In this document: piece by piece, positions 1 to 64,000 of the stretch | How positions within the stretch are numbered: position 1 is the stretch's first letter | Layout: each line of letters begins with the position of its first letter | Assembly (NCBI RefSeq): GCF_000383975.1 | Contig: NZ_KB913017.1 | Location: forward strand, 1,279,101-1,343,100 | Direction of reading: 5' to 3' | From: Natronorubrum tibetense GA33 | Lineage (GTDB): Archaea > Halobacteriota > Halobacteria > Halobacteriales > Natrialbaceae | DNA length: 64,000 nt | The notes under the pieces: model-generated | What the model saw: only the letters and a program-made list of their open reading frames with translations | Told to the model about the DNA's origin: nothing | Database searches by the model: none | Position numbers and translations under genes: made by a program

Positions 1-921
1 CTTCGACATGTTTCGGTTGGAACCAGCTGTTTCCGGACTCGATGGGCCTTTCACCCCTAAACGTAAGTCACGAGAGGGTATTGTAGGACACCAACTCTAA
101 CAGGCCTCCACGCACCTTTCGGCACGCTTCACCTTGCTCACGCCTAGATCGTCCGGTTTCGGGTTGTGCCCGTTTGACTCCCCGCGCTTGAACACGGTGG
201 CCCTCGTCGTAAGACTGCGGCCATATCGGTTTCCCTACGCCTTCCTCGATAATCGAGTTAGACTCGTCAAACAGGCACACTCCCTGGTTCGTTTTTCAAA
301 ACGTACGACGGAACATCGGCTTCCTGTATGGCTTACTATAGGTTCGCACCTAGTTCATTGTATACAGGACCTTGTATGCCCCGTCGCTCTATCGCCAACT
401 GATTTCACGCCCTATTGCACCTCCCTTCTGGGGGTACTTTTCAGCGTTCGTTCACACTACTTGTTCGCTATCGGTCTTGAGGAGTGTTTAGTCTTTGCAG
501 TCGATGCCTGCAATATTCACGAGGGATATCCAACCCCCGATACTCTGGAGCTGACTCGTCTCCTACTGATCTACACTACGGGACTGTCACCCTGTTTCGT
601 GCTCTATTCCAAGAGACTTCCTGCAGATGGTCAGAGAGTGGTCGTCAGTCCGAACACCACATTGCCCGTGAAGGCTTCGGTTTGGACTTTATCGCGTTCA
701 TTCGCCATTACTAACGACATCACATTCGTTTTCTTTTCCTGTCGATACTAAGATGTTTCAATTCTCGACGTTCCCCATTGCGCGAAGCAATTGCGGTGGG
801 GATTCCCATTCGGAAATCCTGAGTTCTTAGCCTCCGTGCGGCTCCCTCAGGCTTATCGCAGCTTGGCACGTCCTTCTTCAGCTCTCAAGCCGAGCGATCC
901 ACCAGCTGGCACAGTAGCCAC
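1..921 (-). rRNA. rrl: 23S ribosomal RNA, 5' part only
   Basis: The minus strand matches the conserved start of haloarchaeal 23S rRNA: a GGCTACT-GTGCCAGCTGGTGG start near 921, then the GAAGGACGTGCCAAGCTGCGATAAGCC and GCACGGAGGC blocks of domain I. The 5' end is placed by resemblance to the Haloarcula 23S start and may be off by a few bases. The gene runs off the left edge, so only about a third is present. It is the last visible member of the 16S-tRNA-Ala-23S operon. Open frames here are artefacts of the rRNA. Confidence 0.95.
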
Positions 922-1117
922 GTTCATCGGATCTGAATTGCAACGGAAGTTGTAATTCAAGAGTGACCCGGGAACGGGTCCAGTGGACGCCTGGACTACA
1001 CGTACACACGGTCTCATCTGCACGCCGTAGACGCGGCATGCATTAACCCTTCCCAGCCACGTTTACACGGGCTGGTGCATCGGTTTTCGTTCGGATTAGA
1101 TCAGAATCGCTTGCCCC

Positions 1118-1140
1118 ACTTAAGGGGCACGATTCGATCG
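1118..1140 (-). promoter_or_regulatory. Internal spacer promoter for 23S rRNA
   Basis: Read on the minus strand this stretch has GCCCCTTAAGTG, which matches the GCCCTTAAGTG core of the leader promoter at 3171-3189, and it carries a similar CGATCGAATC block just upstream. It lies between tRNA-Ala and 23S. Promoters inside the 16S-23S spacer are known in haloarchaea. The likely role is to boost 23S transcription or to compensate for premature termination. The assignment rests on similarity to the leader units. Confidence 0.6.
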
Positions 1141-1151
1141 CCTCCGAGTGA

Positions 1152-1223
1152 TGGACCCACAGGGATTCGAACCCTGGGCATCCTCCTTGCAAAGGAGGCA
1201 CTCTACCACTGAGCTATGGGCCC
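1152..1223 (-). tRNA. tRNA-Ala (UGC)
   Basis: The minus strand folds as a 72-nt tRNA: a 7-bp acceptor stem starting GGGCCCA, a D arm with AGCTCAGTGGTAGAG, an anticodon stem CCTCC/GGAGG with loop TTTGCAA (anticodon TGC), and a T arm with GGTTCGAATCC. The discriminator is A and the terminal CCA is not encoded. A tRNA-Ala in the 16S-23S spacer is the standard arrangement in Halobacteria. Confidence 0.97.
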
Positions 1224-1256
1224 ACGTCCACACAAAGTGGACATCGAGACGAAAGC

Positions 1257-1316
1257 GTTAGCCTTGGTAGTTCTAAGGTGCCCGATCGGCCAACGGTTGG
1301 GTCGATCGAACGTGGA
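1257..1316 (-). other. Pre-16S processing stem, 3' arm
   Basis: Two segments downstream of 16S in the transcript, 1257-1273 and 1307-1316, are exact reverse complements of 2977-2993 and 2934-2943 in the leader. The pairs nest correctly around the 16S gene (17 bp outer, 10 bp inner). This is the long processing helix that brings both ends of pre-16S together. In archaea it carries the bulge-helix-bulge cut by the splicing endonuclease. Confidence 0.85.
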
Positions 1317-1377
1317 GTGTGTGGCGTAAAACGCCACACGAAAGGTGGGTCAGGCCATCGGCCTGATCCCGGTCTGT

Positions 1378-2850
<1,473 letters not shown>

Positions 2851-2859
2851 GCTATATTA

Positions 2860-2881
2860 CTCCCGACCTTGTGGTCGGGAG
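2860..2881 (-). other. Hairpin at the 16S 5' boundary
   Basis: A perfect 9-bp inverted repeat (CTCCCGACC / GGTCGGGAG) with a 4-nt loop lies ten bases upstream of the 16S 5' end. It lies inside the pre-16S processing helix, so it is probably a structural element of the leader that helps present the mature 5' end to nucleases. Confidence 0.5.
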
Positions 2882-2933
2882 GGTTCATTTGGCGGTGAAT
2901 GTAAATTCTTGTACACACTCACACATAAATGGG

Positions 2934-2993
2934 TCCACGTTCGGCGACCTCAGACCGCGACCGGTCGAGCGTCACCGAACTACCAAGGCTAAC
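2934..2993 (-). other. Pre-16S processing stem, 5' arm
   Basis: This is the leader-side partner of the arm at 1257-1316: 2977-2993 pairs with 1257-1273 and 2934-2943 with 1307-1316. The less perfectly paired middle parts would give the bulges expected for archaeal splicing-endonuclease cleavage. The rest of the leader between 2851 and 3170 holds no gene. Confidence 0.85.
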
Positions 2994-3170
2994 ATCAGAT
3001 CCCTTCTGTACGGCGGACCGCAGGGGAAGGATCCTCATTTCCTTCGGATCTATTCATAGGTTGTCCGGGGTACATAACCCCTTCGAACCCTGTTGATCCG
3101 AGATGACGGAGCGAGTTGAACGCCCCGTCGATCACATATTCGTTTGCAATCCATCCGAGTGCCCTCGTAC

Positions 3171-3189
3171 ACTTAAGGGCATCGGATCG
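3171..3189 (-). promoter_or_regulatory. rRNA leader promoter, unit 1
   Basis: Minus-strand CGATCCGATGCCCTTAAGTG. The conserved CGATCCGATG block lies directly upstream of a TATA-like CTTAAGTG. It is the first of four similar units that all point toward 16S, and the one closest to it. Its core is repeated in the spacer promoter at 1118-1140. Confidence 0.7.
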
Positions 3190-3250
3190 CAGATCGCCGA
3201 AAACCGCATCCGGCGAGTCGGTTGCGATCCGAACTGAACGCCCGGCCACG

Positions 3251-3268
3251 TATAAGGGCAACGGATCG
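3251..3268 (-). promoter_or_regulatory. rRNA leader promoter, unit 2
   Basis: Minus-strand CGATCCGTTGCCCTTATACG, the same block plus TATA layout as the neighbouring units. It lies about 80 bp upstream of unit 1. Confidence 0.75.
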
Positions 3269-3320
3269 TCGCGACCGGCGAAGCCGGCCACGAGCACATC
3301 ACGTTCGGAACGCCCATATA

Positions 3321-3340
3321 CGGATAAGGCCATCGGATCG
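3321..3340 (-). promoter_or_regulatory. rRNA leader promoter, unit 3
   Basis: Minus-strand CGATCCGATGGCCTTATCCG. The CGATCCGATG block is identical to unit 1 and is followed by CTTATCCG as the TATA element. It lies about 70 bp upstream of unit 2. Confidence 0.75.
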
Positions 3341-3460
3341 AACCGATGGCAGTCGTGCGAGAGTGGATGGAGTGTCTACCTCCGTGCCGGGAAACGGCCA
3401 GAGGGAACGTGGCGTCGTGCGCCACGTTGTTCGCATTAGTATCGAGTGCCGGGTTACTAT

Positions 3461-3480
3461 ATAAGGCCGTCGAACGATCC
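3461..3480 (-). promoter_or_regulatory. rRNA leader promoter, unit 4 (farthest upstream)
   Basis: Minus-strand CGTTCGACGGCCTTATAT. The TATA element CTTATATAG is the best of the four, and its upstream block is the TTCGACGG form instead of CGATCCGATG. It lies about 140 bp upstream of unit 3. The different block suggests this promoter may bind factors differently. Confidence 0.7.
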
Positions 3481-3481
3481 G

Positions 3482-3812
3482 GCCATCGGAACCCGCTACC
3501 ATGGCACGGTTTTCCATCGGTCAGTCACTGCGTTTACACGACCACACACAGCCGTTGCTCGAGCCCGAGTCGTTCCGGGCGATCGAACTCCGAGTAGAAT
3601 ATCACGCGGGCGGAGGTCGGCCGGTCATTCCACCCTTGCAGGCGCGGTCGGGCCGAATGAGACCCGCGTACGTCGTGTTCGAGCGTGCACGCGCAAGAAC
3701 CTGTCGTGATTCGAGTGGCCGTGCCGGACAACCGAACGGGTTCGGACGTAGCGGGGACAAAGAGCAGATGCATCGATGCCGATAAACCACGTGCGTCGTA
3801 AGAGCTAGACGA
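3482..3812. other. Intergenic region between rRNA promoters and a regulator gene
   Basis: No convincing gene is seen in these 331 bases. The sequence separates the divergent rRNA operon from the winged-helix gene at 3813. Short open frames overlap one another on both strands and lack a promoter or recognisable motifs. Confidence 0.6.
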
Positions 3813-4190
3813 ATGGTCCGGAACCCGATCGCTTCGGAGTCAACGCCGTCAGCGGAGGAGATCTGCTCCGCGCTCGACGACCCCGACTGCCGAGAGATCA
3901 TCCGGAATCTCGAGGAACCCATGACGGCTTCAGAGCTGACGAAACGGTGTGAGATCCCGCAGTCGACACTCTATCGAAAGCTCGAGCTGTTGACTGACTC
4001 GACGTTACTCGAGGAGTCGACCGAGATTCGCCAGGACGGTCACCACGCGAGCAAGTACGCGGTTGCGTTCGACGAGATTACGCTCACGTTGGACGAGGAC
4101 CGGTCGCTGGCGGTGCAGATCGAACGACCGGCCCGGACGGCGGACGAGCGGCTGGCCGAACTGTGGTCGGAGGTTCGAAAGGAGACATGA
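3813..4190 (+). CDS. Winged-helix (ArsR-like) transcriptional regulator
   Basis: A 125-residue protein. Residues about 25-85 form a helix-turn-helix with the pattern ILRNL-type first helix, MTASELTKRCEIPQSTLYRKL as the recognition unit, then a wing around residues 70-85 with a GHHASKY turn. The C-terminal third (LTLDEDRSLAVQI) looks like the beta-rich tail of haloarchaeal HTH proteins of this size. It probably acts as a cytoplasmic DNA-binding switch. The next gene starts inside its stop codon (ATGA), so the two are translationally coupled, and the membrane partner may be regulated by it or may relay a signal. The target is unknown. Confidence 0.8.
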   Translation: MVRNPIASESTPSAEEICSALDDPDCREIIRNLEEPMTASELTKRCEIPQSTLYRKLELLTDSTLLEESTEIRQDGHHASKYAVAFDEITLTLDEDRSLAVQIERPARTADERLAELWSEVRKET

Positions 4191-4483
4191 GCCCACATCA
4201 CACCGGCGCGACCGAACTCGCACTCGCACTCGCGGTCGTCAAGACGCTGGTGCTCGTCGTCGGGAGCGTCATCACGTACTTCGCGTTCAAGGCGTATCGG
4301 CGGACACGACAGCGTGCGCTCGGGATGCTCGCACTCGGGTTCGGACTCGTGACGCTCGGGCTCGTCCTCGCGGGAATGCTCTACGAACTGCTCAACGTCC
4401 AGTTGGCGCTGGGAATACTGCTTGAGAGTCTGCTCGTTCTGGCCGGCTTCGTGGTGATCGCGTACTCGCTGTACGTACAGTGA
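4187..4483 (+). CDS. Small three-helix membrane protein coupled to the HTH gene
   Basis: A 98-residue protein. The ATG at 4187 was chosen because it overlaps the stop of the upstream gene (ATGA) and has GGAG just before it; an in-frame GTG at 4163 is less likely. Three hydrophobic spans are seen at about residues 10-32, 42-64 and 72-95, with a basic loop (KAYRRTRQR) after the first. I believe it belongs to the small haloarchaeal membrane proteins annotated as DUF7521, which commonly follow an HTH gene, but that is from memory. Its function is unknown. Confidence 0.75.
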   Translation: MSPHHTGATELALALAVVKTLVLVVGSVITYFAFKAYRRTRQRALGMLALGFGLVTLGLVLAGMLYELLNVQLALGILLESLLVLAGFVVIAYSLYVQ

Positions 4484-4560
4484 GCTACCCCGGAGTCAAG
4501 TGATTCGAGAAAGCAACACTCTCTCGTCACCACGTGGAATTTTCGATCCCGAGAGGTCGT

Positions 4561-4606
4561 CGGGCGGCAACGCCGCCCGAGTGCTCGAGGGACCGAAAGT
4601 CCCTCG
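4561..4606. other. Two adjacent hairpins
   Basis: Two inverted repeats follow each other: CGGGCGGC-AAC-GCCGCCCG at 4561-4579 and CGAGGGA-CCGAAAG-TCCCTCG at 4586-4606. They lie between the ends of two converging genes (stop at 4483 plus strand, stop at 5003 minus strand). They could stabilise or end transcripts there. No T-tract follows, so a terminator role is only suggested. Confidence 0.35.
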
Positions 4607-4635
4607 CTGTCCGCGAACCCGAAGAGTTCGCTCGA

Positions 4636-4884
4636 TCACGAAAAGTTTTCTATCTTCCGTACCCCCTGTTCAGCGAAGTCGACGACCTGTGGTGGCTCGG
4701 TGTACTCGTAGTCGGTCAGCGGACCGTCGTCGCCGTCCGCGTCGTCACCATCATCGCTCGAGAACAGAACCCGTACAGCCGGCGAGCGCACCGAGTGCGC
4801 CCGTGCCGGCGACAGAGTGGACGGCGTCGACTGCGGCGAGAGGTGTTGGATGTTATGGTCACACCTGAACCGAAGGGCCGACAC
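4636..4884 (-). pseudogene. Decayed Tat-lipoprotein fragment (frameshifted)
   Basis: Two minus-strand frames together look like the start of a haloarchaeal lipoprotein. In one frame around 4775-4830 there is VAGTGALGALAGCTG, a typical hydrophobic stretch with lipobox LAGC, which soon hits a stop. In the neighbouring frame the acidic run SDDGDDADGDDG follows, then about 30 residues ending QGVRKIENFS and a stop at 4636. A frameshift near 4760-4770 joins them. An intact start with twin Arg is not clear, although TSNTSRRSR appears in yet another frame upstream. I read it as a relic; it could also be a short unrelated protein. Confidence 0.35.
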
Positions 4885-5002
4885 GTGAAGGGGTATGAAG
4901 CGACTTCCCCGCCGGGCAGGAAGTCCGTCCCCGGTTTTCGGGCGTAACGAGTCTGTTGGGGTCGAAAAATCGGTTTCGACGATTCGATGGGGGGTACCGT
5001 CC

Positions 5003-6466
5003 CTATCGGTTCAGCGTGTGGATTGCGTGGCCGAGCGCGTTTTCGGCGGCCTCCATCACCGACTCCGAAAGCGTCGGATGAGCGTGGACCGTCGACGCGA
5101 CGTCCTCGAGGGTCGCGCCGAGTTCGATCGCCAGTCCGAGTTCCCCGATCAGTTCGGAGGCTTCGGGGCCGACGATGCTGGCGCCGAGGACGTACCCCTC
5201 GGATTCCTCGGCGACGATTTTGACGAAGCCGTCCGAGTCACCGGTCGTCAACGCGCGGCCGCTGGCCCGGAACGGGAACTGACCGACGACCGTCTCGAAG
5301 CCGGCTTCTTCGGCCTCGGACTCGGACATCCCGACGGTCGCGATCTCGGGATCGGTGAAGACGACCGCTGGCATCGCCTGGTAGTCGATCGCCGACGGCT
5401 CGCCGGCGATCACCTCGGCGGCGATCTGTCCTTCCATGCTCCCCTTGTGGGCGAGCATCGGTTCGCCCGCGACGTCGCCCACGGCGAAGATGTGATCGAC
5501 GTTCGTGCGTGCGCGCGAGTCGGTGTCGATGAAGCCGCGCTCGTCGGTCTCGACGCCGGCCGCCTCGAGATCGAGCGTGTCGGAGACGGGGCTGCGGCCG
5601 ACGGCCACGAGCACCCGTTCGACGTCGAGTTCGAGGCGTTCGTCTTCGACGGCTTCGGCACTTCCACCGTCCGCTGCAGCGTCCTCGACGGGGTCAGCGA
5701 TGACGCGAAGGCCCCCGTCCGGTTCGTACCACTCCGTGGCGGTGTAGCCGAATTCGAACTCGATCCCCAGTTCTTTCGCGCGCTGTTTGACCGGGCGTTT
5801 GAGGTCGTCATCGTAGCCCGGCAGGATCGAATCGAGCATCTCGACCACCGTCACATCGGTCCCCAGTTTCGCGAAGACGCTGGCCAGTTCCATCCCGATG
5901 TAGCCCGCGCCTACGACGACCATCGAGTCGGGAATGGAGTCCAGCGCGAGCGCCTGTCGCGAGTTCAGGACTGGCTCGTCGTCGAACGAGAAGTCCGGAA
6001 TCGAGATGGGGCGCGAGCCGGTCGCGACGATGGCGTGTTCGAACTCGAGGGTCTCCGATCCCTGTCCCTCACCGCCGTGAGAGACGCGGACGGTGTTCTC
6101 GTCGACGAAGGTGGCCGTCCCCTCGAGCAAGTTGACCTGATTCGCCTTGCAGAGTTTCTCGACGCCGCTGGTAAGCTGATCGACGACGCCGTCTTTCCAC
6201 GCGACCATCCCCGAGAGGTCGATCGCGGGGTTGGCGTGAATACCCATCTCCTCGGCCGTAGCGGCGTCGTGGGCGACATCGGTCGCCGTGATCAGCGCCT
6301 TCGACGGGATGCAGCCGTGGTTCAGGCAGGTGCCTCCGTAGGCTTCCTTCTCGACGAGCGTGACGTCCAGGTCGAGCTGTCCGGCCCGGATCGCGGCCAC
6401 GTAGCCGGCCGGACCGGCGCCGATAATCAGCACGTCAGTCCCGGTAGTGACATCTCCGACAACCAT
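5003..6466 (-). CDS. lpdA: Dihydrolipoyl dehydrogenase (E3)
   Basis: A 487-residue flavoprotein that reoxidises dihydrolipoamide on E2 with NAD+. Visible features are the FAD site GAGPAG (residues 16-21), the redox-active disulfide CLNHGC (C47, C52), the second nucleotide site VVGAGYIGMELASVF, the FAD contact FAVGDVAG and the C-terminal active-site HAHPTLSES with its His. The length is normal for the family. It is the last gene of the minus-strand E1-alpha, E1-beta, E2, E3 operon, 72 bp after E2. The short gap and the downstream hairpins suggest transcription ends after it. It may also serve other lipoyl systems such as glycine cleavage. Confidence 0.97.
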   Translation of the reverse strand: MVVGDVTTGTDVLIIGAGPAGYVAAIRAGQLDLDVTLVEKEAYGGTCLNHGCIPSKALITATDVAHDAATAEEMGIHANPAIDLSGMVAWKDGVVDQLTSGVEKLCKANQVNLLEGTATFVDENTVRVSHGGEGQGSETLEFEHAIVATGSRPISIPDFSFDDEPVLNSRQALALDSIPDSMVVVGAGYIGMELASVFAKLGTDVTVVEMLDSILPGYDDDLKRPVKQRAKELGIEFEFGYTATEWYEPDGGLRVIADPVEDAAADGGSAEAVEDERLELDVERVLVAVGRSPVSDTLDLEAAGVETDERGFIDTDSRARTNVDHIFAVGDVAGEPMLAHKGSMEGQIAAEVIAGEPSAIDYQAMPAVVFTDPEIATVGMSESEAEEAGFETVVGQFPFRASGRALTTGDSDGFVKIVAEESEGYVLGASIVGPEASELIGELGLAIELGATLEDVASTVHAHPTLSESVMEAAENALGHAIHTLNR

Positions 6467-6538
6467 CAGTTCGTTCCCTCCCTCGTGTGTGGTGTTACTG
6501 TGTACATGATAGTGGTAGTTGCTGGTAGGTATCCTACG

Positions 6539-8206
6539 CTACTCGAGCAATAGTAGGTGTGGATTCTCGAGGTACTCCATCACCGTGTTCGTGAACTGAG
6601 CGCCGACAGCGCCGTCGATCAGTCGGTGATCGAACGATAGCGACAGCGTCAGCACGGATCGCGGTTCGATCGACTCCTCGCCCGTCTCCTCGTCGACGAC
6701 GACGCGCGGTTTGCGCTTGATCTCGCCGAGCGCGAGGATGCCCGCTTCGGGGTAGTTGAGAATCGGCGTCGCGTACTCGCCGCCGATACCGCCGACGTTG
6801 GTGATCGTGAACGTCGAGCCGCGGAGTTCGTCGGGGCTGATCGTCCGTTCGCGGGCCTTCTGGACGACCTCGTTCATCTCCGAGGAGAGCTGTAAGAGCC
6901 CCTTCCGATCGGCGTCGTCGACGACCGGCACCATCAGGCCGACATCGGTCGCCGTGGCGACGCCGATGTTGTAGTAGTCGCGGTAGACGACCTCCTCGTT
7001 TTCCTCGTCGATGACCGCGTTCATCTCGGGGTACTCCTGGAGCGCCGCCACGACGGCTTTCATGACGAACGGCATGTAGGTCAGCCGGATGCCCCGGTCT
7101 TCGGCTCGAGGCTTGAGTTGCTCTCGCGCTTCGACCAGGTCCGTCACGTCGACCTCGTCGTGGTGGGTGACGTGGGGCGCGCTGTACTTCGACTCGACCA
7201 TGGCGTCGGCGATCGTCTTTCGGACGCCCGTGAACGGTTCGCGGCGCTCGCGCTCGCCCTCAGCGAACTCGGTTCCCTTCGAACCGACGGACTCGCCGGC
7301 CTCGATCGCTTCTCTGTCGGCCTCCTGGGCGCGTTGTTGGGCGTCGGCGTACTCCCGAACCGCCTCGGGTGTCACGAACGCCTCGCCGTCGCGCTCCTCG
7401 TCCGTCGGAACGGCGTCGATATCGACGCCCGACTCCTCGGCGATCCGTCGGGTCGCGGGCGCGGCGAGCGTCTTCTCGCGGTCGGCGGACTCGACGTTCG
7501 CTGGCGGTTCGCTCGACGGTTGCGCCTGGGTCTGGCCCCGACTCGAGGCACCGGCTGCTGTCCCCTCGCCAGTTCCTGCGCCGCTCGAGTCATCGGCGTC
7601 CGCCGCGGTCGATTCGTCCGCGGTTGCTCCGCCGGATTCCTGCGTCTGCACCTGTCCGTCGCCGGCGGGTCCGTCACCCGCGGCGGCCTGGACGTCCGCA
7701 GCGGTGATCCGACCACCGGGACCGCTGCCTCGAACACGCGTGAGGTCGATCCCTTCCTCGCGGGCCATCCGTCGCACGCGCGGGGGCGCGAAAACTCGAT
7801 CTTCCGGCGTCTCGGCCTCCTCCGTCTCGGCACCGAGCGCGCCGGGACTGCCGGCGGGTTCGCCGCCTTCGGCCTCGTCCGCCTCGGCTGTCTCGTCCGG
7901 CGAGTCGACGCCTTCGGGTTCGCTCGCTCGCTCCTGTTGCTCGTCAGTCGTCGCCTCGCTCTCTTCTCCTTCCACGTTGAACGAGATAATCACCGTTCCG
8001 ACCGGGACGACCTCGCCCGCTTCGACGTGTAACTCGCGGACCGTTCCGTTGACTGGCGAGGGAACCTCGACGAGCGCTTTGTCGGTCTCGACCTCCGCGA
8101 CCGGCTGATCCTCGGAGACCTCGTCGCCCTCTTCGACCAGCCACGAGACCAGTTCGCCCTCTGCGACCCCCTCGCCGACGTCCGGTAGTTCGAACTCTCT
8201 GACCAT
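6539..8206 (-). CDS. Dihydrolipoamide acyltransferase (E2) with two subunit-binding domains
   Basis: A 555-residue core of the 2-oxoacid dehydrogenase complex. Domains in order: one lipoyl domain (about 1-78, with the lipoylated Lys in ETDKALVEV, K43), an acidic linker, a peripheral-subunit-binding domain (about 142-180, APPRVRRMAREEGIDL with GSGPGGRITAADV), a long Ala/Thr/Gln-rich linker, a second PSBD-like segment (about 247-290, APATRRIAEESGVDI), and the catalytic acyltransferase domain (about 325-555) with the HxxxD motif in SFDHRLIDG. E1-beta ends one base before its start. Most E2 proteins have one PSBD; two with different sequences might bind E1 and E3 separately. The substrate (pyruvate or a branched-chain keto acid) cannot be told from the sequence. 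Confidence 0.95.
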   Translation of the reverse strand: MVREFELPDVGEGVAEGELVSWLVEEGDEVSEDQPVAEVETDKALVEVPSPVNGTVRELHVEAGEVVPVGTVIISFNVEGEESEATTDEQQERASEPEGVDSPDETAEADEAEGGEPAGSPGALGAETEEAETPEDRVFAPPRVRRMAREEGIDLTRVRGSGPGGRITAADVQAAAGDGPAGDGQVQTQESGGATADESTAADADDSSGAGTGEGTAAGASSRGQTQAQPSSEPPANVESADREKTLAAPATRRIAEESGVDIDAVPTDEERDGEAFVTPEAVREYADAQQRAQEADREAIEAGESVGSKGTEFAEGERERREPFTGVRKTIADAMVESKYSAPHVTHHDEVDVTDLVEAREQLKPRAEDRGIRLTYMPFVMKAVVAALQEYPEMNAVIDEENEEVVYRDYYNIGVATATDVGLMVPVVDDADRKGLLQLSSEMNEVVQKARERTISPDELRGSTFTITNVGGIGGEYATPILNYPEAGILALGEIKRKPRVVVDEETGEESIEPRSVLTLSLSFDHRLIDGAVGAQFTNTVMEYLENPHLLLLE

Positions 8207-8207
8207 C

Positions 8208-9227
8208 TTAGAACCCCACGGCGTCGCGGATGCCGTCCTCGATTCGTGCCGGTTCGGGCAGGTAGTAGTCCTCGAGCGCGTACAGCGGGAACGGCGTATC
8301 GAAGCCCGTGATTCGCTCGACCGGTGCCTCCTGATAGAGGAGCGCTTCCTCCTGGAGGGTCGCGGTGATCTCCGCGCCGAGCCCGCCCGTCTTCGGTGCC
8401 TCGTGGACGACTGCGGCGCGACCCGTCTTCTTGAACGACTCGACGATGGTGTCCTCGTCCAGCGGCGATAGCGTGCGGAGGTCGACCACCTCGGCGTCGA
8501 TCCCCTCCTCGGCGAGGTTCTCAGCGGCCTCGATGGTCGGTCGGGTCATCGCTCCCCACGTGTAAACCGAGATGTCGCTACCCTCGCGGCGAACGGCCGC
8601 CTCGCCGAGGGGCACCTCGTAGGACTCCGTCGGAACGTCCCCGCGGAACGCCCGGTAGATGAGTTTCGGCTCGAGGAAGAGTACCGGGTCCGGGTCGCGA
8701 ATCGCACTGATGAGCAAGCCCTTGGTGTCGTAGGGCGTCGAGGGGATGACGACTTTGAGTCCGGGCTGGTGGACGAACATCGCCTCCGAGGACTCGGAGT
8801 GGTGTTCGGGGGCGCGAATGCCGCCGCCGTAGGGTGCTCGGATAACCATCGGGCACGTATATCGTCCGCGCGAGCGCGTCCGCAGGCGCGCGGCGTGGGA
8901 GACGATCTGGTCGAACGCGGGGTAGATAAAGCCGAGGAACTGCATCTCGGGAACGGGACGCATCCCGTAGGCGGCCATCCCGATGGCCGTGCCGACGATG
9001 CCCGACTCCGCGAGCGGGGTGTCGATCACTCGATTCTCGCCGAACTCGTCGTACAGCCCCTCCGTCGCGCGAAAGACGCCGCCGTTCTTCCCGACGTCCT
9101 CGCCCATGACGACGACATCGTCGTCGCGTTCCATTTCGGTGTGCAAGCCGTCTCGAACCGCCTGTACGAGCGTGAGGCTCTCCGATGCTCCGTCCGCGTC
9201 TCCGTCCGTCTGTGTCTCTGCTGCCAT
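8208..9227 (-). CDS. 2-oxoacid dehydrogenase E1 component, beta subunit
   Basis: A 339-residue partner of E1-alpha in the thiamine-diphosphate decarboxylase. The ATG at 9227 (MAAETQTDGDADG) was chosen because it lies 4 bp after the E1-alpha stop and gives the usual length; the frame is open further upstream, but only as overlap with E1-alpha. Family features are VVVMGEDVGKNGGVF, TPLAESGIVGTAIGMA, the HHSESSEAMFVHQPGLKVVIPS stretch that contacts the cofactor, and a C-terminal DTPFPLYALEDYYLPE. The Asp/Glu-rich N-terminus is typical of halophiles. It is co-transcribed with E2, with 1 bp between the genes. Confidence 0.96.
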   Translation of the reverse strand: MAAETQTDGDADGASESLTLVQAVRDGLHTEMERDDDVVVMGEDVGKNGGVFRATEGLYDEFGENRVIDTPLAESGIVGTAIGMAAYGMRPVPEMQFLGFIYPAFDQIVSHAARLRTRSRGRYTCPMVIRAPYGGGIRAPEHHSESSEAMFVHQPGLKVVIPSTPYDTKGLLISAIRDPDPVLFLEPKLIYRAFRGDVPTESYEVPLGEAAVRREGSDISVYTWGAMTRPTIEAAENLAEEGIDAEVVDLRTLSPLDEDTIVESFKKTGRAAVVHEAPKTGGLGAEITATLQEEALLYQEAPVERITGFDTPFPLYALEDYYLPEPARIEDGIRDAVGF

Positions 9228-9231
9228 TGTG

Positions 9232-10338
9232 TTACTCCAGGAGTGCGTCGTCGCCGTGTCGTTCGCGAACCGATTCGAAGTACTCGAGCTGTCGTTGCAA
9301 CCGTCGTGGCATTCCCTCGTAAACGTGGGCGAAGATTTCTTCGGGGTCGGGCCGCGTAACGGCCTCTGCGGCGTCGATGGCGTCGGCCACGCCCGTCTGA
9401 ATCTCCGATTCGATCTCCTCGACGCGTTCGTCGTCGAGGATCCCCTCGTTCCGGAGGTACTTCTCGAGGCGCGGGATCGGATCCTTCTGTTTCCAGCGTT
9501 CGACCTCGTCGTCGTCGCGGTAGACGGACGGATCGTCGGCCGTGGTGTGGGCACCGAAGCGATACTGGACCGCCTCGATGAGCGTCGGCCGGAGTTCGCC
9601 CTCGCCCGGGTTTTTGGCCTTCTCGACGGCATCGCGGGTGACCTTGTAGACGGCCAGCGGATCCATCCCGTCGACCTGGACCCCTTCGAAGCCGTACGCT
9701 TCGGCCTTCTGCGCTAAGGTGTCGCTGGCCGTCTGGCGCTCTCGAGGAACCGAGATCGCCCACTGGTTGTTGTTACAGAAGAAGACGTTCGGCGTGTCGA
9801 AGACGCCGGCGAAGTTGAGCCCCTCGTGGAAGTCGCCCTCGCTCGTCGCGCCGTCGCCGAAGTAACAGAGGAAGGCCTTCTCCTCGCCCTTGAGCTTCGA
9901 GGCCCAGGCGGCCCCAGTCGCGTGAGGGATCTGGGTCGCAATGGGCACGGCGACCGTGAAGATGTTGGCGTCTGCAGGGATCTGGTTGCCCTGCTCGTGG
10001 CCCATCCAGTAGAGCAGCGTGCGTTTCAGGCTCATTCCGCGAACCAGCGCGGTGCCGTGCTCGCGGTAGCTGGGGAACACCCAGTCGTCCTCCGCGAGCG
10101 CGTAGGCGCTGCCGATCTGTGCGCCCTCCTGGCCCGACAGCGGCGGATACGTTCCCATCCGCCCCTGACGTTGAAGGCTCACCGCCCGCTCGTCGAAGTG
10201 GCGAATCAGCCGCATCTGTTCGTACATCTGGACGAGTTCATCGGCGCTCAGGTCGGGCACCTCGGCGCCCTCGAGGACCCGACCGCCCTCGTCGAGTATC
10301 TGTACTCTGTCCCGGGGGTTTCGCTGTAACGTACTCAC
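9232..10338 (-). CDS. 2-oxoacid dehydrogenase E1 component, alpha subunit
   Basis: A 368-residue thiamine-diphosphate enzyme that decarboxylates the 2-oxo acid and passes the acyl group to lipoyl-E2. The ThDP motif [10 protein letters not shown]...NNN is present, with the loop [11 protein letters not shown] and the phosphorylation-loop region [12 protein letters not shown]. The GTG at 10338 ([10 protein letters not shown]) was chosen as start because the TATA element at 10380-10388 places transcription start near 10357, downstream of an in-frame ATG at 10398. First gene of the complex operon. Haloarchaea oxidise pyruvate mainly through a ferredoxin enzyme, so this complex may act on branched-chain or other keto acids. 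Confidence 0.94.
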
Positions 10339-10379
10339 GGATAGACCCACCTGTACATAGACTAGGGAACTATCGCTCG

Positions 10380-10388
10380 GGATAAAGG
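10380..10388 (-). promoter_or_regulatory. TATA box of the 2-oxoacid dehydrogenase operon
   Basis: Minus-strand CCTTTATCC preceded by a GGGAAACT purine-rich element like a BRE. About 26 bp downstream falls near 10357, giving a leader of about 20 nt before the GTG at 10338. Confidence 0.55.
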
Positions 10389-10613
10389 AGTTTCCCAAAA
10401 AAGTTTACTATGAGAGAGATTCTTGCCAGCCACGCACAGGAATATCGGTTGCTCTCCGCCATATTCGAACGGGGTTGTTCAGATATGGATATTATGAATC
10501 ATTCGTCTAATTTTGGCTCGAGTGGAGAGCGAAGAGTGGACAAAGCAGGAGTTTGACGGGAAGCGATGCGTTGACAAGCGACACAGCGTTCACGACGAGG
10601 CGTTGTCTCTCGT

Positions 10614-11585
10614 TCAGAAGCCGGTTCGTTCGGTTTGTTGCACACTCGAGTCGCGGGCGTCGGCTCTCGCTTCCTCGACGCTCTTGCCCTCCCGAAGCAC
10701 GGCGTCGACGAACAGTTCGCCGGCCTTGTACGACGAGCGGACCATCGGGCCGCTGGCGCAGTACAAAAATTCCAGTTCGTCCTCGGCGACGCGACGCCAT
10801 GTCTCGTACTTGTCCGGGTGGTCGTAGCGTCGCACCTCGAGGTGATCCGTCGACGGCCGGAGATACTGACCCAGCGTCACGATGTCGACGCCGCGCTCGC
10901 GCAGGTCGGCCATCGTCTGGTAGACCTCGTGGTCGTACTCGCCGTGGCCGAGCATGATCGAGGTCTTGGTGTAGATGTCGGACTCGCGATCGACCTGCTC
11001 GAGCACCCCGAGACTCTGCTCGTAGCCCGCGCGCCGGTCCCGGACGGGAAACTGCAGGCGTTCGACGGTCTCGACGTTGTGGGCGATCACGTCCGGATCG
11101 GCGTCGATGATCTTCCGGACGAGCCGTTGCTCGCCCTGAAAGTCGGGTATAAGCACCTCGACGAGAATGCCCGGATGACGGTCCTTGATCTGCCGGATCG
11201 TCTCCGCGAAGTGGCCCGCGCCCTGATCGGGCAGGTCGTCCCGATCGACGCTCGTCAGGACGACGTAGTCCAGCCCGATTTCGGCGATCGCCTCCGCCAC
11301 GTTCGCGGGTTCGTCGGGATCCAGCGGCTCCATCCCGCCGGTCTCGACGTCACAGAAGTTACAGGCTCGAGAGCACCGATCCCCCATCAGCATGAACGTG
11401 GCCGTCCCGCCCGCGCTCTCACCGGTTCCCGCTCCGCCGGACCAACACTCGCCCAGATTCGGACAGTTGGCCTCCTCACAGACGGTGTGTAGGTTGCGTT
11501 CGCGCAGCGTCTCCCGGATGCCCGCGAACTCCCGGCCCGACGGCGGCCGCATCTTCAGCCAGTCGGGCTTGCGTGCGCTGCTCAT
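10614..11585 (-). CDS. lipA: Lipoyl synthase
   Basis: A 323-residue radical-SAM enzyme that inserts two sulfurs into octanoylated lipoyl domains. It shows the family cysteine set CEEANCPNLGEC (auxiliary cluster) and CSRACNFC (radical-SAM cluster), and the conserved DYVVLTSVDRDDLPDQGA and HNVETVERLQ blocks. The ATG at 11585 (MSSARKPDWLKMRPPSG) fits the family; the frame is open upstream without similarity. It is transcribed in the same direction as the dehydrogenase operon and ends 276 bp before the E1-alpha start, so the cofactor enzyme sits beside its likely client, E2. No octanoyltransferase is seen nearby. Confidence 0.96.
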   Translation of the reverse strand: MSSARKPDWLKMRPPSGREFAGIRETLRERNLHTVCEEANCPNLGECWSGGAGTGESAGGTATFMLMGDRCSRACNFCDVETGGMEPLDPDEPANVAEAIAEIGLDYVVLTSVDRDDLPDQGAGHFAETIRQIKDRHPGILVEVLIPDFQGEQRLVRKIIDADPDVIAHNVETVERLQFPVRDRRAGYEQSLGVLEQVDRESDIYTKTSIMLGHGEYDHEVYQTMADLRERGVDIVTLGQYLRPSTDHLEVRRYDHPDKYETWRRVAEDELEFLYCASGPMVRSSYKAGELFVDAVLREGKSVEEARADARDSSVQQTERTGF

Positions 11586-11762
11586 ACCCGTACGAAGGGG
11601 CCCTCGGTGAAAAACCGTGGTGGTTCCGGGGGTTGACATCCCCTGCCGCGCGACCTCGAGATCGCCCAGACCGTTCGAGTATCGCGTATGTCCGGGTTAC
11701 GTGAGTTTAGGGGCCTCGTACCCCCGATAGCGTTATGCGGGCGAGTGGAATACCCTCGAGCG

Positions 11763-12278
11763 ATGGCCTTCAGCACGACTCCCGACTGGTTTCACATCAG
11801 CGACGACGACGACGTCGTCTGGGAGAGCCGTCCGCACCCGATTACGATGGGCGCGGGGCTCCCGGTCGGGGTCGTCGTCGCGCTGCTCGGCCTCGTCCTC
11901 GCCGGCTGGACCGCGGGCGACGGCGCCGGGTTCCTGACGATCATGGGTGTCCTCGTCGCCCTCGGCGGCGCAGGGCTGGCGTTCGCACGCTACCTCGTCT
12001 GGACGAATACCCGCTACGTGATCACCACCTCCGAGCTGTACAAGAAGTACGGCGTGGTCTCGCGGGACGTCACCCAGTTTCGCCTCGACCGCGTCCAGAA
12101 CACCAGCCTCAGCCAGGGCGTGGTCGGCCGCGCACTCGGCTACGGCGACCTGACCGTCTACACCGCCGGCTCCGGCGACCCCGAACTCACCTTCGAGCGA
12201 GTCCCCAGCCCCGAGCGCGCCTCGAGTCTATTGAGCGACCAACTCGAGGAGACGTCGACCGACGAGTCGGTCGTCTGA
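11763..12278 (+). CDS. PH-domain membrane protein (bPH2/DUF304 type)
   Basis: A 171-residue protein. The ATG at 11763 is preferred over an upstream in-frame start at 11688 because the family begins with a short cytoplasmic segment. A WESRPHP motif is followed by two membrane spans (about 33-52 and 55-77), then a bacterial PH-like domain with TNTRYVITTSELYKKYGVVSRDVTQF and RVQNTSLSQGVVGRALGYGDLTVYTAG, the signature of the family. The role of these domains in archaea is not known. A short hairpin (12331-12348) follows the stop. Confidence 0.88.
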   Translation: MAFSTTPDWFHISDDDDVVWESRPHPITMGAGLPVGVVVALLGLVLAGWTAGDGAGFLTIMGVLVALGGAGLAFARYLVWTNTRYVITTSELYKKYGVVSRDVTQFRLDRVQNTSLSQGVVGRALGYGDLTVYTAGSGDPELTFERVPSPERASSLLSDQLEETSTDESVV

Positions 12279-12406
12279 ACTCCGACCGATCGACGGTATT
12301 CGGGAGCGGACGGAGGGCCACGAGCGCGGCCGTGCAAAAACCTGCACGTTGAATCGCATCTGATCGCGCACAAATGTTCGAAAGGGAGATATTCAAGCTG
12401 GCCAAA

Positions 12407-12418
12407 AGTTATATACAG
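12407..12418 (+). promoter_or_regulatory. TATA box of the small TM2-like gene
   Basis: AGTTATATACAG lies about 35-44 bp before the ATG at 12451. It is a good archaeal TATA element and would give a leader of about 10-15 nt. Confidence 0.6.
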
Positions 12419-12450
12419 CTATCATTAGTAGCTGAAACAGGTATTCACTA

Positions 12451-12741
12451 ATGGCAGAAGCAACTGCAGGAGCAACCACGAACGACAAAGAAATAAACGA
12501 AGTGCTCGCAGCACTCATTTCGTTCCTCATCCCGGGTGTCGGACAGATTTACAACGGACAAACCTCTCGCGGACTCGCCTTCCTCGGCATCTACTTCGCG
12601 TTCTGGGTGTTCACTGTAATTATGATGTTCCTCCTCATCGGATTCATCATTATGTTCATGGCACCGCTGATTCACATCGCTGCCGCCGCCGACGCCTACA
12701 TCCAGGCGGGGAAGATCAACGCCGGTGAAGTGAGGCTGTAA
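12451..12741 (+). CDS. Small TM2-like membrane protein
   Basis: A 96-residue protein with two to three hydrophobic spans. The motif FLIPGVGQIYNGQTSRGLAFLG resembles the TM2-type PGxGQ(I/L)Y.G motif seen in small bacterial and archaeal membrane proteins. The second half is a very hydrophobic stretch ending IHIAAAADAYIQAGK. It has its own promoter. Codon use is somewhat less GC-biased than in the neighbours. Its function is unknown. Confidence 0.8.
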   Translation: MAEATAGATTNDKEINEVLAALISFLIPGVGQIYNGQTSRGLAFLGIYFAFWVFTVIMMFLLIGFIIMFMAPLIHIAAAADAYIQAGKINAGEVRL

Positions 12742-12868
12742 GTCGGAAAGAGTGAACGGATCGGCGTTTTCTGCGCGGTTGAGAATTACACGAATAGCCG
12801 ATAGATGGAAATATTCTTCGAGTCAAATCACAAAGCCCATTAGATAAACCGACATCCAGGCCGACACA

Positions 12869-13468
12869 ATGACGCCACAACTGTCGACAGCCACCGACGG
12901 CGCGGTATCGCGCGGTTCGAGCGTCGCGGCGAGTGCGGGACTCGGAGTCTTGGCCGCCGCGATCGGCTACCTCGTGAGCTACGTGCTGATCGTCGACGAA
13001 GTCCGCGACGCCTTCGGCGGCGACGTCGCCGACTGGAAGGGCGTCGCCTGGTACTTCTACAACGCACACCTGGTCGACATCGAGACGACGGGTTCGTTCG
13101 GCGGGTTCGGCGGCTCGAGCACCGTCGATTTTATTGCTGAGTCCAGTGCGACGAGCGCAACGCTGCTGTACGTCGTCCCGCCGCTCGTCTTGCTCGGGAT
13201 GGGAGCCATGCTCGCCCGACAGTGGAACGTCGCCGATATCGGCGAGGCCGTCACCGTCGGCGCGCCGGTGACCATCGGCTACGCCGTCGTCGTGGGTCTC
13301 GGCGCGCTCGTCGCCGAGTCCAGCGCCGAGGGATCGTTCTTCGGCATCGAGGCGAGCGGCTCGGTCGCGCCGGAACTGCTGCCCGCGATCGTTCTCGGCG
13401 GCATCCTCTACCCGCTGGTGTTCGCCACCGCAGGGGCCGTGCTCGTGGCCGTTTTCGGCTCGCGGTAA
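12869..13468 (+). CDS. Multi-pass membrane protein of unknown function
   Basis: A 199-residue protein with about four to five hydrophobic spans (around 22-42, 90-110, 122-148, 170-195) and an extracytoplasmic loop with GSFGGFGGSSTVDF after the first. It resembles generic haloarchaeal integral membrane proteins; no catalytic motif is seen. It stands alone between the TM2-like gene and the helicase gene. Confidence 0.75.
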   Translation: MTPQLSTATDGAVSRGSSVAASAGLGVLAAAIGYLVSYVLIVDEVRDAFGGDVADWKGVAWYFYNAHLVDIETTGSFGGFGGSSTVDFIAESSATSATLLYVVPPLVLLGMGAMLARQWNVADIGEAVTVGAPVTIGYAVVVGLGALVAESSAEGSFFGIEASGSVAPELLPAIVLGGILYPLVFATAGAVLVAVFGSR

Positions 13469-13549
13469 GCGAAAACTCGAGTTCCGTCACTCCGCCGAAA
13501 CGCGCCTCGAAGGAAACGCCTTTGACCCGTCACTCCCCGTGTGAGGGTG

Positions 13550-15913
13550 ATGGAGGTCGCCGAGGTTCTTCCCGAATTCGCGGACGCTTTTGCCTTCGAG
13601 GAGTTCAACCGGATGCAACGCGAGGCACTGCCAGGGCTGCTCGAGTCCGACGAAAACGTGGTCGCGAGCGCGCCGACGGCCTCGGGCAAGACCGCGCTCG
13701 CGGAGCTGGCGATCTGTAAGGCGCTCGCCGACGGCGGGACCGCGCTGTTTATCGCCCCGCTGCGAGCGCTGACGAACGAGAAAGAAGACGACTGGGATCG
13801 CTTCGAAGAACTGGATTACTCGGTGTACGTCGTCACGGGTGAGCGGGATCTGAATCCCCGACGCGCGCGACGCGCGGACATCCTCGTGATGACGCCCGAG
13901 AAACTCGACTCGGCGACCCGCAAACACGACTCTCGACGCTACGACTTCGTCACCGACATCGACGTCTGCGTCATCGACGAGGTCCACCTGTTGGACGCCG
14001 ACCGCAGAGGGTCGGTGCTCGAGGTTACGATCTCTCGCCTCCGGCGACTCTGTGACCCCCGCATCGTCGCCCTCTCGGCCACGATGCCGAACGTCGACGA
14101 CGTGGCCGCGTGGCTCGACGCGCCCGACGAGACCACCTTCGAGTTCGACGAGAGCTATCGTCCCGTCGACCTCAAATCGGGCGTCAAGACCTACACGCAC
14201 GGTGACAACGCCTTCGCGGACAAGTACCGCCGTCTGTATCGTGCGATCGACCTCGCGGAGCCACACCTCCGGGAGGACGGCCAGTCGCTCGTCTTCGTCT
14301 CCTCCCGCCAGGACACCGTCCAGGCGGCCAAGAAGGCGCGAGACGAAATCGCCGAACGAGACATCCCGATGGGCGTTCGCGGCGAGTACGAGTTCCACAC
14401 CGATCTGAAGGAACGACTCGACGACGACACGCTCTATCACTCCGTCCTCGACGGCGTCGCCTTTCACCACGCCGGGCTCTCGAAGAACGACCGCGACCTC
14501 GTCGAAGAGTGGTTCAAAGAGGGACACATCGAACTCCTCTTCTCGACCTCGACGCTCGCGTGGGGCGTCAACCTCCCCGCGCGCTGCGTCGTGATCCGGG
14601 ATACGAAGATCCACGACCCCCTCGAGGGCGAGGTCGATATGAGTCCCCTCGATGTCCTCCAGATGCTCGGCCGCGCGGGCCGACCGGGCTACGACGACGT
14701 CGGCTACGGCTGGGTCGTCTGCGACGGCGCGGACGCGGACAAGTACCGACGGCTGCTTCGCGACGGCAAGGAGATCGAATCCCGCCTCGCGGAGACCTTA
14801 GAGACCCACCTCAACGCCGAGATCGCGATGGGGACGATCACCGATCTCGAGGACGTGATGGACTGGCTCGAGACGACCTTCTACTACGTCCGCGGCCAGT
14901 CAAAGCCCGAGGAATACGAGTTCCCGAACCTCCGCGGGCGCGTCCGGGACTGCCTCGAGCAGCTGGTCGAGCGCGGCTTCGTGGAGATGGACCCCGAGAC
15001 CCTCTCGATCGAGGCGACGCCGAGGGGCGTGCTGGCCTCGAAGTACTACCTGCGCCTTGCGACGGCCGTCACGTTCGCAGAGCTGTGCGACCGCGCCGGC
15101 GAGGACGGCGGAACACTCGAGGCCGACGACATCCTCGAGGCGGTCGCGACCGCCGAGGAGTTCGACTCGGTCTCGGCCCGCCAGTCCGAACGCGACGCGG
15201 TTGACGCGGTGCTCGTCGGCCGAGAGACGGGCGACCTCGAGGCAGGCCAGCGGAAGGTCCTCGCAATTCTCCGGGGGGCCGCGGACGGATCGACGCCCGC
15301 GGAGCTCTCGAGCGACGCGTGGGTGATCCGTCGCAACGCGACGCGACTCATCTCCGCGCTTGGGGCGTTTCTCGACCGTCTCGCGGGACCCCACGCGGCC
15401 AACCTCGCCCGCCGGGTCGAAGCCCGAATCGAGAACGGCGTCGCCGAAGACGCGGTCGGCCTGACCGCCATCGACGGCGTCGGACCGGGGCGAGCGAGCA
15501 AACTGGCCAAAGACGGGCTCTCGACGCCCGGCGACATCGTCGAGACTGGTATCGAGGGGCTCGTCGCTGCCGGCCTCTCGGAAGGGGTCGCAGAGCGCGT
15601 CTACGAGGGTTCCCAATCGCTCCCCGCAATCGAGATCGACTGGGGTGAGTTCCCCGAAACCGTCGCGACGGGCGAGAACGAGGTCTGTGAGGTAACGGTT
15701 CGGAACGTCGGCGAGCCTTCGCGGGCCGGCCTCCGGGTGACGGTAAATGAGGTGGAGATGACCGCCACGAGCACCTACCTGCGCGACGAGGACACCGTCC
15801 CCGTCGGCGTTTTCGGAGCCGACGCCGAGGACCTCGAGTACACCGTCAGTATCGTCTTTCCCGAGGAGCCACTCCTGCCGATCCGAGAGCAGCGGACCGT
15901 CGACGTCGTCTGA
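13550..15913 (+). CDS. Ski2/Hel308-like superfamily 2 helicase
   Basis: A 787-residue ATP-dependent nucleic-acid helicase. An in-frame GTG lies at 13541; the ATG at 13550 is chosen. Motifs in order: Q-like FNRMQREALP, motif I APTASGKT (about 41-48), Ia APLRALTNEK, Ib TPEKLDS, motif II DEVH, motif III SATMPN, motif IV VFVSSR, motif V TSTLAWGVNLPA and motif VI QMLGRAGRPGYD. A winged-helix/Sec63-like helical region follows, with a helix-hairpin-helix (AIDGVGPGRASKL) near 640 and a C-terminal beta-sandwich (about 700-787), as in Brr2/Sec63-type helicases. It could be a DNA-repair (Hel308-like) or RNA-processing (archaeal Ski2) enzyme. Monocistronic. Confidence 0.9.
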   Translation: MEVAEVLPEFADAFAFEEFNRMQREALPGLLESDENVVASAPTASGKTALAELAICKALADGGTALFIAPLRALTNEKEDDWDRFEELDYSVYVVTGERDLNPRRARRADILVMTPEKLDSATRKHDSRRYDFVTDIDVCVIDEVHLLDADRRGSVLEVTISRLRRLCDPRIVALSATMPNVDDVAAWLDAPDETTFEFDESYRPVDLKSGVKTYTHGDNAFADKYRRLYRAIDLAEPHLREDGQSLVFVSSRQDTVQAAKKARDEIAERDIPMGVRGEYEFHTDLKERLDDDTLYHSVLDGVAFHHAGLSKNDRDLVEEWFKEGHIELLFSTSTLAWGVNLPARCVVIRDTKIHDPLEGEVDMSPLDVLQMLGRAGRPGYDDVGYGWVVCDGADADKYRRLLRDGKEIESRLAETLETHLNAEIAMGTITDLEDVMDWLETTFYYVRGQSKPEEYEFPNLRGRVRDCLEQLVERGFVEMDPETLSIEATPRGVLASKYYLRLATAVTFAELCDRAGEDGGTLEADDILEAVATAEEFDSVSARQSERDAVDAVLVGRETGDLEAGQRKVLAILRGAADGSTPAELSSDAWVIRRNATRLISALGAFLDRLAGPHAANLARRVEARIENGVAEDAVGLTAIDGVGPGRASKLAKDGLSTPGDIVETGIEGLVAAGLSEGVAERVYEGSQSLPAIEIDWGEFPETVATGENEVCEVTVRNVGEPSRAGLRVTVNEVEMTATSTYLRDEDTVPVGVFGADAEDLEYTVSIVFPEEPLLPIREQRTVDVV

Positions 15914-16058
15914 GCGCGCGGCGGGCGACGACCACGCCCACGCCGGTAACTCGAGCGCGGTGGGTGACGCTCGCTGAAACGCGGGTTAGTCGCTCGCCCG
16001 ACCCGGCGGATACGGAAGGCCGATAGCTCTTTACAGTTCTGTTGACCAGTTGTGCTAT

Positions 16059-17588
16059 ATGCAACCGGACCGCTGGGTAGCGGAACGGGCGTCGATCGCT
16101 GATTGGTCGGTCGCTACGGTTCGGGAGACGCAGGCGACCGGGTGGGGAATCGACCGATCCGATGCGGTCGTTGCCGTTCTCGGAAACACGGGGCTGATAG
16201 CGACGCTCGTAATCGGAGTGCTCGTACTGCTCGCTGGTGGACTGATAGTCGTGATTCGATCCGGATCGGCGGCGTCGACTAACTCCAGCGCTGAGCCGGC
16301 GAACCAGACCGAGACGGAGGCGACGACAGCGACCGAGACGGCTGATCCGAAAGCCGAGTTCGAAGAACGAATCGGATCCCAGACACTCGATCGACTCGAG
16401 CCGATCGCACCGGAGGCGGTCGAGCGCGTCCGGACCCGTCGACCGGGCGACCGTGAGGAACGGACTGAAACGGTCGATCAGCTCGAACGCGAGTTGCGTC
16501 GAGGCGTCGAGGATGCGATTGTGAACGGCGACCTCGACCCGAGCCTGACCTCGCGATACGGAGAATCCTACGAAATCGTCAATCTCCCGAGCCGGTACCG
16601 CGAGGTTACACTGCCGCCGTCGAACGAGACGATACACATCACGGATCTCGAGAGCGTCGCAGGAGATGCCCTCGAGCACGAAGCGGGGGTTCGGACCGTC
16701 GAGAAAACCGTCTCGCCACTGTACGATCACTGTCGAGAGATCGAATCGTACGTCGAGCAACGGGAAGAGGCGTTTGCAACGCAGTATACGGCCCTCGAAC
16801 GGACGCTCGAGGATATCCGCGAGCTGACCGACAGGCTCGAGGGGTCGCTGGGCGAACGGATCTCCGAATTCGTCCTAGAGGGACGACACGGCGAAATCGA
16901 CGGCGTCGTCGAAATCGAACGGCAGCTCGAAGCAGCGACCCGATCACTGCACCGCTGTGCGTTCGACGAGGCAACACGGACGCTTCGCGACGCACGCCGA
17001 GAGAGCGACGAACTACTGCTCACCGTGGACTTTCTTGGCGGACTCGTCGGAACAATCGAGCACGGGAGCGCCCAAATCGAGATACCCGATGGCGTTTCGG
17101 TGGCGTTCATCACCGACCTCACGTCGGTCGTCGAACGCGCGTACGACGTCACTGTCGAACTCGAGGGTCGAACGATCATCGTTGACGACCATTCTGAGTC
17201 GGTGACGGGCAGTGACCGAACGGCTGATTCGACGGTGACATCGGTGTCGTCGGACGATAGCGCATCGCAGACTGGTCAGCAACGAGAGCGAATCGCGCCG
17301 GAATCGGTTGCCGACGAGCTCCTGTTCATCCTCCGGGAACTCGACAGCGTCGGCGATAGCGAGACTGTCGAATGCCAGACCGAACAGCTGCCGGAGACCG
17401 TCGCACGACCCGAGGTGCTCTCGGAGTTGGCGACGTTCTGTCGGCGACAGACGGATATCGTTGCGACGGTCGAGTTACAGGACGGCGCGCCGCCGGGATT
17501 TCTCGAGCTCGAGTTCGTCGACCAGTTCGGGGCAAGTAGCGGACTCAAAGCGCTTCGAGAGCGATTTACAGATCGGTACGGCGGCTGA
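16059..17588 (+). CDS. Membrane-anchored coiled-coil protein, first gene of the tubulin-like locus
   Basis: A 509-residue protein that I cannot assign to a family. The ATG at 16059 is preferred over a TTG at 16050. One strong membrane span lies at about 37-62, then a Ser/Thr/Glu linker. The body (about 95-320) is largely helical with heptad-like charged segments (CREIESYVEQREEAF, TLEDIRELTDRLEG). A smaller mixed alpha/beta part follows (about 320-380), then a spacer and a C-terminal domain (about 410-505). It is 116 bp upstream of the zinc-finger tubulin-like gene on the same strand. The layout resembles the other membrane-anchored helical proteins of the locus (at 19597 and 24399), so it probably tethers a cytoplasmic assembly to the membrane. 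Confidence 0.8.
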   Translation: MQPDRWVAERASIADWSVATVRETQATGWGIDRSDAVVAVLGNTGLIATLVIGVLVLLAGGLIVVIRSGSAASTNSSAEPANQTETEATTATETADPKAEFEERIGSQTLDRLEPIAPEAVERVRTRRPGDREERTETVDQLERELRRGVEDAIVNGDLDPSLTSRYGESYEIVNLPSRYREVTLPPSNETIHITDLESVAGDALEHEAGVRTVEKTVSPLYDHCREIESYVEQREEAFATQYTALERTLEDIRELTDRLEGSLGERISEFVLEGRHGEIDGVVEIERQLEAATRSLHRCAFDEATRTLRDARRESDELLLTVDFLGGLVGTIEHGSAQIEIPDGVSVAFITDLTSVVERAYDVTVELEGRTIIVDDHSESVTGSDRTADSTVTSVSSDDSASQTGQQRERIAPESVADELLFILRELDSVGDSETVECQTEQLPETVARPEVLSELATFCRRQTDIVATVELQDGAPPGFLELEFVDQFGASSGLKALRERFTDRYGG

Positions 17589-17704
17589 AAAGTAGGAAAA
17601 TCTACTGCCCCGAGAGCGGAGGATAATAACCGTACTGGCCGTTCTCCGGTATCCACCACACGTAATACTTTAGATAGTTCCGCCGTACGGGTAAGATATC
17701 CGGA

Positions 17705-19297
17705 ATGACCAACATCTGTAAAATCTGTATGCAACGGGCAACTGAATGGCAAGGTGACTCGCTCACCGACCACGTTCGAGCCGCACACGGTGACGAACCG
17801 GCCTCGGTGGAACAAGTGTATCCGGAGTTAGCGGGCGCGCTCGAGGAAGCGGCTCCCGACGGAGAGTCACCGGTGACGGACGGCTCAGCGATCGACGGTC
17901 CAGACGACCGGCCAAGCGACGAGTTGATGGACGACTCCTACGGGAAAAAATGGTTCCTCATCGGTGTTGGCGGCGCAGGAAACAACATTCTCGACGCGGT
18001 GTTGCTTCGACGCGAGACGCTCGAGGAGAACAACGAACGACGGGCGCGGATCTGGAAGGGGGGCCTCGCCGGCTACGGGCTGTTGAACACGAACGTTAGC
18101 GAACTCGAACAGACCTACTACGCCCAAGAGGAGAAAGAATACAGCCGTAACGACCTCCTCCCGAACAGCATCATCGGGTTCGGAAAACACGACTACGCCG
18201 GCGCTGGCTACCGCTGGGACATCGGCAAAGAACTCATCGAGGCGGATTTTGCAGACGACGCCGATCCCTTCCGGGAGCGATGGGATCTCCGAAAGGATCG
18301 GATTCAGGACTCCCAGGCCGTCATGTTCGTCCACAGCGTCACGAAAGGGACCGGCTGTGGGTCGACACCGGTGCTGGCCGAGAAGATCCGCAACCAAGTT
18401 CTCGAGAACGATTTCGTCGTTCCGAAACCGTTGTTCAGTAGTATCGTTATCCCATCAAAAGGGACCGAATACTCGGAGTTCGGCGGGCGAGCAAAAGTCA
18501 ACGGGATCGTTGGTCTCGCGCGTGCCTCTCGAACGGTCGACGCGATTATTCCGTTCGACAACAACCGTCTCGAGAACGTGCAGGCGGATATCCGTCCGCG
18601 AATCGACCGCCTCGACGAGTATAATCCGCCACAGTACCAGGAGATCAACAAACCGCTCGTCGCGTTTCTCGAGGCCTTTACCATGTCGTCGGTCCCGCAG
18701 TTCCTCGATCGGGACGCGACGATGTCCATCATGGGCGACGTGTTCGACCCTGCGGACAGTTTCCGTCCCGTCCAAGACAAGTACCGGCACGATCCGGATA
18801 ACGAGTTCACGCCGGCAGTGATTCTCGCCCCCGTCTTGGGGCGGTCGCGCGCGAACTCGTTCGACCGCTCGAAACTCGAGATTCTCGTCCGGAACGCACT
18901 GTTCCAGAACAAACTCGCCGAGTTCGATCCGACGACCGCGTGGGGCGGAACCTTCCTCGTCTACGGTCCCGAAGAGAAGATGGCCGAAGTCTCGGAGTTC
19001 GTCGCCGACGGAACGCTCTCGAATATTATCGCGGGCGAGCAGTTCTTGGATGCCGGCGGAACGAGCGGAATCGAATCGATCGACATCCATCTCAAACAAC
19101 TCGTCACCCCGTACCTCGACGACGTTTACCTCTGGGGAACGCTCTGGAATCCAGAGATGCCGTCACTCGAGGAGATGTACAACCACGCCCAGACGCTCAA
19201 GCAAGAGGGGAACAGCCAACAGGCCGAAAACGTTCGAGACGCGTGGGAGAACGTCGAAACGCTGTTCTCCTGTCTGGGACGAGAGAATATGGCGTGA
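17705..19297 (+). CDS. Tubulin/FtsZ-superfamily protein with N-terminal C2H2 zinc finger
   Basis: A 530-residue protein. The N-terminus holds a zinc-finger pattern C5-x2-C8-x14-H23-x4-H28, then an acidic linker to about residue 77. The GTPase domain starts with FLIGVGGAGNNILD (T1 loop, GVGGAGN at 87-93). The tubulin signature appears as HSVTKGTGCGSTPVLA (T4, 214-220), in which FtsZ's first Gly is Lys. The nucleotide-contact segment is IIPFDNNRLENV (DNNRL at 285-289) and a T7-like acidic loop (MGDVFDPAD) follows. It is longer than FtsZ or CetZ. Best fit is the FtsZ-like family sometimes called Tubulin_2/FtsZl-1, described from diverse bacteria and archaea. It probably forms GTP-dependent polymers in the cytoplasm, with the finger as a partner- or nucleic-acid-binding module. 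Confidence 0.85.
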   Translation: MTNICKICMQRATEWQGDSLTDHVRAAHGDEPASVEQVYPELAGALEEAAPDGESPVTDGSAIDGPDDRPSDELMDDSYGKKWFLIGVGGAGNNILDAVLLRRETLEENNERRARIWKGGLAGYGLLNTNVSELEQTYYAQEEKEYSRNDLLPNSIIGFGKHDYAGAGYRWDIGKELIEADFADDADPFRERWDLRKDRIQDSQAVMFVHSVTKGTGCGSTPVLAEKIRNQVLENDFVVPKPLFSSIVIPSKGTEYSEFGGRAKVNGIVGLARASRTVDAIIPFDNNRLENVQADIRPRIDRLDEYNPPQYQEINKPLVAFLEAFTMSSVPQFLDRDATMSIMGDVFDPADSFRPVQDKYRHDPDNEFTPAVILAPVLGRSRANSFDRSKLEILVRNALFQNKLAEFDPTTAWGGTFLVYGPEEKMAEVSEFVADGTLSNIIAGEQFLDAGGTSGIESIDIHLKQLVTPYLDDVYLWGTLWNPEMPSLEEMYNHAQTLKQEGNSQQAENVRDAWENVETLFSCLGRENMA

Positions 19298-19596
19298 CGT
19301 GGTTTGCTGTAACGACGTACCGGTGAGGCCGTAGGACCGAATCACGGCCCCACCGAAAACGACTGACAGTAGACAGTTCGAGTCGATCGAGACGTACTCG
19401 ACGGTGCGGCGACAGCAACCGACCGGTCTCGTCGGCGTCCTCGATCGGCCTCGAACACGGCCAACGCCGAGAGGGGAAACGATCGGACGGGACCGAATTT
19501 CGATCATCCAGCCGAGCTAGCCTCGGAATAATCCGTAAACGAGACATATCAGGGCAGAAGGTTAATCACGGATTGCACTCATGCGTTCGCTGTGCA
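19298..19596. other. Spacer between two genes of the tubulin-like locus
   Basis: I see no supported gene in these 299 bases. Open frames here on the minus strand lack start context and motifs. A moderately AT-rich stretch at 19530-19570 may carry the promoter of the next gene, but no clear TATA element stands out. Confidence 0.5.
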
Positions 19597-21573
19597 ATGG
19601 CAGCGGATGGTAATACGCTCCGGTGGAAGCTCGGGTGGTCACCGTGGCTCGTGATCGGCAGTATCGTAATCGTCAGTACAATCGTCGGCGTGGCACTGGA
19701 AGCCACTGGTTGGTTCTTCATCCTCGGACTCGCGGCGGGATTCGGGACATGGTATTGGGGTGTTGTAGAGATCAACAACAGCTATCAGCCGTATATCGAG
19801 AGCTTTCTCAGTCGATCCGAACAGAACGCGAAACGCGGAATCAATGTCGAAGACGGTGAGCTGTACAACCTGACGTACACATCTGGACAGTCCCCTCTGC
19901 TGGTCGAACCCGATGATACGTACTTCAACACTACGATCGTCGTGACCGAGACATCGATCAACCTCAATAAAGGGGCGACGTACAACATGAAATCCCGCTC
20001 AGGAAAGGGTGGCGGGACGAACGAAGAGATTTATTATGATCAAGTGACCGGAGTTCAGTCCCATCAGGGCGGGAACGTCACCGAACTCGAGATTCAGATG
20101 TCCGGCGGCAACTCGACTAAAATCCGATCGAACAAGACGGATACCGTCGATTCGGTCGTCTCCGACGTCAGACAGCGTGTCCGCAAACTCAAGCGGCCCG
20201 GAGCCGGCCGTCAACGGCCGGATACTACCGGCTCGATGGCTCACGCTGCCGGCAGTGAACAACAGGAACCCCCACGAAGATCGTCGGCAAACGATTCGAC
20301 GGACCGCTCTGCGCCCGATGACACAGGAACCGAGTCCTCGAGCCACGATTCGTCACCCCACCCCGTCACAGCAGTCGCGGACAGTGTCGGCAGGGACGCG
20401 AACCCACGTGACCCGCTCGCCGAGGAGTTATGTCGCATGCTCGCCGATCCGTCAGCAAACGAAGCGCAACTCGAGACGACGCTCGAGACCGTAGTCGACC
20501 GACTCGAACGGACGAAAGCGGTTACGGACACCGTCGAACGGATCGACGACCCGACAGCGACGACACAGGTCGAATCAGCAAAACGAACGCTCGTCGAGCA
20601 GGACGACACGCTTTCGAACACCGTCGAACGACTGCTCGATCGACTCCTCGAGGGTGAGGAGGCGTCCACCGTTACCGAACTCGAGGAAACGCTATCGGAG
20701 CGTGAAGCCGAACTGGAACGGCACAAAGCTGTCGAGAACCGCCTCCGAGATGCAGCCAGTTCGATCTGCCGAGATGCCAGCCAGCGCGGTGTCGTTTCCT
20801 TCCAATCGGAGGATGTCATCGATCGATTGGATCGGCTCGCAGCCGCACTCAAACGCGAGGATATCGTACTCGAGACGCCAGATTCGACGGGAGGATTTTC
20901 GTCGGTCGTCGACGATGTCGAACGGACGGCCCGACCGCAGACGGCTCAATCCAGACAGCTCCTTGAGACGATCGGTAACCCCGAACAAACCGAAGCGCAG
21001 AGACGGTCGGCTCTGCAGTCGGCGGTCGAGACGCTCGACGAGTTCGCCGATTTACAGGCCGCTGTCGCGGATATCGGCGAGCGCGACGTTCGTCGGCGGC
21101 TCGACTCGCTCGACGATGAACTGCAGTCAGAAGACGGAGCGGTCTATCGCCACCTCGCCGATCGAGTTCGGGAGTTGGAGTCGATGCTCAACCGCGGTGG
21201 CGTCGATGACGTGCAGTTGTACGCGATCTATCAGGAGAGTACGTTCTACGATCGGACGTTTCTGCCGCGGTTGTCGCGGTCCCAAACCGAGTCGGAGTCG
21301 GTCGATACCGATCAGCTCCGCAGCACTGTCGACGCGCGCATCGCGTCCATCGAGAACGAATACGTTTCCGTCAGAGCCGATCACAACCATACGATCCCGA
21401 CGCACTTCCTGTCGCTCGCGGAGGAACTCAGCGCGGAAGCGGACTCGCTCGAGAGACGACATCCCCAACGCGCGGCCGGTGTCCTGTCAGCTACAGATGA
21501 CCTCCTCGGCCACGTAGAACAGCTGTACGAGCGAAACGAGTACAGCGTCATGCTTCGCCGGCTCCGTGGGTGA
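19597..21573 (+). CDS. Two-span membrane protein with PH-like domain and long helical region
   Basis: A 658-residue protein. The ATG at 19597 is chosen over an upstream in-frame TTG at 19573. Two hydrophobic spans (about 14-38 and 39-58) put both termini in the cytoplasm. A beta-rich segment of about 100 residues follows (ELYNLTYTSG to TVDSVVSDVRQRVRKLK), resembling a bacterial PH-like domain with a closing amphipathic helix. A disordered Ser/Asp linker (about 205-275) leads to about 370 residues of mostly helix with heptad character (LEETLSEREAELERHKAVENRLRD). It is followed 194 bp later by the eight-gene operon. It probably links membrane and cytoplasmic filaments. No enzyme motif is seen. 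Confidence 0.8.
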   Translation: MAADGNTLRWKLGWSPWLVIGSIVIVSTIVGVALEATGWFFILGLAAGFGTWYWGVVEINNSYQPYIESFLSRSEQNAKRGINVEDGELYNLTYTSGQSPLLVEPDDTYFNTTIVVTETSINLNKGATYNMKSRSGKGGGTNEEIYYDQVTGVQSHQGGNVTELEIQMSGGNSTKIRSNKTDTVDSVVSDVRQRVRKLKRPGAGRQRPDTTGSMAHAAGSEQQEPPRRSSANDSTDRSAPDDTGTESSSHDSSPHPVTAVADSVGRDANPRDPLAEELCRMLADPSANEAQLETTLETVVDRLERTKAVTDTVERIDDPTATTQVESAKRTLVEQDDTLSNTVERLLDRLLEGEEASTVTELEETLSEREAELERHKAVENRLRDAASSICRDASQRGVVSFQSEDVIDRLDRLAAALKREDIVLETPDSTGGFSSVVDDVERTARPQTAQSRQLLETIGNPEQTEAQRRSALQSAVETLDEFADLQAAVADIGERDVRRRLDSLDDELQSEDGAVYRHLADRVRELESMLNRGGVDDVQLYAIYQESTFYDRTFLPRLSRSQTESESVDTDQLRSTVDARIASIENEYVSVRADHNHTIPTHFLSLAEELSAEADSLERRHPQRAAGVLSATDDLLGHVEQLYERNEYSVMLRRLRG

Positions 21574-21692
21574 TCCCCGCTCGAGGCGTGCATCGATATC
21601 AGTCGGTCGACCGTCACGCGACACGGACGTGTATTCTTTGTTAGTACGCATTCATATTTCAGCATATACTCCTCAAATTACGCCTTAATGGC

Positions 21693-21735
21693 GCGGAAGG
21701 GGCGATAAACGCGGAAGGGCCAATATCTTTAATAG
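21693..21735 (+). promoter_or_regulatory. Promoter with direct repeat for the eight-gene tubulin-like operon
   Basis: The 9-bp direct repeat GCGGAAGGG occurs at 21693-21701 and 21711-21719, 18 bp apart start to start. It is followed directly by a TATA element, TCTTTAATAG, at 21726-21735. Transcription would begin near 21757, about 10 nt before the GTG at 21768. Repeats placed just upstream of TATA are a typical position for archaeal activators or repressors. Another AT-rich TATA-like stretch lies at 21655-21672. Confidence 0.5.
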
Positions 21736-21767
21736 GTGATATTCGAGAAAGTCTATTATCAATACAT

Positions 21768-23111
21768 GTGCCAGTCAATTACTATTTTCAGCGGAAAGCA
21801 GAACCGCTGGCTGATACGCAAATGACGTACCTGTTCGTAGGGGCGGGACAGGCGGGTGGTGCGATCGTCGATTCCATCTTCGAATACACCGACGATTCGA
21901 TGCTCGGACTGTTCGAATCGACCGACATCTCGACTCTCGGTCGACCACTGGTGTTCAATTCGACGATGCGTGATCTCCAGAACCTGTCGAACGTTCCCGC
22001 CGAAGATCAGTACGGTGTGGCAGAACAGCACGGACTGGTTCAGGGAACCGAACCGGGATTCGAAGAGATGGTGACTGGCGGCTTCGGGCGGAATCCAGTT
22101 GCCGCCGACGAGGTGATGGACGAACACGCGTCGGAACTCCAAACGATTCTTGGCGAGAAGTTCGGTACCGCCTTCGAGTCGGACCTCGACGAAGAGAGCG
22201 ACGAGGACGCTGGAGAGATCGATCCGAGTGGGAGCGACACGATTCAGTTTGCGTTTCTCTTTCTCGGACTCGGCGGCGGAACGGGCTGTGGAATCGGTCC
22301 GCACCTCGCCCGTCAACTCAAGGAGTTCACCGATGGCCGGACCCAAATCGTCGCGGTCGCAGTGCTCCCAAACACCCGAGGAGGAGCGACGGGGGACGAC
22401 GACACTAGTGCAGGCCGGCAGGCGTGGAACACACGGTACGGTCTGGACCGCCTCGAAGACGAAGTCGACGGCGTCATCCTCGTCGATAATCAGCGCCTCT
22501 CCTACCTCGATTCGGCAGGTGGCGAGTTCGGAAAGTACAACGAGTACGTCGCCACGGCGATTCACGATATGGTTGCAGGACCGATGCTGAATAGCGTCGA
22601 CGCGAGCGAGGTCGATGGGATCGACACACCGGACATCGACGTTCGAGACCTCCTCACGTCGCTGTCGTTCGGTGTCGGCACCGACGAGGCGAAGCCGGGA
22701 TACGGTGCGATCGGCCGGTCGGTAACCATGACCAGATCATTGGCGGGCTATCTGTTACCGGTCGTCGGTAAGCGCGCGATCGACAGCGCGGCGATTTCCA
22801 GACTCTCAGTGTCGAAACAATCACTCGCGAACGCCGATATCGGCGACGCACAGAAGGCCATCGCGTTGATCAGAGCACCTAGCTCGAGGCTGGGTGCTGG
22901 TCCACACAGCGTCGAGACGGGAACGGTGAAAGAGTTCCTCGAGGGGAGTTCTCAGTTGGGAGAAGTCAACCTCGGCGTCGCACTCAGCGATCGGAACCTC
23001 GTCTCGGTGACGAGCGTCCTGACCTACCGTCGCGAGGATATCGATCGCCTCGAGGAGATCGAATCGGCGGCCGACGCCTACGAGGAAGAGACGGAGGAAC
23101 TGCTCGCATGA
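21768..23111 (+). CDS. Tubulin/FtsZ-superfamily protein (second of three)
   Basis: A 447-residue protein, the most canonical of the three. T1 is YLFVGAGQAGGAIVDSIFE (GAGQAGG at 25-31, close to CetZ in form). The tubulin signature GGGTGCG is at 169-175 inside FLFLGLGGGTGCGIGP. The guanine-side segment is ILVDNQRLSYLDS (240-244) followed by KYNEYVATAIHDMV, and the T7-like catalytic loop is around DIDVRDL (289-295), so GTP hydrolysis on assembly is plausible. An acidic loop (about 138-155) is inserted before the T4 strand. Start: the GTG at 21768 fits the TATA distance; an ATG at 21822 would remove 18 residues. Its stop overlaps the next gene (ATGA). Confidence 0.87.
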   Translation: MPVNYYFQRKAEPLADTQMTYLFVGAGQAGGAIVDSIFEYTDDSMLGLFESTDISTLGRPLVFNSTMRDLQNLSNVPAEDQYGVAEQHGLVQGTEPGFEEMVTGGFGRNPVAADEVMDEHASELQTILGEKFGTAFESDLDEESDEDAGEIDPSGSDTIQFAFLFLGLGGGTGCGIGPHLARQLKEFTDGRTQIVAVAVLPNTRGGATGDDDTSAGRQAWNTRYGLDRLEDEVDGVILVDNQRLSYLDSAGGEFGKYNEYVATAIHDMVAGPMLNSVDASEVDGIDTPDIDVRDLLTSLSFGVGTDEAKPGYGAIGRSVTMTRSLAGYLLPVVGKRAIDSAAISRLSVSKQSLANADIGDAQKAIALIRAPSSRLGAGPHSVETGTVKEFLEGSSQLGEVNLGVALSDRNLVSVTSVLTYRREDIDRLEEIESAADAYEEETEELLA

Positions 23112-23380
23112 GACGCGGGCGGGTGCGGATCGTGACTGGCGTGCTCGCGTTCGTCCTGACAGTCAGTGTGGCTGCCGGAACGAGCGTCGCAGCTGGCACG
23201 TCGTCGGTCGGGCAGGCCATTGACGCAACCGAACTGGCGATGACGACACAGACGCTCGCTGGCCAGCCACTCCTCATCGCGGCCGGCGGACTCCTTCTCG
23301 GCGCAGGTCTCGGCGTCGCGGTTGCAAGTGGTCTCACCTACTGGTACAAGAACAGAGAGATCCAGGGGCGACTACGATGA
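23108..23380 (+). CDS. Small exported single-pass membrane protein
   Basis: A 90-residue protein. An N-terminal signal-like segment (about 1-28, RRGRVRIV then a hydrophobic core) is followed by a short extracytoplasmic loop and a Gly/Ala-rich membrane span (about 53-77). A basic cytoplasmic tail (WYKNREIQGRLR) ends it. It overlaps the genes on both sides by 4 bp, so it should be made in step with the second tubulin-like protein. The GxxxG-like packing in the span suggests helix-helix contact with another membrane protein of the set. Confidence 0.75.
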   Translation: MRRGRVRIVTGVLAFVLTVSVAAGTSVAAGTSSVGQAIDATELAMTTQTLAGQPLLIAAGGLLLGAGLGVAVASGLTYWYKNREIQGRLR

Positions 23381-24402
23381 TCGGGCGCAGACAGCTCGCA
23401 GTGGGCCTAGTGATACTGGCGATGGGACTCGTCGTCGTCACCGGGACTGGCGTCGCAGACACGGCAGAACACTGTGACGACGAGGAGGCGGCGATCGTGA
23501 GTGAGTTCGACGAGACCCTTGCGAATAATGAAACGCTCTCACTACACGAAGAGACGACGTTCGAGGTCGCCCACTGCGGTGAGACGAGAACGCAAGACGA
23601 CTGGTTGAACCACTCGAACGCGGAGGGGTTCAACGTGTCAGATCGGAATAACGGCGTCTACACCGTCGAAATTACCGGGAAAACGCCGACGTTCGACTTT
23701 GCAGACTACGCTGAAGTTGACGAATTCGAAGACGAACCCGACGGACTCGTCGTCGAGGTCCCTACGCCGGCGACGTTCGGCGAGGGCGGCGAACCTGCCG
23801 ATCCCGACGGAGAGTACGAAGCACTCGTCGCAGAGTACCACGATGCAACTGTCAATTTCGAGAACGCAACCGACGAGTTGGACGCGGTTCGGGAGACCAT
23901 CGAGTCGAGCGACGATCCCGATTTGGAAGAGGCACTCGAGACGGTGAACGCGGTCGAAGAGCGCCAGGAGAGGATGACCGGCGCGGAAACCGCGGCTATC
24001 GAACACGTGATCCAAGAGATGGATGATGGGAATATGACGGGCGCTTTCGGAGCCATCGCGACGATCGAAGCACAGCAACACGAACGCGCGGATTCGCTCG
24101 AGAAGTCGACCGAGACCTATCGGACGACGGTCGAGAACGAACGGGACGAGCCACAAATGACGGTTCGACTCACGCTGGGTGGCTCGCTACTGGGCGGGCT
24201 CCTGGCCGGGGTTCTTGCGGGCGCGGCGATACCGCTCGTCGCCGCGAAGCGCGTCGAGTCGAAAATGCGACTGAGTCGGAACGTGACGTACAATCGCAAC
24301 ACTGCACTGTTGCCGATTCTCGTGGGCGTCGTCCTCGTGATCGGCGGGATCGCGGTGCTTGCCCTCGTCGGCTGGGCGGATCTAGTGGGGGTGATTCGAT
24401 GA
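23377..24402 (+). CDS. Exported protein with helical ectodomain and two membrane spans
   Basis: A 341-residue protein. The signal peptide is at about 1-27. The ectodomain (about 28-255) begins with a beta-rich part holding two Cys (C33 and about C67, possible disulfide) and continues as helix with several Asn-X-Ser/Thr sequons (NET, NHS, NVS, NAT, NMT), as expected for a glycosylated haloarchaeal surface part. Two spans follow, near 262-287 and 310-333, joined by a short basic loop (AKRVESKMRLSRN). Both ends therefore face outside or near the membrane. It overlaps its neighbours by 4 bp on each side. Unknown family; probably the outer part of the complex. Confidence 0.75.
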   Translation: MIGRRQLAVGLVILAMGLVVVTGTGVADTAEHCDDEEAAIVSEFDETLANNETLSLHEETTFEVAHCGETRTQDDWLNHSNAEGFNVSDRNNGVYTVEITGKTPTFDFADYAEVDEFEDEPDGLVVEVPTPATFGEGGEPADPDGEYEALVAEYHDATVNFENATDELDAVRETIESSDDPDLEEALETVNAVEERQERMTGAETAAIEHVIQEMDDGNMTGAFGAIATIEAQQHERADSLEKSTETYRTTVENERDEPQMTVRLTLGGSLLGGLLAGVLAGAAIPLVAAKRVESKMRLSRNVTYNRNTALLPILVGVVLVIGGIAVLALVGWADLVGVIR

Positions 24403-26486
24403 ACGCGAACGCGAAGACCGCGTTCGGCATCGGCGCCCTCGTCGCCCTCGCAGCAGCGGCCAGTGCCGGCGTCTTCGTCTGGTCCGGCTCGCAGGCGGCA
24501 ACCTGGTTCGTGATCGTGGGCATCCCCCTGATCACCGTGGCAGGAATCGCACTGTATGTCCGCGGCGTCATCGCACGGAGCGGGACGAGCGAACAGCAGT
24601 TCGTTCGAACCCGTGCCCAATCGACTGCCGAGGAGTTTCAAACGTGTATTCGTCGGATAAACGAACTGCAGAACGCTTATTCCGACTGGAATCCCGCAAT
24701 CGACGCACGGCTGGACTCGGTCGCCGGTGACTTCCGAGCGGAGGGCGTCGATTTCGATCTCGAGTCGGGCGCGTACGATCTCGGAAAGGGAGTCAACAAC
24801 GCCGATCTACCGGCGTTCGAACAGCTTTCTACGGAGGTCGACAATCTCGAGACGACCGTCGATGCGTCGTTGCGAGAGTTCGGAGAGGAGGAGCTCTCAC
24901 GAATCGAAACAACCCTCGAGCGACTCGATGAGGCCACCCTCGTCCAGTTCGATCGACGGCTGCAGCGTCCCGTAGACGACGCGCCGATTCCGGAGTTTCG
25001 GGACGCAATCGACAGTGCTCGGGAGGACGCAGTCGAGACGATCGAGACGGCCATCGAAACCGTCCGCGAGATGGGGCGTGGCGAGACTCGGCCGGACGAC
25101 AGTGAGGCGGTCGAGCGGGACCTCGAGTCGGCTAGCGAGGCGGTCGACCGATACGAGTTCGAGTCGGCCGCCGACTCAATTCTTGCCGCACAGGACCGGC
25201 TCCGAGACGAGTTCGCCGGTTCGTTCGAGATGGAACGAGACGCCGTGTTGGCACTCACTGCCGCAGTCACGGAGGCGGACGTTGCCGAACACGTCGACGC
25301 AGACTATCTCGACGACGTCTCTCGGATCGAATCGACCGTCGACGGAATGGATTCGGCACTCGATCTCACGGAACTGAGCCGTCCACGGTCGGAGCTCCGT
25401 CGAACCTGCGTCGACATGATCGCGACGATGGAGCGCGAACTCGCAGCAGACGTACGAACGCTTCGAAACGCGGACCTCCCGTCGGGCTACTACACGGAGC
25501 CCGCAGTCGTCGACGAACAGTTCGTCGACGAGATCAACGAGATCGACGACTTCGGCGAGTTTACCGAACGGTGGGCGACGATTGCAGCGGAGTTACGTGA
25601 CGCGCTGGACACTGCGAGTACGAAAGCAGCCGTCATCGATGCCTACGACGATGTCGCCGAAACGATCGAGACGGAACTCGAGCAACACGGGGAGGTGACG
25701 GGTGACGCGTTACCGGTTCGACATGCCGATCAGTTCCTCGGGCTCTACTTCCGTCGAAACGACTCAGTGGAGTTCGATCCGGATACTCCTCTTCTCAGGC
25801 GGGGAACCGTGGAGACGCACGAACTGACGATCGATATCACGTACGATCGAGGCGGAGAAACCCGGACGGCGACGATCGAACTAACCGACAGCGGGTACAC
25901 GGAGACGGTGACGATCGAGACGCGAATCGCCGGAACGGCCACCATCACCGACGTTCCGGCCGGAACCTACACGCTCTCAGCCGATCCCGGCGACGAGATG
26001 TTCGGCCGCGTCGAGCGCGAGATCCGTCTCGAGGAGGAGACGACGACGAGCATCGAGTTTACCGAGCAAAGCCTTCGCGAACAGGTTTGTGCGGACGTCG
26101 AGACGGATATCGAAGCGATCCTTCCGGAGGTACGTCCCCGGCTCGAGACGCTATTCGAGGACGAAGGCTACGTCTCGACGGCGACCGATCTCCCCGTACG
26201 GTCGTCGTACGCACCGTGCGTGCTGGCGGTGTGGGCAGATCAAACCAGCTACGACGTGTGTCGAGACGGCGAGGCGGTCGTCGTCTACGATCGGGACCAA
26301 CTCGAGCGGGAACTGACCAACGTCCTCCGGTACAACGTCGAGTCCGGCGATCGACTCGCGTTCGACGAACTCGAGCAGAACTTCCTTTCGGCACCGGTTC
26401 CCGGTCCGGTTATTCGAGACGTGATCGAGGGAATCGACAGCGAACACCGCGTGACGGCGACCGAAACGGCGATCGAGGTACACTGA
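24399..26486 (+). CDS. Two-span membrane protein with coiled coil and PEGA-like beta domain
   Basis: A 695-residue protein. Two N-terminal spans (about 8-31 and 34-55) leave most of it in the cytoplasm. Residues about 75-420 are helical with strong heptads and many Asp/Glu. Residues about 465-550 form a small beta-sandwich of the PEGA or carboxypeptidase-regulatory kind (TITDVPAGTYTLSADPGDEMF is its hallmark turn). A C-terminal alpha/beta part with four Cys follows (VCADVE, YAPCVLAVWADQTSYDVC). It overlaps the gene before by 4 bp and is 3 bp before the third tubulin-like gene. Same plan as the protein at 19597, so likely a membrane scaffold for filaments. Confidence 0.78.
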   Translation: MNANAKTAFGIGALVALAAAASAGVFVWSGSQAATWFVIVGIPLITVAGIALYVRGVIARSGTSEQQFVRTRAQSTAEEFQTCIRRINELQNAYSDWNPAIDARLDSVAGDFRAEGVDFDLESGAYDLGKGVNNADLPAFEQLSTEVDNLETTVDASLREFGEEELSRIETTLERLDEATLVQFDRRLQRPVDDAPIPEFRDAIDSAREDAVETIETAIETVREMGRGETRPDDSEAVERDLESASEAVDRYEFESAADSILAAQDRLRDEFAGSFEMERDAVLALTAAVTEADVAEHVDADYLDDVSRIESTVDGMDSALDLTELSRPRSELRRTCVDMIATMERELAADVRTLRNADLPSGYYTEPAVVDEQFVDEINEIDDFGEFTERWATIAAELRDALDTASTKAAVIDAYDDVAETIETELEQHGEVTGDALPVRHADQFLGLYFRRNDSVEFDPDTPLLRRGTVETHELTIDITYDRGGETRTATIELTDSGYTETVTIETRIAGTATITDVPAGTYTLSADPGDEMFGRVEREIRLEEETTTSIEFTEQSLREQVCADVETDIEAILPEVRPRLETLFEDEGYVSTATDLPVRSSYAPCVLAVWADQTSYDVCRDGEAVVVYDRDQLERELTNVLRYNVESGDRLAFDELEQNFLSAPVPGPVIRDVIEGIDSEHRVTATETAIEVH

Positions 26487-26489
26487 CAA

Positions 26490-27716
26490 ATGGCACAATC
26501 GGATACGTTTACGAGATGGAGCGTCATCGCCTCGGGAGAGGGTGGCGGGCGCATCGCGTCACAGTTTTTCGACCGAAGCGAAAACCCAGGAATCGACGAT
26601 CGGATTCTGGTGATGAACACGAATCGGGCCGATCTCCGAAACACGATCGATCGGATGAAGGGGGAGTTGAGGGCCGGTCAAAACAGCGAAGAGGTCATGG
26701 AGTCACACGCCCTGGAGTTCGGGTCACAGCAGGGCGCGGGAAACTTCTTCCCGAACGGCGAAGCCTGTGCACAGGAGGACCTCGGCCGGATCGTCAGCCG
26801 GATCAAGGACTTCAGTTCGACTGACGCGTTCATGCACGCCGTTACCCTCGGCGGCGGAACTGGGAACGGCTCGATCCCGTACGTCGTCGATCAATTCAAA
26901 AACGGACTCCACGATCTGGACGACGACAACGTGTTCGAAAACTGGATGGACAGCGTCATCCACACTGCCTTCGGCGTCTGGCCGCACTACTACGAGCAGC
27001 CACAGCGGCACTTCAACGCGGTTTGTGGCCTCTCTCGACTGCTTCGGACCGAAGACGGTGAGCAGAACGCCGACATGGTGTTGCTCGCATCGAACTCACA
27101 TCTCGACGAGCAAGAGAGTGGGACCGGTCGCGAGTACGATTCGATCAACGAAGCGATCATTACGGCGGTCGATCTGATGATCGGTGCCGGACGCGAGACG
27201 CGAAGCGTCATCGACGTCAAAGACTACGTGACGCTTCCGTCTCAGATGGACGCCTACCACTTTACGCCGGCAGTCGCGACCGATCTCAACGGCGACGTGT
27301 ACGAACTCGAGTACATGTTCGACAAGGCGACGGAGAACGCGTATATTCCGATGGACGTCGGGACGACGGCGGCCGCTTACGCCATCGTGCGTGCGCCCGA
27401 ACGAATGATCGAGAACGGGGAGATCACCGAACCCGACGTGTACGGCGCGTTCCGCGAGTGGACGGGAAAACACGAGATCAACGTGGCCGGCCAGGCCACC
27501 CTCACGCCGAAGCAGGGCCGTGGCTCCGACGTCGACGTCCTGTTGTTGCTCGGCGGGTTCGACCTCAACCCGCTGCTCGAGCACTCGTGGGATGACTTCG
27601 AGATGCTCGGTGACAGCCTCACCGGACACGGTGGCGGAAGTGGTGACCTCTCTCGAGCGGAACTCGATCGGATCGTCGACAACCTCGATTCGTACGTGGC
27701 AAAGAACGCGGAGTGA
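26490..27716 (+). CDS. Tubulin/FtsZ-superfamily protein (third of three)
   Basis: A 408-residue protein. T1 is degenerate but recognisable (SVIASGEGGGRIASQFF, GEGGGR at 16-21), and strand 2 reads ILVMNTNRADL, as in FtsZ/CetZ. The tubulin signature is VTLGGGTGNGSIPYV (GGGTGNG at 121-127). The nucleotide segment is LLASNSHLDEQ, followed by REYDSINEAIITAVDLMI, very like the YDxIN helix of FtsZ/CetZ. A T7-like loop (VIDVKDYV) follows. It is the shortest of the three and lacks the acidic insert. The C-terminus ends with a Gly-rich linker and a short helix, a possible partner-binding tail. It is separated by 3 and 9 bp from its neighbours. Confidence 0.85.
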   Translation: MAQSDTFTRWSVIASGEGGGRIASQFFDRSENPGIDDRILVMNTNRADLRNTIDRMKGELRAGQNSEEVMESHALEFGSQQGAGNFFPNGEACAQEDLGRIVSRIKDFSSTDAFMHAVTLGGGTGNGSIPYVVDQFKNGLHDLDDDNVFENWMDSVIHTAFGVWPHYYEQPQRHFNAVCGLSRLLRTEDGEQNADMVLLASNSHLDEQESGTGREYDSINEAIITAVDLMIGAGRETRSVIDVKDYVTLPSQMDAYHFTPAVATDLNGDVYELEYMFDKATENAYIPMDVGTTAAAYAIVRAPERMIENGEITEPDVYGAFREWTGKHEINVAGQATLTPKQGRGSDVDVLLLLGGFDLNPLLEHSWDDFEMLGDSLTGHGGGSGDLSRAELDRIVDNLDSYVAKNAE

Positions 27717-27725
27717 TCGTCGAGG

Positions 27726-30614
27726 ATGAACGCACACGAAGTCACCGCAGACGGCCACCGACAACCGACGAGCCGTCTCCTGCTCGCACTCACCCTCGTT
27801 GTCGCGCTCGCACTCGCCGGCACGCTCTTCGCCGGCGCCGTCGCAGGCGAAGACGATGGATCACTCGAGCGCGATGGACACAATCTCTCGGTCGATCTAT
27901 CGGGCATCGACGGAGACCCGGACGAGTTGATCGTCGAGGTGAACGAGCCAGCAGGGATCACCTACACGGAGAACGCGAGCGGTGAGACGGGCGACATCGA
28001 CGTCGACCTGACGGATCCGGACGAACCGATCGGAAACGAGTCGCTGACGGCGGCGAACGTCACGGTAACGGTGACGCTTGCCGACGACGAGCCAGAGACC
28101 GTCCCCCGCAACGAGATCGTCGGGCTCCACTACGCGACGTTCGACGAGACGGTCCCAGTCTGGATCGCGGACGGCGAGGTCCGAATTGCACTGGCCGACG
28201 ACGGAACCGGCGGACTCGTCGGCAACGAGACCGTCCAGATCGCCGCCGACGAATCCGGAGACACCATCGACGGGACGATTCGGAACGGTGGGACACAGCT
28301 CGCGATCGACCATGATGAGTTCGTAGACCACGTCTCCGCAACCGACGAGTTCACCATCGATATCTACGAAAACGGAGGGACGGTAACGGAGGGCCACCGA
28401 TCACTCGGGCCGGAACTGCGATCCGTCGACGATCAACTCGTCGTCTGGCACCCGCTCCTCGAGACCGATCGGGAGTACGATATCGACGCAGAAGACGCCG
28501 ACGGACGGTACGTAGCGACCGACGAACCATCCGAGCCGGGAACGCTCGCGCTCTCGACGCTCTCTCTCGGCGACGACCTTTCCGTCGAAGTAAGCGAGAC
28601 GGACGGGGACGAACTCCAGTTCGAGATCGACGACGCAACCGCGATCGATCCGATCGAATTGAACGCGACGATCGTCGACGACTCGACGCTCGAGTTCGAA
28701 CAGGGCGTCGCTGGACTGGACGTAAGCAACGCGGTGCTCGCGTCGAACGACACGCGGCAGTTCGACGTCGACGGCGCTATCGACGAGAACGGCCGGCTCG
28801 ACCTCGGCAACGAAACCGTGACGGCAGACGACGACTTGCTGCTCGCAACCAGTGCCGGCATCGCGTCGGTCGAGCTCGACAAGAGTGAGAGCGAAACGGA
28901 AAATGAGGGAACTTTCAGCAGCGTTCTCGACTACATCTGGTACGGAATCGCGATCGGCCTTCCGCTCGTGTTCGGCGTCGTGGTCGGAATCATCGGAACG
29001 CGAATCGGTGGCTACCCGACCCGAAAGAGACTCGGGGTCGCTACCGTTCTCGGATTCGGGGTCGTGCTGACGATCGTCATTTCGGTCCTCTGGCTCCAAA
29101 CGACCGGGTTCTGGCCGCTAGAATCGACCGAACCGAGCACGTACGGCCTCATCGCTGGGGGCGTGCTCGGAATCGCTCTCGTCCCGACAACCTACGCCGT
29201 GCTCGGTCCGCGAATCGCGGGCAGTAGTCCCGCGTTTTCGGCAACCGTGACCGTCACCGACGGCAATCAACCCCTCCAGGGACAGACGACGGTATACTAT
29301 CGGAGCGCGGCCAACGAAGATATCAACGGAGCCGAGACGGTTACCGATGGAACAGGCGCGATAACGATACCGGAGCGCGGAACCTGGGAACTCGCCGCCA
29401 AACACGGTTCACAGACATCCAATCCCGTCACCATCACCGGTCGACGCTCGAGTGCGACACTCACGATCCCGTTCTCGTCGACGATCACCGTCACGGATCA
29501 GCGCGGGGATCCGATTCCCGGCGCGTCGATCACAACTGACGACGAGACTGTCGAGACGGATACCGCCGGAACGGCGACTCTGTCACCCTCGGACGACGCC
29601 TCAAGCATCGATGTCTCGGTCGAGCACGAAAAGTACCGACCTGAGACGATGACAGTCGAGTTCGGAAAGCGTTCGGACAAGCGGCTCACGCTCACGGCCC
29701 AAACCGGACGCGTCAAGCTTATCTCCCAGATCGACGGCGTTCGAACCGGGGCGACGAGGCTCCAGCTCACGCCAGCACGTACCGAACAGTACCTGCAGCA
29801 ACGATCGGCGGGAACGACCGTGACGACGGGAGCCGATGGCGTCGCCACGGTCGATGGGGTCATGATCGGCAACTATCGCGTCGAATCCTCGATTTCGACC
29901 GGACCGACGAGTCCGTTCGACGGAGCCGACAGCAGTCTGACAGTTGCGACGGACGGGACGGCGAGTGCAACGCTCGAGACGCGGTTCACCTGGTCGCTCT
30001 CGCGGAGGCAGCGGGAACGGATCGACGAAATCCGGCAGGATGTTCGATCGCTTTCCAGCTACTCAGGACGGGACACGAGCATCCCGAAATACTACGGCTC
30101 GGTCATCGAATCGATGCTCGAGACGGTCGAGTCGATGCCCAACGCGGGCCACCACTTCGTGGCGTTCGACGACGAGCCGGATGTGGTTGCAAACGCAATT
30201 CTCGACTCCGCGTCGCGGACGACCGAGGCGATCAACGAGGCGATGACGACCAAACGGAACGCCGACCTCTTCGCGGCCTGTGCGGATATGCCCGATCCCA
30301 GAATCGACTGGAGCGGGGAACATTCGCTGTCGGAACTCCTCGAGCGCCTCGAGTCCGATCCGGGAACGCAGCGCAAAGCGGTCAAAGAGCGCTACAAGGA
30401 GGTAGGAACGCGGATCGAAGCGCAACGCCGGGAGGTCTCGGAGATCGCACCCGCACAAGAGATGCACCAGTGCGCCTGGGACCTAATTGGTGAGACCGAC
30501 CGCGGGGGGGACGCGATCGTGATCGGCTACACGTCCTTGCTCCTCCTCGACGCGGTCGAACAGCTGTTCGAACACGATGCACTCACCGAACGACTCTCAC
30601 GGACGGTGTTCTAA
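27726..30614 (+). CDS. Large envelope-spanning protein: ectodomain, three spans, cytoplasmic beta domains and helical tail
   Basis: A 962-residue protein. A signal peptide (about 1-42) is followed by a beta-rich, sequon-containing ectodomain (about 43-395). Three spans (around 400-422, 428-452, 463-488) return the chain to the cytoplasm. Three consecutive small beta-sandwiches of the carboxypeptidase-regulatory/PEGA type follow (about 495-740; hallmarks VTDGTGAITIPERGTWELAAKHG, DPIPGASITTDDETVETDTAGTATL and ADGVATVDGVMIGNYRV). A helical domain forms the end (about 745-962). Such beta domains are usually extracellular; here topology places them inside. The protein could carry force or signal from the tubulin-like polymers to the surface. 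Confidence 0.78.
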   Translation: MNAHEVTADGHRQPTSRLLLALTLVVALALAGTLFAGAVAGEDDGSLERDGHNLSVDLSGIDGDPDELIVEVNEPAGITYTENASGETGDIDVDLTDPDEPIGNESLTAANVTVTVTLADDEPETVPRNEIVGLHYATFDETVPVWIADGEVRIALADDGTGGLVGNETVQIAADESGDTIDGTIRNGGTQLAIDHDEFVDHVSATDEFTIDIYENGGTVTEGHRSLGPELRSVDDQLVVWHPLLETDREYDIDAEDADGRYVATDEPSEPGTLALSTLSLGDDLSVEVSETDGDELQFEIDDATAIDPIELNATIVDDSTLEFEQGVAGLDVSNAVLASNDTRQFDVDGAIDENGRLDLGNETVTADDDLLLATSAGIASVELDKSESETENEGTFSSVLDYIWYGIAIGLPLVFGVVVGIIGTRIGGYPTRKRLGVATVLGFGVVLTIVISVLWLQTTGFWPLESTEPSTYGLIAGGVLGIALVPTTYAVLGPRIAGSSPAFSATVTVTDGNQPLQGQTTVYYRSAANEDINGAETVTDGTGAITIPERGTWELAAKHGSQTSNPVTITGRRSSATLTIPFSSTITVTDQRGDPIPGASITTDDETVETDTAGTATLSPSDDASSIDVSVEHEKYRPETMTVEFGKRSDKRLTLTAQTGRVKLISQIDGVRTGATRLQLTPARTEQYLQQRSAGTTVTTGADGVATVDGVMIGNYRVESSISTGPTSPFDGADSSLTVATDGTASATLETRFTWSLSRRQRERIDEIRQDVRSLSSYSGRDTSIPKYYGSVIESMLETVESMPNAGHHFVAFDDEPDVVANAILDSASRTTEAINEAMTTKRNADLFAACADMPDPRIDWSGEHSLSELLERLESDPGTQRKAVKERYKEVGTRIEAQRREVSEIAPAQEMHQCAWDLIGETDRGGDAIVIGYTSLLLLDAVEQLFEHDALTERLSRTVF

Positions 30615-30618
30615 GTAG

Positions 30619-31632
30619 ATGACCGACACACACACGACTCGGCTGACGCTGATCGTCATCGCCGTCGTCGTTGCGACGCTGGTGACGATTCCGCTGTTCG
30701 GCGCCAGCGTCACCGCTGCCGATGGCGACGACCCCGAAACGGCGAACGAATACTTCGAGACGTTCCGTGCGATGGAGGGTGTCGACGCCTACGAGGAGTA
30801 CGACGAACTCGAAACGATTCGTACGTACGCCGTCTCACAGACCCAAGAGACCGGGACGCTCGACGACGACGAACGCGACGAACTCGCGGCCGTCCTCGCA
30901 ACGATGACGGCGTTCGAGCGTGCGTACACCGAGGCCGAAGACGGGTCTTACGAAGAGAGTCTCGGAGCGGCCGAGGAGACCGGCGAAGCGATATCGGAGC
31001 TCGAAACGCACGAACAGACACAAGCGACGCTTGCCGATCTCGCCTTGACTCGTTTCTACGAGACACTCGGCGACGGACTCCACGACGACGTGGAAGCTGC
31101 CGAGCGAACGCCGGAGCGGATCGATCTGCTCTCGATGACCGCGACAGCGTACGAACGAGCAAACATGCCCGAGGAATCGGCGGAGTTCAACCTGCAGGCC
31201 GAACAACTGACGGCCGAGTACGACGGTGCACTCGAGGAGATCGAGACCGCCGAATCCGACAGCGAGTCGTTCCTCGAGACGTGTGCCGACTGTACCGAGT
31301 TCCAGGCGGCCCTCGTCGGAAGCACGAATCCGCTCGAGACGTTCGAAAACTATCGGAGCGCCCTGGACGTAAGCGCCACGCTCGGCGATGCAGAAGACGA
31401 GGCGGCGACACACGGGCTCGAGGAGCGCGAGGAAGCGCTTGCTGCGGCCGGCAGCGACGTCGGCGACGCACGGCTCTCGCTCGCGCTCGCCTCGAGTGCG
31501 GTGCTGATCGGATACGGGACCGTCGTGGGACTGTTCGGAGCGATCGTCGTCAGCCGGATCTTCAGCTGGCGACGGACGTACGACAGGGCACAGATCGGTT
31601 CCGTCGTGACGGCAGGTGAGAACGATGTCTAA
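30619..31632 (+). CDS. Exported helical-repeat protein with C-terminal membrane anchor
   Basis: A 337-residue protein. The signal peptide (about 1-35) ends near ASVTAADG. The ectodomain (about 36-275) is almost all helix, in antiparallel pairs like TPR or spectrin-type repeats (DDDERDELAAVLATMTAFER, TATAYERANMPEESAEFN). Two Cys (CADC) lie near 220. A single span (about 285-310) ends in a short basic tail. It starts 4 bp after the previous gene and overlaps the next by 8 bp. Similar membrane-proximal helices occur in the following protein, so the two may be related or may bind each other. Confidence 0.75.
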   Translation: MTDTHTTRLTLIVIAVVVATLVTIPLFGASVTAADGDDPETANEYFETFRAMEGVDAYEEYDELETIRTYAVSQTQETGTLDDDERDELAAVLATMTAFERAYTEAEDGSYEESLGAAEETGEAISELETHEQTQATLADLALTRFYETLGDGLHDDVEAAERTPERIDLLSMTATAYERANMPEESAEFNLQAEQLTAEYDGALEEIETAESDSESFLETCADCTEFQAALVGSTNPLETFENYRSALDVSATLGDAEDEAATHGLEEREEALAAAGSDVGDARLSLALASSAVLIGYGTVVGLFGAIVVSRIFSWRRTYDRAQIGSVVTAGENDV

Positions 31633-33964
31633 ACGAGTGGTAGTATTGGCAGTCGTCGTGGCCGTGTTCGGATTAGCGATGCTTCCGGTCGGGCAGGCGG
31701 CTCAGGTCTCCGATGTGACCGTCGACGAGGGGAGCGTAACCGTTGCACCCGACTCCAACGAGGAGACGACGACGAATGAGATCACGATCAGTACCGACGG
31801 AGAAGATGGAACGGTTAGCCCCAGTGTGAGAATAACAGAGACTCCGTCGGGCATAGATGTCGATTCCACCGACCCCGGAGAAATCGAGGCTGGCGACTCG
31901 GATACCGCAGAGTTGACGATTACCGTCGCCGCCGACGCGGACAGCGGAACGGTCGAGGGTGATGTCGACGGTGTGGCGTTCTCCTTCGACGTCACCGTGG
32001 ATAACCCGCCGCTCGCCGAGATCGATGACGATTCGCTGGATCTCGGTGACGCGTTGGTCGGCGAAACCGAGTCCGGCGAGATCGTCGTCGAAGAAGTCGG
32101 CGGTGATCAGGGACTCGACGGCGTCGACTGGGAAGTGGTCAACGACGACTTCGACGGTGATCTCTCGCTCACCGATATGGATGGAAGCGGCTTTGGTGAG
32201 GGGTCGATCGAGACGACGCCCGGTGGCGAGGACACCGCTCAGTGGGAGGTTACCGTCGATGACAGCGTCGACCAGCACGAAACGCTTGAGTGGACGGTCG
32301 AACTCTCCGACCAAAGCACGCAGGCGACCCGCGAAGTCGACGTCGAAGCTCGAGTGATCTATCCCGCCGAGTACGGCGAGATCGAACTCGACGCCGCCGG
32401 CATTCGGCCACACCCCGAGTTCGTCTTCGACGAGCCGCGCGACCAAAACGACGAGCTCACACAGACGTTCGAGTTCGATCTCACCAACGACGGAGATCTC
32501 CCGCTCGAGCCCTCCGACGTGTCGGCATCGTCGTCCGAAGCGGGACTCTCGATCACCGTGGGAGATCTTCCGGACGAGATCGAAGGCCAGTCGAGCGAAA
32601 CCGTCGAGGTGACCGTGACCGCCGACACCGATCTCGAGGAGGGCGAGTACGACTTCTCCATGTCGGCGAGCGCCGAAGACTTCGACATCGACGACGAAAC
32701 GTACGACGAGGACCTCGAGATCAGTCACGAGGCCGAACTCGGCGTCGAGCACACCGTTTCGATAGGAGATGTGCCGATCGGGGAGAGCGAACAGGTTGCT
32801 ACCGAGATCGGTGAAGAACTCGGTTACTACGACGTGTCCAACCTCGAGATCACGCTGGACGAGGGACCCGATAGCTGGCTCGAACTCGAAGAGTCGCCGA
32901 CGGAGCTCGAGGCCGGCGACGCGAGCCAAGCCGTATTCGAACTCGAGTTCGATACCGAAGCCGATCTTGGAACCGACTACGAGTGGCAGTACGAGGTCGA
33001 GGGGGACGATGTCGAATCGGAGACGATAACGGTCATCGCGTCGCCGGTTCCGCTGGACCTCGATCCGATTCGGAACGACCTCTCGAACCACGACGGAACG
33101 GTCGCATCGGACACGCTCGAGATCGTCGACGCGATGGACGACGAGATGGAAACAGCAGACGCGGGCGACGTCTCGCTGGTCCTGAGCTTCGGGAGTTCAT
33201 CGACGCTGTACCTCGAATCGATGGCTGACGCCACCGAGCTGATAGAGAACGGCGAGCACGACGACGCCCAACGCGAAGTCGTTCAGGCTGCGGCCGCGTA
33301 CAACACCATGGCGCTCTACGCAGAGCAGTTCGAAAGCGCAGAGTATCGCTCGGACAGCGAAGCCGTCCTCGCGGAGGCGGAAACCGATCTCGAGGAGTTG
33401 ACCGATACCCAAGACGCCCACTACGAAGAGCGCCTCGAGTCGGGCGAACGCTCTCTCCTCGAAGCGGCGACGATTCATCGAGAGCTGTCGCGCATCGCGC
33501 TGCTTCAGGGAGACGAAGACCGTGCCGACGAACACCAAGACGACGCCGACGAGGCATTCGAGGCCTACAGCGAGTCTGTTTCGGAGGGGGAAACTGCAGC
33601 TCAAGAGGCCGAGGAAACGTGGACGGCGATGGAGGACGACCAGTTCGTGACGGTTGCCGGACAGCCCCTACTGTTGAACCCCGCGAACTACGACGCGGTC
33701 ACCCGGCAGAGTGAGGAGCTCCGCGATCAGTACGAGGCGGCGACGGCAGCCCTCAACGACGCGGGCGAGACGAGTCGCGCCGATTCGGTGGCCTCCGAAC
33801 GCGACGAGCGCCTCGCGACCCTCGGAACCGCCCAACTGTCACTCGTTGTCGCGACCGGCATCTACGGACTGGTCACGGTCGGAATCGTCATCCGAACTGC
33901 GAGGAGAATGTACGTCTACGTCCAGGACACTCGCGAGTCAGTCAGCGGCGATTTCCTGTTGTAA
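31625..33964 (+). CDS. Exported beta-domain/helical protein with C-terminal membrane anchor, last gene of the operon
   Basis: A 779-residue protein. The ATG at 31625 lies inside the end of the previous gene (8 bp overlap). Signal peptide about 1-28. Four or five Ig/CARDB-like beta-sandwiches cover about 29-480 (repeated pattern of ITVAADADSGTVEGDV, VTADTDLEEGEYDFSM and LEFDTEADLGTDYEW, each ending an Asp/Glu-rich strand set). Then comes a long helical segment (about 490-730) and one span (about 738-762) with a short basic tail. The beta modules resemble those of NEW3/CARDB-type surface proteins. The operon ends here, facing a convergent operon. Confidence 0.77.
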   Translation: MSKRVVVLAVVVAVFGLAMLPVGQAAQVSDVTVDEGSVTVAPDSNEETTTNEITISTDGEDGTVSPSVRITETPSGIDVDSTDPGEIEAGDSDTAELTITVAADADSGTVEGDVDGVAFSFDVTVDNPPLAEIDDDSLDLGDALVGETESGEIVVEEVGGDQGLDGVDWEVVNDDFDGDLSLTDMDGSGFGEGSIETTPGGEDTAQWEVTVDDSVDQHETLEWTVELSDQSTQATREVDVEARVIYPAEYGEIELDAAGIRPHPEFVFDEPRDQNDELTQTFEFDLTNDGDLPLEPSDVSASSSEAGLSITVGDLPDEIEGQSSETVEVTVTADTDLEEGEYDFSMSASAEDFDIDDETYDEDLEISHEAELGVEHTVSIGDVPIGESEQVATEIGEELGYYDVSNLEITLDEGPDSWLELEESPTELEAGDASQAVFELEFDTEADLGTDYEWQYEVEGDDVESETITVIASPVPLDLDPIRNDLSNHDGTVASDTLEIVDAMDDEMETADAGDVSLVLSFGSSSTLYLESMADATELIENGEHDDAQREVVQAAAAYNTMALYAEQFESAEYRSDSEAVLAEAETDLEELTDTQDAHYEERLESGERSLLEAATIHRELSRIALLQGDEDRADEHQDDADEAFEAYSESVSEGETAAQEAEETWTAMEDDQFVTVAGQPLLLNPANYDAVTRQSEELRDQYEAATAALNDAGETSRADSVASERDERLATLGTAQLSLVVATGIYGLVTVGIVIRTARRMYVYVQDTRESVSGDFLL

Positions 33965-34068
33965 CCTCGGGACACCGTCGCGGGCTCCGTTTTCGAGTGG
34001 AAAGAGAGTACAAACGGACTGTTGCTCGAATGCTGTTGAGCATCGTTCGCAGAAATGCAAGGAGGGAG

Positions 34069-34088
34069 CCAACGACTTCAGTCGTTGG
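34069..34088. repeat. Hairpin at the convergent junction, possible IS200/IS605-type end relic
   Basis: A perfect 8-bp stem with a 4-nt loop, CCAACGAC-TTCA-GTCGTTGG, lies in the 186-bp gap between the two convergent operons. The stretch just before it (34010-34068) also holds short self-complementary pieces. Hairpins of the form CCAACGACTTCAGTCGTTGG are, from memory, common at the right ends of haloarchaeal IS200/IS605 (IS1341-type) elements. No transposase gene remains. It may now serve as a shared transcript end. Confidence 0.35.
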
Positions 34089-34150
34089 GGGAATCCGACT
34101 TGCGACCGACGAACAGCGTCGTCGACACGATTCGGTCCACGAGGCGACGC

Positions 34151-37126
34151 TTACCGCGTTCGAAACGACGTCGAGAGTGACGGTGGTAATTCCGGACCGG
34201 TCCCGGACGATCCCTCGAGGCGATCGATCGACCACGCCGACAGGTGCTCGTCGGACCAGTTCGCCTCCTCGTCGACGGCCGGCCCAGACGCTCGAACGCT
34301 GTACTCCTGTTCGGTGTCGTCGACCGTGTAGCGAACCGCGGCATCGAACGTCGGTTCGTCCACGTCCGGGCGCAGGTCGACGAAGTGCTCGATCCAGTCG
34401 CCAGCCTCTAACAGCTCTCGGTGGGCCGGCGAATAAAACGTCTCGTTGATCGGGTCACCCGTCGCGTCCACCGACACGTTCGATACCGCGCGATCGCTCT
34501 GATTTTCGAAGACGAGGACGACGGATCCGTACTCGCCAGCGGCCCGGGTCTCCGAACCGATCTCGCACCCGAGTAACACCTCGCTCGTGTCCGCTTCCGA
34601 GTCGGCCTCGGACGGACGATCAATCGGTGAGACGGCCGCAAGCGCGTCGATCGTCTCCTCGGACCCATCGTCGTCTCGAACCGCGATCGATACCTCGAGT
34701 GCATCAGCGTTCGACGGTGTACTATCCGTCGGTATCGTCAGCGTAGAAAGACCGCCGGCCTCGAGTCGCTTCCCGACTGACTCCTGGTGGTCTCCGACCA
34801 CGAGCCCGAGAAGCTGGCAGCCTCGCGGACGGTGGTTCTCGAGTTCCAGACCGACTGTTCCGTCCGTCGGGTCGACAGCCGCTCTAACGTCGATCCCGTC
34901 CCCAGCGACCTCGAGCGTGCGTTCGGGGATTCGATCGACAACGGTTCCGTTTACCTCGATCGTCGCTGACGGCAACACGAGTTCGTCACTCGAACCGACG
35001 GCGACGGCCCGCGAGAGTGCGACAGTCGCGCCCGGTTCCAGCGGTCCGAGATCGATGCGTTCGTCATCGGCAACGACCGTGACCGCGTTCTCGGAGTCAC
35101 CGCCGTTCTGGACGGAAATCCGATCGCGGACGACGTGGCCGACGGCCGGAGCGTCACCGTCGATCTCTCGCGTTGCAGTGATCGAGCCGCCAGTCGAAGG
35201 CGACGCGGTCGACGGCTGACTGCCCTCGAACGCGTTCGAGTCAGGTTCAGCGGACTCGTTTTCCGCTGGTTTGGACGATACGGCGTCACCCACATCGACC
35301 GTCGAACGGGTCTCCGAAGGAGCGTCGGTATCGGGGTTGTCGTCCGTCGGGGTCGAGGTCGGCGTGTCTGGCGGTTCAGACCGGTTTCCAGCCGCAGTGG
35401 CAGCCGTAGTTCGCTCGTCCTCCGGTTCGAGACGATCGGTCGAGCCGGTTCGGTCCACACCACCGACGCTACTGCGGTCGCGACGGTCACCGGTCGGCCC
35501 GGCGGGCCCGGCGGATGTCGTAAACAGCCCCGATCCGCGAACGGACGCCTGCTCGGCGACATCGATCGAATTAAACCCGATTCGAGCGGTGCCCGACTCG
35601 TACTGTGGAACGACGAGTATCACGTCGTCGTCCGCGATGGTTACCGGCGTTCGAACCCGACCAGCACCGGGAAGTTCGATCACGAGCTGGTCGACGATTG
35701 TGACGCTGTCAGAACCCGTGACAGTCGCGTGTAGCGCGTCACCGTTCGATTCGATATCGATAGCCGGCGGCGACGGGAGCGTACACGTCGGCGCGTGTTC
35801 CCGAGATCGGTCGCCGACCGAGACCTCGATCCCGGCAGTTACGCGTCGTTCGGGTTCGTACGGCCGCGTAACCGTCGTCGTCCACTGTTCGCCGGCTCGC
35901 AGATCGGTTCCCGAACCGGTCTCGAGAACCCGTACCGAGTCGAGCGCCCCGTCACCGACGTTGTCGACGGTAAGCGTCAGTTCGGCGACTCCATCCTCGA
36001 TCACCGTCGGCTCGAGTCCGATCGCAACGCTCGGAATCTCGGTCGCGGTATCCTCGACCGAGATCGATTCCTGCTGGACCACCGAGCCCTCGATAGCAAC
36101 GTCGACCTCGGCTCGTCCAGTCGACTGGACTGACGTGACTGGAAACGCGACCGACGTCGTTTCGCCCGGGCCGACGGAGACCGGACGCTCGTTCGGTGAC
36201 AACGTACACGCCGAGACATCGACGTCGAGAGTGAGCGCTCGCTCGCGATCCGACGGATTCGTAACCTCGATATCGATCGTTTCACCGACCTCGACGAAAT
36301 CAGTCGTGACCGCAATTTGGACCTGTTCTCGACGGAGAGCGTACGTCGAGACCGTTCCGTCGCGAATCGTACAGGCAACCGATCCATCGGTTGCCGCGTA
36401 AACGTCGCCACTCGAGAGATCGGTGACGGGGTCCGTCGATCCATCAGAACTGATCGCTTGAATCCCGGTAGCCGTATCCGCCAGCACCGATGTCTGACCG
36501 GCCGGCGACACGTGGGTCGTCTCGAGATCGGTGTCCCACCGTGAGTCCCCACTCGGTACGTCGAGTCCGACCAGACGATCGTTCTGGAGGGCTGCGACGA
36601 CGACATCCTCACAGTATCCGACGCTTCTGATAACGGCCGCGAGGTCTCGGTCGAATTCGATTTCGCCACCGCTCGAGACCGCGGTGAGAAACGACCAGGT
36701 GGCGATCAGAAAGCCGGACGGCACGGCGACGAGCGTATCGTCGGGACCGCCAGGGCGCGTCCGCTCCACGTCGAACCGGTCCTGACCGGTCGGAACGTCG
36801 ATAGCGCGGAATCGATCCGGTCCGAGGATGCCACAGCAGTCGCCGTCGACGGTTGCAGCGATCGCGTGCGCATCCTCGATCGGCCGCTGCCAGATTTGGT
36901 TTCCATCGCGCGAGTATGCAGTCAGGTCGCCCTGCGAGAGGACGAGTATTCGGTCGGCAACGGCGACGTCGACGATACGGTCACCGTGGCTGATCCCGTC
37001 CAGTTGTGTCTCTGTCACGATCTCGAGGTGGTCGTCGATTCCGATCGCGATAACCGACTCACCGATACCGACGGCCTCGACGCGACCGCTCTCGAACGAC
37101 GTGATCGATTGATAACTACTGGCCAT
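34151..37126 (-). CDS. Beta-propeller plus CARDB-like protein without signal peptide
   Basis: A 991-residue protein. The ATG at 37126 (MASSYQSITSF) is chosen; it overlaps the AAA+ gene by 11 bp. Residues about 1-265 are a PQQ/WD-like beta-propeller with recurrent units such as LVLSQGDLTAYSRDGNQIWQ and VVAALQNDRLVGLDVPSGDSRW. Several CARDB/NEW3-like beta-sandwiches follow (about 270-540, with VTNPSDRERALTLDVDV and LTVDNVGDGALDSVRV), then a disordered Ser/Thr/Pro/Glu linker (about 555-650) and two more sandwiches (about 660-960). No signal peptide or membrane span is seen, so it should be cytoplasmic, which is unusual for CARDB-type domains. It may bind the cytoplasmic beta domains of the plus-strand membrane proteins. 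Confidence 0.78.
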   Translation of the reverse strand: MASSYQSITSFESGRVEAVGIGESVIAIGIDDHLEIVTETQLDGISHGDRIVDVAVADRILVLSQGDLTAYSRDGNQIWQRPIEDAHAIAATVDGDCCGILGPDRFRAIDVPTGQDRFDVERTRPGGPDDTLVAVPSGFLIATWSFLTAVSSGGEIEFDRDLAAVIRSVGYCEDVVVAALQNDRLVGLDVPSGDSRWDTDLETTHVSPAGQTSVLADTATGIQAISSDGSTDPVTDLSSGDVYAATDGSVACTIRDGTVSTYALRREQVQIAVTTDFVEVGETIDIEVTNPSDRERALTLDVDVSACTLSPNERPVSVGPGETTSVAFPVTSVQSTGRAEVDVAIEGSVVQQESISVEDTATEIPSVAIGLEPTVIEDGVAELTLTVDNVGDGALDSVRVLETGSGTDLRAGEQWTTTVTRPYEPERRVTAGIEVSVGDRSREHAPTCTLPSPPAIDIESNGDALHATVTGSDSVTIVDQLVIELPGAGRVRTPVTIADDDVILVVPQYESGTARIGFNSIDVAEQASVRGSGLFTTSAGPAGPTGDRRDRSSVGGVDRTGSTDRLEPEDERTTAATAAGNRSEPPDTPTSTPTDDNPDTDAPSETRSTVDVGDAVSSKPAENESAEPDSNAFEGSQPSTASPSTGGSITATREIDGDAPAVGHVVRDRISVQNGGDSENAVTVVADDERIDLGPLEPGATVALSRAVAVGSSDELVLPSATIEVNGTVVDRIPERTLEVAGDGIDVRAAVDPTDGTVGLELENHRPRGCQLLGLVVGDHQESVGKRLEAGGLSTLTIPTDSTPSNADALEVSIAVRDDDGSEETIDALAAVSPIDRPSEADSEADTSEVLLGCEIGSETRAAGEYGSVVLVFENQSDRAVSNVSVDATGDPINETFYSPAHRELLEAGDWIEHFVDLRPDVDEPTFDAAVRYTVDDTEQEYSVRASGPAVDEEANWSDEHLSAWSIDRLEGSSGTGPELPPSLSTSFRTR

Positions 37127-38846
37127 CTGGGTCACCACCGTGAGCGCTATCACCGTCACTGCGGCGACCAGTTACAGGCTCCTCTTGGCCCGCGTGACGG
37201 CTAGTCGGCTCCGATCCATTTCCGGATGAATCCTCCGGCCCATAACTGGCTGGACCGTCGTCGCCAGCCGCTGTCGAATCGCCGCCGAACAGTTGTTCGA
37301 GTGACGACGGGCCGTTGCCGAGTTGCATTCCCAGTCGGTCGGCCTGTTCCTCGACGTATCGACGGAGTTCGGGGTAGCCTTCGAGGTCGTCGATCTTCGT
37401 TCGAACACTCGCGACGTACTGGCGGATCGTCTTGGGTTCAGTCCCCTCGAGTCGCTCGAGGAAGTAGTCGGTATCGGGGTCGATCGGCTCCCGGTCGGAG
37501 AGATACACGCTCTCGACGAACTCCCGCTGCAGTTCGCTGCCGAGAACGCGGTCGGCGATCTCCGCCGGTGTGTATCCCTCCGAGGCCGAACCGAGTCGAT
37601 CGTATCCGATGTCGTCCGTGCCGGTCATCGACGAGAGATGCTTGCGCCAGACCTCGGCCATCACCTCTTTGTCGGGTTGGGGGATGAACTGCTGGATCGG
37701 AAATCGTCGAGTGGCTGCCGGATCGATGGTGAACGGCATGTTCGTCGCCCCGATCACGAGCAGGTTGTCTTCGATCTCGTTCATCTCCTGTAAGAAGGCG
37801 TTGGTCAGCGAGCGCTCGTGCCGTTGCAGCGAGTCGTCCCCGCGATCGGGAATTAAGGTATCGACCTCGTCGAAAAAGAGGACGGCGAACCCCTCCTGGG
37901 CGATCCCGTGAGCTTTCTCGAAGATCGCTTCGACGCGTTTCTCGGATTCGCCGGAGTACTTCGAGAGGACGTCGCTTCCTTTGATCTCTAGGAATTTAAC
38001 TTCGCCGTAGCTGTCCTCGATGTTCGAGTTGTACTTCGCCTCGTAGGCGATCGCCTCCGAGATCAGTGTCTTTCCACACCCCGGCGGCCCGTAGAGTAAC
38101 ATGCTGTTCCCCCGGGAGGCGAACTCGTCGCCGTAGCGGTCGACGACCTCGTCCCGGACGTCGGGATCGAACAGCGCCAGCAGATTCTCTGCGGTTCGCT
38201 TGACTGTCGGGAGCCCCGCCACGTCCTCTTCGAAGCTGACGGTCGGTTTCTTCGGCTCGAGAGAAACCTGGACCGCTTCGTCATCGCTGGCCCCCTCTTC
38301 ACCGCGGCCCGCGGGACCGCCGCGGCTCGCTGCGTTTCTGGTAGCCCGCAGTTCTCGGAGTTCGCCGGCATCGATGAACTCGAGGTCAGTATTAGGGGTT
38401 ACCCGCAACGTGTTGTAATCCGACGGCTCCAGCGAAGCGACCTCGAACGTCGTTAAGCTGTCACCTTTTGGCACGACTTCCTCCATCGGGTGAAGCAGAT
38501 AGTTGTTCTCGCGAAGGAACGGTTCGAGTTCGTCCGGAGCGAGTTCGCTCGTATGGATCTTCGCCGAGGAGCACTCGACGACGTCACGTTTGGCCGCGTC
38601 GGGATCGACGAGAAAGTCCTTACCACGATCGATCCCCCCGAACACGGTCTTTACATTCCGGTGCATCCGGACCTTGTTTCCGATTCCGTCGACGATCGTA
38701 TCGTCGATCGGTTCGACGTAGAAAAACGCCCGGCGGTCGTTGTGACGGATCTCGACCATGTCGGTGTTCGGTCCGACTTTTTTGGCTCCGATTTTGATGC
38801 GGGACGTCGGCTGATCTCGTTTCAGTATTGGCGTCAGATTAAGCAT
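37116..38846 (-). CDS. AAA+ ATPase of the Vps4/Cdc48 type
   Basis: A 576-residue protein with a single AAA module. The N-terminal part (about 1-190) is probably a substrate- or adaptor-binding domain with double-psi-barrel-like features (KTVFGGIDRGKDFLVDPDAAKRD). The AAA core has Walker A GPPGCGKT (253-260), the Vps4/Cdc48-like block SDVLSKYSGESEKRVEAIFEKA (about 291-312), Walker B LFFDEVD (323-329), sensor 1 GATN (366-369) and the ATRRF arginine region (379-382). A helical lid (about 400-500) and a disordered Gly/Ser/Asp tail follow. Only one AAA ring, as in Vps4, instead of Cdc48's two. It overlaps the genes on both sides by 8 and 11 bp. It probably remodels or disassembles a polymer of the locus. 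Confidence 0.9.
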   Translation of the reverse strand: MLNLTPILKRDQPTSRIKIGAKKVGPNTDMVEIRHNDRRAFFYVEPIDDTIVDGIGNKVRMHRNVKTVFGGIDRGKDFLVDPDAAKRDVVECSSAKIHTSELAPDELEPFLRENNYLLHPMEEVVPKGDSLTTFEVASLEPSDYNTLRVTPNTDLEFIDAGELRELRATRNAASRGGPAGRGEEGASDDEAVQVSLEPKKPTVSFEEDVAGLPTVKRTAENLLALFDPDVRDEVVDRYGDEFASRGNSMLLYGPPGCGKTLISEAIAYEAKYNSNIEDSYGEVKFLEIKGSDVLSKYSGESEKRVEAIFEKAHGIAQEGFAVLFFDEVDTLIPDRGDDSLQRHERSLTNAFLQEMNEIEDNLLVIGATNMPFTIDPAATRRFPIQQFIPQPDKEVMAEVWRKHLSSMTGTDDIGYDRLGSASEGYTPAEIADRVLGSELQREFVESVYLSDREPIDPDTDYFLERLEGTEPKTIRQYVASVRTKIDDLEGYPELRRYVEEQADRLGMQLGNGPSSLEQLFGGDSTAAGDDGPASYGPEDSSGNGSEPTSRHAGQEEPVTGRRSDGDSAHGGDPDGQ

Positions 38847-39570
38847 TGTGATCGCTCCCTAACTGTGTCGTGGCCCGTTCGATCGTGGATAACAGTTCAG
38901 CCTGGCGCTGGTCGGTCCGCCTGTGAACGTATCTGGAATCTGCGACGGCACGACGAATAACGAATACCAACGTCTCGAGCATCTCGACGACCGTACCACA
39001 GTCGGCCCGCAGTGCCCGATCGCTTTCGGCGACTCGAACGCGGCGTTCGACCCGCCTGAAATCCTCGAGGATTTCGTCGAGGTGCTCGAGAAGCGTCTCG
39101 ATGACCGGATGCCAGTTATCCGCGTACGGTGCGATCGACGAGAGCGGAACGATCACCCACGAGTCGACGGTCTCGAGTCGGTCGTCGGTCGTAACCCGAT
39201 CGACAGTCTCCGAATCGAACAGTTCGATCGGCGCCGACCCTCGCTCGTAGCTTGTTTCGAGCACCCGACGAACGAGGTCGTCCCGTCGCGAGTGAGTATC
39301 GGTCGCTCCCCCGCCCTGAAAACCGCCATCAGGACGGTACTCGAGCGATTTTCGTTCGGTGTCCGTCCCGCCACTACGACTCGGATCGCCCTCGGTCCGC
39401 GGCGGGAACGGTGCCCCGGCGCGCAACAGTTCAGCGAGGTCGAGAAGTACGTCTATCGTCTCGTCGATCCGCCGAGAGGGGTCGGTATCCGAGAACGTTC
39501 GCACGGCGAGAAGTCGGTCCCCCTGTTCGTCGACCCGGCGAACCCCCTGTAGCAACGAGTCTGCGCGCAT
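38839..39570 (-). CDS. Helical protein of unknown function between the AAA+ and coiled-coil genes
   Basis: A 243-residue cytoplasmic protein. It is helical at both ends, with a Gly/Ser/Thr-rich loop in the middle (about 50-90). The C-terminal half (about 135-240) has an amphipathic helical bundle character (VIETLLEHLDEILEDFRRVERRV). It starts one base after the stop of the coiled-coil gene and overlaps the AAA+ start by 8 bp. Such tight spacing suggests it works with the ATPase, for example as an adaptor like LIP5/Vta1 for Vps4, but no sequence match supports that. Confidence 0.75.
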   Translation of the reverse strand: MRADSLLQGVRRVDEQGDRLLAVRTFSDTDPSRRIDETIDVLLDLAELLRAGAPFPPRTEGDPSRSGGTDTERKSLEYRPDGGFQGGGATDTHSRRDDLVRRVLETSYERGSAPIELFDSETVDRVTTDDRLETVDSWVIVPLSSIAPYADNWHPVIETLLEHLDEILEDFRRVERRVRVAESDRALRADCGTVVEMLETLVFVIRRAVADSRYVHRRTDQRQAELLSTIERATTQLGSDHNA

Positions 39571-39571
39571 C

Positions 39572-40627
39572 CTACGACATCTCGAGTTCGGTCGGTTCGG
39601 TTTCCGCGTCCTCCTGTACGGCGTCGCCGGCGGTCTGTTGGGCTACCTCGCCGACACCGTCGATTCCGCCGAGCACGTCGTCGACCAAACTATCGACCTC
39701 GTGGTCTGGCGTTTCCGAAATCGCCTCCTCGATGCCGCCGACACCCGCGAGTTGAGTCGTCAGTTCGCCCATGTTGTCGACGATGTTCATCGCCTCATCC
39801 GGAAACGTCTGCTTTTTGAGCGCCTGGGTGCGGACCTGCTCGCGCTTGTTCGCAAGCGTGGTTTTGGCGGATTTGAGCATCTCGATGTTGTCGGCGAGTC
39901 TGTCGGCTCCGCTTTCGACTTTCTTGGCCAAGTTCTCCTGATCGGCCTCCTTCATCTTCTGGTGATAGATTAGCTTTCGTTTGAGTTGCTGGAACCGCTC
40001 CTGTTCGTCTTGCGAAAGCGTCGACGGATCGCTCGGAACGCCGGCACCGTCGCCGAGGCTTTTGAGTTCCTGGGCCGTTTCCTCCAGGTGTTCGTCGATC
40101 TGTCCCGACTCCTGATCGATATCAGCCATTCGGTTTTCGAGTTTTTCTTTGGCACCGTTGACTCGATCGATCGTCTCGGTGATCTTTTCGACGCAGGCGT
40201 CGATCGCCGCCGCCCAGTTGAGGACCATTCGACCGTTTATTTCATCGGGGTTCTCGCTCGGGTTGCGCAGCATCACGACCTCGCCGTGTTGGAGGTCTAG
40301 AATGTCTTCGTCAGCGAAAAACTCGATGAGCGCCTCGGCCTGTTGTTGGCTGGTAACGATGTCGCCGTCCTCGTCGCTAGCCGACGCGAGCGTCTCGATC
40401 GCCTGTCGTCTGTCGATCCGACCGTTCCCCTCCTTGAGTTCCATCGATCCCAGAAGATCGGACTTGATAATGGCTCGAATAGCCCGTTCCCACTCGCCTT
40501 CGACATCGTCGCCGTCGATCCAGCGTGCGTCCAGTCGAACCGACTCGTTCGTCTGGTTAACCGGATCCGCGATTACGTATTCCTGCCCGTCACTTTCGAT
40601 GCGTTCGAACTTGTATTTTTGAGACAT
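39572..40627 (-). CDS. Winged-helix plus long helical protein, ESCRT-III-like in layout
   Basis: A 351-residue cytoplasmic protein. Residues about 40-122 look like a winged-helix domain (WERAIRAIIKSD, SQQQAEALIEFFADEDILD, then a beta-turn LQHGEVVML). Residues about 140-270 are a long helical hairpin: AAIDACVEKITETIDRVNGAKEK as one arm, a Gly/Pro turn near 190-203, and FQQLKRKLIYHQKMKEADQEN onward as the other. A short helix with MNIVDNMGELTTQL follows, then an acidic tail ending in amphipathic helices (VDSLVDDVLGGIDGV). This order resembles winged-helix ESCRT-III proteins such as CHMP7, with a Vps4-like ATPase two genes away. That is a hypothesis from pattern, not a confirmed match; a generic coiled coil is the alternative. 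Confidence 0.78.
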   Translation of the reverse strand: MSQKYKFERIESDGQEYVIADPVNQTNESVRLDARWIDGDDVEGEWERAIRAIIKSDLLGSMELKEGNGRIDRRQAIETLASASDEDGDIVTSQQQAEALIEFFADEDILDLQHGEVVMLRNPSENPDEINGRMVLNWAAAIDACVEKITETIDRVNGAKEKLENRMADIDQESGQIDEHLEETAQELKSLGDGAGVPSDPSTLSQDEQERFQQLKRKLIYHQKMKEADQENLAKKVESGADRLADNIEMLKSAKTTLANKREQVRTQALKKQTFPDEAMNIVDNMGELTTQLAGVGGIEEAISETPDHEVDSLVDDVLGGIDGVGEVAQQTAGDAVQEDAETEPTELEMS

Positions 40628-40667
40628 TTTCGAGTCGTTGAATCGTTTGATATCAGTTCCGCGTTAG

Positions 40668-41786
40668 TTACTCCGCCATACCGCCGAACTCCTCCTCGTT
40701 GACGAGCGATCGATACCGCTCCCGAACCGCGTCGCGGACGTACTCGTTGACCGCCGTCGAGTTACTGACCTGTAACTCCGCGAAGTGGTCGTCGGCCAGT
40801 TCGACCCACTCTGGAAGCGTTCCGGGCAGTTGATCCTCCTCGGCTTTCAGATTGGTACGGACTCGCCTGGCGTGATCCTCGACGATATCTTCGAATGGAC
40901 CGGTCGCTTCGACCATCTCTCGTCCCTCCTCGAGACCGAGCTCGTCGAGTAACGTGTTTCGAGTCCCCTCGAGGATTTCCCGGCGAACGCTTCGAGCCTG
41001 CGAAAGGACATCGAACTGGCTGTCTATCTCGTTTTTGACGATCTGTTCGAACTCGTCGATTCGGAGCACGTAACTCGACTCTTCGAACTCAGTTTCGATG
41101 GCGTCAGCGATCTCTTCGCCGAGATACCGAGCGTACTCGTCGATCGCTTCCTCGACCAGATACTCGCCGTCGAGATCGACGATGTACCCCTCTCGGTCGA
41201 GATATCGAATCACGTCGGAGGTCGCATCCACATCGATGACGCTCTCGAGATCGTTGTGGGCGATTTTTCCGTTCGAAGCTTCCCGCTCGAGTCGAGAATC
41301 CAGGCCGACGTCGTCGGCGTGCTCTTTGAGCTGCGGGCCGATAGTGTAGTAATCGCGCTTGCCCGCGGTGATCCGCCGAACGTAGTTTCTCTCGGCGAGT
41401 TCGTCGGCGAAAAACTCCATGTCATCGATAGCGAGCGAAAACCGCGAGCGGAGCGTCTCGCCGGTGACGACGAGGCGCTGTCCGAACAGATTGGTTAGCT
41501 CGCGGGTAATGTTCATGTTCCCCTTGACACCGAACGGATCGACGTAGAAGATGCCGTCGCGCAACTGTTCTAGATCGACGAACTCGTCCGCGGACATCTC
41601 GACTAGCGCTTTGCGCATATCGCTCGAGGACAGTGAGCGCGCGTTGACGAGACCGACATCGGCGTTCTCGTACGCGGATTTGATCTCCCCTTTCTGATCG
41701 GAGACGTACACAAATCCGTAGTTGTTCTGTGCGATGTCCCGACACACGTCCTCCAGGACATCGGTGTCGACCGGCAAGAGTGTCAT
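40668..41786 (-). CDS. Tandem winged-helix protein, first gene of the minus-strand operon
   Basis: A 372-residue cytoplasmic protein. Several winged-helix-like units follow one another: about 52-85 (SSSDMRKALVEMSADEFVDLE with a wing RDGIFYVDP), about 90-150 (ETLRSRFSLAIDDMEFFADELAERNYVRRI then YYTIG), about 165-212 (GKIAHNDLESVIDVDATSDVIRYLDREGYIV then DGEYLVEEA), and possibly another at 240-275. The C-terminal 100 residues are helical. Repeated winged helices of this spacing resemble UFL1 and the ESCRT-II subunits more than a DNA-binding regulator, but this is a visual judgement. It has a near-leaderless promoter and is 40 bp before the coiled-coil gene. Confidence 0.78.
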   Translation of the reverse strand: MTLLPVDTDVLEDVCRDIAQNNYGFVYVSDQKGEIKSAYENADVGLVNARSLSSSDMRKALVEMSADEFVDLEQLRDGIFYVDPFGVKGNMNITRELTNLFGQRLVVTGETLRSRFSLAIDDMEFFADELAERNYVRRITAGKRDYYTIGPQLKEHADDVGLDSRLEREASNGKIAHNDLESVIDVDATSDVIRYLDREGYIVDLDGEYLVEEAIDEYARYLGEEIADAIETEFEESSYVLRIDEFEQIVKNEIDSQFDVLSQARSVRREILEGTRNTLLDELGLEEGREMVEATGPFEDIVEDHARRVRTNLKAEEDQLPGTLPEWVELADDHFAELQVSNSTAVNEYVRDAVRERYRSLVNEEEFGGMAE

Positions 41787-41810
41787 TGCATCGTGATTTA
41801 TATGCTCTCA

Positions 41811-41818
41811 TACTAAAC
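41811..41818 (-). promoter_or_regulatory. TATA box of the minus-strand AAA+ operon
   Basis: Minus-strand GTTTAGTA is centred about 28 bp before the ATG at 41786, which predicts a leaderless transcript. A second AT-rich element, CATATAAAT, lies closer (41796-41804) but is too near the start to direct it. Confidence 0.5.
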
Positions 41819-42030
41819 CTTGCGACCGAATAGATTCATTTCCCACCACTGAGCGGCTATTTCAACCAATTTCCGGAATATCACTTCGTGTAGAACGCCG
41901 GGGGAGCAAGACCGCGATTCGTGCCAACTATCGTCGACAATCGATTCGGTTCGACGCATAGTCAGTCGAGAATGGCAGCTATCCTATCAGTGATCGATAC
42001 GGAGACTGCGGTGATTTCCCCTCCGCGGTT

Positions 42031-42681
42031 TCACGCGACCCGCTCGAGCACTGCCTCCCGAACCCCGGCGGCCGAATCGACGACCTCGTCCGCCGGCGAG
42101 TAATCGATATCTCCGTGGGCGTCGATCCGGTAGGCGACGACGACCGTCCCCGCTCGAGCCGCCGCCTCGATACCGTTTTCTGAATCCTCGACGACGACAC
42201 AGTCCTCGGCCGGGACGCCGACCTCGTCGGCCGCGTGCTCGAAGACGTCGGGTTCCGGCTTGCTCGCCGCATCGATGTCGTCGGCGCTGATCACGCGGTC
42301 GAACTCGCCCTCGAGGTCGAAGCGCTTGAGGACCATGCCGATCCAGTCGTGCGGCGAGGAGGAGACGACTGCGGTCGGGATATTCTCCTCGTTCAATTGC
42401 TCGAGTAACTCGTGCGTCCCGTCCAGGAGGTCGACACGCTCGGTGTAGATCTCCTCGGCGGCCTCGTTGAAGCGCTCGATCCACTCCTCGCGAGTGATGG
42501 CGGTTCCGTACTCGTCCTCGAGGTATTCGTAGATATCGCGGAAGTTCATCCCGCTGGTTTCGGCGAGATCGACATCGTCGTCGGGAACGGCGTCGGGGAA
42601 GAGGTCTTCACGCTCGAACTCGACCCAGTAGTCCTCGCTGTCGACGAGGACGCCATCCATATCGAACAAGACTGCGCTCAT
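42031..42681 (-). CDS. HAD-superfamily phosphatase (beta-phosphoglucomutase-like)
   Basis: A 216-residue cytoplasmic enzyme. Motif I is FDMDGVLVDS (nucleophile Asp7, acid/base Asp9), motif II VVSSSPHDW, motif III Lys in SKPEPDVF, and motif IV VVEDSENGIEAA. A helical cap lies at about 15-90. This is the class of sugar-phosphate phosphatases and phosphomutases (for example beta-phosphoglucomutase or phosphoglycolate phosphatase); the substrate cannot be read from the sequence. It is downstream of the AAA+ operon start on the same strand but separate from it, and divergent from the histidine kinase gene. Confidence 0.9.
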   Translation of the reverse strand: MSAVLFDMDGVLVDSEDYWVEFEREDLFPDAVPDDDVDLAETSGMNFRDIYEYLEDEYGTAITREEWIERFNEAAEEIYTERVDLLDGTHELLEQLNEENIPTAVVSSSPHDWIGMVLKRFDLEGEFDRVISADDIDAASKPEPDVFEHAADEVGVPAEDCVVVEDSENGIEAAARAGTVVVAYRIDAHGDIDYSPADEVVDSAAGVREAVLERVA

Positions 42682-42908
42682 GTGGGCTGGCTACCCGGTC
42701 GTCACGGATAGCCGTTTGGCAAGCAGTCGGTTTCGAGCTGAAACCGCCCCAACTACCCGCTCGAGAGACCGGTACGATTATGCCCCGCGTATTTGATGAC
42801 TGGTAGTAACTCGCACATATTCGTGTCGGGAACGGTGGCGATAGACGCTCCGTCGTGGCCGAGCCGAAACGACGTCTCGTTGGGCGAGAGCGGCTACCGG
42901 GAGAACGC

Positions 42909-44759
42909 ATGATTCAGGGTTTCGAACCGTACCTCTGGCTGAACGTCGTCGGCGTCGTACTGTTCAGTGCGATCGCGGTCGTGGCGTGGCGTCACCGCGA
43001 GCAGCCTGCAGGGCTCCCTCTCGTCGTGTTCAGTCTCGCCAGCGCGGGCTGGGCGATCGTTCCCGACCTCGCGTTCGTCGCGCTCGGCATCAGCTGGGTC
43101 TACTGGGGAACGATCCTCGGCTACGTCTTCATCGACCTGCTCGTCGTCGCCTGGCTTTACATCGCCGTCGAGTACTCGAGTCGCGAGCTGGCGTGGCTGC
43201 CGTCGATGCTTCCAGTGCTAGTGGCGGTCCCTCTCATCGATCAGTTCGCTCAGTGGACGAATCCGTATCACGGACTGTTCTACGCGACGCTCGAGGTCGT
43301 CGAACCGGGACCGCTGTTCCACGTCCACGCACTACTGGCGACCCTCGCAATCGTCGCGGGACTCGCGCTCGTCCTCGACGAGTACCGGCGTTCCCGGGGC
43401 ATCTACCGTCGGCAAGCCCTCGCGATGGCCTGGGCGATGGCCCTGTTCGTCCTCACGACGGTCGCCTACATCACCGACCTCGCTCCCGGCGGCTCGAGCG
43501 TGTTCTCGATCACCGGACCGGTCGTCGGCGGCGTCTTCCTGTGGGCGCTCTTCTACGCCGACTTCCTGGAGGTCGCACCCGTCGCTCGCCAGACGCTCGT
43601 CGACAGCATGAGCGACGGCGTGGTCGCACTCGATACACAGGGTCGCATTATCGAACTCAATCGGGCCGCACAGGACATCCTCGAGGTCGAATCCGCCGTC
43701 GTCGGCCGTCCGGGTGATACCGTCTTCGACACCTTCCCGGTACTCCGAGATCACGTCGGTGCGGGGGTCGAAACGACGACGGAGTGTACCGTCGAGCGGA
43801 TCGGCGAGACGAGACACTACGACCTGCGAATCTCACCCGTCTACACCGACCCGAGAACGCTATCCACCCGACTGATGGGCCGCCCCGAGGAGTACGTCGG
43901 CGACGTCGTCGCCATCCGCGACGTAACCGACGGTCGGCGCAAGGAACTGGCGCTCGAGCGAACGAACCGACAGCTCGATCAGTTCACTCGGTTCGTCAGC
44001 CACGACCTTCGAAGTCCGCTTGGCATCGCCTCGAGCTACCTCGAGTTCGCCCAGGAGACGGGCGACGACGAGGACTTCGAGGCGGTGCGCGACCGACTCG
44101 AGCGGATGGACACGATCCTCGACGATCTCCTGGGGCTCGCCAGGCTCCACGGAAAGAGCGTCGAGCGCGAACCGTGTCAGCTGACGGCGGTCGCACGCTC
44201 CGCCTGGAATCACGTCGACACCACCGGGGCATCGCTCACGCTCGCAGACGATCTGACGCTTTCCGCCGACGACGCCTACCTGCACAACGTGTTCGAGAAC
44301 CTCTTCCGGAACGCTGTCGAACACGGTTCGACAAGCCCTGCTTCGCAAGCTCAGCAGGACGCCGTGGAGCACAGCTCCACGAGCCCACGGTCGCAAACTC
44401 CCGGGGACGCCGTGGAGCACAGCTCCACGAGCCCTCGGTCGCAAACTCCCGAGGACGCCGTGGAACACAGCTCCGCAAGCAGTCGACCCCAGGCCGACAA
44501 CGGTCTCGAGCACGACAGCGAGACCGTCACGATCGAAGTTGGCGCACTCGAGGACGGAACCGGCTTTTACGTCGCGGACGACGGTCCGGGAATTCCCCCT
44601 GGGATGGAGACTGCGATCCTCGAGCAGGGGTACTCGACGAAGCACGACGGGACCGGGCTAGGGCTGTCGATCGTTCAAACGATCGTCGACGCTCACGGCT
44701 GGACGCTTCGCGTTGGGGAAAGCGAGAGCGGCGGTGCCCGCTTCGAGATCGAGACCTGA
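42909..44759 (+). CDS. Membrane sensor histidine kinase with PAS domain and a repeat insertion
   Basis: A 616-residue protein. The ATG at 42909 (MIQGFEPYLWLN) is preferred over a GTG 54 bp upstream. About seven spans form an N-terminal 7TM-type sensor of the histidine-kinase kind (about 6-220), followed by a PAS domain (about 228-335, DSMSDGVVALDTQGRIIELNRAAQDILEVE). The phospho-acceptor H-box is FVSHDLRSPL and the N-box NLFRNAVEH. Between the N-box and the G1 box (DDGPGIP) sits a run of 16-residue repeats. The G2 box is GTGLGLSIVQ. It autophosphorylates and passes phosphate to a response regulator; none is adjacent, so the partner is an orphan regulator elsewhere. Confidence 0.92.
   Translation: MIQGFEPYLWLNVVGVVLFSAIAVVAWRHREQPAGLPLVVFSLASAGWAIVPDLAFVALGISWVYWGTILGYVFIDLLVVAWLYIAVEYSSRELAWLPSMLPVLVAVPLIDQFAQWTNPYHGLFYATLEVVEPGPLFHVHALLATLAIVAGLALVLDEYRRSRGIYRRQALAMAWAMALFVLTTVAYITDLAPGGSSVFSITGPVVGGVFLWALFYADFLEVAPVARQTLVDSMSDGVVALDTQGRIIELNRAAQDILEVESAVVGRPGDTVFDTFPVLRDHVGAGVETTTECTVERIGETRHYDLRISPVYTDPRTLSTRLMGRPEEYVGDVVAIRDVTDGRRKELALERTNRQLDQFTRFVSHDLRSPLGIASSYLEFAQETGDDEDFEAVRDRLERMDTILDDLLGLARLHGKSVEREPCQLTAVARSAWNHVDTTGASLTLADDLTLSADDAYLHNVFENLFRNAVEHGSTSPASQAQQDAVEHSSTSPRSQTPGDAVEHSSTSPRSQTPEDAVEHSSASSRPQADNGLEHDSETVTIEVGALEDGTGFYVADDGPGIPPGMETAILEQGYSTKHDGTGLGLSIVQTIVDAHGWTLRVGESESGGARFEIET
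44310..44501 (+). repeat. 48-bp tandem repeat inside the histidine kinase gene
   Basis: Four units of 48 bp, two of them nearly identical (44358-44405 and 44406-44453), flanked by more diverged copies at 44310 and 44454. Each encodes about 16 residues of the form DAVEHSSTSPRSQTPG. The first copy is the end of the N-box itself (NAVEH), so the array arose by copying the N-box edge. The reading frame is kept. Confidence 0.9.
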
Positions 44760-44780
44760 AAATTCGAGTCCCGGACGATG

Positions 44781-47700
44781 TTACCGAGTTCGGAACAGCG
44801 CGATAGCGAGGAGTGCAACGAGGGCTGCCACGAGTCCGAATCCGGGGATTCCGTCGCCGGGTCCGTCTTCGGATTCGTCGTCGTCGGATTCGTCGGCACC
44901 ACTCGAGGCGACGTCGAAGGTCACGTCGTACGTGACGTCGTTTCCAGCCGCGTCGGAGAGGGAGACCGTCGCATCGTACGAGTTGCCCGCCTCGACCTCG
45001 AGGGTGTGCGTTGCGGATGTCGACGTAATGCTCGTGCGTTCGTCGCCGGTAACGTCCGTGCCGTCGACCGTGAGATCGACCGTGCTGACGTCGACGCCGG
45101 AGAGGGCGTCTTCGTACTCGAAGGCAACCGTCGTCTCGGTGGTGTCAGCGTCCAGCGTCTCTCCTGAGTCGGGGGAGGCCGAGACGAGTTCCGGCGGCTC
45201 CTCGTCGACGATCAACGCACCGTACGTCGAGAAGCCTGGGACCTCGGCGGTCACGAACGGATCGCCGTCGATCGCCGTGACGCTCGAGTCAACGGCGTTC
45301 CACTCCCCGGCGGGTTCGTCGTAGTGGTGCAGAACCGCGTCCTCGGCGTCGACGCCGTCGGCGAGTTCGTCCTCGTCGATCGCCAGCTCGATCGTCGCGC
45401 CTTCGATCGTCCCCTCGTCGAGATGGTAGTCGACGAAGTTGTCGAGTTCGGCGGTCAGGAATCCAGCGCCGTACTCACCACCGTCGAGGTTCGCGTCGAC
45501 GGTGTTCTCGGAGAGCGCGAGGAACAACTCCTGTTCTTTGATCGCGTCCTCGGCATCGTCGGCGAGGTCGAACTCGATCGTCGTTCCCGTCTCCTCGATC
45601 ACGATCACGCCGTCCGCGAGCGTGAACGCGGTGTCGACGACCACCGACGCGGTGTCGGTGTTTTCGTTGCCGGCACGGTCAGTTCCGGTGACCGACACGG
45701 AGTAGTTACCCGACTCGTCGAACTCGAGAGTTCCGGTGAATTCGGTTGCAGTAGCGCTCTCGGGATCCATCGCCACGTCTACGGACTCCGTCGAGCCGTT
45801 GTCCGGGTTCGTAAACTCGGCCGAGACGTCCGGCACGTCCGAGAGCGGTTCGTCGCTCTCGACGACCACGGTCGCATCCGTGTTGGTGACGTCCTCGAGG
45901 CTCACCGCCATCGCGGGGGCGTCCCGGTCGACGACGAGTGTTTCTGCGGCATCGCTCGAGCCCGCGTTGTCCAGTTCGTCGACGGCGACGACCGACAGCG
46001 CGTACGAGCCGTCGTCGGGGATCGAATCGAACGGAACGTCGGCGATCCACCGGTCGCCGCTCTCGTGGCTCGCCGTCGTCGAGACGGTGTAGGTCGTCTC
46101 GAGCGAGTCGACGAGCACAGTCACTTCCGCGAGGTCGAGATCGGCCTCGACGTCGATTTCGACGGTCGCGTCGTCGCTCGCGTACACCGCGTCGGCCGTT
46201 TCGGGCGTCTCACCGGTCGAATAGCCATCGACGGCCACGATGGATGGATCGACGACAGGTTCGTCGACCTCCACCCAACCGGCGTTTCGGTCCCCTAACT
46301 CGAGGTCGTACGTCCCCGGCTCGTCGGGGACGTAGCTGATGTTGATCGCCCCGAGGTGGTAGAATCCGGGCGAAAGGGTCACGTCCTGGCTGCCGACCAC
46401 TGCCGTCTCGCCAGTTTCGTTGTGCGTCGCGGTGAGTTCGATCTCCTCGGTGCCTTCCACGTTTCCGGCCTGGTAGATGCTGCCGACGACGTGAGTCTCC
46501 TCGCCCTCGACGAGTTCGACGTCCGATGTCGAGGCCGCGATCACCTGGATGTCAGATTCGGCGGCGGCGACCTCGACCGTGCCGGCGTTCTGATCGCCTA
46601 ACTCGAGGTTGTACGTCCCCGGCTCGTCGGGGACGTAGCTGATGTTGATCGCCCCGAGGTGATAGAATCCCGGCGACAGAGTCGCCTCTTGAGAGCCGAT
46701 CACGTCGGTTTCGCCGGTTTCGTTGTGCGTCGCGGTGAGTTCGATCTCCTCGGTGCTCTCGACGTTGCCGGCCTGGTAGATGCTGCCGACGACGTGGGTC
46801 TCTTCGCCCTCGATCAGTTCAACCTCCGACGTCGAGGCTGCGATTACCTGAATGTCAGATTCGGCGGCGTCGACTTCCACCCAGCCGGCGTTCGTTCCGC
46901 CTAACTCGAGGTCGTACGTGCCCGGCTCGTCGGGGACGTAGCTGATGTTGATCGCCCCGAGGTGGTAGTACCCTGGCGACAGAGTGACCTCCTGACTCCC
47001 GACCACCGTCGTCTCGTCGGTTTCGTTGTGCGTCGCCGTGAGTTCGATCTCTTCGGTGCCTTCGACGTTGCCGGCCTGGTAGATGCTCCCGACGATGTGG
47101 GTCTCCTCGCCCTCGATCAGGTCGACCTCCGACGTCGAGGCCGCGATTACCTGAATGTCCGATTCCGCGGCGTCGACCTCGACCGTGCCGGCGTTCTGAT
47201 CGCCTAACTCAAGGTCGTAGGTTCCCGGCTCGTCGGGAACGTAGCTGATGTTGATCGCCCCGAGGTGGTAGTACCCTGGCGACAGGGTGACGTCCTGACT
47301 CCCGACCAGTTCGGTGTCGCCGGTCTCCTGGTGGGACGCCGTGAGCTCGATCGATTCGGTCGCCGTATCGCTGCCGTTCTGATAGACGCTCCCGACGACG
47401 GACAGTTCCTCGCCCTCGATGAGCTCGACATCGGAGAGCGAGGCCCCGACCACTCGAATATCGGTGACGAGCTCGTCGACGGTCACCGTCCCGACGTCGC
47501 GGTCGCCCAGTTCGAGATCGTAGTCACCCGCGTCCTCGAGTTCGGCGGACACGTTGAGCGCTCCGAGGTGATAGAAACCGGGCGCGAGGGAAACTTCCTG
47601 ACTCCCGAGGACGGTCGTCTCGTCCGTTTCGTTGTGCGTCGCGGTGAGTTCGATCGCTTCGGTGCCTTCGACGTTGCCGGCTTGATAGATGCTGCCGATG

Positions 47701-50700
47701 ACGTGGAACTCCTCGCCCTCGACGAGTTCGACGTCCGACGGCGAGGCCGCGATCACCTGAATGTCCGAGACGGCTTCCTCGACCTCCACCCAACCGGCGC
47801 TTCTGTCACCCAACTCGAGGTCGTACGTGCCCGCTTCGTCGGGAACGTAGCTGATATTGATCCCCCCGAGGTGGTAAAAGCCTGGCGACAAGCTGACTTC
47901 CTGGCTCCCGACCACGGTCGTCTCGCCGGTTTCGTTGTGCGTTGCGGTGAGTTCGATCTCCTCGGTGCCCTCGACGTTGCCGGCCTGGTAGATGCTCCCG
48001 ACGACGTGCGTCTCTTCACCCTCGATCAGTTCGACCTCCGACGTCGAGGCCGCAATGACCTGAATGTCCGATTCCGCGGCGTCGACCTCGACCGATCCAG
48101 CGTTTCGGTCCCCTAACTCGAGGTCGTAGGTGCCCGCTTCGTCGGGGACGTAGCTGATGTTGATCGCCCCGAGATGGTAGAACCCCGGCGAGAGGGTCGC
48201 CTCTTGGCTCCCGATCACGTCGGTCTCACCGGTCTCCCGATTAGTCGCCGTGAGTTCGATCTCCTCGGTGCTCTCGACGTTGCCGGCCTGGTAGATGCTG
48301 CCGACGACGTGGGTCTCCTCGCCCTCGATCAGTTCGACCTCAGATGTCGAGGCCGCAATGACCTGAATGTCCGATTCAGCCGCATCGACCTCGACCGTCC
48401 CGGCGGAACGGTCGCCGAGTTCGAGTTCGTACGTCCCAGCCTGCTCGGGCGCGAACGAAATGTTGAGCGCGCCGAGATGATAGACGTTCGGCGCGACCGT
48501 CACGGTCTGCGTGCCGACGGTCGTCGTCTCGTTCGACTCGAGGCGCGTCGCGGTGAGTTCGATTTCCTCCTCCTCCGCGATGGTGCCGGCCTGGTAGACG
48601 CTACCGATCACGTGTAGTTCCTCGCCTTCGATGACCTCGGTCTCCGAGGCCGCCGCCGCGATTACCTGGACGTCGGTGTATTGGTTATCCACCGAGAACT
48701 CGCCGACGAAGAAACCGTTGACCGTAATGGAGACAGTCGTCGAATCGTCGTTCGCTGGCAGGTCGTCGATCGACGGCGTCCACAAAAGCGTCGCCGCTCT
48801 CGATGTGGCGCCGGGATCGACCGACACCAGTTGGGCATCGACAGTCTCGCCGTCAACTTCGAGTACCAACGGCTCATCGACGGTGTTCTCGCCGCTGTTG
48901 AACAGATCGACGCTGACGGTGAATGGTTCGTCGACCAGGAGCTCGTCTTGGTCGGCGCTCGCCCCGTAGACCACGACCTCACCGGACGGTTCGGGTTCGG
49001 GCTCTGGAGCTGGCTCGGGTTCAGGGTCTGGGTCGTCCGCCTCGACGACTGTGACCGTCTGGTGTGCGTAGGCGACCTCACCAAAATCGATTTCACCCAC
49101 CACAGGGTCACCTTCCCGAGGTTCGTCACCTACGTCGAAGTCGCTTTCCTCGAAGGTACACTCATCTGCGTTCGAGATGTCACAGACCTCTTCAGGAAGC
49201 TCCGTTGCCAGCTGATCGATCCCGTCGCCGCTGAGAGCAAGTACGACAACATCGTGGTCGCCGGCCGTCGCAAAGCTGTGTTCCGTGATAGGATCGGTCG
49301 TGAACCGGTCAGGGAACAAGTCGTATTCGCCCTCCACAATCTCGAAGACCCAGAGATACCCTTCGGCTTCGGCGTCGGGAGGTGACAATTCACTCGCGTC
49401 GAACGTCACCGTCTCGTCGACGACCGGTTCAGCAGGTTCGAACGTAACTGGCTCAAATGGATCAAGTTCGACATCGAGGAGCGTCGTCTCGTCCTCACTT
49501 ATTTCGACATCTTCGACGACTTCGGGTATGAACTCACCCTGTTCGGAGAACTCGACTTCGAAGAGAACGTCGTACGTTCCGTCCGGATTTTCGAGGTCAT
49601 AGTGTCCACCAGCACTCGTCATGACCGCATACGTTTCGCCGGTGCTCAAATCGGTCGCCGTCACGGTGGCACCCTGGATACCGTTCCCCGTTTCAGCATC
49701 GGTTACGGTCCCCGAGAGTGTTCCCGAATCCGGAACGGGATCGTCGTGGATGACCGATACCGACGCCGTGGCATCGTCGTCATCGCTACGAACCGTCACC
49801 TCACCGCTACCGGCGTCACTCATGACAGTCTCCCATGTGAGCGTGGCTGCGTGATTCTCGTCCGGATCGAGTGAGAGCTCCTCGAGCGAGTCGACGACCG
49901 AGCCGTCGAACGCCTCGAGATTGATTATCTGCGTTCCCGCCTCGGTGCCGGTGTTTTCGACGGTGACGTCGACGGTGAGCGTCTCGCCGAAAGTGATCGG
50001 TGAGTTCGTCTCCGTGATCGACACCGCGAACTGCGGCGCGTCGTCGACGGGTTCGGTCCCCGTCCACGGGTCGAATCGTACGTCTGAACTCACGGAATCG
50101 CCGGAACCGCTCGCCGTGGTTCCTGTTTCGGGATCGGAGACTCCTCCACTCGGGCCGCTCTCGGCGCCCCACCAGTTCCAGCGGGCGTCGACCTCGTCGC
50201 CGCCCGAGACGAGGCCCTCGGGGTTGCCTGTGATGACGTTGTCACGGAGCGTCGCGTTCGTCGCGTCGACGTAAAATCCCCGTTCGCCGCTATCGGTAAC
50301 AGTGTTATCCGACAGGACTGCGTTGGCCGAACCGGAACCGACGACGACGCCGTCGACGACCGATCCCTCGATCGTGTTATCCTCGACCGTCGCGTCGATC
50401 GCCTCGCTGAGTTCGATCCCGCTCCCGTACGCCCACCCCCAGGTCGGATCGACGTGTCCGTTATCCGTGATCGTGTTTCCTTCGATCGTCGCTGCTGCGG
50501 CCTCCTCGAGCAGAATACCCTCTCGACCGTTGTCGCTGATCTCGTTCTCCCGAATCGTTGCGTTGTACGGCGCGTCTCCGCTGGTAAATCCACCTGGTGG
50601 TTCGAGCTGGATGCCCTGGTGACTGTTGTCCGTGACGGTGTTGCCTTCGATCCACAGGTCCTCAGTATTCCGTCCGGCGACGATTCCGCGGGTGTTCTCG

Positions 50701-52658
50701 GAGATATCGTTGTTCTCGAGAACCGTCCGGTCGGCGCGTTCGAGGTGGATTCCATCGTCGCTGTTGCCGGAGAGCTCGTTGTTACGCACCACCGAATCTG
50801 CTGCGTTCCACCGGATCTGGAGACCGTGGCGATCGTTGTCTTCGAGCGTGTTCCCTTCGACGAGCGTCCCATCGGTGTACTGGGCGACGTGGATCCCGTC
50901 GCTGTACGAACCGGTGACCGTGTTGTCACGGACGACGTGATTTTCACCGTAGCGCTCGAGGTGGATCCCGAACGTGTACGCTTGGCTCGATCCCGTTGTG
51001 TCGCTCACTGTATTGTCTCGGACCACGTTTTCGGAGCCACCGACAAGTTGGATCCCGTACTGGACGCTCGAGACGTCGTTGTGCTCGATGACGGAGCCGG
51101 TCGATCCCATGTCGACGATGCCACCCTTCTCGCCGTCGACGCCGTCGGAGATCGTGTTGTGTGCGACGGTCGTTCCCTCGGTCACACCGAGTTGAATCGC
51201 GGCGACGGTGCCATCGAGGTCGAAGTTCGAAATCTCCACGTCCATCGAATTCACCACGATGAGCTGTGCGGCATCGGGATAACTGGACGGAGTGATCGTC
51301 TCACCGTCTACGTCGCGTACGTAGACGAGCTCATCGCCCCCGACCGTGTTGTCCTCGAACTCGTGGAGGAAGTGGGCCGCTTCCTGTTCGTTCTGCCCAC
51401 TCGACATGGCGACGCCGTGAGCGAACGCGTTGTCGCGGACCGTCGCGTCGGTCGTCGAGGACAGACTGAGGTCGGACCCCTCGCTCGAGATCGTGTTGTG
51501 CTCGACGAAGAGCGAATCCAGTCCCCTCGAGTAAATCCCCTGTCCGTTTTCGTCGAGGCGGTTGTCGACAATATCGACCGAACTCGAATCTCGCATCCAG
51601 ATGGCGGACGCTGACAGTTCCTCGATGTCATTGTCACGAATCTCGATCAAAGAGACCTCGCTGAGGTGAATGCCCCGCGAGGTGTTCGTGATCGTGTTCC
51701 GTTCGATCAGGGCGTCGGACGAGTATTCACGGAAATCAATCGCGATCTGCCCGTCGTGCTGGACATCGTTGTCGACGATGGTCGTGTCGCTCGAGCGCCT
51801 GAAGGTGATCGCCGGCGAGCTACTCGTGCCAGTATTGTCCCTGACAGTATTGTCGGAGACGAAGGTTCCGGACGCACCGTTCGCACCAGTCGAGGCGATG
51901 GCGTTGATCGCGTGGTACTCGTTGTGCGTAATCGTATTGTCCGTGATCTCGACGTTCTCCTGGGGTGACGACCCGGAGAATACGATCCCGTTCCCTACGT
52001 TCGACGTAATAGTGTTGCCGTCGATGACGGTTCCAGTGACTTCCGCGAGGTGGACACCGACGTCGTTTGCCGTCAGTAGATTGTTCCGAACCTCGACGTT
52101 GTTCGCATCTGACGCCACATGGATGCCTCGAGAGAACTCCCGGACCTCGAAGCCCTCGACCGTGACGGCGCTGGCGTTGACGTATACACCGGTCGACGTC
52201 TCGTCGTCGGGGACGAGCGTCACGTCTCCCGTCGCGACCAGCGTCAGGCTGCCGGTGTCGATCCACAGATCTTCCTCGTAGGTTCCAGACTCCACGCAGA
52301 CCGTCTCATTCCAGTCAGCCGTGGCGATCGCCGACTGAATAGACCCTCCGGATTCGACGATCAGGTCACACGACGCATCGGTGGCGGATATCGTCGACCC
52401 CTGTTCGGGAGCAGTTAAACCACCAACCGGTTCGTCGTTCCCGTCTAAGGAACGCAACCCATCGTCGGTCGTCGACGCTTGCTGTGTCGAGTCACTACTC
52501 GCCAAGGCGAGTTCCGCATCGGTCGTCGAATCCACCGCTGTCACGTCGGAGCTACCCACTGCGGCGACCGGAGCGACGACCGACGTGATCAGTAACACCG
52601 AAAAGAAAACTGCGAGGAACCGAATGGATAAATTCGGTTTCGAATGTTCGGACTTCAT
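44781..52658 (-). CDS. Giant secreted surface protein: beta-helix, repeat stalk and PGF-CTERM anchor
   Basis: A 2,625-residue protein. A Sec signal peptide (about 1-34, ending PVAAVG) is followed by a right-handed parallel beta-helix of the NosD/CASH type (about 125-835; dozens of units such as VVRDNTVSDTT and LVEGNTLEDND). Then come a CARDB domain (about 870-965), a carboxypeptidase-regulatory fold (about 976-1035), a PKD-like domain (about 1070-1150), a Pro-Glu linker (about 1210-1235) and another CARDB-like domain. Eight 101-residue repeats (about 1327-2133), several Ig-like domains and an acidic stalk complete it. The C-terminus is a PGF-CTERM type: GIPGFG, a hydrophobic span and FRTR, a target for archaeosortase A. 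Cell-surface adhesion or carbohydrate binding is likely. It is alone in its transcription unit. Confidence 0.92.
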   Translation of the reverse strand: MKSEHSKPNLSIRFLAVFFSVLLITSVVAPVAAVGSSDVTAVDSTTDAELALASSDSTQQASTTDDGLRSLDGNDEPVGGLTAPEQGSTISATDASCDLIVESGGSIQSAIATADWNETVCVESGTYEEDLWIDTGSLTLVATGDVTLVPDDETSTGVYVNASAVTVEGFEVREFSRGIHVASDANNVEVRNNLLTANDVGVHLAEVTGTVIDGNTITSNVGNGIVFSGSSPQENVEITDNTITHNEYHAINAIASTGANGASGTFVSDNTVRDNTGTSSSPAITFRRSSDTTIVDNDVQHDGQIAIDFREYSSDALIERNTITNTSRGIHLSEVSLIEIRDNDIEELSASAIWMRDSSSVDIVDNRLDENGQGIYSRGLDSLFVEHNTISSEGSDLSLSSTTDATVRDNAFAHGVAMSSGQNEQEAAHFLHEFEDNTVGGDELVYVRDVDGETITPSSYPDAAQLIVVNSMDVEISNFDLDGTVAAIQLGVTEGTTVAHNTISDGVDGEKGGIVDMGSTGSVIEHNDVSSVQYGIQLVGGSENVVRDNTVSDTTGSSQAYTFGIHLERYGENHVVRDNTVTGSYSDGIHVAQYTDGTLVEGNTLEDNDRHGLQIRWNAADSVVRNNELSGNSDDGIHLERADRTVLENNDISENTRGIVAGRNTEDLWIEGNTVTDNSHQGIQLEPPGGFTSGDAPYNATIRENEISDNGREGILLEEAAAATIEGNTITDNGHVDPTWGWAYGSGIELSEAIDATVEDNTIEGSVVDGVVVGSGSANAVLSDNTVTDSGERGFYVDATNATLRDNVITGNPEGLVSGGDEVDARWNWWGAESGPSGGVSDPETGTTASGSGDSVSSDVRFDPWTGTEPVDDAPQFAVSITETNSPITFGETLTVDVTVENTGTEAGTQIINLEAFDGSVVDSLEELSLDPDENHAATLTWETVMSDAGSGEVTVRSDDDDATASVSVIHDDPVPDSGTLSGTVTDAETGNGIQGATVTATDLSTGETYAVMTSAGGHYDLENPDGTYDVLFEVEFSEQGEFIPEVVEDVEISEDETTLLDVELDPFEPVTFEPAEPVVDETVTFDASELSPPDAEAEGYLWVFEIVEGEYDLFPDRFTTDPITEHSFATAGDHDVVVLALSGDGIDQLATELPEEVCDISNADECTFEESDFDVGDEPREGDPVVGEIDFGEVAYAHQTVTVVEADDPDPEPEPAPEPEPEPSGEVVVYGASADQDELLVDEPFTVSVDLFNSGENTVDEPLVLEVDGETVDAQLVSVDPGATSRAATLLWTPSIDDLPANDDSTTVSITVNGFFVGEFSVDNQYTDVQVIAAAASETEVIEGEELHVIGSVYQAGTIAEEEEIELTATRLESNETTTVGTQTVTVAPNVYHLGALNISFAPEQAGTYELELGDRSAGTVEVDAAESDIQVIAASTSEVELIEGEETHVVGSIYQAGNVESTEEIELTATNRETGETDVIGSQEATLSPGFYHLGAINISYVPDEAGTYDLELGDRNAGSVEVDAAESDIQVIAASTSEVELIEGEETHVVGSIYQAGNVEGTEEIELTATHNETGETTVVGSQEVSLSPGFYHLGGINISYVPDEAGTYDLELGDRSAGWVEVEEAVSDIQVIAASPSDVELVEGEEFHVIGSIYQAGNVEGTEAIELTATHNETDETTVLGSQEVSLAPGFYHLGALNVSAELEDAGDYDLELGDRDVGTVTVDELVTDIRVVGASLSDVELIEGEELSVVGSVYQNGSDTATESIELTASHQETGDTELVGSQDVTLSPGYYHLGAINISYVPDEPGTYDLELGDQNAGTVEVDAAESDIQVIAASTSEVDLIEGEETHIVGSIYQAGNVEGTEEIELTATHNETDETTVVGSQEVTLSPGYYHLGAINISYVPDEPGTYDLELGGTNAGWVEVDAAESDIQVIAASTSEVELIEGEETHVVGSIYQAGNVESTEEIELTATHNETGETDVIGSQEATLSPGFYHLGAINISYVPDEPGTYNLELGDQNAGTVEVAAAESDIQVIAASTSDVELVEGEETHVVGSIYQAGNVEGTEEIELTATHNETGETAVVGSQDVTLSPGFYHLGAINISYVPDEPGTYDLELGDRNAGWVEVDEPVVDPSIVAVDGYSTGETPETADAVYASDDATVEIDVEADLDLAEVTVLVDSLETTYTVSTTASHESGDRWIADVPFDSIPDDGSYALSVVAVDELDNAGSSDAAETLVVDRDAPAMAVSLEDVTNTDATVVVESDEPLSDVPDVSAEFTNPDNGSTESVDVAMDPESATATEFTGTLEFDESGNYSVSVTGTDRAGNENTDTASVVVDTAFTLADGVIVIEETGTTIEFDLADDAEDAIKEQELFLALSENTVDANLDGGEYGAGFLTAELDNFVDYHLDEGTIEGATIELAIDEDELADGVDAEDAVLHHYDEPAGEWNAVDSSVTAIDGDPFVTAEVPGFSTYGALIVDEEPPELVSASPDSGETLDADTTETTVAFEYEDALSGVDVSTVDLTVDGTDVTGDERTSITSTSATHTLEVEAGNSYDATVSLSDAAGNDVTYDVTFDVASSGADESDDDESEDGPGDGIPGFGLVAALVALLAIALFRTR
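46258..48678 (-). repeat. Eight tandem 303-bp repeats in the surface protein gene
   Basis: Eight consecutive units of 303 bp (101 residues) with consensus SDIQVIAASTSEVELIEGEE, then VVGSIYQAGNV, GFYHLGAINISYVPDE and TYDLELGD. Units 2, 3, 6, 7 and 8 are close to each other even at the DNA level; the first, fourth and fifth are more diverged. This pattern points to recent duplication or gene conversion. Each unit is a beta-sandwich. Such arrays often change length between strains and are prone to assembly errors. Confidence 0.93.
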
Positions 52659-52836
52659 GAGCGTTATGGCCGCTGACCCCCCAAATACTCGCGCGTACCC
52701 GGTGGTTGTAGCATAGGTGACCTTCAGGTAATCTAGGCGATTCAGAACAGTTTTTGCTCGAAACTAGGTAGCAGAACCACGCCATCAGAACCAGCGTCGA
52801 CACAGCCACGATTGGGGTGCGGGTCGGCGACTAGAA
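52659..52836. other. Upstream region of the giant surface protein gene
   Basis: No gene is seen. The stretch upstream of the ATG at 52658 should hold its promoter, but no strong TATA element is evident at the leaderless distance; TAGGTGACC-like and AT-rich stretches around 52700-52760 are the only candidates. Confidence 0.4.
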
Positions 52837-52989
52837 TCACTCACAGATAACGGAAATCGCCGGGACCACGCCGTCGACACCAGAATTCCCAGTGTCGTCG
52901 CCGCCGAGACAGTTGGCGGCGCTCGCAACGCCTGCTACTCCCAGCGTCCAAAGAAGCGACCGACGGTCGAAGGGTCCGGTCTCAGCAGC
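52837..52989 (-). pseudogene. Tat-lipoprotein relic without a start codon
   Basis: An open minus-strand frame of 50 codons reads as the front of a Tat lipoprotein: FDRRSLLWTLGVAGVAS with a lipobox-like AANC, then GGDDTGNSG and a short acidic tail before the stop at 52837. No ATG, GTG or TTG precedes the twin Arg in this frame. The frame begins two codons after the stop of the DUF4870-type gene and in the same phase. It is probably a remnant of a lipoprotein or of a former fusion. Read-through of the upstream stop is the unlikely alternative. Confidence 0.45.
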
Positions 52990-52992
52990 GAT

Positions 52993-53415
52993 TCAGACGT
53001 ACTCCTCCGCGACGCCACCGACGATCGGCAGGCCGTAGCGGTCTCCCTTGTAGGCTTTGACGATGAGGAAGAGCCAGAGGACGAAGATGATCGGCGCGAG
53101 GAGCAGCGAGACCAGACTCACCATGATCGCGAAAATCCAGCCGACGAACGAGATCTGGACGAGTATCGTCTGGAAGATCAGCAGCGCAACGACGGTCGCA
53201 AACAGTCCGCCGAAAACGATCATGCTCTGGAGAGCGTGAAACCGCACGAACTCGTTTTTGCCCTCGAGGAGGTAGAGTACCAGGCCGGTAAACGGCGCGA
53301 AGAGGTACGCCAGCGCCCCGGCGACGTTTTCGTCGAGTCCGCCGACGATCGGTTCCGTCTCCACGTGGTCAGTGTCGGTTCGGCCAGCGGCCAGTTCCGT
53401 TTCGGTAGATTTCAT
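52993..53415 (-). CDS. DUF4870-type membrane protein
   Basis: A 140-residue protein. The ATG at 53415 (MKSTETELAAG) is chosen; an upstream in-frame start at 53442 adds nine residues. The family hallmarks are ENVAGALAYLFAPFTGLVLYLLEGKNEFVRFHALQSM in the first half (two spans) and two further spans (about 65-90 and 95-120), with the closing KAYKGDRYGLPIVG. The role of the family is unknown. A lipoprotein relic follows in the same frame. Confidence 0.88.
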   Translation of the reverse strand: MKSTETELAAGRTDTDHVETEPIVGGLDENVAGALAYLFAPFTGLVLYLLEGKNEFVRFHALQSMIVFGGLFATVVALLIFQTILVQISFVGWIFAIMVSLVSLLLAPIIFVLWLFLIVKAYKGDRYGLPIVGGVAEEYV

Positions 53416-53673
53416 CGGAAATTGCTCGTACAGTTGTCTCACTGCATCGCGGCTTAATGGTTATCTGAGCTGAACGTATGCGCAAAGGTTACCGCAGCGT
53501 AACCGTTCTCGCACCCGGACCCGTCTGCTCGTCCGGTGATCGTAAAAAACGAACTCAGCAGTTCGACGGCGGGTCGACCAGGAACTCTTCACCGGACGAG
53601 CGGACTTCGACCTCGAGGTCGGCACATGTTTTTCGTTGACGTGAGAGTATTCGGTCGCGGGCGGCTCGGTCGG

Positions 53674-54495
53674 TCACTCCGTAAGAGCATCAGCGAGCGC
53701 CTCGAGTCGCGACTCGAGGTCGCGGTACGCCGCCTGCCGTGTGAGGTGATCACGCGAGTACACTGACTCGAGAAGCGACCGCTTGGCGGCCAACGAGGCG
53801 CGTTCGCGGTCGTCGGCTGACTCTCCCCGTCGGCGCAGTTGGTCGTCGATCGCCTCGAGCAACGTCTCGCGGACGATCGGTTTGCGTCGCACGTCGTCGC
53901 AGTCGACCTCGAGCAGGTCGAGTTCGGGTCGGTCACCGAGGAGCAGGATCGTCCGACAGTCCGCTCCCACGGCGGCAGGCACGTCGGCTGCGCTGACGCC
54001 CGGAAGGCCCTCGTCGTAGACTACGACGTCGATCGGCTCGCGCAGGTAGCGGTCGACGTCCGCAGCAGTGTGCGCTCGAGCGACGGTGTACCGATCGGTT
54101 AGCCACTGTCCGTACAGATCGGTAATTCGTCGATCGGCATCCGCAAGCAGGATCGTCGGTGTGGCCGCCCCGAGGTATCGTTCGCCCCATGCACCGAGGT
54201 CGTCGAAGATCGGCTCGAGGTCGGCCCCCGCCTCGGTGAGTTCGTACTCGACTCTGAGCGGCGACTCGCTGACGACCGTTCGGTCGACGAGCCCGGCGTC
54301 TCGCAACGCCTCGAGCGTGTCGGTCAACACCTTCCCCGAGAGATCCGGAATCGCCTCGAGGAGCCCGTTGAATCCGAGCGAGCCGTGGTGGTGAAGCGCG
54401 GCGACGACGACCGGATGCCACTTCTTCGAGAGCAACGCGAACGCGTCGAGCGCCGTACGAGTCGCCCGTGGAACGTCCAGTTCGCGACGAGTCAT
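53674..54495 (-). CDS. HxlR-type HTH fused to receiver and HalX-like domains
   Basis: A 273-residue regulator. Residues about 10-105 are an HxlR-type winged helix (FALLSKKWHPVVVAALHHHGSLGFNGLLEAIPDLSGKVLTDTL). Residues about 112-215 are a receiver-like domain: TILLADADRR, the candidate phospho-Asp in VVVYDEGLPG, and the Lys of DVRRKPI. Residues about 220-273 form a HalX-like helical end (ERASLAAKRSLLESVY). HxlR regulators usually lack a receiver, so this fusion would tie DNA binding to phosphorylation. It is divergent from the receiver-ATPase gene at 54720. Confidence 0.85.
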   Translation of the reverse strand: MTRRELDVPRATRTALDAFALLSKKWHPVVVAALHHHGSLGFNGLLEAIPDLSGKVLTDTLEALRDAGLVDRTVVSESPLRVEYELTEAGADLEPIFDDLGAWGERYLGAATPTILLADADRRITDLYGQWLTDRYTVARAHTAADVDRYLREPIDVVVYDEGLPGVSAADVPAAVGADCRTILLLGDRPELDLLEVDCDDVRRKPIVRETLLEAIDDQLRRRGESADDRERASLAAKRSLLESVYSRDHLTRQAAYRDLESRLEALADALTE

Positions 54496-54719
54496 GTGAG
54501 AAGATCCGAATACAGGGGCTTAGCTATTCGGTCTCGTGGTGTGTTCGCCCGGTAGGCGAAGCGATCAACGGGGAGGAGAGCGTTCCGTTCTCCGCGTCGT
54601 TCGACCGCTCCGGGTCTCTGATCGGGACACTCGCTCGAGTCGATCGGGTACCGCAGAGCGTGACAACCGGACGAACACTATCGGAACTAATAGCATGATC
54701 GCACCCCATGGTCTGGGAA

Positions 54720-55835
54720 ATGGATTCCTTGCGTGCGGTCGACCTCCTGCTCGTCGAGGACGACCCCGACGACGCTCGGTTCGTCGACCGGCTGATCACG
54801 GAACACCAGACTGCACTCGAGCGGAGCGGCCGTGAAGCCGCGGTCAGCATCAACTCGGTCGAGCACGTTGATCGACTCTCGGCCGGCATCGAACGAGTCG
54901 GGTCCGACTCGCCGGATGTCGTCTTGCTCGATCTTGCGCTGCCGGACAGCGCCGGTCTCGAGACGATCGACCGGCTCGTCGACCGTGCCCCATCGGTTCC
55001 GATCGTCGTGCTGACCGGGCACAACGAGGGAGAACTCGGCGTCGATGCGATCCGCTGTGGCGCACAGGACTACCTCGTCAAGGGCTCGATCACGGCCGAA
55101 CTACTTCTGCGAACGATCGGGTACGCGATCGAGCGGGCACGAACCCAGCGCCAGCTTCTCGATAGGAACCACCGACTCGCGCTGCTGAATCGGCTCATCA
55201 GGACCGACATCCGCAACGACCTGAGTATGGTCGTCGGCTGGGGGGATCAGCTCCGATCGAGCGTCGATCCCCGAGACGAACCGGCCCTCGAGGCGCTGCT
55301 CGAGGCCGCGACGCACACCCTCGAGCTTACCGATACGGCCGCCGAACTGATGGACGTCCTCGCCGCCGACATCGATGTCGAGCGCGAAGCCTGTGACCTC
55401 GTCACCGTGCTCGAGACCGAACTCGATCGCCTCCAGGGCGAGTTCGGTGACGCCGTCACCGTCGACCGAACGGCGCTGCCGGACGAGTCCGTCGTCGTCT
55501 CCGCCTCGCCGACACTGGGCTCCGTATTCGCGCAACTGCTCTCGAATGCGGCCGTCCACACCGACCGGCCAACCGCGTCGATCACGGTTGCACTCGAGAC
55601 GACGGCCGATCGAGCGACAGTCGTCATCGCGGACGATGGGGTCGGCATCCCCGACTCCCAAAAGCGCCTCCTCAGCGATCCCGACGCCAGGTTCGACGCC
55701 GACTCGGGAATGGGAACCGGTCTCTACCTGGTGACGACGGTCCTGGATATCTTCGACGGCGACCTCGAGATCACCGACAACGATCCGCGCGGAACGGCCG
55801 TCTCGGTGACGCTCGATCGAGTTCGGGGGCAGTAG
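54720..55835 (+). CDS. Receiver plus histidine-kinase-like ATPase protein without the acceptor His
   Basis: A 371-residue cytoplasmic protein. An ATG at 54708 is also possible. The receiver domain (about 1-120) has DLLLVEDDPDD, the phospho-Asp in VVLLDLALPD (D71) and the Lys in DYLVKGS. The next part matches the haloarchaeal dimerisation helix LLNRxLRHDIRND, but here it reads LLNRLIRTDIRND: the acceptor His is Thr (T162, ACC at 55203). The ATPase domain keeps the N-box QLLSNAAVH and G1 DDGVGIP with GMGTGLYLV. It therefore cannot autophosphorylate in the usual way; it may be a pseudokinase or a partner for another kinase. A TATA-like CTAATAG lies about 30 bp before 54720. It is divergent from the HxlR-receiver gene. 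Confidence 0.85.
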   Translation: MDSLRAVDLLLVEDDPDDARFVDRLITEHQTALERSGREAAVSINSVEHVDRLSAGIERVGSDSPDVVLLDLALPDSAGLETIDRLVDRAPSVPIVVLTGHNEGELGVDAIRCGAQDYLVKGSITAELLLRTIGYAIERARTQRQLLDRNHRLALLNRLIRTDIRNDLSMVVGWGDQLRSSVDPRDEPALEALLEAATHTLELTDTAAELMDVLAADIDVEREACDLVTVLETELDRLQGEFGDAVTVDRTALPDESVVVSASPTLGSVFAQLLSNAAVHTDRPTASITVALETTADRATVVIADDGVGIPDSQKRLLSDPDARFDADSGMGTGLYLVTTVLDIFDGDLEITDNDPRGTAVSVTLDRVRGQ

Positions 55836-55990
55836 GAGTGGCAAGAACGAGCCGTCATCACAGAAGAGATCGCCACAGGGAGATCATCGCGGCGAGGAAC
55901 GTCACGAAGTCGACTCGTCAGGGGACGAGTCGAGACGGCATCCGGAACTGATATCGCGTGTTCTCGGCGTCGAACCACAACACTGCGATC

Positions 55991-56584
55991 TCAGCCGAAC
56001 ACTTCGCCGCGCTCGTACTCCATCAACGCACTCACCTCGCTCGCGATCTCCTCGCCGAACTCGCGCTCGACGATCCACAGCGCGAGATCCAGCCCCGACG
56101 TGACGCCGCCCGCGGTCAGCACGTCGCCGTCGTCGACGATCCGCTCGTCGACCACGTTCGCCGCGGACGCCTCGAGGTCCTCCTCCGCGACCGGGTGGGT
56201 CGCCGCGGGCCGGCCCTCGAGTAGGCCCGCTTCGGCGAGCACCATCGCACCGGTACAGACCGAGGCGACGGTCGCCCCCTCGGTGAACCGTTCGTCGACC
56301 GCGGCGGCCAGCGCTCCGTCGTCGACTGCCGCGCGGACGCCCCCGTTGGACGTCGTCCAGCCCCCGCCGGGGACGATCAGAATGTCAGGCTGTCCCAGCG
56401 TCCCCTGCGATTCGACGCGCAGGTCGTGGCTCGCGGTCACCATGTCCGTCTCCTCGAGCGTAACGAGGCTGGTCTCGAGGTCTGCACCCGCCTGGGCGGC
56501 GTTCTCGAGTACTTCGTAGGGACCGATCGCGTCCAGTTCGTCGAAGCCCTCGAACAGCACGATTTCGGCAGTGGTTTCGGCCAT
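55991..56584 (-). CDS. DJ-1/PfpI-family protein
   Basis: A 197-residue protein. The ATG at 56584 (MAETTAEIVLFEGFDELDAIGPYEVL) gives the normal start of the family; the frame is open upstream but without similarity. The nucleophile elbow is SVCTGAMVLAEAGLLEG (the Cys), with PDILIVPGGGW before it and an AATHP segment after. The family includes glyoxalases, chaperones and isonitrile hydratases; the GPYEVL start and CTGAMVLA elbow are closest to the isonitrile-hydratase/AraC-coupled branch. The function is not settled. Confidence 0.9.
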   Translation of the reverse strand: MAETTAEIVLFEGFDELDAIGPYEVLENAAQAGADLETSLVTLEETDMVTASHDLRVESQGTLGQPDILIVPGGGWTTSNGGVRAAVDDGALAAAVDERFTEGATVASVCTGAMVLAEAGLLEGRPAATHPVAEEDLEASAANVVDERIVDDGDVLTAGGVTSGLDLALWIVEREFGEEIASEVSALMEYERGEVFG

Positions 56585-56663
56585 ACCCGGACGGAGGGCT
56601 GGGGAGGTAAAACGTATTGTGCCAGAATGGGAAAGACGGGAGGGACACCACGCTCGCCGACGC

Positions 56664-57515
56664 TCACCGCCGGACGGTCTCGTCGACGACCTCGTGGAGC
56701 GCGTCGAACACCGCTTGGTTTCCGGCGGCGACGAACCACTCATCGCGGTCCTCGCTGTTCCCACCGTCGCGACCCTCGCTACTCTCCCCGCCGCGTGCCG
56801 TAAGCAATCCACTTTCGACCGCGAACAGCTCACCCAACAGCTGTTCCTCCGCGTCCGGCCGGTAGCAGACGATACCGTCCAGTCGCCCGCGAGCGAGCAG
56901 CCCCCAGTGGACCGTCGGCGACCAACTCTCGAGGCGGCGCTTGCAGCGATCCTCGAGCGCCCGGTTGATCGACTCGGAGACCACCGCCTGTTCGGGCCGG
57001 CGTTTCACGTCGTGGCCGATGACCGAGACTGCGGTCGCCGTCTCGGGGCTGGCATCACTGTCCCCGTCGACCGGCTGCCCGTCGTGTCGGACGCCACCGC
57101 CTCGAGCGGCGACGTAGAGATCGTCGAGCAGTGGGACGTAGACGACGCCGAGAACGGGTTCCGAGTCGGGGATCGACGAGCCGGAGTCGGCGGCCTCGAG
57201 CACCGTCATCGCCGTCGCGAACGCGGGCAGTCCCGACTCAAAGTTGTTCGTCCCGTCCAGCGGATCCACGAGCCAGGTGTACTCGCCCGACCCCTCGTGG
57301 CGACCCGACTCCTCCGCGACGATGGGGTGGTCGGGGAACGCGGCCCGGATTACCTCGAGAATCCGCCGTTCCGCACCCGTGTCCGCGCTGGATTTTACGT
57401 CGTGGACACCCGCATCGACGTCCGTGTCCTCCGCGCGGTAAGCGTCGCGCAGGTACGCGCCGCCGACGGTACAGGCCTCGATCGCGGTTCGCTCGAGTTC
57501 GTGGAGGGTCGTCAT
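56664..57515 (-). CDS. Inositol-monophosphatase-family phosphatase
   Basis: A 283-residue Mg2+-dependent sugar phosphatase. Metal site residues are seen in EESGRHEG (Glu) and WLVDPLDGTNNFESGLPAFA, the family signature. The second signature (usually WDxAAG) is changed to PDAEEQLLGELFAVESG, so the usual Asp of that site may be lost or shifted. Archaeal members often act on fructose-1,6-bisphosphate and inositol phosphate. A disordered GGESSEGRDGGNSEDRDE loop sits near residue 250. Upstream of it lies the MazG-like gene on the opposite strand. Confidence 0.88.
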   Translation of the reverse strand: MTTLHELERTAIEACTVGGAYLRDAYRAEDTDVDAGVHDVKSSADTGAERRILEVIRAAFPDHPIVAEESGRHEGSGEYTWLVDPLDGTNNFESGLPAFATAMTVLEAADSGSSIPDSEPVLGVVYVPLLDDLYVAARGGGVRHDGQPVDGDSDASPETATAVSVIGHDVKRRPEQAVVSESINRALEDRCKRRLESWSPTVHWGLLARGRLDGIVCYRPDAEEQLLGELFAVESGLLTARGGESSEGRDGGNSEDRDEWFVAAGNQAVFDALHEVVDETVRR

Positions 57516-57626
57516 GGAACTCGAGTACGGCCGATCCGCACTTGGTCGTTATTCTTCCCCGACCGGTTCTTGGTTGGACCAACCGCGTTTCGGACGGTTC
57601 TTGGCGCTGGGAACCCACGTAACGGT

Positions 57627-57935
57627 ATGAACGACCAGCAAGCCGCAGTCGCCGATTTCGTCGAGACGTACGACCTCGAGACGCCGCCAGAGTTCCGCCT
57701 GCTCGATCTCGTCTCGGAGGTCGGCGAACTCGCGAAAGACGCCAACACGTCGACGGAGTACGGTACCGAACCCGAGGAACTGGCTCTCGCATCCGACGAG
57801 ATCGGCGACGTGCTCTTTGCGACGCTCGCGCTCGCGGACTCGCTCGATATCGACGCCGAGGCGGCGCTCGAGGAAGCACTCGAGAAGTACGAACGGCGGA
57901 TGGACGCCGACGAGACGCCCGGATCGGCCGAGTAA
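57627..57935 (+). CDS. MazG-like nucleotide pyrophosphohydrolase
   Basis: A 102-residue protein of the all-alpha NTP-pyrophosphohydrolase group. The metal-binding pattern is ExxE-x(n)-ExxD: EVGE in LDLVSEVGELAKD and EIGD in ASDEIGDVLFATLALAD. The short length is as in the archaeal single-domain MazG-like proteins. It probably hydrolyses non-canonical NTPs or dNTPs as house-cleaning. It is monocistronic and divergent from the inositol-phosphatase-like gene. Confidence 0.88.
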   Translation: MNDQQAAVADFVETYDLETPPEFRLLDLVSEVGELAKDANTSTEYGTEPEELALASDEIGDVLFATLALADSLDIDAEAALEEALEKYERRMDADETPGSAE

Positions 57936-57990
57936 TCAGCGGTGCGCCGTCGATACGAGCCATCGACTCGAAACGGGTCTTCGAGATCGA

Positions 57991-58215
57991 TCACTGCTGC
58001 GTGTTCAGTCGGCTCGCGACCCAGAGCAGAACGAGGACCACCCCGAAACCGACGCCCGTGACGGCGAGCGCGAACGTCGGGTGCTCGAGTGGCAACCGTC
58101 CTGCGACCCCGACGAATCGTTCCAGCCCGACGAAGGCGACGACCAGGACGACGGCGAACGCCGTGATGAGGATGTCGTAGTCGAACCACGTTTTGAAACC
58201 GTCCAACGACGGCAT
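57991..58215 (-). CDS. Small two-span membrane protein
   Basis: A 74-residue protein with two hydrophobic spans (about 15-33 and 46-67) and an acidic N-terminus (MPSLDGFKTWFDYD). A TATA-like AAGCTATAG lies just upstream near 58235. It converges with the MazG-like gene. No family is recognised. Confidence 0.7.
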   Translation of the reverse strand: MPSLDGFKTWFDYDILITAFAVVLVVAFVGLERFVGVAGRLPLEHPTFALAVTGVGFGVVLVLLWVASRLNTQQ

Positions 58216-58559
58216 ACCGCCATATTGTGTCCGTACGGCTATAGCTTTTTGATCGAGTCACTGTTTCCCATTCCGGTGACAGTGTCGCTCGAGAACGACT
58301 GACTTCCGCGATCGATTTCGACGGTAGCGATCCCTGTGTTCTCCTGTTACGGTCGAGGAGAGGAGGAGCGCTCTGTCCCTGGCAACAAGGGTTCGCCACG
58401 CCCTCCCCAACCGATTCGTTCCCTCGCGCTGCTCGGTCACTCATCCCTCGCACAGTGTCGACGGCGTCCCCTCGCGTTGCTCGGGGTCGCCGTCAGCGCG
58501 CGCCACCGCAGACGATTCGATCGGACTGCAGCGACGCTCGATCGACGACCGATCCGGAA
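58216..58559. other. Intergenic region between the two-span gene and HD gene
   Basis: Beyond the promoter of the 74-residue gene I see no supported gene in these 344 bases. The reading frames on both strands are short and have no recognisable motif. Confidence 0.5.
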
Positions 58560-59735
58560 CTACGGGACTACGTCGGCGTTGACCTCGAGCACGTCCGCCG
58601 CCGCCTCCCGGACCGATTCGACCGTATCCGGCCGCGCGTAGACCCCCAGTCGCCAAATTTCTCGCGCGCAGGCGTCCAGTCCGGCGACGAGCGACGAGCG
58701 CTCCTCGAGTCGCCGCAGGTCGCCGTCGACGACGATGCGAGCCCTGGATTCGGGCGAACTGGGTTCGGAAGGGCTGTCGACGACGACGGCCGCGGGGTCC
58801 ACGTCCGCGACGGCGGCGATTTCGCGCTCGAGGTCGCGCGTGCGGTCGTATTCGAGGCCGACGAAACGATCAGGGACGTCGCCGCGGGGGAGCCAGACAG
58901 CCCGCTTGTAGAGTCGCCGTTCGCGCAGGCGGGTCGCGACATCGGCCGTCGGCGCGTGGCCCTCGAGCGTGGCGAGCAGTTCGGCGTCGGTCAGCCGAGC
59001 GAATCGGTCGGCGTCGACGGCACCGTCGGCGAGGATACGCTCGCTCGCCCGGTCGAGCATCGCACCCGCAATCCGCGAGACGTGGTGGCGGTAGACGGTC
59101 GCATTCATCAGGGTCCGGGCGATCAGCGCGCTCTCGGCGGTCGCGACGTCGCCAGCCTCTAAGGCGAGTTCGCCGTCGACGATCCGCAGCGAGTAGAGCA
59201 AGCGCGCGTGGTCGATCGTGCCGTAGGGGACGCCGGTGTGATGGGCGTCCCGGACGAGGTAGTCCAGTCGATCGACGTCGAGTGGACCGGAGACGAGTTC
59301 CCCGAGCGGGCCGCGACCGTCGACGGTCGCCGCGACGGCTTCGGGGTCGAGTCCCTGCGCCTCGAGCACGTCCCCGAGATCGCTGTCGGTCAGCAGCCAC
59401 TCGATCTCGTCGTGGTGACGGCCGAGGTGGCGCTCGATGGCGGCTTCGGTCTGATGGCCGAAGGGACCGTGACCGACGTCGTGGACCAGCGCCGCGGCAC
59501 GCAATCGGTCCGCGAGGGCCGGCTCGAGCTCAAGTTGCTCGACGGCGCGCGAGGCGAGGTGGTAGACGCCGAGACTGTGCTCGAAGCGCGTGTGGTTCGC
59601 GGAGGGGTAAACGAGCTGGACCGTACTCAGCTGGCGGACGGCCCGTAGGCGTTGCATTTCGGCGGTATCGAGCAGCGCCTCGGCCGTGGGGTCGAGTTCG
59701 ATGTAATCGTGAACGCTGTCCTTGATCGTCGTCAT
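58560..59735 (-). CDS. HD-domain phosphohydrolase (dNTPase/SAMHD1-like)
   Basis: A 391-residue enzyme. The ATG at 59735 (MTTIKDSVHDYIELDP) is typical for this family. The HD metal centre is seen as HTRFEHSLGVYHL (H), VHDVGHGPFGH (HD and following H), and the distal Asp in VDRLDYLVRDAHHTG. The family hydrolyses dNTPs or (p)ppGpp-like compounds; the conserved LRAVRQLSTVQLVYPSA lead-in is that of the dGTPase/SAMHD1-like archaeal branch. The C-terminal 120 residues are more variable. The kinase-like gene upstream ends 101 bp before it on the same strand. Confidence 0.92.
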   Translation of the reverse strand: MTTIKDSVHDYIELDPTAEALLDTAEMQRLRAVRQLSTVQLVYPSANHTRFEHSLGVYHLASRAVEQLELEPALADRLRAAALVHDVGHGPFGHQTEAAIERHLGRHHDEIEWLLTDSDLGDVLEAQGLDPEAVAATVDGRGPLGELVSGPLDVDRLDYLVRDAHHTGVPYGTIDHARLLYSLRIVDGELALEAGDVATAESALIARTLMNATVYRHHVSRIAGAMLDRASERILADGAVDADRFARLTDAELLATLEGHAPTADVATRLRERRLYKRAVWLPRGDVPDRFVGLEYDRTRDLEREIAAVADVDPAAVVVDSPSEPSSPESRARIVVDGDLRRLEERSSLVAGLDACAREIWRLGVYARPDTVESVREAAADVLEVNADVVP

Positions 59736-59835
59736 CTGGGGATAGCTACTCTCGAGAGAACCGTCTTCAACGCCATGGTTCGGCGACCGGTGCTCGCCAC
59801 TGGTGTGAGAATGCACACCGAAACAGCGGTTCCGA

Positions 59836-60366
59836 TCAGCGCGTCCGCTGTTCGGGCCGAGCCGTCGACAGCACCTGCTCGTCCAGTTGCGCCTGCGTCT
59901 CCTCAATCGTCCCCGAATTGTCGATTTCGACGTGATCGTGTTCGATCGGGTCGAACGACTCGCGGAGCTGGAGGTGTTGGTCGAACTCGGCGTCGCTGAT
60001 CGTCTCCGTCCGCTTCTCGAGGCGCTCTCTGACGACCTCGAGCGAACAGGTGACGTGGACGAAGCGGATATCGACGTCGGCCTCACGCGCGACGCTCATC
60101 GCCTGCTCGCGGCGAGTTTTCCGGCGAAACGTCGCGTCGAGGACGACGTTTGATCCGGACTCGAGGTCGGTGCGGGCGCGCTCGAGCAGTTCCGCGTAGG
60201 TCGCATCGCTCTCGGCGCGGGTGTAGGTCGGCTCCGGAAACAGCTCCTTGCGAACGGCGTCGCTGCGATGGCGGGTCGCTGGATACCGATCTGCGGTGTA
60301 CGCGGAGGCCATCGACTTACCGACACCCGGCAAGCCACAGTAGACGAGCAGCGTCGGACGGGACAC
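59836..60366 (-). CDS. Small P-loop kinase (AAA_33 type)
   Basis: A 176-residue protein starting at a GTG. The P-loop is CGLPGVGKS, followed by a HRSDAVRKELF segment (like the DxxR of kinases such as PseT and O-phosphotransferases) and VVLDATFRRKTRRE, a second characteristic motif. Substrate is unknown; relatives phosphorylate RNA ends, antibiotics or small metabolites. It lies between phnE (98 bp upstream, same strand) and the HD gene, so co-transcription with the transporter is possible. Confidence 0.82.
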   Translation of the reverse strand: MSRPTLLVYCGLPGVGKSMASAYTADRYPATRHRSDAVRKELFPEPTYTRAESDATYAELLERARTDLESGSNVVLDATFRRKTRREQAMSVAREADVDIRFVHVTCSLEVVRERLEKRTETISDAEFDQHLQLRESFDPIEHDHVEIDNSGTIEETQAQLDEQVLSTARPEQRTR

Positions 60367-60464
60367 GATACCTGATAAAAAGGGGTGCTACTAAATCGAA
60401 CCGATTTTGTCGGTGTAGCGCAATCGGAGCATTCCGATCGGTGGTCGAAACCGTCCGCGGACGG

Positions 60465-61598
60465 TTACTTCAGCAGCGATCGGGCCATTCGGTCTGGGAA
60501 TCCGAGGATGAGCTCCCGAATGCTCTGTTTCTCCTGATCCGAACGAAGCCGGGCACGCAGTCGCTGGCTGAACAGTTCGACCAGGAAGATCAGCACGAAG
60601 ATGACGAACAGCGTCGCCATCATGTTCTCGAAGACGAGCCGACTCTCCTGAGTCGCGACGACTGCTCCGAGCCCGCCCGCGCCGACGACGCCGACGGTGA
60701 CGGCCGACCGGACGTTGATCTCGAAGATGTAGAGCGTCCACGCGATAAAGGACGTTTTGACCTGGCTCAACATCCCAAAGAAGACGATCTGGGGCTTGTT
60801 CGCCCCGGTCGTCTGCATCGCCTCGATCGGCCCCTCCTCGAGTTCCTCTAAGTCCTCGACGAACAGCCGGCCGAGGTTGCCGATCGTGTTCAACGCGATG
60901 GCCAGCGTCGCCGCGGCCGCGCCGAGACCGACCAGTGCGATGAAGATCAGCGCCCAGATGATCGCCGGAATCGCACGGATGAACGACATGATCCCTCGGA
61001 AGACGAAGTTGAGGGGGAACGGCGTGACGCGTTCGGAGGCGAGCACGCTGAACACCAACGCGAGCGGGAATCCGAGGATCGTCCCGACGAGTCCCATCGC
61101 TAACGTCGTACCGGCCTCCCCGAAGATGGCGAAGACGCCCATCTCCTGGAAGAAGAAGGCGTAGATGTCCGCGACGTCCGGCGGAAACTGGAGGAGTAAC
61201 CCGCCGATCTCGGGGTCGTATATCAGTTCGTTGTTCCAAATGAACTCCCAGTATGTGCCGACGTCGAGGAACGGAATCCCGCCGAAGTTCGTCGTCGGGA
61301 AGTAATCGCCCATCCTGCCGGCGAAGTGACTCCACGTGAAGTTGGTCCGACTGTCGAAGAACTCCGTGGCCGCGAGCCCCTGCAACGTCACGAACGCGAG
61401 CGAGACGGCGAGGGCGATCCAGCCGACCGCTCGACGACGACGCGTCTGTCGGATATTCTCGAACTGTTCGTTTACCTTCTCGCTGGCGGACTCGAGCGGT
61501 GTCGCTCGCTCGGCGTCCGCCCGGTCGACGCCCCCATCGGCGACCGCGTCTGCGTCTTCGTCACGCTCCGTTCGGTCGTCGTTTCGTGGATCGTTCAC
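60465..61598 (-). CDS. phnE: Phosphonate-type ABC transporter permease
   Basis: A 377-residue membrane protein with a disordered acidic N-terminus (about 1-50) and about six spans. The EAA loop that touches the ATPase is EAMQTTGANKPQIVFFGML. The FPLNFVFRGIMSFIRAIPAIIW segment is typical of the PhnE branch. It overlaps the ATPase gene by 4 bp (ATGA at 61595-61598). With PhnC and PhnD it imports phosphonates or related compounds. The first hydrophobic segment is followed by a long external loop (about 80-165). Confidence 0.93.
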   Translation of the reverse strand: MNDPRNDDRTERDEDADAVADGGVDRADAERATPLESASEKVNEQFENIRQTRRRRAVGWIALAVSLAFVTLQGLAATEFFDSRTNFTWSHFAGRMGDYFPTTNFGGIPFLDVGTYWEFIWNNELIYDPEIGGLLLQFPPDVADIYAFFFQEMGVFAIFGEAGTTLAMGLVGTILGFPLALVFSVLASERVTPFPLNFVFRGIMSFIRAIPAIIWALIFIALVGLGAAAATLAIALNTIGNLGRLFVEDLEELEEGPIEAMQTTGANKPQIVFFGMLSQVKTSFIAWTLYIFEINVRSAVTVGVVGAGGLGAVVATQESRLVFENMMATLFVIFVLIFLVELFSQRLRARLRSDQEKQSIRELILGFPDRMARSLLK

Positions 61599-62392
61599 AG
61601 TGATGCCTCCGTTCCCTCGTCTCCTGGACGCCGAGTCGATGCGTCCGCTTCGTCCATGACGAACATCCCCTCGGTATCGATGTCACCGTAAATTCTGTCG
61701 ATGGCGTCGATCGTCAGCTCGTCCCGGTAGCCGTCGAAGACCTTCTCACCGTCGTGAAGTCCGATAAACCGCTGTCCGTACTTTCGCGCGATGTTGACCT
61801 GATGGAGACTGATAAACGACGTCAGATCGCGCGACGTCGCGACCCGTTCTAGGTATCCCATCACGTCCTGAGCGCTGCCGGGGTCGAGGCTCGCGACCGG
61901 TTCGTCGGCCAGCAGTACCTCCGGTTGCTGGACGAGGGCGCGGGCGATACCGACGCGCTGTTGTTGTCCGCCACTCATCCGCCGGGCCTTCTTTTCGGCC
62001 TCGTCCAAGAGTCCGACCGTATCCAGCGCCTCGAGGGCGCGTTGCTTTTCGGACGTCTCTTGCAACTGGAGTACGCTCTCGATGAGACCGGCCCGGTTGA
62101 TGCCGCCCGAGAGGGCGTTCGAATAGGCAGTCATGTCGCCGACAATATTGTGCTGCTGAAAGATCATCGCCACCTCCGGTTGTGTGGTCACCATCGGCTC
62201 ACCGTCGATCAGCACTCGGCCCTCGGTCGGTTTTGTGAGCGCGGACATACATCGCAAGAGCGTCGATTTCCCGGAGCCTGAGACGCCGAGGATGATGACG
62301 AACTCACCCGCCGGAACCTCGAACGAGATATCGTCGAGTGCGACGGTATCACCGTAGGTTTTTCTGAGATTGTCGACGACGATTTTGGGCAT
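61595..62392 (-). CDS. phnC: Phosphonate-type ABC transporter ATP-binding protein
   Basis: A 265-residue ATPase. Walker A is GVSGSGKST, the Q-loop region MIFQQHNIV, the signature MSGGQQQRVGIARAL, Walker B VLLADEP and the switch His in FISLHQVNIA. The order of residues around the Q-loop (NIVGDMTAYSNALSG) is like PhnC, and different from general sugar or amino-acid ATPases. A short acidic tail (about 240-265) is added. It couples ATP hydrolysis to transport through PhnE, whose gene overlaps its end. Confidence 0.94.
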   Translation of the reverse strand: MPKIVVDNLRKTYGDTVALDDISFEVPAGEFVIILGVSGSGKSTLLRCMSALTKPTEGRVLIDGEPMVTTQPEVAMIFQQHNIVGDMTAYSNALSGGINRAGLIESVLQLQETSEKQRALEALDTVGLLDEAEKKARRMSGGQQQRVGIARALVQQPEVLLADEPVASLDPGSAQDVMGYLERVATSRDLTSFISLHQVNIARKYGQRFIGLHDGEKVFDGYRDELTIDAIDRIYGDIDTEGMFVMDEADASTRRPGDEGTEASL

Positions 62393-62428
62393 TGGTTATT
62401 CTGGGTTTTGAGTCGCGTTATTTGGGAC

Positions 62429-63547
62429 TTACTCTATGTCTTCGAACGCGATGCCGAGGTCGTCGGCGAAGTCACGAACCGGATCGTATGCGTCGTGGTC
62501 GGCCTCGACGACGCCGCTGAACCAGAGCGTGTGGTCGTCGAAGTCCTGCCAGTCGGCTTCCTGATCCTCGTCTAAGTCGTAGTCGTCGGTGTCGAGGTCC
62601 CCCTCGTTGTAGTCTTCGAGCATGTCATCGGGCAGGTCGAGTCCGAGTTCGTCGGCCAGATCGAACGCGTCGTGCTCGAGTTCCTCGGCGTCGACGCCAC
62701 GCATGAACTCCTCGATATCGTACCGAATGTCCTCCTCCCAATCGGTGTTGACGACGATCGGTGCGCGCGGAATCGCCGGCGAGACATCCAGTAACTGTAG
62801 TTCGGGATCGCGCGTCCCGGCGATATCGACCTCCGGAGAGATCTCGTAGAGATCCTCATACTCCCCTTCGATCTGGTCTAGAGGAACGTGCGGAATGGAC
62901 GCGAACTCGCCGGCACCCGCAGCCATGACGGTGTCGTCCTCGATGAGTTCCGTAATGGCGTTGTCGTGTGCCACACCGCTGCGCCACGTGAAGCCCTCCG
63001 CGCCACCACCCTCGGGGGCGTTCCCGATGTCGAGGCCGTTTTCTTGGAGCATCCACAGCGGGGCCATACCGCCAGAGACCGAGCCGATGTCGGCCGACGC
63101 GATTTCCTCGCCCTCGAGGTCCGAAACCTCCTCGATGTCGCTTTCGGCCGTAGTAACGAGGGTTCCGAAGTACCGCTCGGCACCGAACGCTTCTCGCATC
63201 CCGACGACGTCAATTTCGTCGGGGCCGAGTTGTGGGACCGCGCCCGGTGACGTATCGGCGAGAATTCGGTCGCCCTCGCCGGCACGGTTGAGTTCCTCCA
63301 TCGTCCCGGAGTAACTCGAGGTTGGAAGTCCAGCGATTTCGACATCGAACTCGTCTTCGATCAGTTCGAACAGCGGCTGATACTGCACTTCGATGTCGAT
63401 CGTATCCTCTGCCGGGTTCATCACCCACGTGATAGAATCGTCGTCGCTGCCACCCGTACAACCAGCCAACGCGACCGCCCCCACCGCCCCGGTCGTGGTC
63501 AAAAATTTACGCCGTGTACTTGCTAACTTGCCGTGGTCGTTGGACAT
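62429..63547 (-). CDS. phnD: Phosphonate-type substrate-binding lipoprotein
   Basis: A 372-residue exported binding protein. The Tat motif is RRKFL and the lipobox LAGC, followed by GGSDDDS. The fold is of the PhnD kind: VQYQPLFELIEDEF, a Ser/Thr pocket (SSYSGTMEEL), LTT-like loops and the ADIGSVSGGMAPLWML segment. An acidic insertion near 320-345 (DLDTDDYDLDEDQEADW) is unusual in other species and fits salt adaptation. First gene of the phnD-phnC-phnE operon, 36 bp before phnC. It probably sits on the outside of the membrane. Confidence 0.93.
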   Translation of the reverse strand: MSNDHGKLASTRRKFLTTTGAVGAVALAGCTGGSDDDSITWVMNPAEDTIDIEVQYQPLFELIEDEFDVEIAGLPTSSYSGTMEELNRAGEGDRILADTSPGAVPQLGPDEIDVVGMREAFGAERYFGTLVTTAESDIEEVSDLEGEEIASADIGSVSGGMAPLWMLQENGLDIGNAPEGGGAEGFTWRSGVAHDNAITELIEDDTVMAAGAGEFASIPHVPLDQIEGEYEDLYEISPEVDIAGTRDPELQLLDVSPAIPRAPIVVNTDWEEDIRYDIEEFMRGVDAEELEHDAFDLADELGLDLPDDMLEDYNEGDLDTDDYDLDEDQEADWQDFDDHTLWFSGVVEADHDAYDPVRDFADDLGIAFEDIE

Positions 63548-63569
63548 CTGCTAACGCATAATTAGACCA

Positions 63570-63583
63570 TCATTAAATAATTT
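63570..63583 (-). promoter_or_regulatory. TATA box of the phn operon
   Basis: Minus-strand AAATTATTTAATGA is centred about 28 bp before the ATG at 63547, suggesting a near-leaderless transcript. The whole region 63548-63720 is unusually AT-rich, with dyad-like ATAT pieces near 63635-63655 (CTATATACC...ATATAG) that could be a control site. Confidence 0.5.
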
Positions 63584-63804
63584 CTGGTAAGCGTGTGTGT
63601 TCTCGTTCTATACCCCGAGGAACGTACCGCTATATACCAATATAGAATATCGACACAGTATCGACAGTCCCGATATAACATAAATTTGATTTTTCAATAT
63701 CTCAACCTTGTTTGAACGATCGTTACAGTACTGCGACCGGATCCGCGCTCGTTCTTCAACTATTGAAACAGTCTCCTCCGTCGGCCATCGAACATCTGAC
63801 AGGG
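63584..63804. other. AT-rich intergenic region upstream of phnD
   Basis: No gene is seen. The stretch to about 63720 is strongly AT-rich compared with the rest of the window, with several TATA-like runs (ATATACC, ATATAAC, AATATCTC). It separates the phn operon from a gene whose end is at 63805. Confidence 0.5.
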
Positions 63805-64000
63805 TCAGTAGCGACTCGAGCCAGCGTCGCCGATGTCGAGTGCTCGAGTTCGTTCCAGAAACAGGGTCTTGTCGTCTCCGTCCGTTTTCAGCGTGTCCGG
63901 ATCGTACTCAAGCGTCGGTTCCTCGTGACCTCCGTTTGGAAAGTGTTTGGCCAGTTCGTACCGGCCCACATCGCTGTCGGCCGCGTCGACCAGCCGTTCG
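63805..64000 (-). CDS. C-terminal part of a protein cut by the window edge
   Basis: The minus strand from 63999 to the stop at 63805 is open for about 64 codons with strong coding bias: ERLVDAADSDVGRYELAKHF, then an acidic run and FLERTRALDIGDAGSSRY before TGA. The start lies outside the window. No motif allows a function call. It is upstream of phnD on the same strand. Confidence 0.7.
   Translation of the reverse strand, partial: ERLVDAADSDVGRYELAKHFPNGGHEEPTLEYDPDTLKTDGDDKTLFLERTRALDIGDAGSSRY

Follow-up and report, generated by a model that had tools for sequence, protein, structure and literature searches.

A conserved, mobile 16-gene block of haloarchaea combining three tubulin-superfamily proteins with an AAA+ arm, a candidate envelope-remodelling machine

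The window, a 64,000-nucleotide stretch of the Natronorubrum tibetense GA33 genome, had been predicted to hold two facing gene sets that together form a tubulin and AAA+ membrane-remodelling system. All 16 open reading frames were found between positions 16059 and 41786, with g1 to g11 on the forward strand converging on g12 to g16 on the reverse strand (Table 1). Overlaps or gaps of 1-40 bp had been described throughout, which is the case for g4-g11 (-17 to +9 bp) and g12-g16 (-11 to +40 bp) but not for the g1-g2, g2-g3 and g3-g4 gaps (116, 275 and 248 bp, respectively), so g1-g3 may be separate transcription units. Consensus hydropathy over orthologues placed transmembrane or signal segments in eight proteins (g1, g3, g5, g6, g7, g9, g10 and g11) rather than the five originally counted, and the remaining proteins have no notable transmembrane segment except for one hydrophobic core stretch in g4, a gene whose start codon was picked from orthologue comparison. 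The N-terminus of g2 carries a C2H2-like zinc-binding motif, the Natrinema orthologue of g3 has a bacterial PH domain (bPH_2, 9.3e-8) and a zinc ribbon, and the Ig-like domain of g9 is CarboxypepD_reg-like, with a match below the cut-off. The Halobacterium salinarum orthologue of g12 matches PQQ_2 (7.5e-12) and CARDB (3.7e-6), both over the cut-off.

Table 1 Features of the locus and its two neighbours (window coordinates)
Feature	Coordinates	Strand	Description
hel308-like helicase gene	13541-15913		left neighbour of the block
Whole inserted block	15914-42028		both edges set by the empty site (hel308/HAD-hydrolase gene) in sister species
g1	16059-17588	+	one transmembrane helix, long cytosolic coiled coil; module g1-g3; orthologues in 39/42 loci
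g2	17705-19297	+	tubulin-superfamily GTPase, 530 aa; PF00091 3.9e-11
g3	19573-21573	+	N-terminal transmembrane segment, PH-like domain, coiled coil
g4	21822-23111	+	tubulin-superfamily GTPase; PF00091 1.3e-15; closest solved relative CetZ (3zid, 1.6e-11)
g5	23108-23380	+	small, two transmembrane helices
g6	23377-24402	+	signal peptide, exported helical domain, two C-terminal transmembrane helices
g7	24399-26486	+	two N-terminal transmembrane helices, coiled coil, weak Ig-like domain match
g8	26490-27716	+	tubulin-superfamily GTPase; PF00091 4.6e-8; FtsZ/CetZ 4b46 6.8e-13
g9	27726-30614	+	signal peptide, exported domain, two central transmembrane helices, Ig-like and helical cytosolic part
g10	30619-31632	+	exported helical protein, C-terminal transmembrane helix
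g11	31616-33964	+	exported, strongly acidic Ig-like repeat protein, C-terminal transmembrane helix
g12	34151-37126	-	soluble beta-propeller (PQQ-like) and Ig/CARDB-like 'adaptin-like' protein; no transmembrane segment
g13	37116-38846	-	single-AAA ATPase, Cdc48/Vps4 group; PF00004 4.5e-32
g14	38839-39570	-	helical bundle (model mb344de69435b, pLDDT 79.8); position of the PspA/ESCRT-III-like gene in Halo_adaptin loci
g15	39572-40627	-	winged helix-like 46-120, helical hairpin 132-191/206-270; model m2b8e8abea4b0, mean pLDDT 70.6
g16	40668-41786	-	conserved protein; position of the proximal winged-helix gene in Halo_adaptin loci; right-arm marker
HAD-hydrolase gene	42031-42681		right neighbour of the block

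The presence of three tubulin/FtsZ-superfamily proteins was borne out, with g2, g4 and g8 all scoring over the Pfam Tubulin (PF00091) cut-off. The T1, T4 and T7 loops are conserved in all three families (39-42 orthologues each), reading GVGGAGN, SVTKGTGCG and VFDxADSF in g2, GAGQAG, GLGGGTGCGI and xIDxxD in g4, and SGEGGGR, LGGGTGNGS and VIDVxD in g8, a pattern that would fit GTP binding and polymer-dependent hydrolysis, as in FtsZ and tubulin. In a tree with long branches and an unsure deep order, the three families formed separate clades on long stems outside the FtsZ and CetZ sequences of the same genus, the latter being presumed CetZ with no named CetZ among them. The closest solved structures were CetZ/FtsZ for g4 and g8 and, weakly, FtsZ for g2; Haloferax CetZ1/2 are among the best solved relatives of g4 and g8, but CetZ proteins form separate clades and have no comparable operon. 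Against the FtsZ cell division equivalog (TIGR00065), g2, g4 and g8 scored 16.6-32 bits, where the cut-off is 295.2.

A kinship of the window tubulins with the FtsZl-1/Tubulin_2 family, also part of the original prediction, was not upheld. They match PF00091 and not Tubulin_2 (PF13809), for which g4 reached 13 bits against a cut-off of 27 and g2 and g8 gave no match, and all PF13809 matches of this genome lie outside the window. At 408-530 aa they also do not have the FtsZl-1 format of about 1000 aa with a long coiled-coil C-terminal half. FtsZl-1 systems, whose operons are predicted to remodel membranes (Makarova and Koonin 2010, PMC2875224), have in common with the window locus a divergent tubulin, membrane proteins and that predicted role, whereas the shorter PF00091 tubulins of the window are joined by an AAA+ ATPase and not by a vWA/GTPase set. 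By description, g2 or g4 may belong to the Halo.Tub group (Santana-Molina et al. 2023, PMC9871819), CetZ-like proteins of Halobacterota encoded as several quasi-tandem copies next to coiled-coil genes. The available part of that account does not mention a system, an AAA+ arm, a modular structure or co-occurrence, all of which were found for the window locus.

The expected Vps4/Cdc48-like AAA+ ATPase is g13, in which the Walker A, Walker B, sensor and Arg-finger regions are invariant among orthologues. It matched CDC48 (8e-42) and CdvC (7e-33), each under the curated cut-off, and its best PDB matches are Cdc48/p97. A profile of its N-domain gave a single PDB match at E ≤ 1, to a Cdc48 chain (E 0.08, marginal and partly in the linker), and this domain is possibly Cdc48-N-like. 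A Cdc48-family ATPase has been implicated in hyphal haloarchaea (PMC10067837); no evidence was found that it is the same protein as g13. The AlphaFold model of g15 agreed, at moderate confidence, with the predicted winged helix followed by a helical hairpin. Fold searches with this hairpin returned CdvB (Z 8.0) and CHMP2A-CHMP3 (Z 7.7) amid unrelated coiled coils (best Z 9.5), and those with g14 returned a MukBEF chain (Z 11.9) and syntaxin-type bundles (Z about 9), inside the helical background (Foldseek E ≥ 0.38). These matches are not diagnostic, none standing above the helical background, and an ESCRT-III identity of g14 or g15 was therefore not adopted on structural grounds. Neither protein matched the PspA or Snf7 Pfam models at E ≤ 1, and Snf7 (PF03357) had no match in the whole genome, although the model is weak for archaea, having found only Sulfolobus in a control, below the cut-off. 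The g16 profile gave nothing coherent against the PDB.

Gene order nevertheless ties the right arm to the Halo_adaptin ESCRT-like system of Halobacteriales, which is predicted to form vesicles and is represented by Haloquadratum walsbyi (Makarova et al. 2024, PMC11188069). In the available part of that description, its loci hold a Vps4-like ATPase with a VAT-like N-domain and no MIT, a PspA-like gene upstream of the ATPase, two winged-helix genes (one a duplicated winged helix, one fused to a coiled coil), propeller/Ig adaptin-like proteins, further Ig proteins, a membrane protein and one CetZ-like protein. The order of g12-g16 fits this outline as far as it is given: g13 corresponds to the single-AAA Vps4/Cdc48-like ATPase, g15 (by its model and gene order) to the winged helix with coiled coil upstream of the ATPase, and g12 to the propeller and Ig adaptin-like protein. 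The representative H. walsbyi itself carries the locus (L171, J07HQW1, and G069; 94% identity in g16), a link drawn from the presence of the locus and not from equating WP_014555335.1 with g13. From the described gene order and the H. walsbyi locus we infer that g8-g16 are the published Halo_adaptin system. The full set had been thought unreported; this does not hold for the right arm with a CetZ-like protein, and it does for the 16-gene whole with its three tubulins. Compared with the available part of the Halo_adaptin account, the window locus adds three tubulin families in place of one CetZ-like protein, g1-g7 and the co-transferred 16-gene unit, and window-type loci add co-retention of split arms and versions without the right arm.

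Whether the two arms belong together was addressed by comparison of 42 loci. In 41 of these every detected gene has the same order and orientation, the one exception being a gene-call overlap of g13 and g14 on a Natrinema plasmid, and the full order recurs on a Haloquadratum chromosome, in Halorussus, on Natrinema and Halobaculum plasmids and on plasmid PHS2 of the laboratory strain H. salinarum R1 (OE_RS12000-OE_RS12075). Chance is far from accounting for such a gene set and order. Among 392 genomes of the order, g8 was found in 38, g16 in 37 and g2 in 38, and the same 36 genomes have the full trio. Incomplete sets occur in G141 and G147 (g8 without g16 or g2), G025 (g16 only, in a genome 59% complete), and G209 and G015 (g2 only). 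Of 95 genera, 17 have g8 and 17 have g16, with 16 in common. The hypergeometric probability of this co-occurrence (2e-47) is overstated because related genomes and mostly linked loci were counted as independent, and is to be read as 'not chance' only. The block is thus present, patchily, in about one in ten haloarchaea, on chromosomes and plasmids alike, and orthologues scattered without co-occurrence, which would have spoken against a single system, were looked for and not seen. A search of 388 genomes sampled from this phylum with the g16 profile gave matches within Halobacteriales and none outside that order.

None of the nine other species sampled in the genus has the block. In four sister species the site is empty, with hel308 and the HAD gene as immediate neighbours (134 bp between them in G008), so positions 15914-42028 were gained or lost in one piece; a target duplication was not observed. 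The spacer behind hel308 (window 15913/42029 junction; L177, L178) varies among the sisters, with a small extra ORF in G003, and may be an insertion hotspot. In Halopenitus the two arms are unlinked, lying about 260 kb apart in G085, 80 kb apart in G228 and on different contigs in G162, probably through one splitting event rather than three, and the right arm g16-g12 is retained. Both arms are close to the H. salinarum plasmid copy (0.76-0.79 for g2, g4 and g8; 0.73-0.75 for g13 and g16). A CetZ-like gene lies a few kb from the Halopenitus right arm and faces away from it (L153 4303-5490, L154 4569-5756, L155 5414-6601, all on the reverse strand). Left-arm and right-arm genes are correlated in their pairwise identities (r 0.70-0.97, mostly >0.8), and the g2, g4 and g8 subtrees share many groupings. 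Gene order, co-occurrence, the empty site, co-retention of the unlinked arms and correlated divergence strongly support inheritance of the 16 genes as one unit, and sustain the earlier proposal that the two gene sets are one system.

Identity of g8 does not run along family lines: in the two genomes G129 and G386 of another family (f5) it is about 81% to the window (f1), and in other f5 genomes 45-58%, which, together with the plasmid copies, points to movement of the block by horizontal transfer. Parts of the block also recombine. G141 and G147 have a complete g4-g12 core without g1-g3 and g13-g16, adjoined by an operon of an FtsZl-1 protein, a membrane P-loop protein and another membrane protein; this operon lies left of the core in G141 (PF13809 4.5e-9, over the cut-off) and is joined to g12 on the right side of the core in G147, and the two FtsZl-1 proteins are only 27% identical. 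A contig of G343 with a fragment of the core runs from the end of g11 through g12 to FtsZl-1. G209 lacks g4-g11 and has an FtsZl-1 gene and a g12-like gene that converge on g3-g2-g1, and in G015 g1-g2-g3 are accompanied by a g12-like gene, a g9-like gene and an AAA+ gene. Given these arrangements, g1-g3, g4-g11, g12, g13-g16 and the FtsZl-1 operon act as interchangeable modules. Genes for AAA+ proteins resembling g13 (about 1e-17 to 1e-19) were also seen a few kb from FtsZl-1 in G337 (L183 11444-13291) and G304 (L193 7847-9727). On a smaller scale, g14-g15 of G129 and of the Natrinema sp. SYSU A 869 plasmid share 24-37% identity with their window counterparts, against 71-73% for the flanking g13 and g16, and g15 is 81% identical between G129 and the plasmid; g14-g15 seem to have been swapped as a pair, which is possibly a specificity cassette. 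The g16 match in both genomes of genus g29 (L137 of G129, L120 of G386) contains one in-frame TGA, most likely an earlier stop.

We favour, with some confidence, the reading that the products of the 16 genes form a single trans-envelope machine for membrane remodelling, which is transferred as one unit and represents an extended version of the Halo_adaptin ESCRT-like system. In such a machine g2, g4 and g8 would form GTP-dependent polymers on the inner membrane face, the single- or double-pass proteins g1, g3, g7 and g9 would anchor these polymers and couple them to the exported g6, g10 and g11, and the propeller/Ig protein g12 with g14-g16 would bring cargo or subunits of the polymer to g13, and this ATPase would pull the assembly apart by disassembly or extraction. 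Soluble yet fast-evolving, g12 and g14 would suit a role as adaptors. As its output, the machine would most likely deform the membrane locally, for example by budding vesicles or tubules; a surface organelle comes next in likelihood. Membrane and exported parts are about 40-60% identical among orthologues and the cytosolic g2, g4, g8 and g13 about 80%, and a conserved cytosolic engine with fast-evolving membrane and exported parts fits this mechanism. The reading is further supported by inheritance as a unit, the conserved GTP loops, the invariant AAA+ motifs, the eight membrane or exported proteins and the modularity with FtsZl-1, as well as by the published predictions of vesicle formation for Halo_adaptin, in the part of that account available (PMC11188069), and of membrane remodelling for FtsZl1 operons (PMC2875224). 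Against it stand the lack of a Snf7-type ESCRT-III in the genome and of a diagnostic ESCRT-III fold for g14 or g15, and the patchy presence, in 10% of genomes, would also suit an accessory function, for example in defence or competition. No published experiment on any component was found in the literature.

The same exported proteins could instead belong to an envelope-spanning secretion or surface-organelle assembly machine, in which the Ig-like and helical exported proteins form a structure outside the cell and the tubulins and AAA+ ATPase, rather than budding vesicles, scaffold and power its assembly or recycling. Four exported proteins (g6, g9, g10 and g11) and the rapid divergence of the membrane and exported parts speak for this alternative, but no pilin, secretin-like protein or known secretion component was recognised among the Pfam matches of the window proteins and earlier work predicts vesicles for the related system, and we regard it as unlikely while giving it real weight. 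It is improbable that g2, g4 and g8 are an additional cell-shape or division cytoskeleton acting like CetZ1 or FtsZ1/2, as the best structural matches of the g4 and g8 profiles might suggest, since two FtsZ genes and additional CetZ-like ones are already present in the host genome, the three proteins fall outside the presumed CetZ clade and the other nine sampled species of the genus do without the block. An anti-viral or competition island is, if anything, less probable: the patchiness, mobility and block-wise insertion of the locus and the exchange of g14-g15 as a pair speak for it, but PADLOC matched only generic AAA+ and coiled-coil models and a toxin-like or nuclease domain was not found. 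A viral origin was also considered and rejected, as g8 had no match in IMG/VR and PHROG yielded nothing informative. A replicon partition device like TubZ-TubR-tubC, with the winged-helix proteins as DNA adaptors, would account for tubulins and winged-helix proteins occurring together on several large plasmids, but is very hard to reconcile with the copies on main chromosomes, the eight membrane or exported proteins and the lack of iterated centromere-like repeats (iterons) in the intergenic stretches searched.

Beyond the trans-envelope machine of the window, the module exchanges tentatively suggest a wider family of recombining prokaryotic envelope-remodelling machines, a broader proposal that we hold as somewhat doubtful. 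Its modules would be g1-g3 (a tubulin with a PH/coiled-coil anchor), g4-g11 (a two-tubulin envelope core) with the adaptor g12, the AAA+/winged-helix arm g13-g16 and an FtsZl-1/GTPase arm; the three tubulins would co-assemble, and either the AAA+ unfoldase or the FtsZl-1 GTPase complex would drive the membrane event.

The block is a real, mobile and conserved multi-gene system that was already partly known from its ESCRT-like half. New are the whole 16-gene unit, its three tubulin families and the modular reassortment that ties its core to FtsZl-1 systems. Two archaeal membrane-remodelling systems that had been predicted separately, Halo_adaptin and FtsZl-1, are thereby linked via a common tubulin-bearing envelope core, which suggests that tubulins and Cdc48/Vps4-type unfoldases cooperate on membranes in prokaryotes. 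The block occurs in cultivable organisms including H. salinarum R1, so its function is directly testable.

Two further features were observed near the block. About 3.6 kb past the right end of the window (L209, G000:C1:1346661-1347047) lies a very divergent tubulin-superfamily ORF (PF00091 2.8e-11) that in the tree is not near g2, g4, g8, CetZ or FtsZ, on an extremely long branch for which the frame used may be wrong. Within the window, an ORF of 2625 aa at 44781-52658 on the reverse strand carries repeats of the right-handed beta-helix/NosD type (Beta_helix 5.8e-71, NosD 3.6e-59), and many of its internal repeats also occur in the sister species G008.

Follow-up and report, generated by a model that had tools for sequence, protein, structure and literature searches.

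The window analyzed here, a 64,000-nt stretch of Natronorubrum tibetense GA33 contig NZ_KB913017.1, contained genes for three tubulin/FtsZ-like proteins that were separate, ancient, and non-redundant branches of the tubulin superfamily and not copies of one gene. The three genes, which we designated TubA, TubB, and TubC, belonged to a larger block that is present or absent as a unit and recurs in other haloarchaea. The tubulin genes were as follows (coordinates are those of the window).

TubA, 17705 to 19297, + strand: 530 aa; tubulin GTPase domain, by PF00091 and alignments
TubB, 21822 to 23111, + strand: 429 aa; canonical T4 GGGTGCG, T7 DIDVRD; PF00091; start taken from orthologs
TubC, 26490 to 27716, + strand: 408 aa; T1 SGEGGGR, T4 GGGTGNG, T7 VIDVKD; by PF00091 and alignments

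The preliminary description of this DNA had reported three tubulin/FtsZ-like proteins in one locus, and profile comparisons bore this out. All three proteins scored above the curated PF00091 cut-off of 33 bits, with 44.0 bits for TubA (E 3.9e-11), 58.6 bits for TubB (E 1.3e-15), and 34.0 bits for TubC (E 4.6e-8). None fell outside the tubulin superfamily, and none passed the models for its FtsZ, CetZ_C, or Tubulin_2 members. Specifically, the scores against the FtsZ equivalog TIGR00065 were 29.6 bits (TubA), 33.0 bits (TubB), and 16.6 bits (TubC), relative to a cut-off of 295.2 bits. For Tubulin_2 (PF13809, cut-off of 27 bits), TubB reached 13 bits and TubA and TubC gave no match. Neither CetZ_C (PF21011) nor the tubulin C-terminal domain model matched any of the three at E values up to 1; the same library did detect PF21011 in the CetZ-type protein of L039. 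The lengths first given, 530, 447, and 408 residues, stood for TubA and TubC. TubB was shortened from 447 to 429 residues because every TubB ortholog detected starts at or close to the ATG at 21822, which is codon 19 of the ORF that opens with a GTG at 21768.

The three proteins were only distantly similar to one another. Profile comparisons gave E values of 1.8e-14 for TubA and TubB, 3.5e-12 for TubB and TubC, and 3.6e-9 for TubA and TubC, and the pairwise profile identities were about 20 to 26%. In a tree with FtsZ1, FtsZ2, and CetZ-type proteins, TubA, TubB, and TubC each formed one clade (SH-aLRT of 100, 99, and 100, respectively) and none grouped with CetZ, with the joins between long branches being unsure. 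The separate clades and the failure of all three proteins to pass an FtsZ, CetZ_C, Tubulin_2, or tubulin C-terminal model therefore identified them as distinct branches. The earlier suggestion that the locus did not arise by simple duplication was strongly supported by the separate clades, the low identity, and the conserved synteny described below; the three are not equal recent duplicates. Elsewhere, the genome encoded two FtsZ proteins at the NCBIfam equivalog level (FtsZ1 and FtsZ2), several CetZ-type proteins, and one Tubulin_2 protein.

By its sequence motifs, TubA looked like the odd one of the three. The T1 motifs (GVGGAGN in TubA, GAGQAGG in TubB, and GEGGGR in TubC) and T4 motifs (KGTGCGS, GGGTGCG, and GGGTGNG, in the same order) were as first read, and they recurred in orthologs. 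An alignment that included FtsZ and CetZ showed the H7 Asn and T7 DxxD in all three (VFDPAD in TubA, DIDVRD in TubB, and VIDVKD in TubC). The spacing from the H7 Asn to the T7 Asp was 33 residues in both TubA and TubB and 22 residues in TubC. The T7 Asp pair was conserved in 52 and 59 of the 60 TubB orthologs and, at both positions, in 70 of the 71 TubC orthologs, and D348 and D351 were invariant among the aligned TubA orthologs. A loss of the T7 acids in TubA, read from residues 332 to 341, was rejected, as the H7-T7 alignment placed T7 at residues 346 to 353. Judged by T7, none of the three proteins looks catalytically dead. The T4 motif GGGTGxG was canonical in TubB and TubC (about 70/71 TubC orthologs had GGGTGNG) but only partly so in TubA, which had TKGTGCG with Lys214 present in 29 of 29 distinct ortholog sequences; this T4 (TKGTG) was the sole clear active-site departure of TubA. 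In addition, the N terminus of TubA contained invariant C5, C8, H23, and H28 residues, a C2H2-finger-like CxxC...H...H arrangement that is a match at the motif level only, followed by a variable acidic linker that precedes the GTPase domain. The C-terminal tail LF[SD]CLGRxNM was conserved in orthologs. The predicted structure of TubA had a mean pLDDT of 42 and a pTM of 0.31, and it was left out of the fold searches.

The preliminary description had placed the locus at 17705 to 27716. The three ORFs were located there, but that interval was only part of a unit of about 15914 to 42030, whose remaining parts were as follows.

Whole block, 15914 to 42030: about 26 kb and about 16 genes; empty sites in the congener G189 and in G112
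g1, 16050 to 17588, + strand: single transmembrane (TM) segment at residues 50 to 68, long helical segment predicted to be cytoplasmic; orthologs adjoin TubA in 16 genomes
g3, 19573 to 21573, + strand: N-terminal TM segment, then a helical protein
Small membrane gene, 23108 to 23380, + strand: 90 aa, hydrophobic; 4-bp overlap with TubB
g5, 23377 to 24402, + strand: signal-peptide-like start, helical segment, two C-terminal TM segments
g6, 24399 to 26486, + strand: TM hairpin, long helices, Cna-B/transthyretin-like beta-sandwich, C-terminal alpha/beta domain
g8, 27726 to 30614, + strand: signal peptide, extracellular half, three TM segments, second half with carboxypeptidase-regulatory-like beta-sandwich repeats
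g9, 30619 to 31632, + strand: signal peptide, helical ectodomain, C-terminal TM segment, short basic tail
g10, 31616 to 33964, + strand: signal peptide, Ig-like/NEW3 ectodomain, C-terminal TM segment, short basic tail
m1, 34151 to 37159, - strand: large protein
m2, 37116 to 38846, - strand: AAA ATPase, CDC48/VCP-like
m3, 38839 to 39570, - strand: conserved, no curated family; H. salinarum R1 plasmid relative at E 2e-9
m4, 39572 to 40627, - strand: conserved, no curated family; R1 plasmid relative at E 8e-31
m5, 40668 to 41786, - strand: conserved, no curated family; R1 plasmid relative at E 1e-66

The block consisted of 11 genes on the + strand and 5 convergent genes on the - strand, and it was flanked by a helicase gene (13541 to 15913) and a HAD hydrolase gene (42031 to 42681). 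The helicase and HAD genes were 150 bp apart in G189 and 17 bp apart in G112. Because these flanks adjoin in both genomes where the window holds 26 kb, the block was gained or lost whole, as one unit. No long direct repeat was seen at the block ends and no tRNA was located there. From TubB to g10, adjacent genes overlapped or were separated by gaps of 3 to 9 bp. The tubulins were the slowest-evolving genes in the cluster (mean identity of 0.60 to 0.66 versus 0.30 to 0.40), which fits a central role.

A hydropathy scan, on which together with positive-inside reasoning the topologies given here are based, located TM segments in g1, g3, g5, g6, g8, g9, and g10; the tubulins had none. The last TM segments of g6, g8, g9, and g10 are followed by basic residues, which suggests that the C termini of these four proteins are cytoplasmic. 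The AlphaFold prediction for g6 had a pLDDT of 86, and fold searches produced matches only for its Cna-B/transthyretin-like domain (residues 472 to 558, Z of about 10). Every Foldseek match to g6 had an E value above 0.001, and the long helices and other domains were barely covered. The part of g6 shared with Hydrothermarchaeota ended before the beta-sandwich. Relatives of g8 carried carboxypeptidase-regulatory and Ig domains, and relatives of g10 had a sub-threshold NEW3/Ig match, with a sub-threshold NPCBM_assoc match also in a Hydrothermarchaeota relative. A g3 ortholog in Natrinema matched a bPH_2 (bacterial PH) domain and a zinc ribbon. A Natrinema plasmid carried an ortholog of the 90-aa gene (66% identity over 58 aa), and two plasmids had small genes annotated in the corresponding position. 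On the opposite strand, m2 matched PF00004 (E 4.5e-32), had VCP-like ATPases as its best PDB matches (E 4e-52), and was 55% identical to an AAA ATPase of the R1 plasmid; the R1 relative of m1 contained a PQQ-type beta-propeller and a CARDB domain.

We surveyed 195 genomes of the order, and the gene order g1-TubA-g3-TubB-g5-g6-TubC-g8-g9-g10 was found in 16 of them, in several families. Since the same order was present in 16/195 sampled genomes, the recurrence of the three tubulin genes was not due to chance. In many of these genomes, m1 was convergent with the ten-gene cluster. Strong TubB and TubC matches occurred in the same 18 genomes, 16 of which also had TubA. The two others, G132 and G138, had TubB and TubC without TubA, g1, or g3, and the TubC of G138 was identical to that of Halobellus salinus. 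Conversely, G006 had a TubA relative with g1, g3, g8-like, and m1-like genes and without TubB and TubC. Because TubA is found without TubB and TubC in G006, and TubB and TubC without TubA in Halobellus and G132, there is no obligate three-way complex of TubA, TubB, and TubC.

A scan of GTDB contigs detected TubC in Halorubrum, Natrinema, Halorussus, and other haloarchaea and, beyond them, in Methanoperedens, ANME-2, Hydrothermarchaeota, Altiarchaeota, and one micrarchaeon. Methanoperedens and Hydrothermarchaeota shared the order g10-g9 (on the opposite strand), TubB, g6, TubC, accompanied in most cases by a g8-like gene; in Methanoperedens, an S-layer protein gene adjoined the TubB-g6-TubC core. 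Outside haloarchaea, 11 genomes had a clear TubB together with TubC. The micrarchaeal TubB gene was near TubC on the other strand, the Altiarchaeota TubB gene was elsewhere in the genome and unlinked to TubC, and the two genes were likewise unlinked in ANME-2. The pairing in ANME-2 is uncertain. Its TubB-like proteins were short and partly degenerate, and they were withdrawn as proof of pairing, as a similar short family (model positions of about 104 to 380) occurs in genomes without TubC. No TubA was detected among the non-haloarchaeal genomes searched. The locus thus comprises two modules: an old TubB-g6-TubC core with g8 to g10, which reaches Methanoperedens and Hydrothermarchaeota, and a haloarchaeal TubA module with the membrane partners g1 and g3.

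How the three proteins might work together can be read in several ways. In a strict hetero-polymer, TubB and TubC would alternate along one protofilament like alpha/beta-tubulin or BtubA/BtubB, and TubA would cap or nucleate it. The co-occurrence of the pair in 18/18 haloarchaeal genomes and in the 11 other genomes, together with the fact that TubB and TubC flank g6 in Methanoperedens and Hydrothermarchaeota too, speaks for this arrangement, and the invariable pairing in the haloarchaeal sample is compatible with the hetero-polymers that the preliminary description had suggested. However, TubB and TubC each keep their own T7 acids, so their sequences give no hint of fixed alternation; in alpha/beta-tubulin, one partner lacks the catalytic residue. 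Given also that the two genes are unlinked in Altiarchaeota and ANME-2, we regard strict alternation as doubtful. That the three instead form separate homopolymers, or act as non-polymerizing GTPase switches, each recruiting membrane partners, with the operon grouping them for one envelope structure, is in our estimate a little less probable again. The H7 and T7 signatures in all three, the separability of TubA from TubB and TubC, and the distant similarity among the three would all suit such independence, but TubB and TubC are paired almost constantly, which goes beyond what independent function requires.

The preliminary description had also proposed a single active GTPase accompanied by two regulatory relatives. 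The invariant Lys in the T4 of TubA and the SGEGG[GN]R form of T1 in TubC could each impair nucleotide exchange or hydrolysis. Nevertheless, the H7 Asn and T7 DxxD were conserved in all three proteins, the T4 of TubB was canonical and that of TubC both canonical and nearly invariant, and a substituted T4 was confined to TubA; the proposal thus found no support in the sequences, and we consider it improbable. Least likely is a TubZ-like plasmid-segregation or defense system that happens to use tubulins. The block does behave as a present-or-absent unit and is carried on megaplasmids in some species, but in G000, G145, and G179 it lies on the chromosome beside the same helicase gene, and most of its partners are envelope proteins. 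PADLOC found only general AAA matches and weak coiled-coil-type matches in the block, and comparison with phage records produced no match, so neither search supported a defense or phage origin.

The reading that we tentatively favor, at just short of an even chance, is that the products of the locus form a multi-tubulin system tethered to the membrane and coupled via TM anchors to extracellular Ig-like proteins. TubB and TubC would form a nucleotide-dependent filament, possibly a mixed one, in which every subunit has the residues needed to bind GTP and to hydrolyze it through T7. The membrane proteins g6 and g8 would anchor the filament on the cytoplasmic side, and g8, g9, and g10 would connect it across the membrane with the Ig-like domains outside the cell. 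TubA, which has an altered T4, a finger-like N terminus, and an invariant C-terminal tail, may modify or connect the filament, and the AAA ATPase (m2) may take assemblies apart. Polymerization, subunit mixing, contacts between tubulins and membrane proteins, and the cellular task are what we infer from the sequences. The system would probably do mechanical work on the envelope (shape, S-layer organization, or vesicle or secretion-like remodeling). Basic division is an unlikely output, because the genome encodes FtsZ1, FtsZ2, and CetZ-type proteins outside the block.

A bolder version, which we think unlikely though worth stating, has TubB and TubC as obligate partners in a hetero-tubulin filament of ancient archaeal origin that stands apart from FtsZ, CetZ, and alpha/beta-tubulin. 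In this version, g6 would anchor the filament, which would be coupled to Ig-like proteins on the far side of the membrane, and haloarchaea would have added a third tubulin, one bearing a zinc finger. More generally, a conserved two-tubulin core shared by haloarchaea, Methanoperedens, Hydrothermarchaeota, Altiarchaeota, and a micrarchaeon would represent an independent multi-tubulin system, one in which to test how cooperation between paralogous tubulins arises. To our knowledge, the other examples of machines served by several tubulins are chiefly eukaryotic microtubules, along with a small number of relatives in bacteria and Asgard archaea.

The three proteins shared features with FtsZ, CetZ, and the paired tubulins but differed from each. 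Like FtsZ, they had the GTPase domain and the T7 DxxD, but they scored 17 to 33 bits against a cut-off of 295, and the two true FtsZ genes lay outside this block. In profile searches of the PDB, TubB and TubC had their best matches in 3zid and 4b46, two archaeal entries that carry the deposited names Tubulin/FtsZ GTPase and FtsZ and that we take to be CetZ proteins. The T1 of TubB contained GQAG, as did the CetZ-type sequences compared, but the three proteins lacked CetZ_C, formed separate clades, and had DxxD in T7 where the CetZ-type sequences had DxxE. If the hetero-polymer reading holds, they would resemble alpha/beta-tubulin, BtubA/BtubB, and Asgard AtubA/AtubB in bringing more than one paralogous tubulin together; they differ from these in their deeper divergence, their membrane partners in the operon, and the absence of a tubulin C-terminal domain match.

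Non-canonical archaeal superfamily members with a patchy distribution have been noted (CetZ survey 2023, PMC9856176). Archaeal FtsZl1/Tubulin_2 systems, for which membrane remodeling was proposed (Makarova and Koonin 2010, PMC2875224), likewise place tubulin-superfamily proteins beside membrane proteins. In contrast to those systems, none of the three proteins reached the PF13809 cut-off, the Tubulin_2 protein of this genome was encoded elsewhere, and Pfam scans of the block detected neither a vWA protein nor a P-loop GTPase, the FtsZl1 operon partners, and no kinase. The haloarchaeal Halo.Tub copies were described as quasi-tandem, with coiled-coil neighbors and an unclear origin (Santana-Molina et al. 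2023, PMC9871819). As compared by text description, they may be TubA, TubB, or TubC or the other tandem pair, in L061. That paper treats them as copies of one group without naming a system, whereas we found three orthologous families in a bounded 16-gene block, along with the TubB/TubC core and its wider range. In a literature search with partial coverage and limited to main texts, no paper found described the block as a system or dealt with its Halobacterium genes.

Plasmids of Natrinema and Halobacterium salinarum R1 (PHS2) carried the ten-gene order. Because the model archaeon H. salinarum R1 has the whole block on PHS2, the system is open to experiment. The convergent operon m1 to m5 was kept on that plasmid as well, and the RefSeq names in R1 were "cell division protein FtsZ" for TubA and TubB and "hypothetical protein" for TubC.

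The genome that carries the window encoded further members of the tubulin superfamily. About 3.5 kb beyond the window end, we observed a divergent CetZ-type protein (L039:3549-4694 on contig C1 of G000) with a CetZ_C match (E 2.6e-34); by eye, the gene that precedes it on the same strand looked like a tRNA intron endonuclease gene. A Tubulin_2/FtsZl1 protein of 795 aa was encoded at another location (L040:7334-9721), so that this one species has TubA, TubB, and TubC, the three new kinds, besides FtsZ, CetZ-type, and Tubulin_2 proteins.

On plasmid PHS2 of Halobacterium salinarum R1, RefSeq labelled TubA and TubB (L143:7071-8693 and 10173-11312) as "cell division protein FtsZ." Despite this name, TubA and TubB scored about 30 bits versus the FtsZ cut-off of 295.

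Parts of the system, or relatives of them, were also found separately. The locus at L060:4565-13530 contained a TubA relative with the membrane-protein genes g1 and g3, a g8-like gene, and a gene like m1 of the convergent operon, while TubB and TubC were absent; this locus is a stand-alone TubA module. TubB-like proteins of about 310 aa occurred in G418, G311, G295, and other genomes of family f22, all of which lacked TubC. Their match was restricted to model positions ~104-380, and they are perhaps akin to the degenerate ANME-2 TubB-like forms, in which T4 was GGITG and T7 was SIRVRD. Genome G182 had two other tubulin-superfamily genes in tandem (L061:7861-10809), distinct from the TubA/TubB/TubC system; these may be the copies that the literature describes as "quasi-tandem" (Halo.Tub; Santana-Molina et al. 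2023, PMC9871819).

Close to the block but outside it, the window contained a gene for a large surface protein:

44781-52658, minus strand, surface protein of 2625 aa

This protein had right-handed beta-helix repeats, a carboxypeptidase-regulatory domain, and a PGF-CTERM motif, and the congener without the block also had a relative of it. In Methanoperedens, an S-layer protein gene (PF07752; L115:15040-18192) was located a few genes downstream of the core formed by TubB, membrane-protein gene g6, and TubC.
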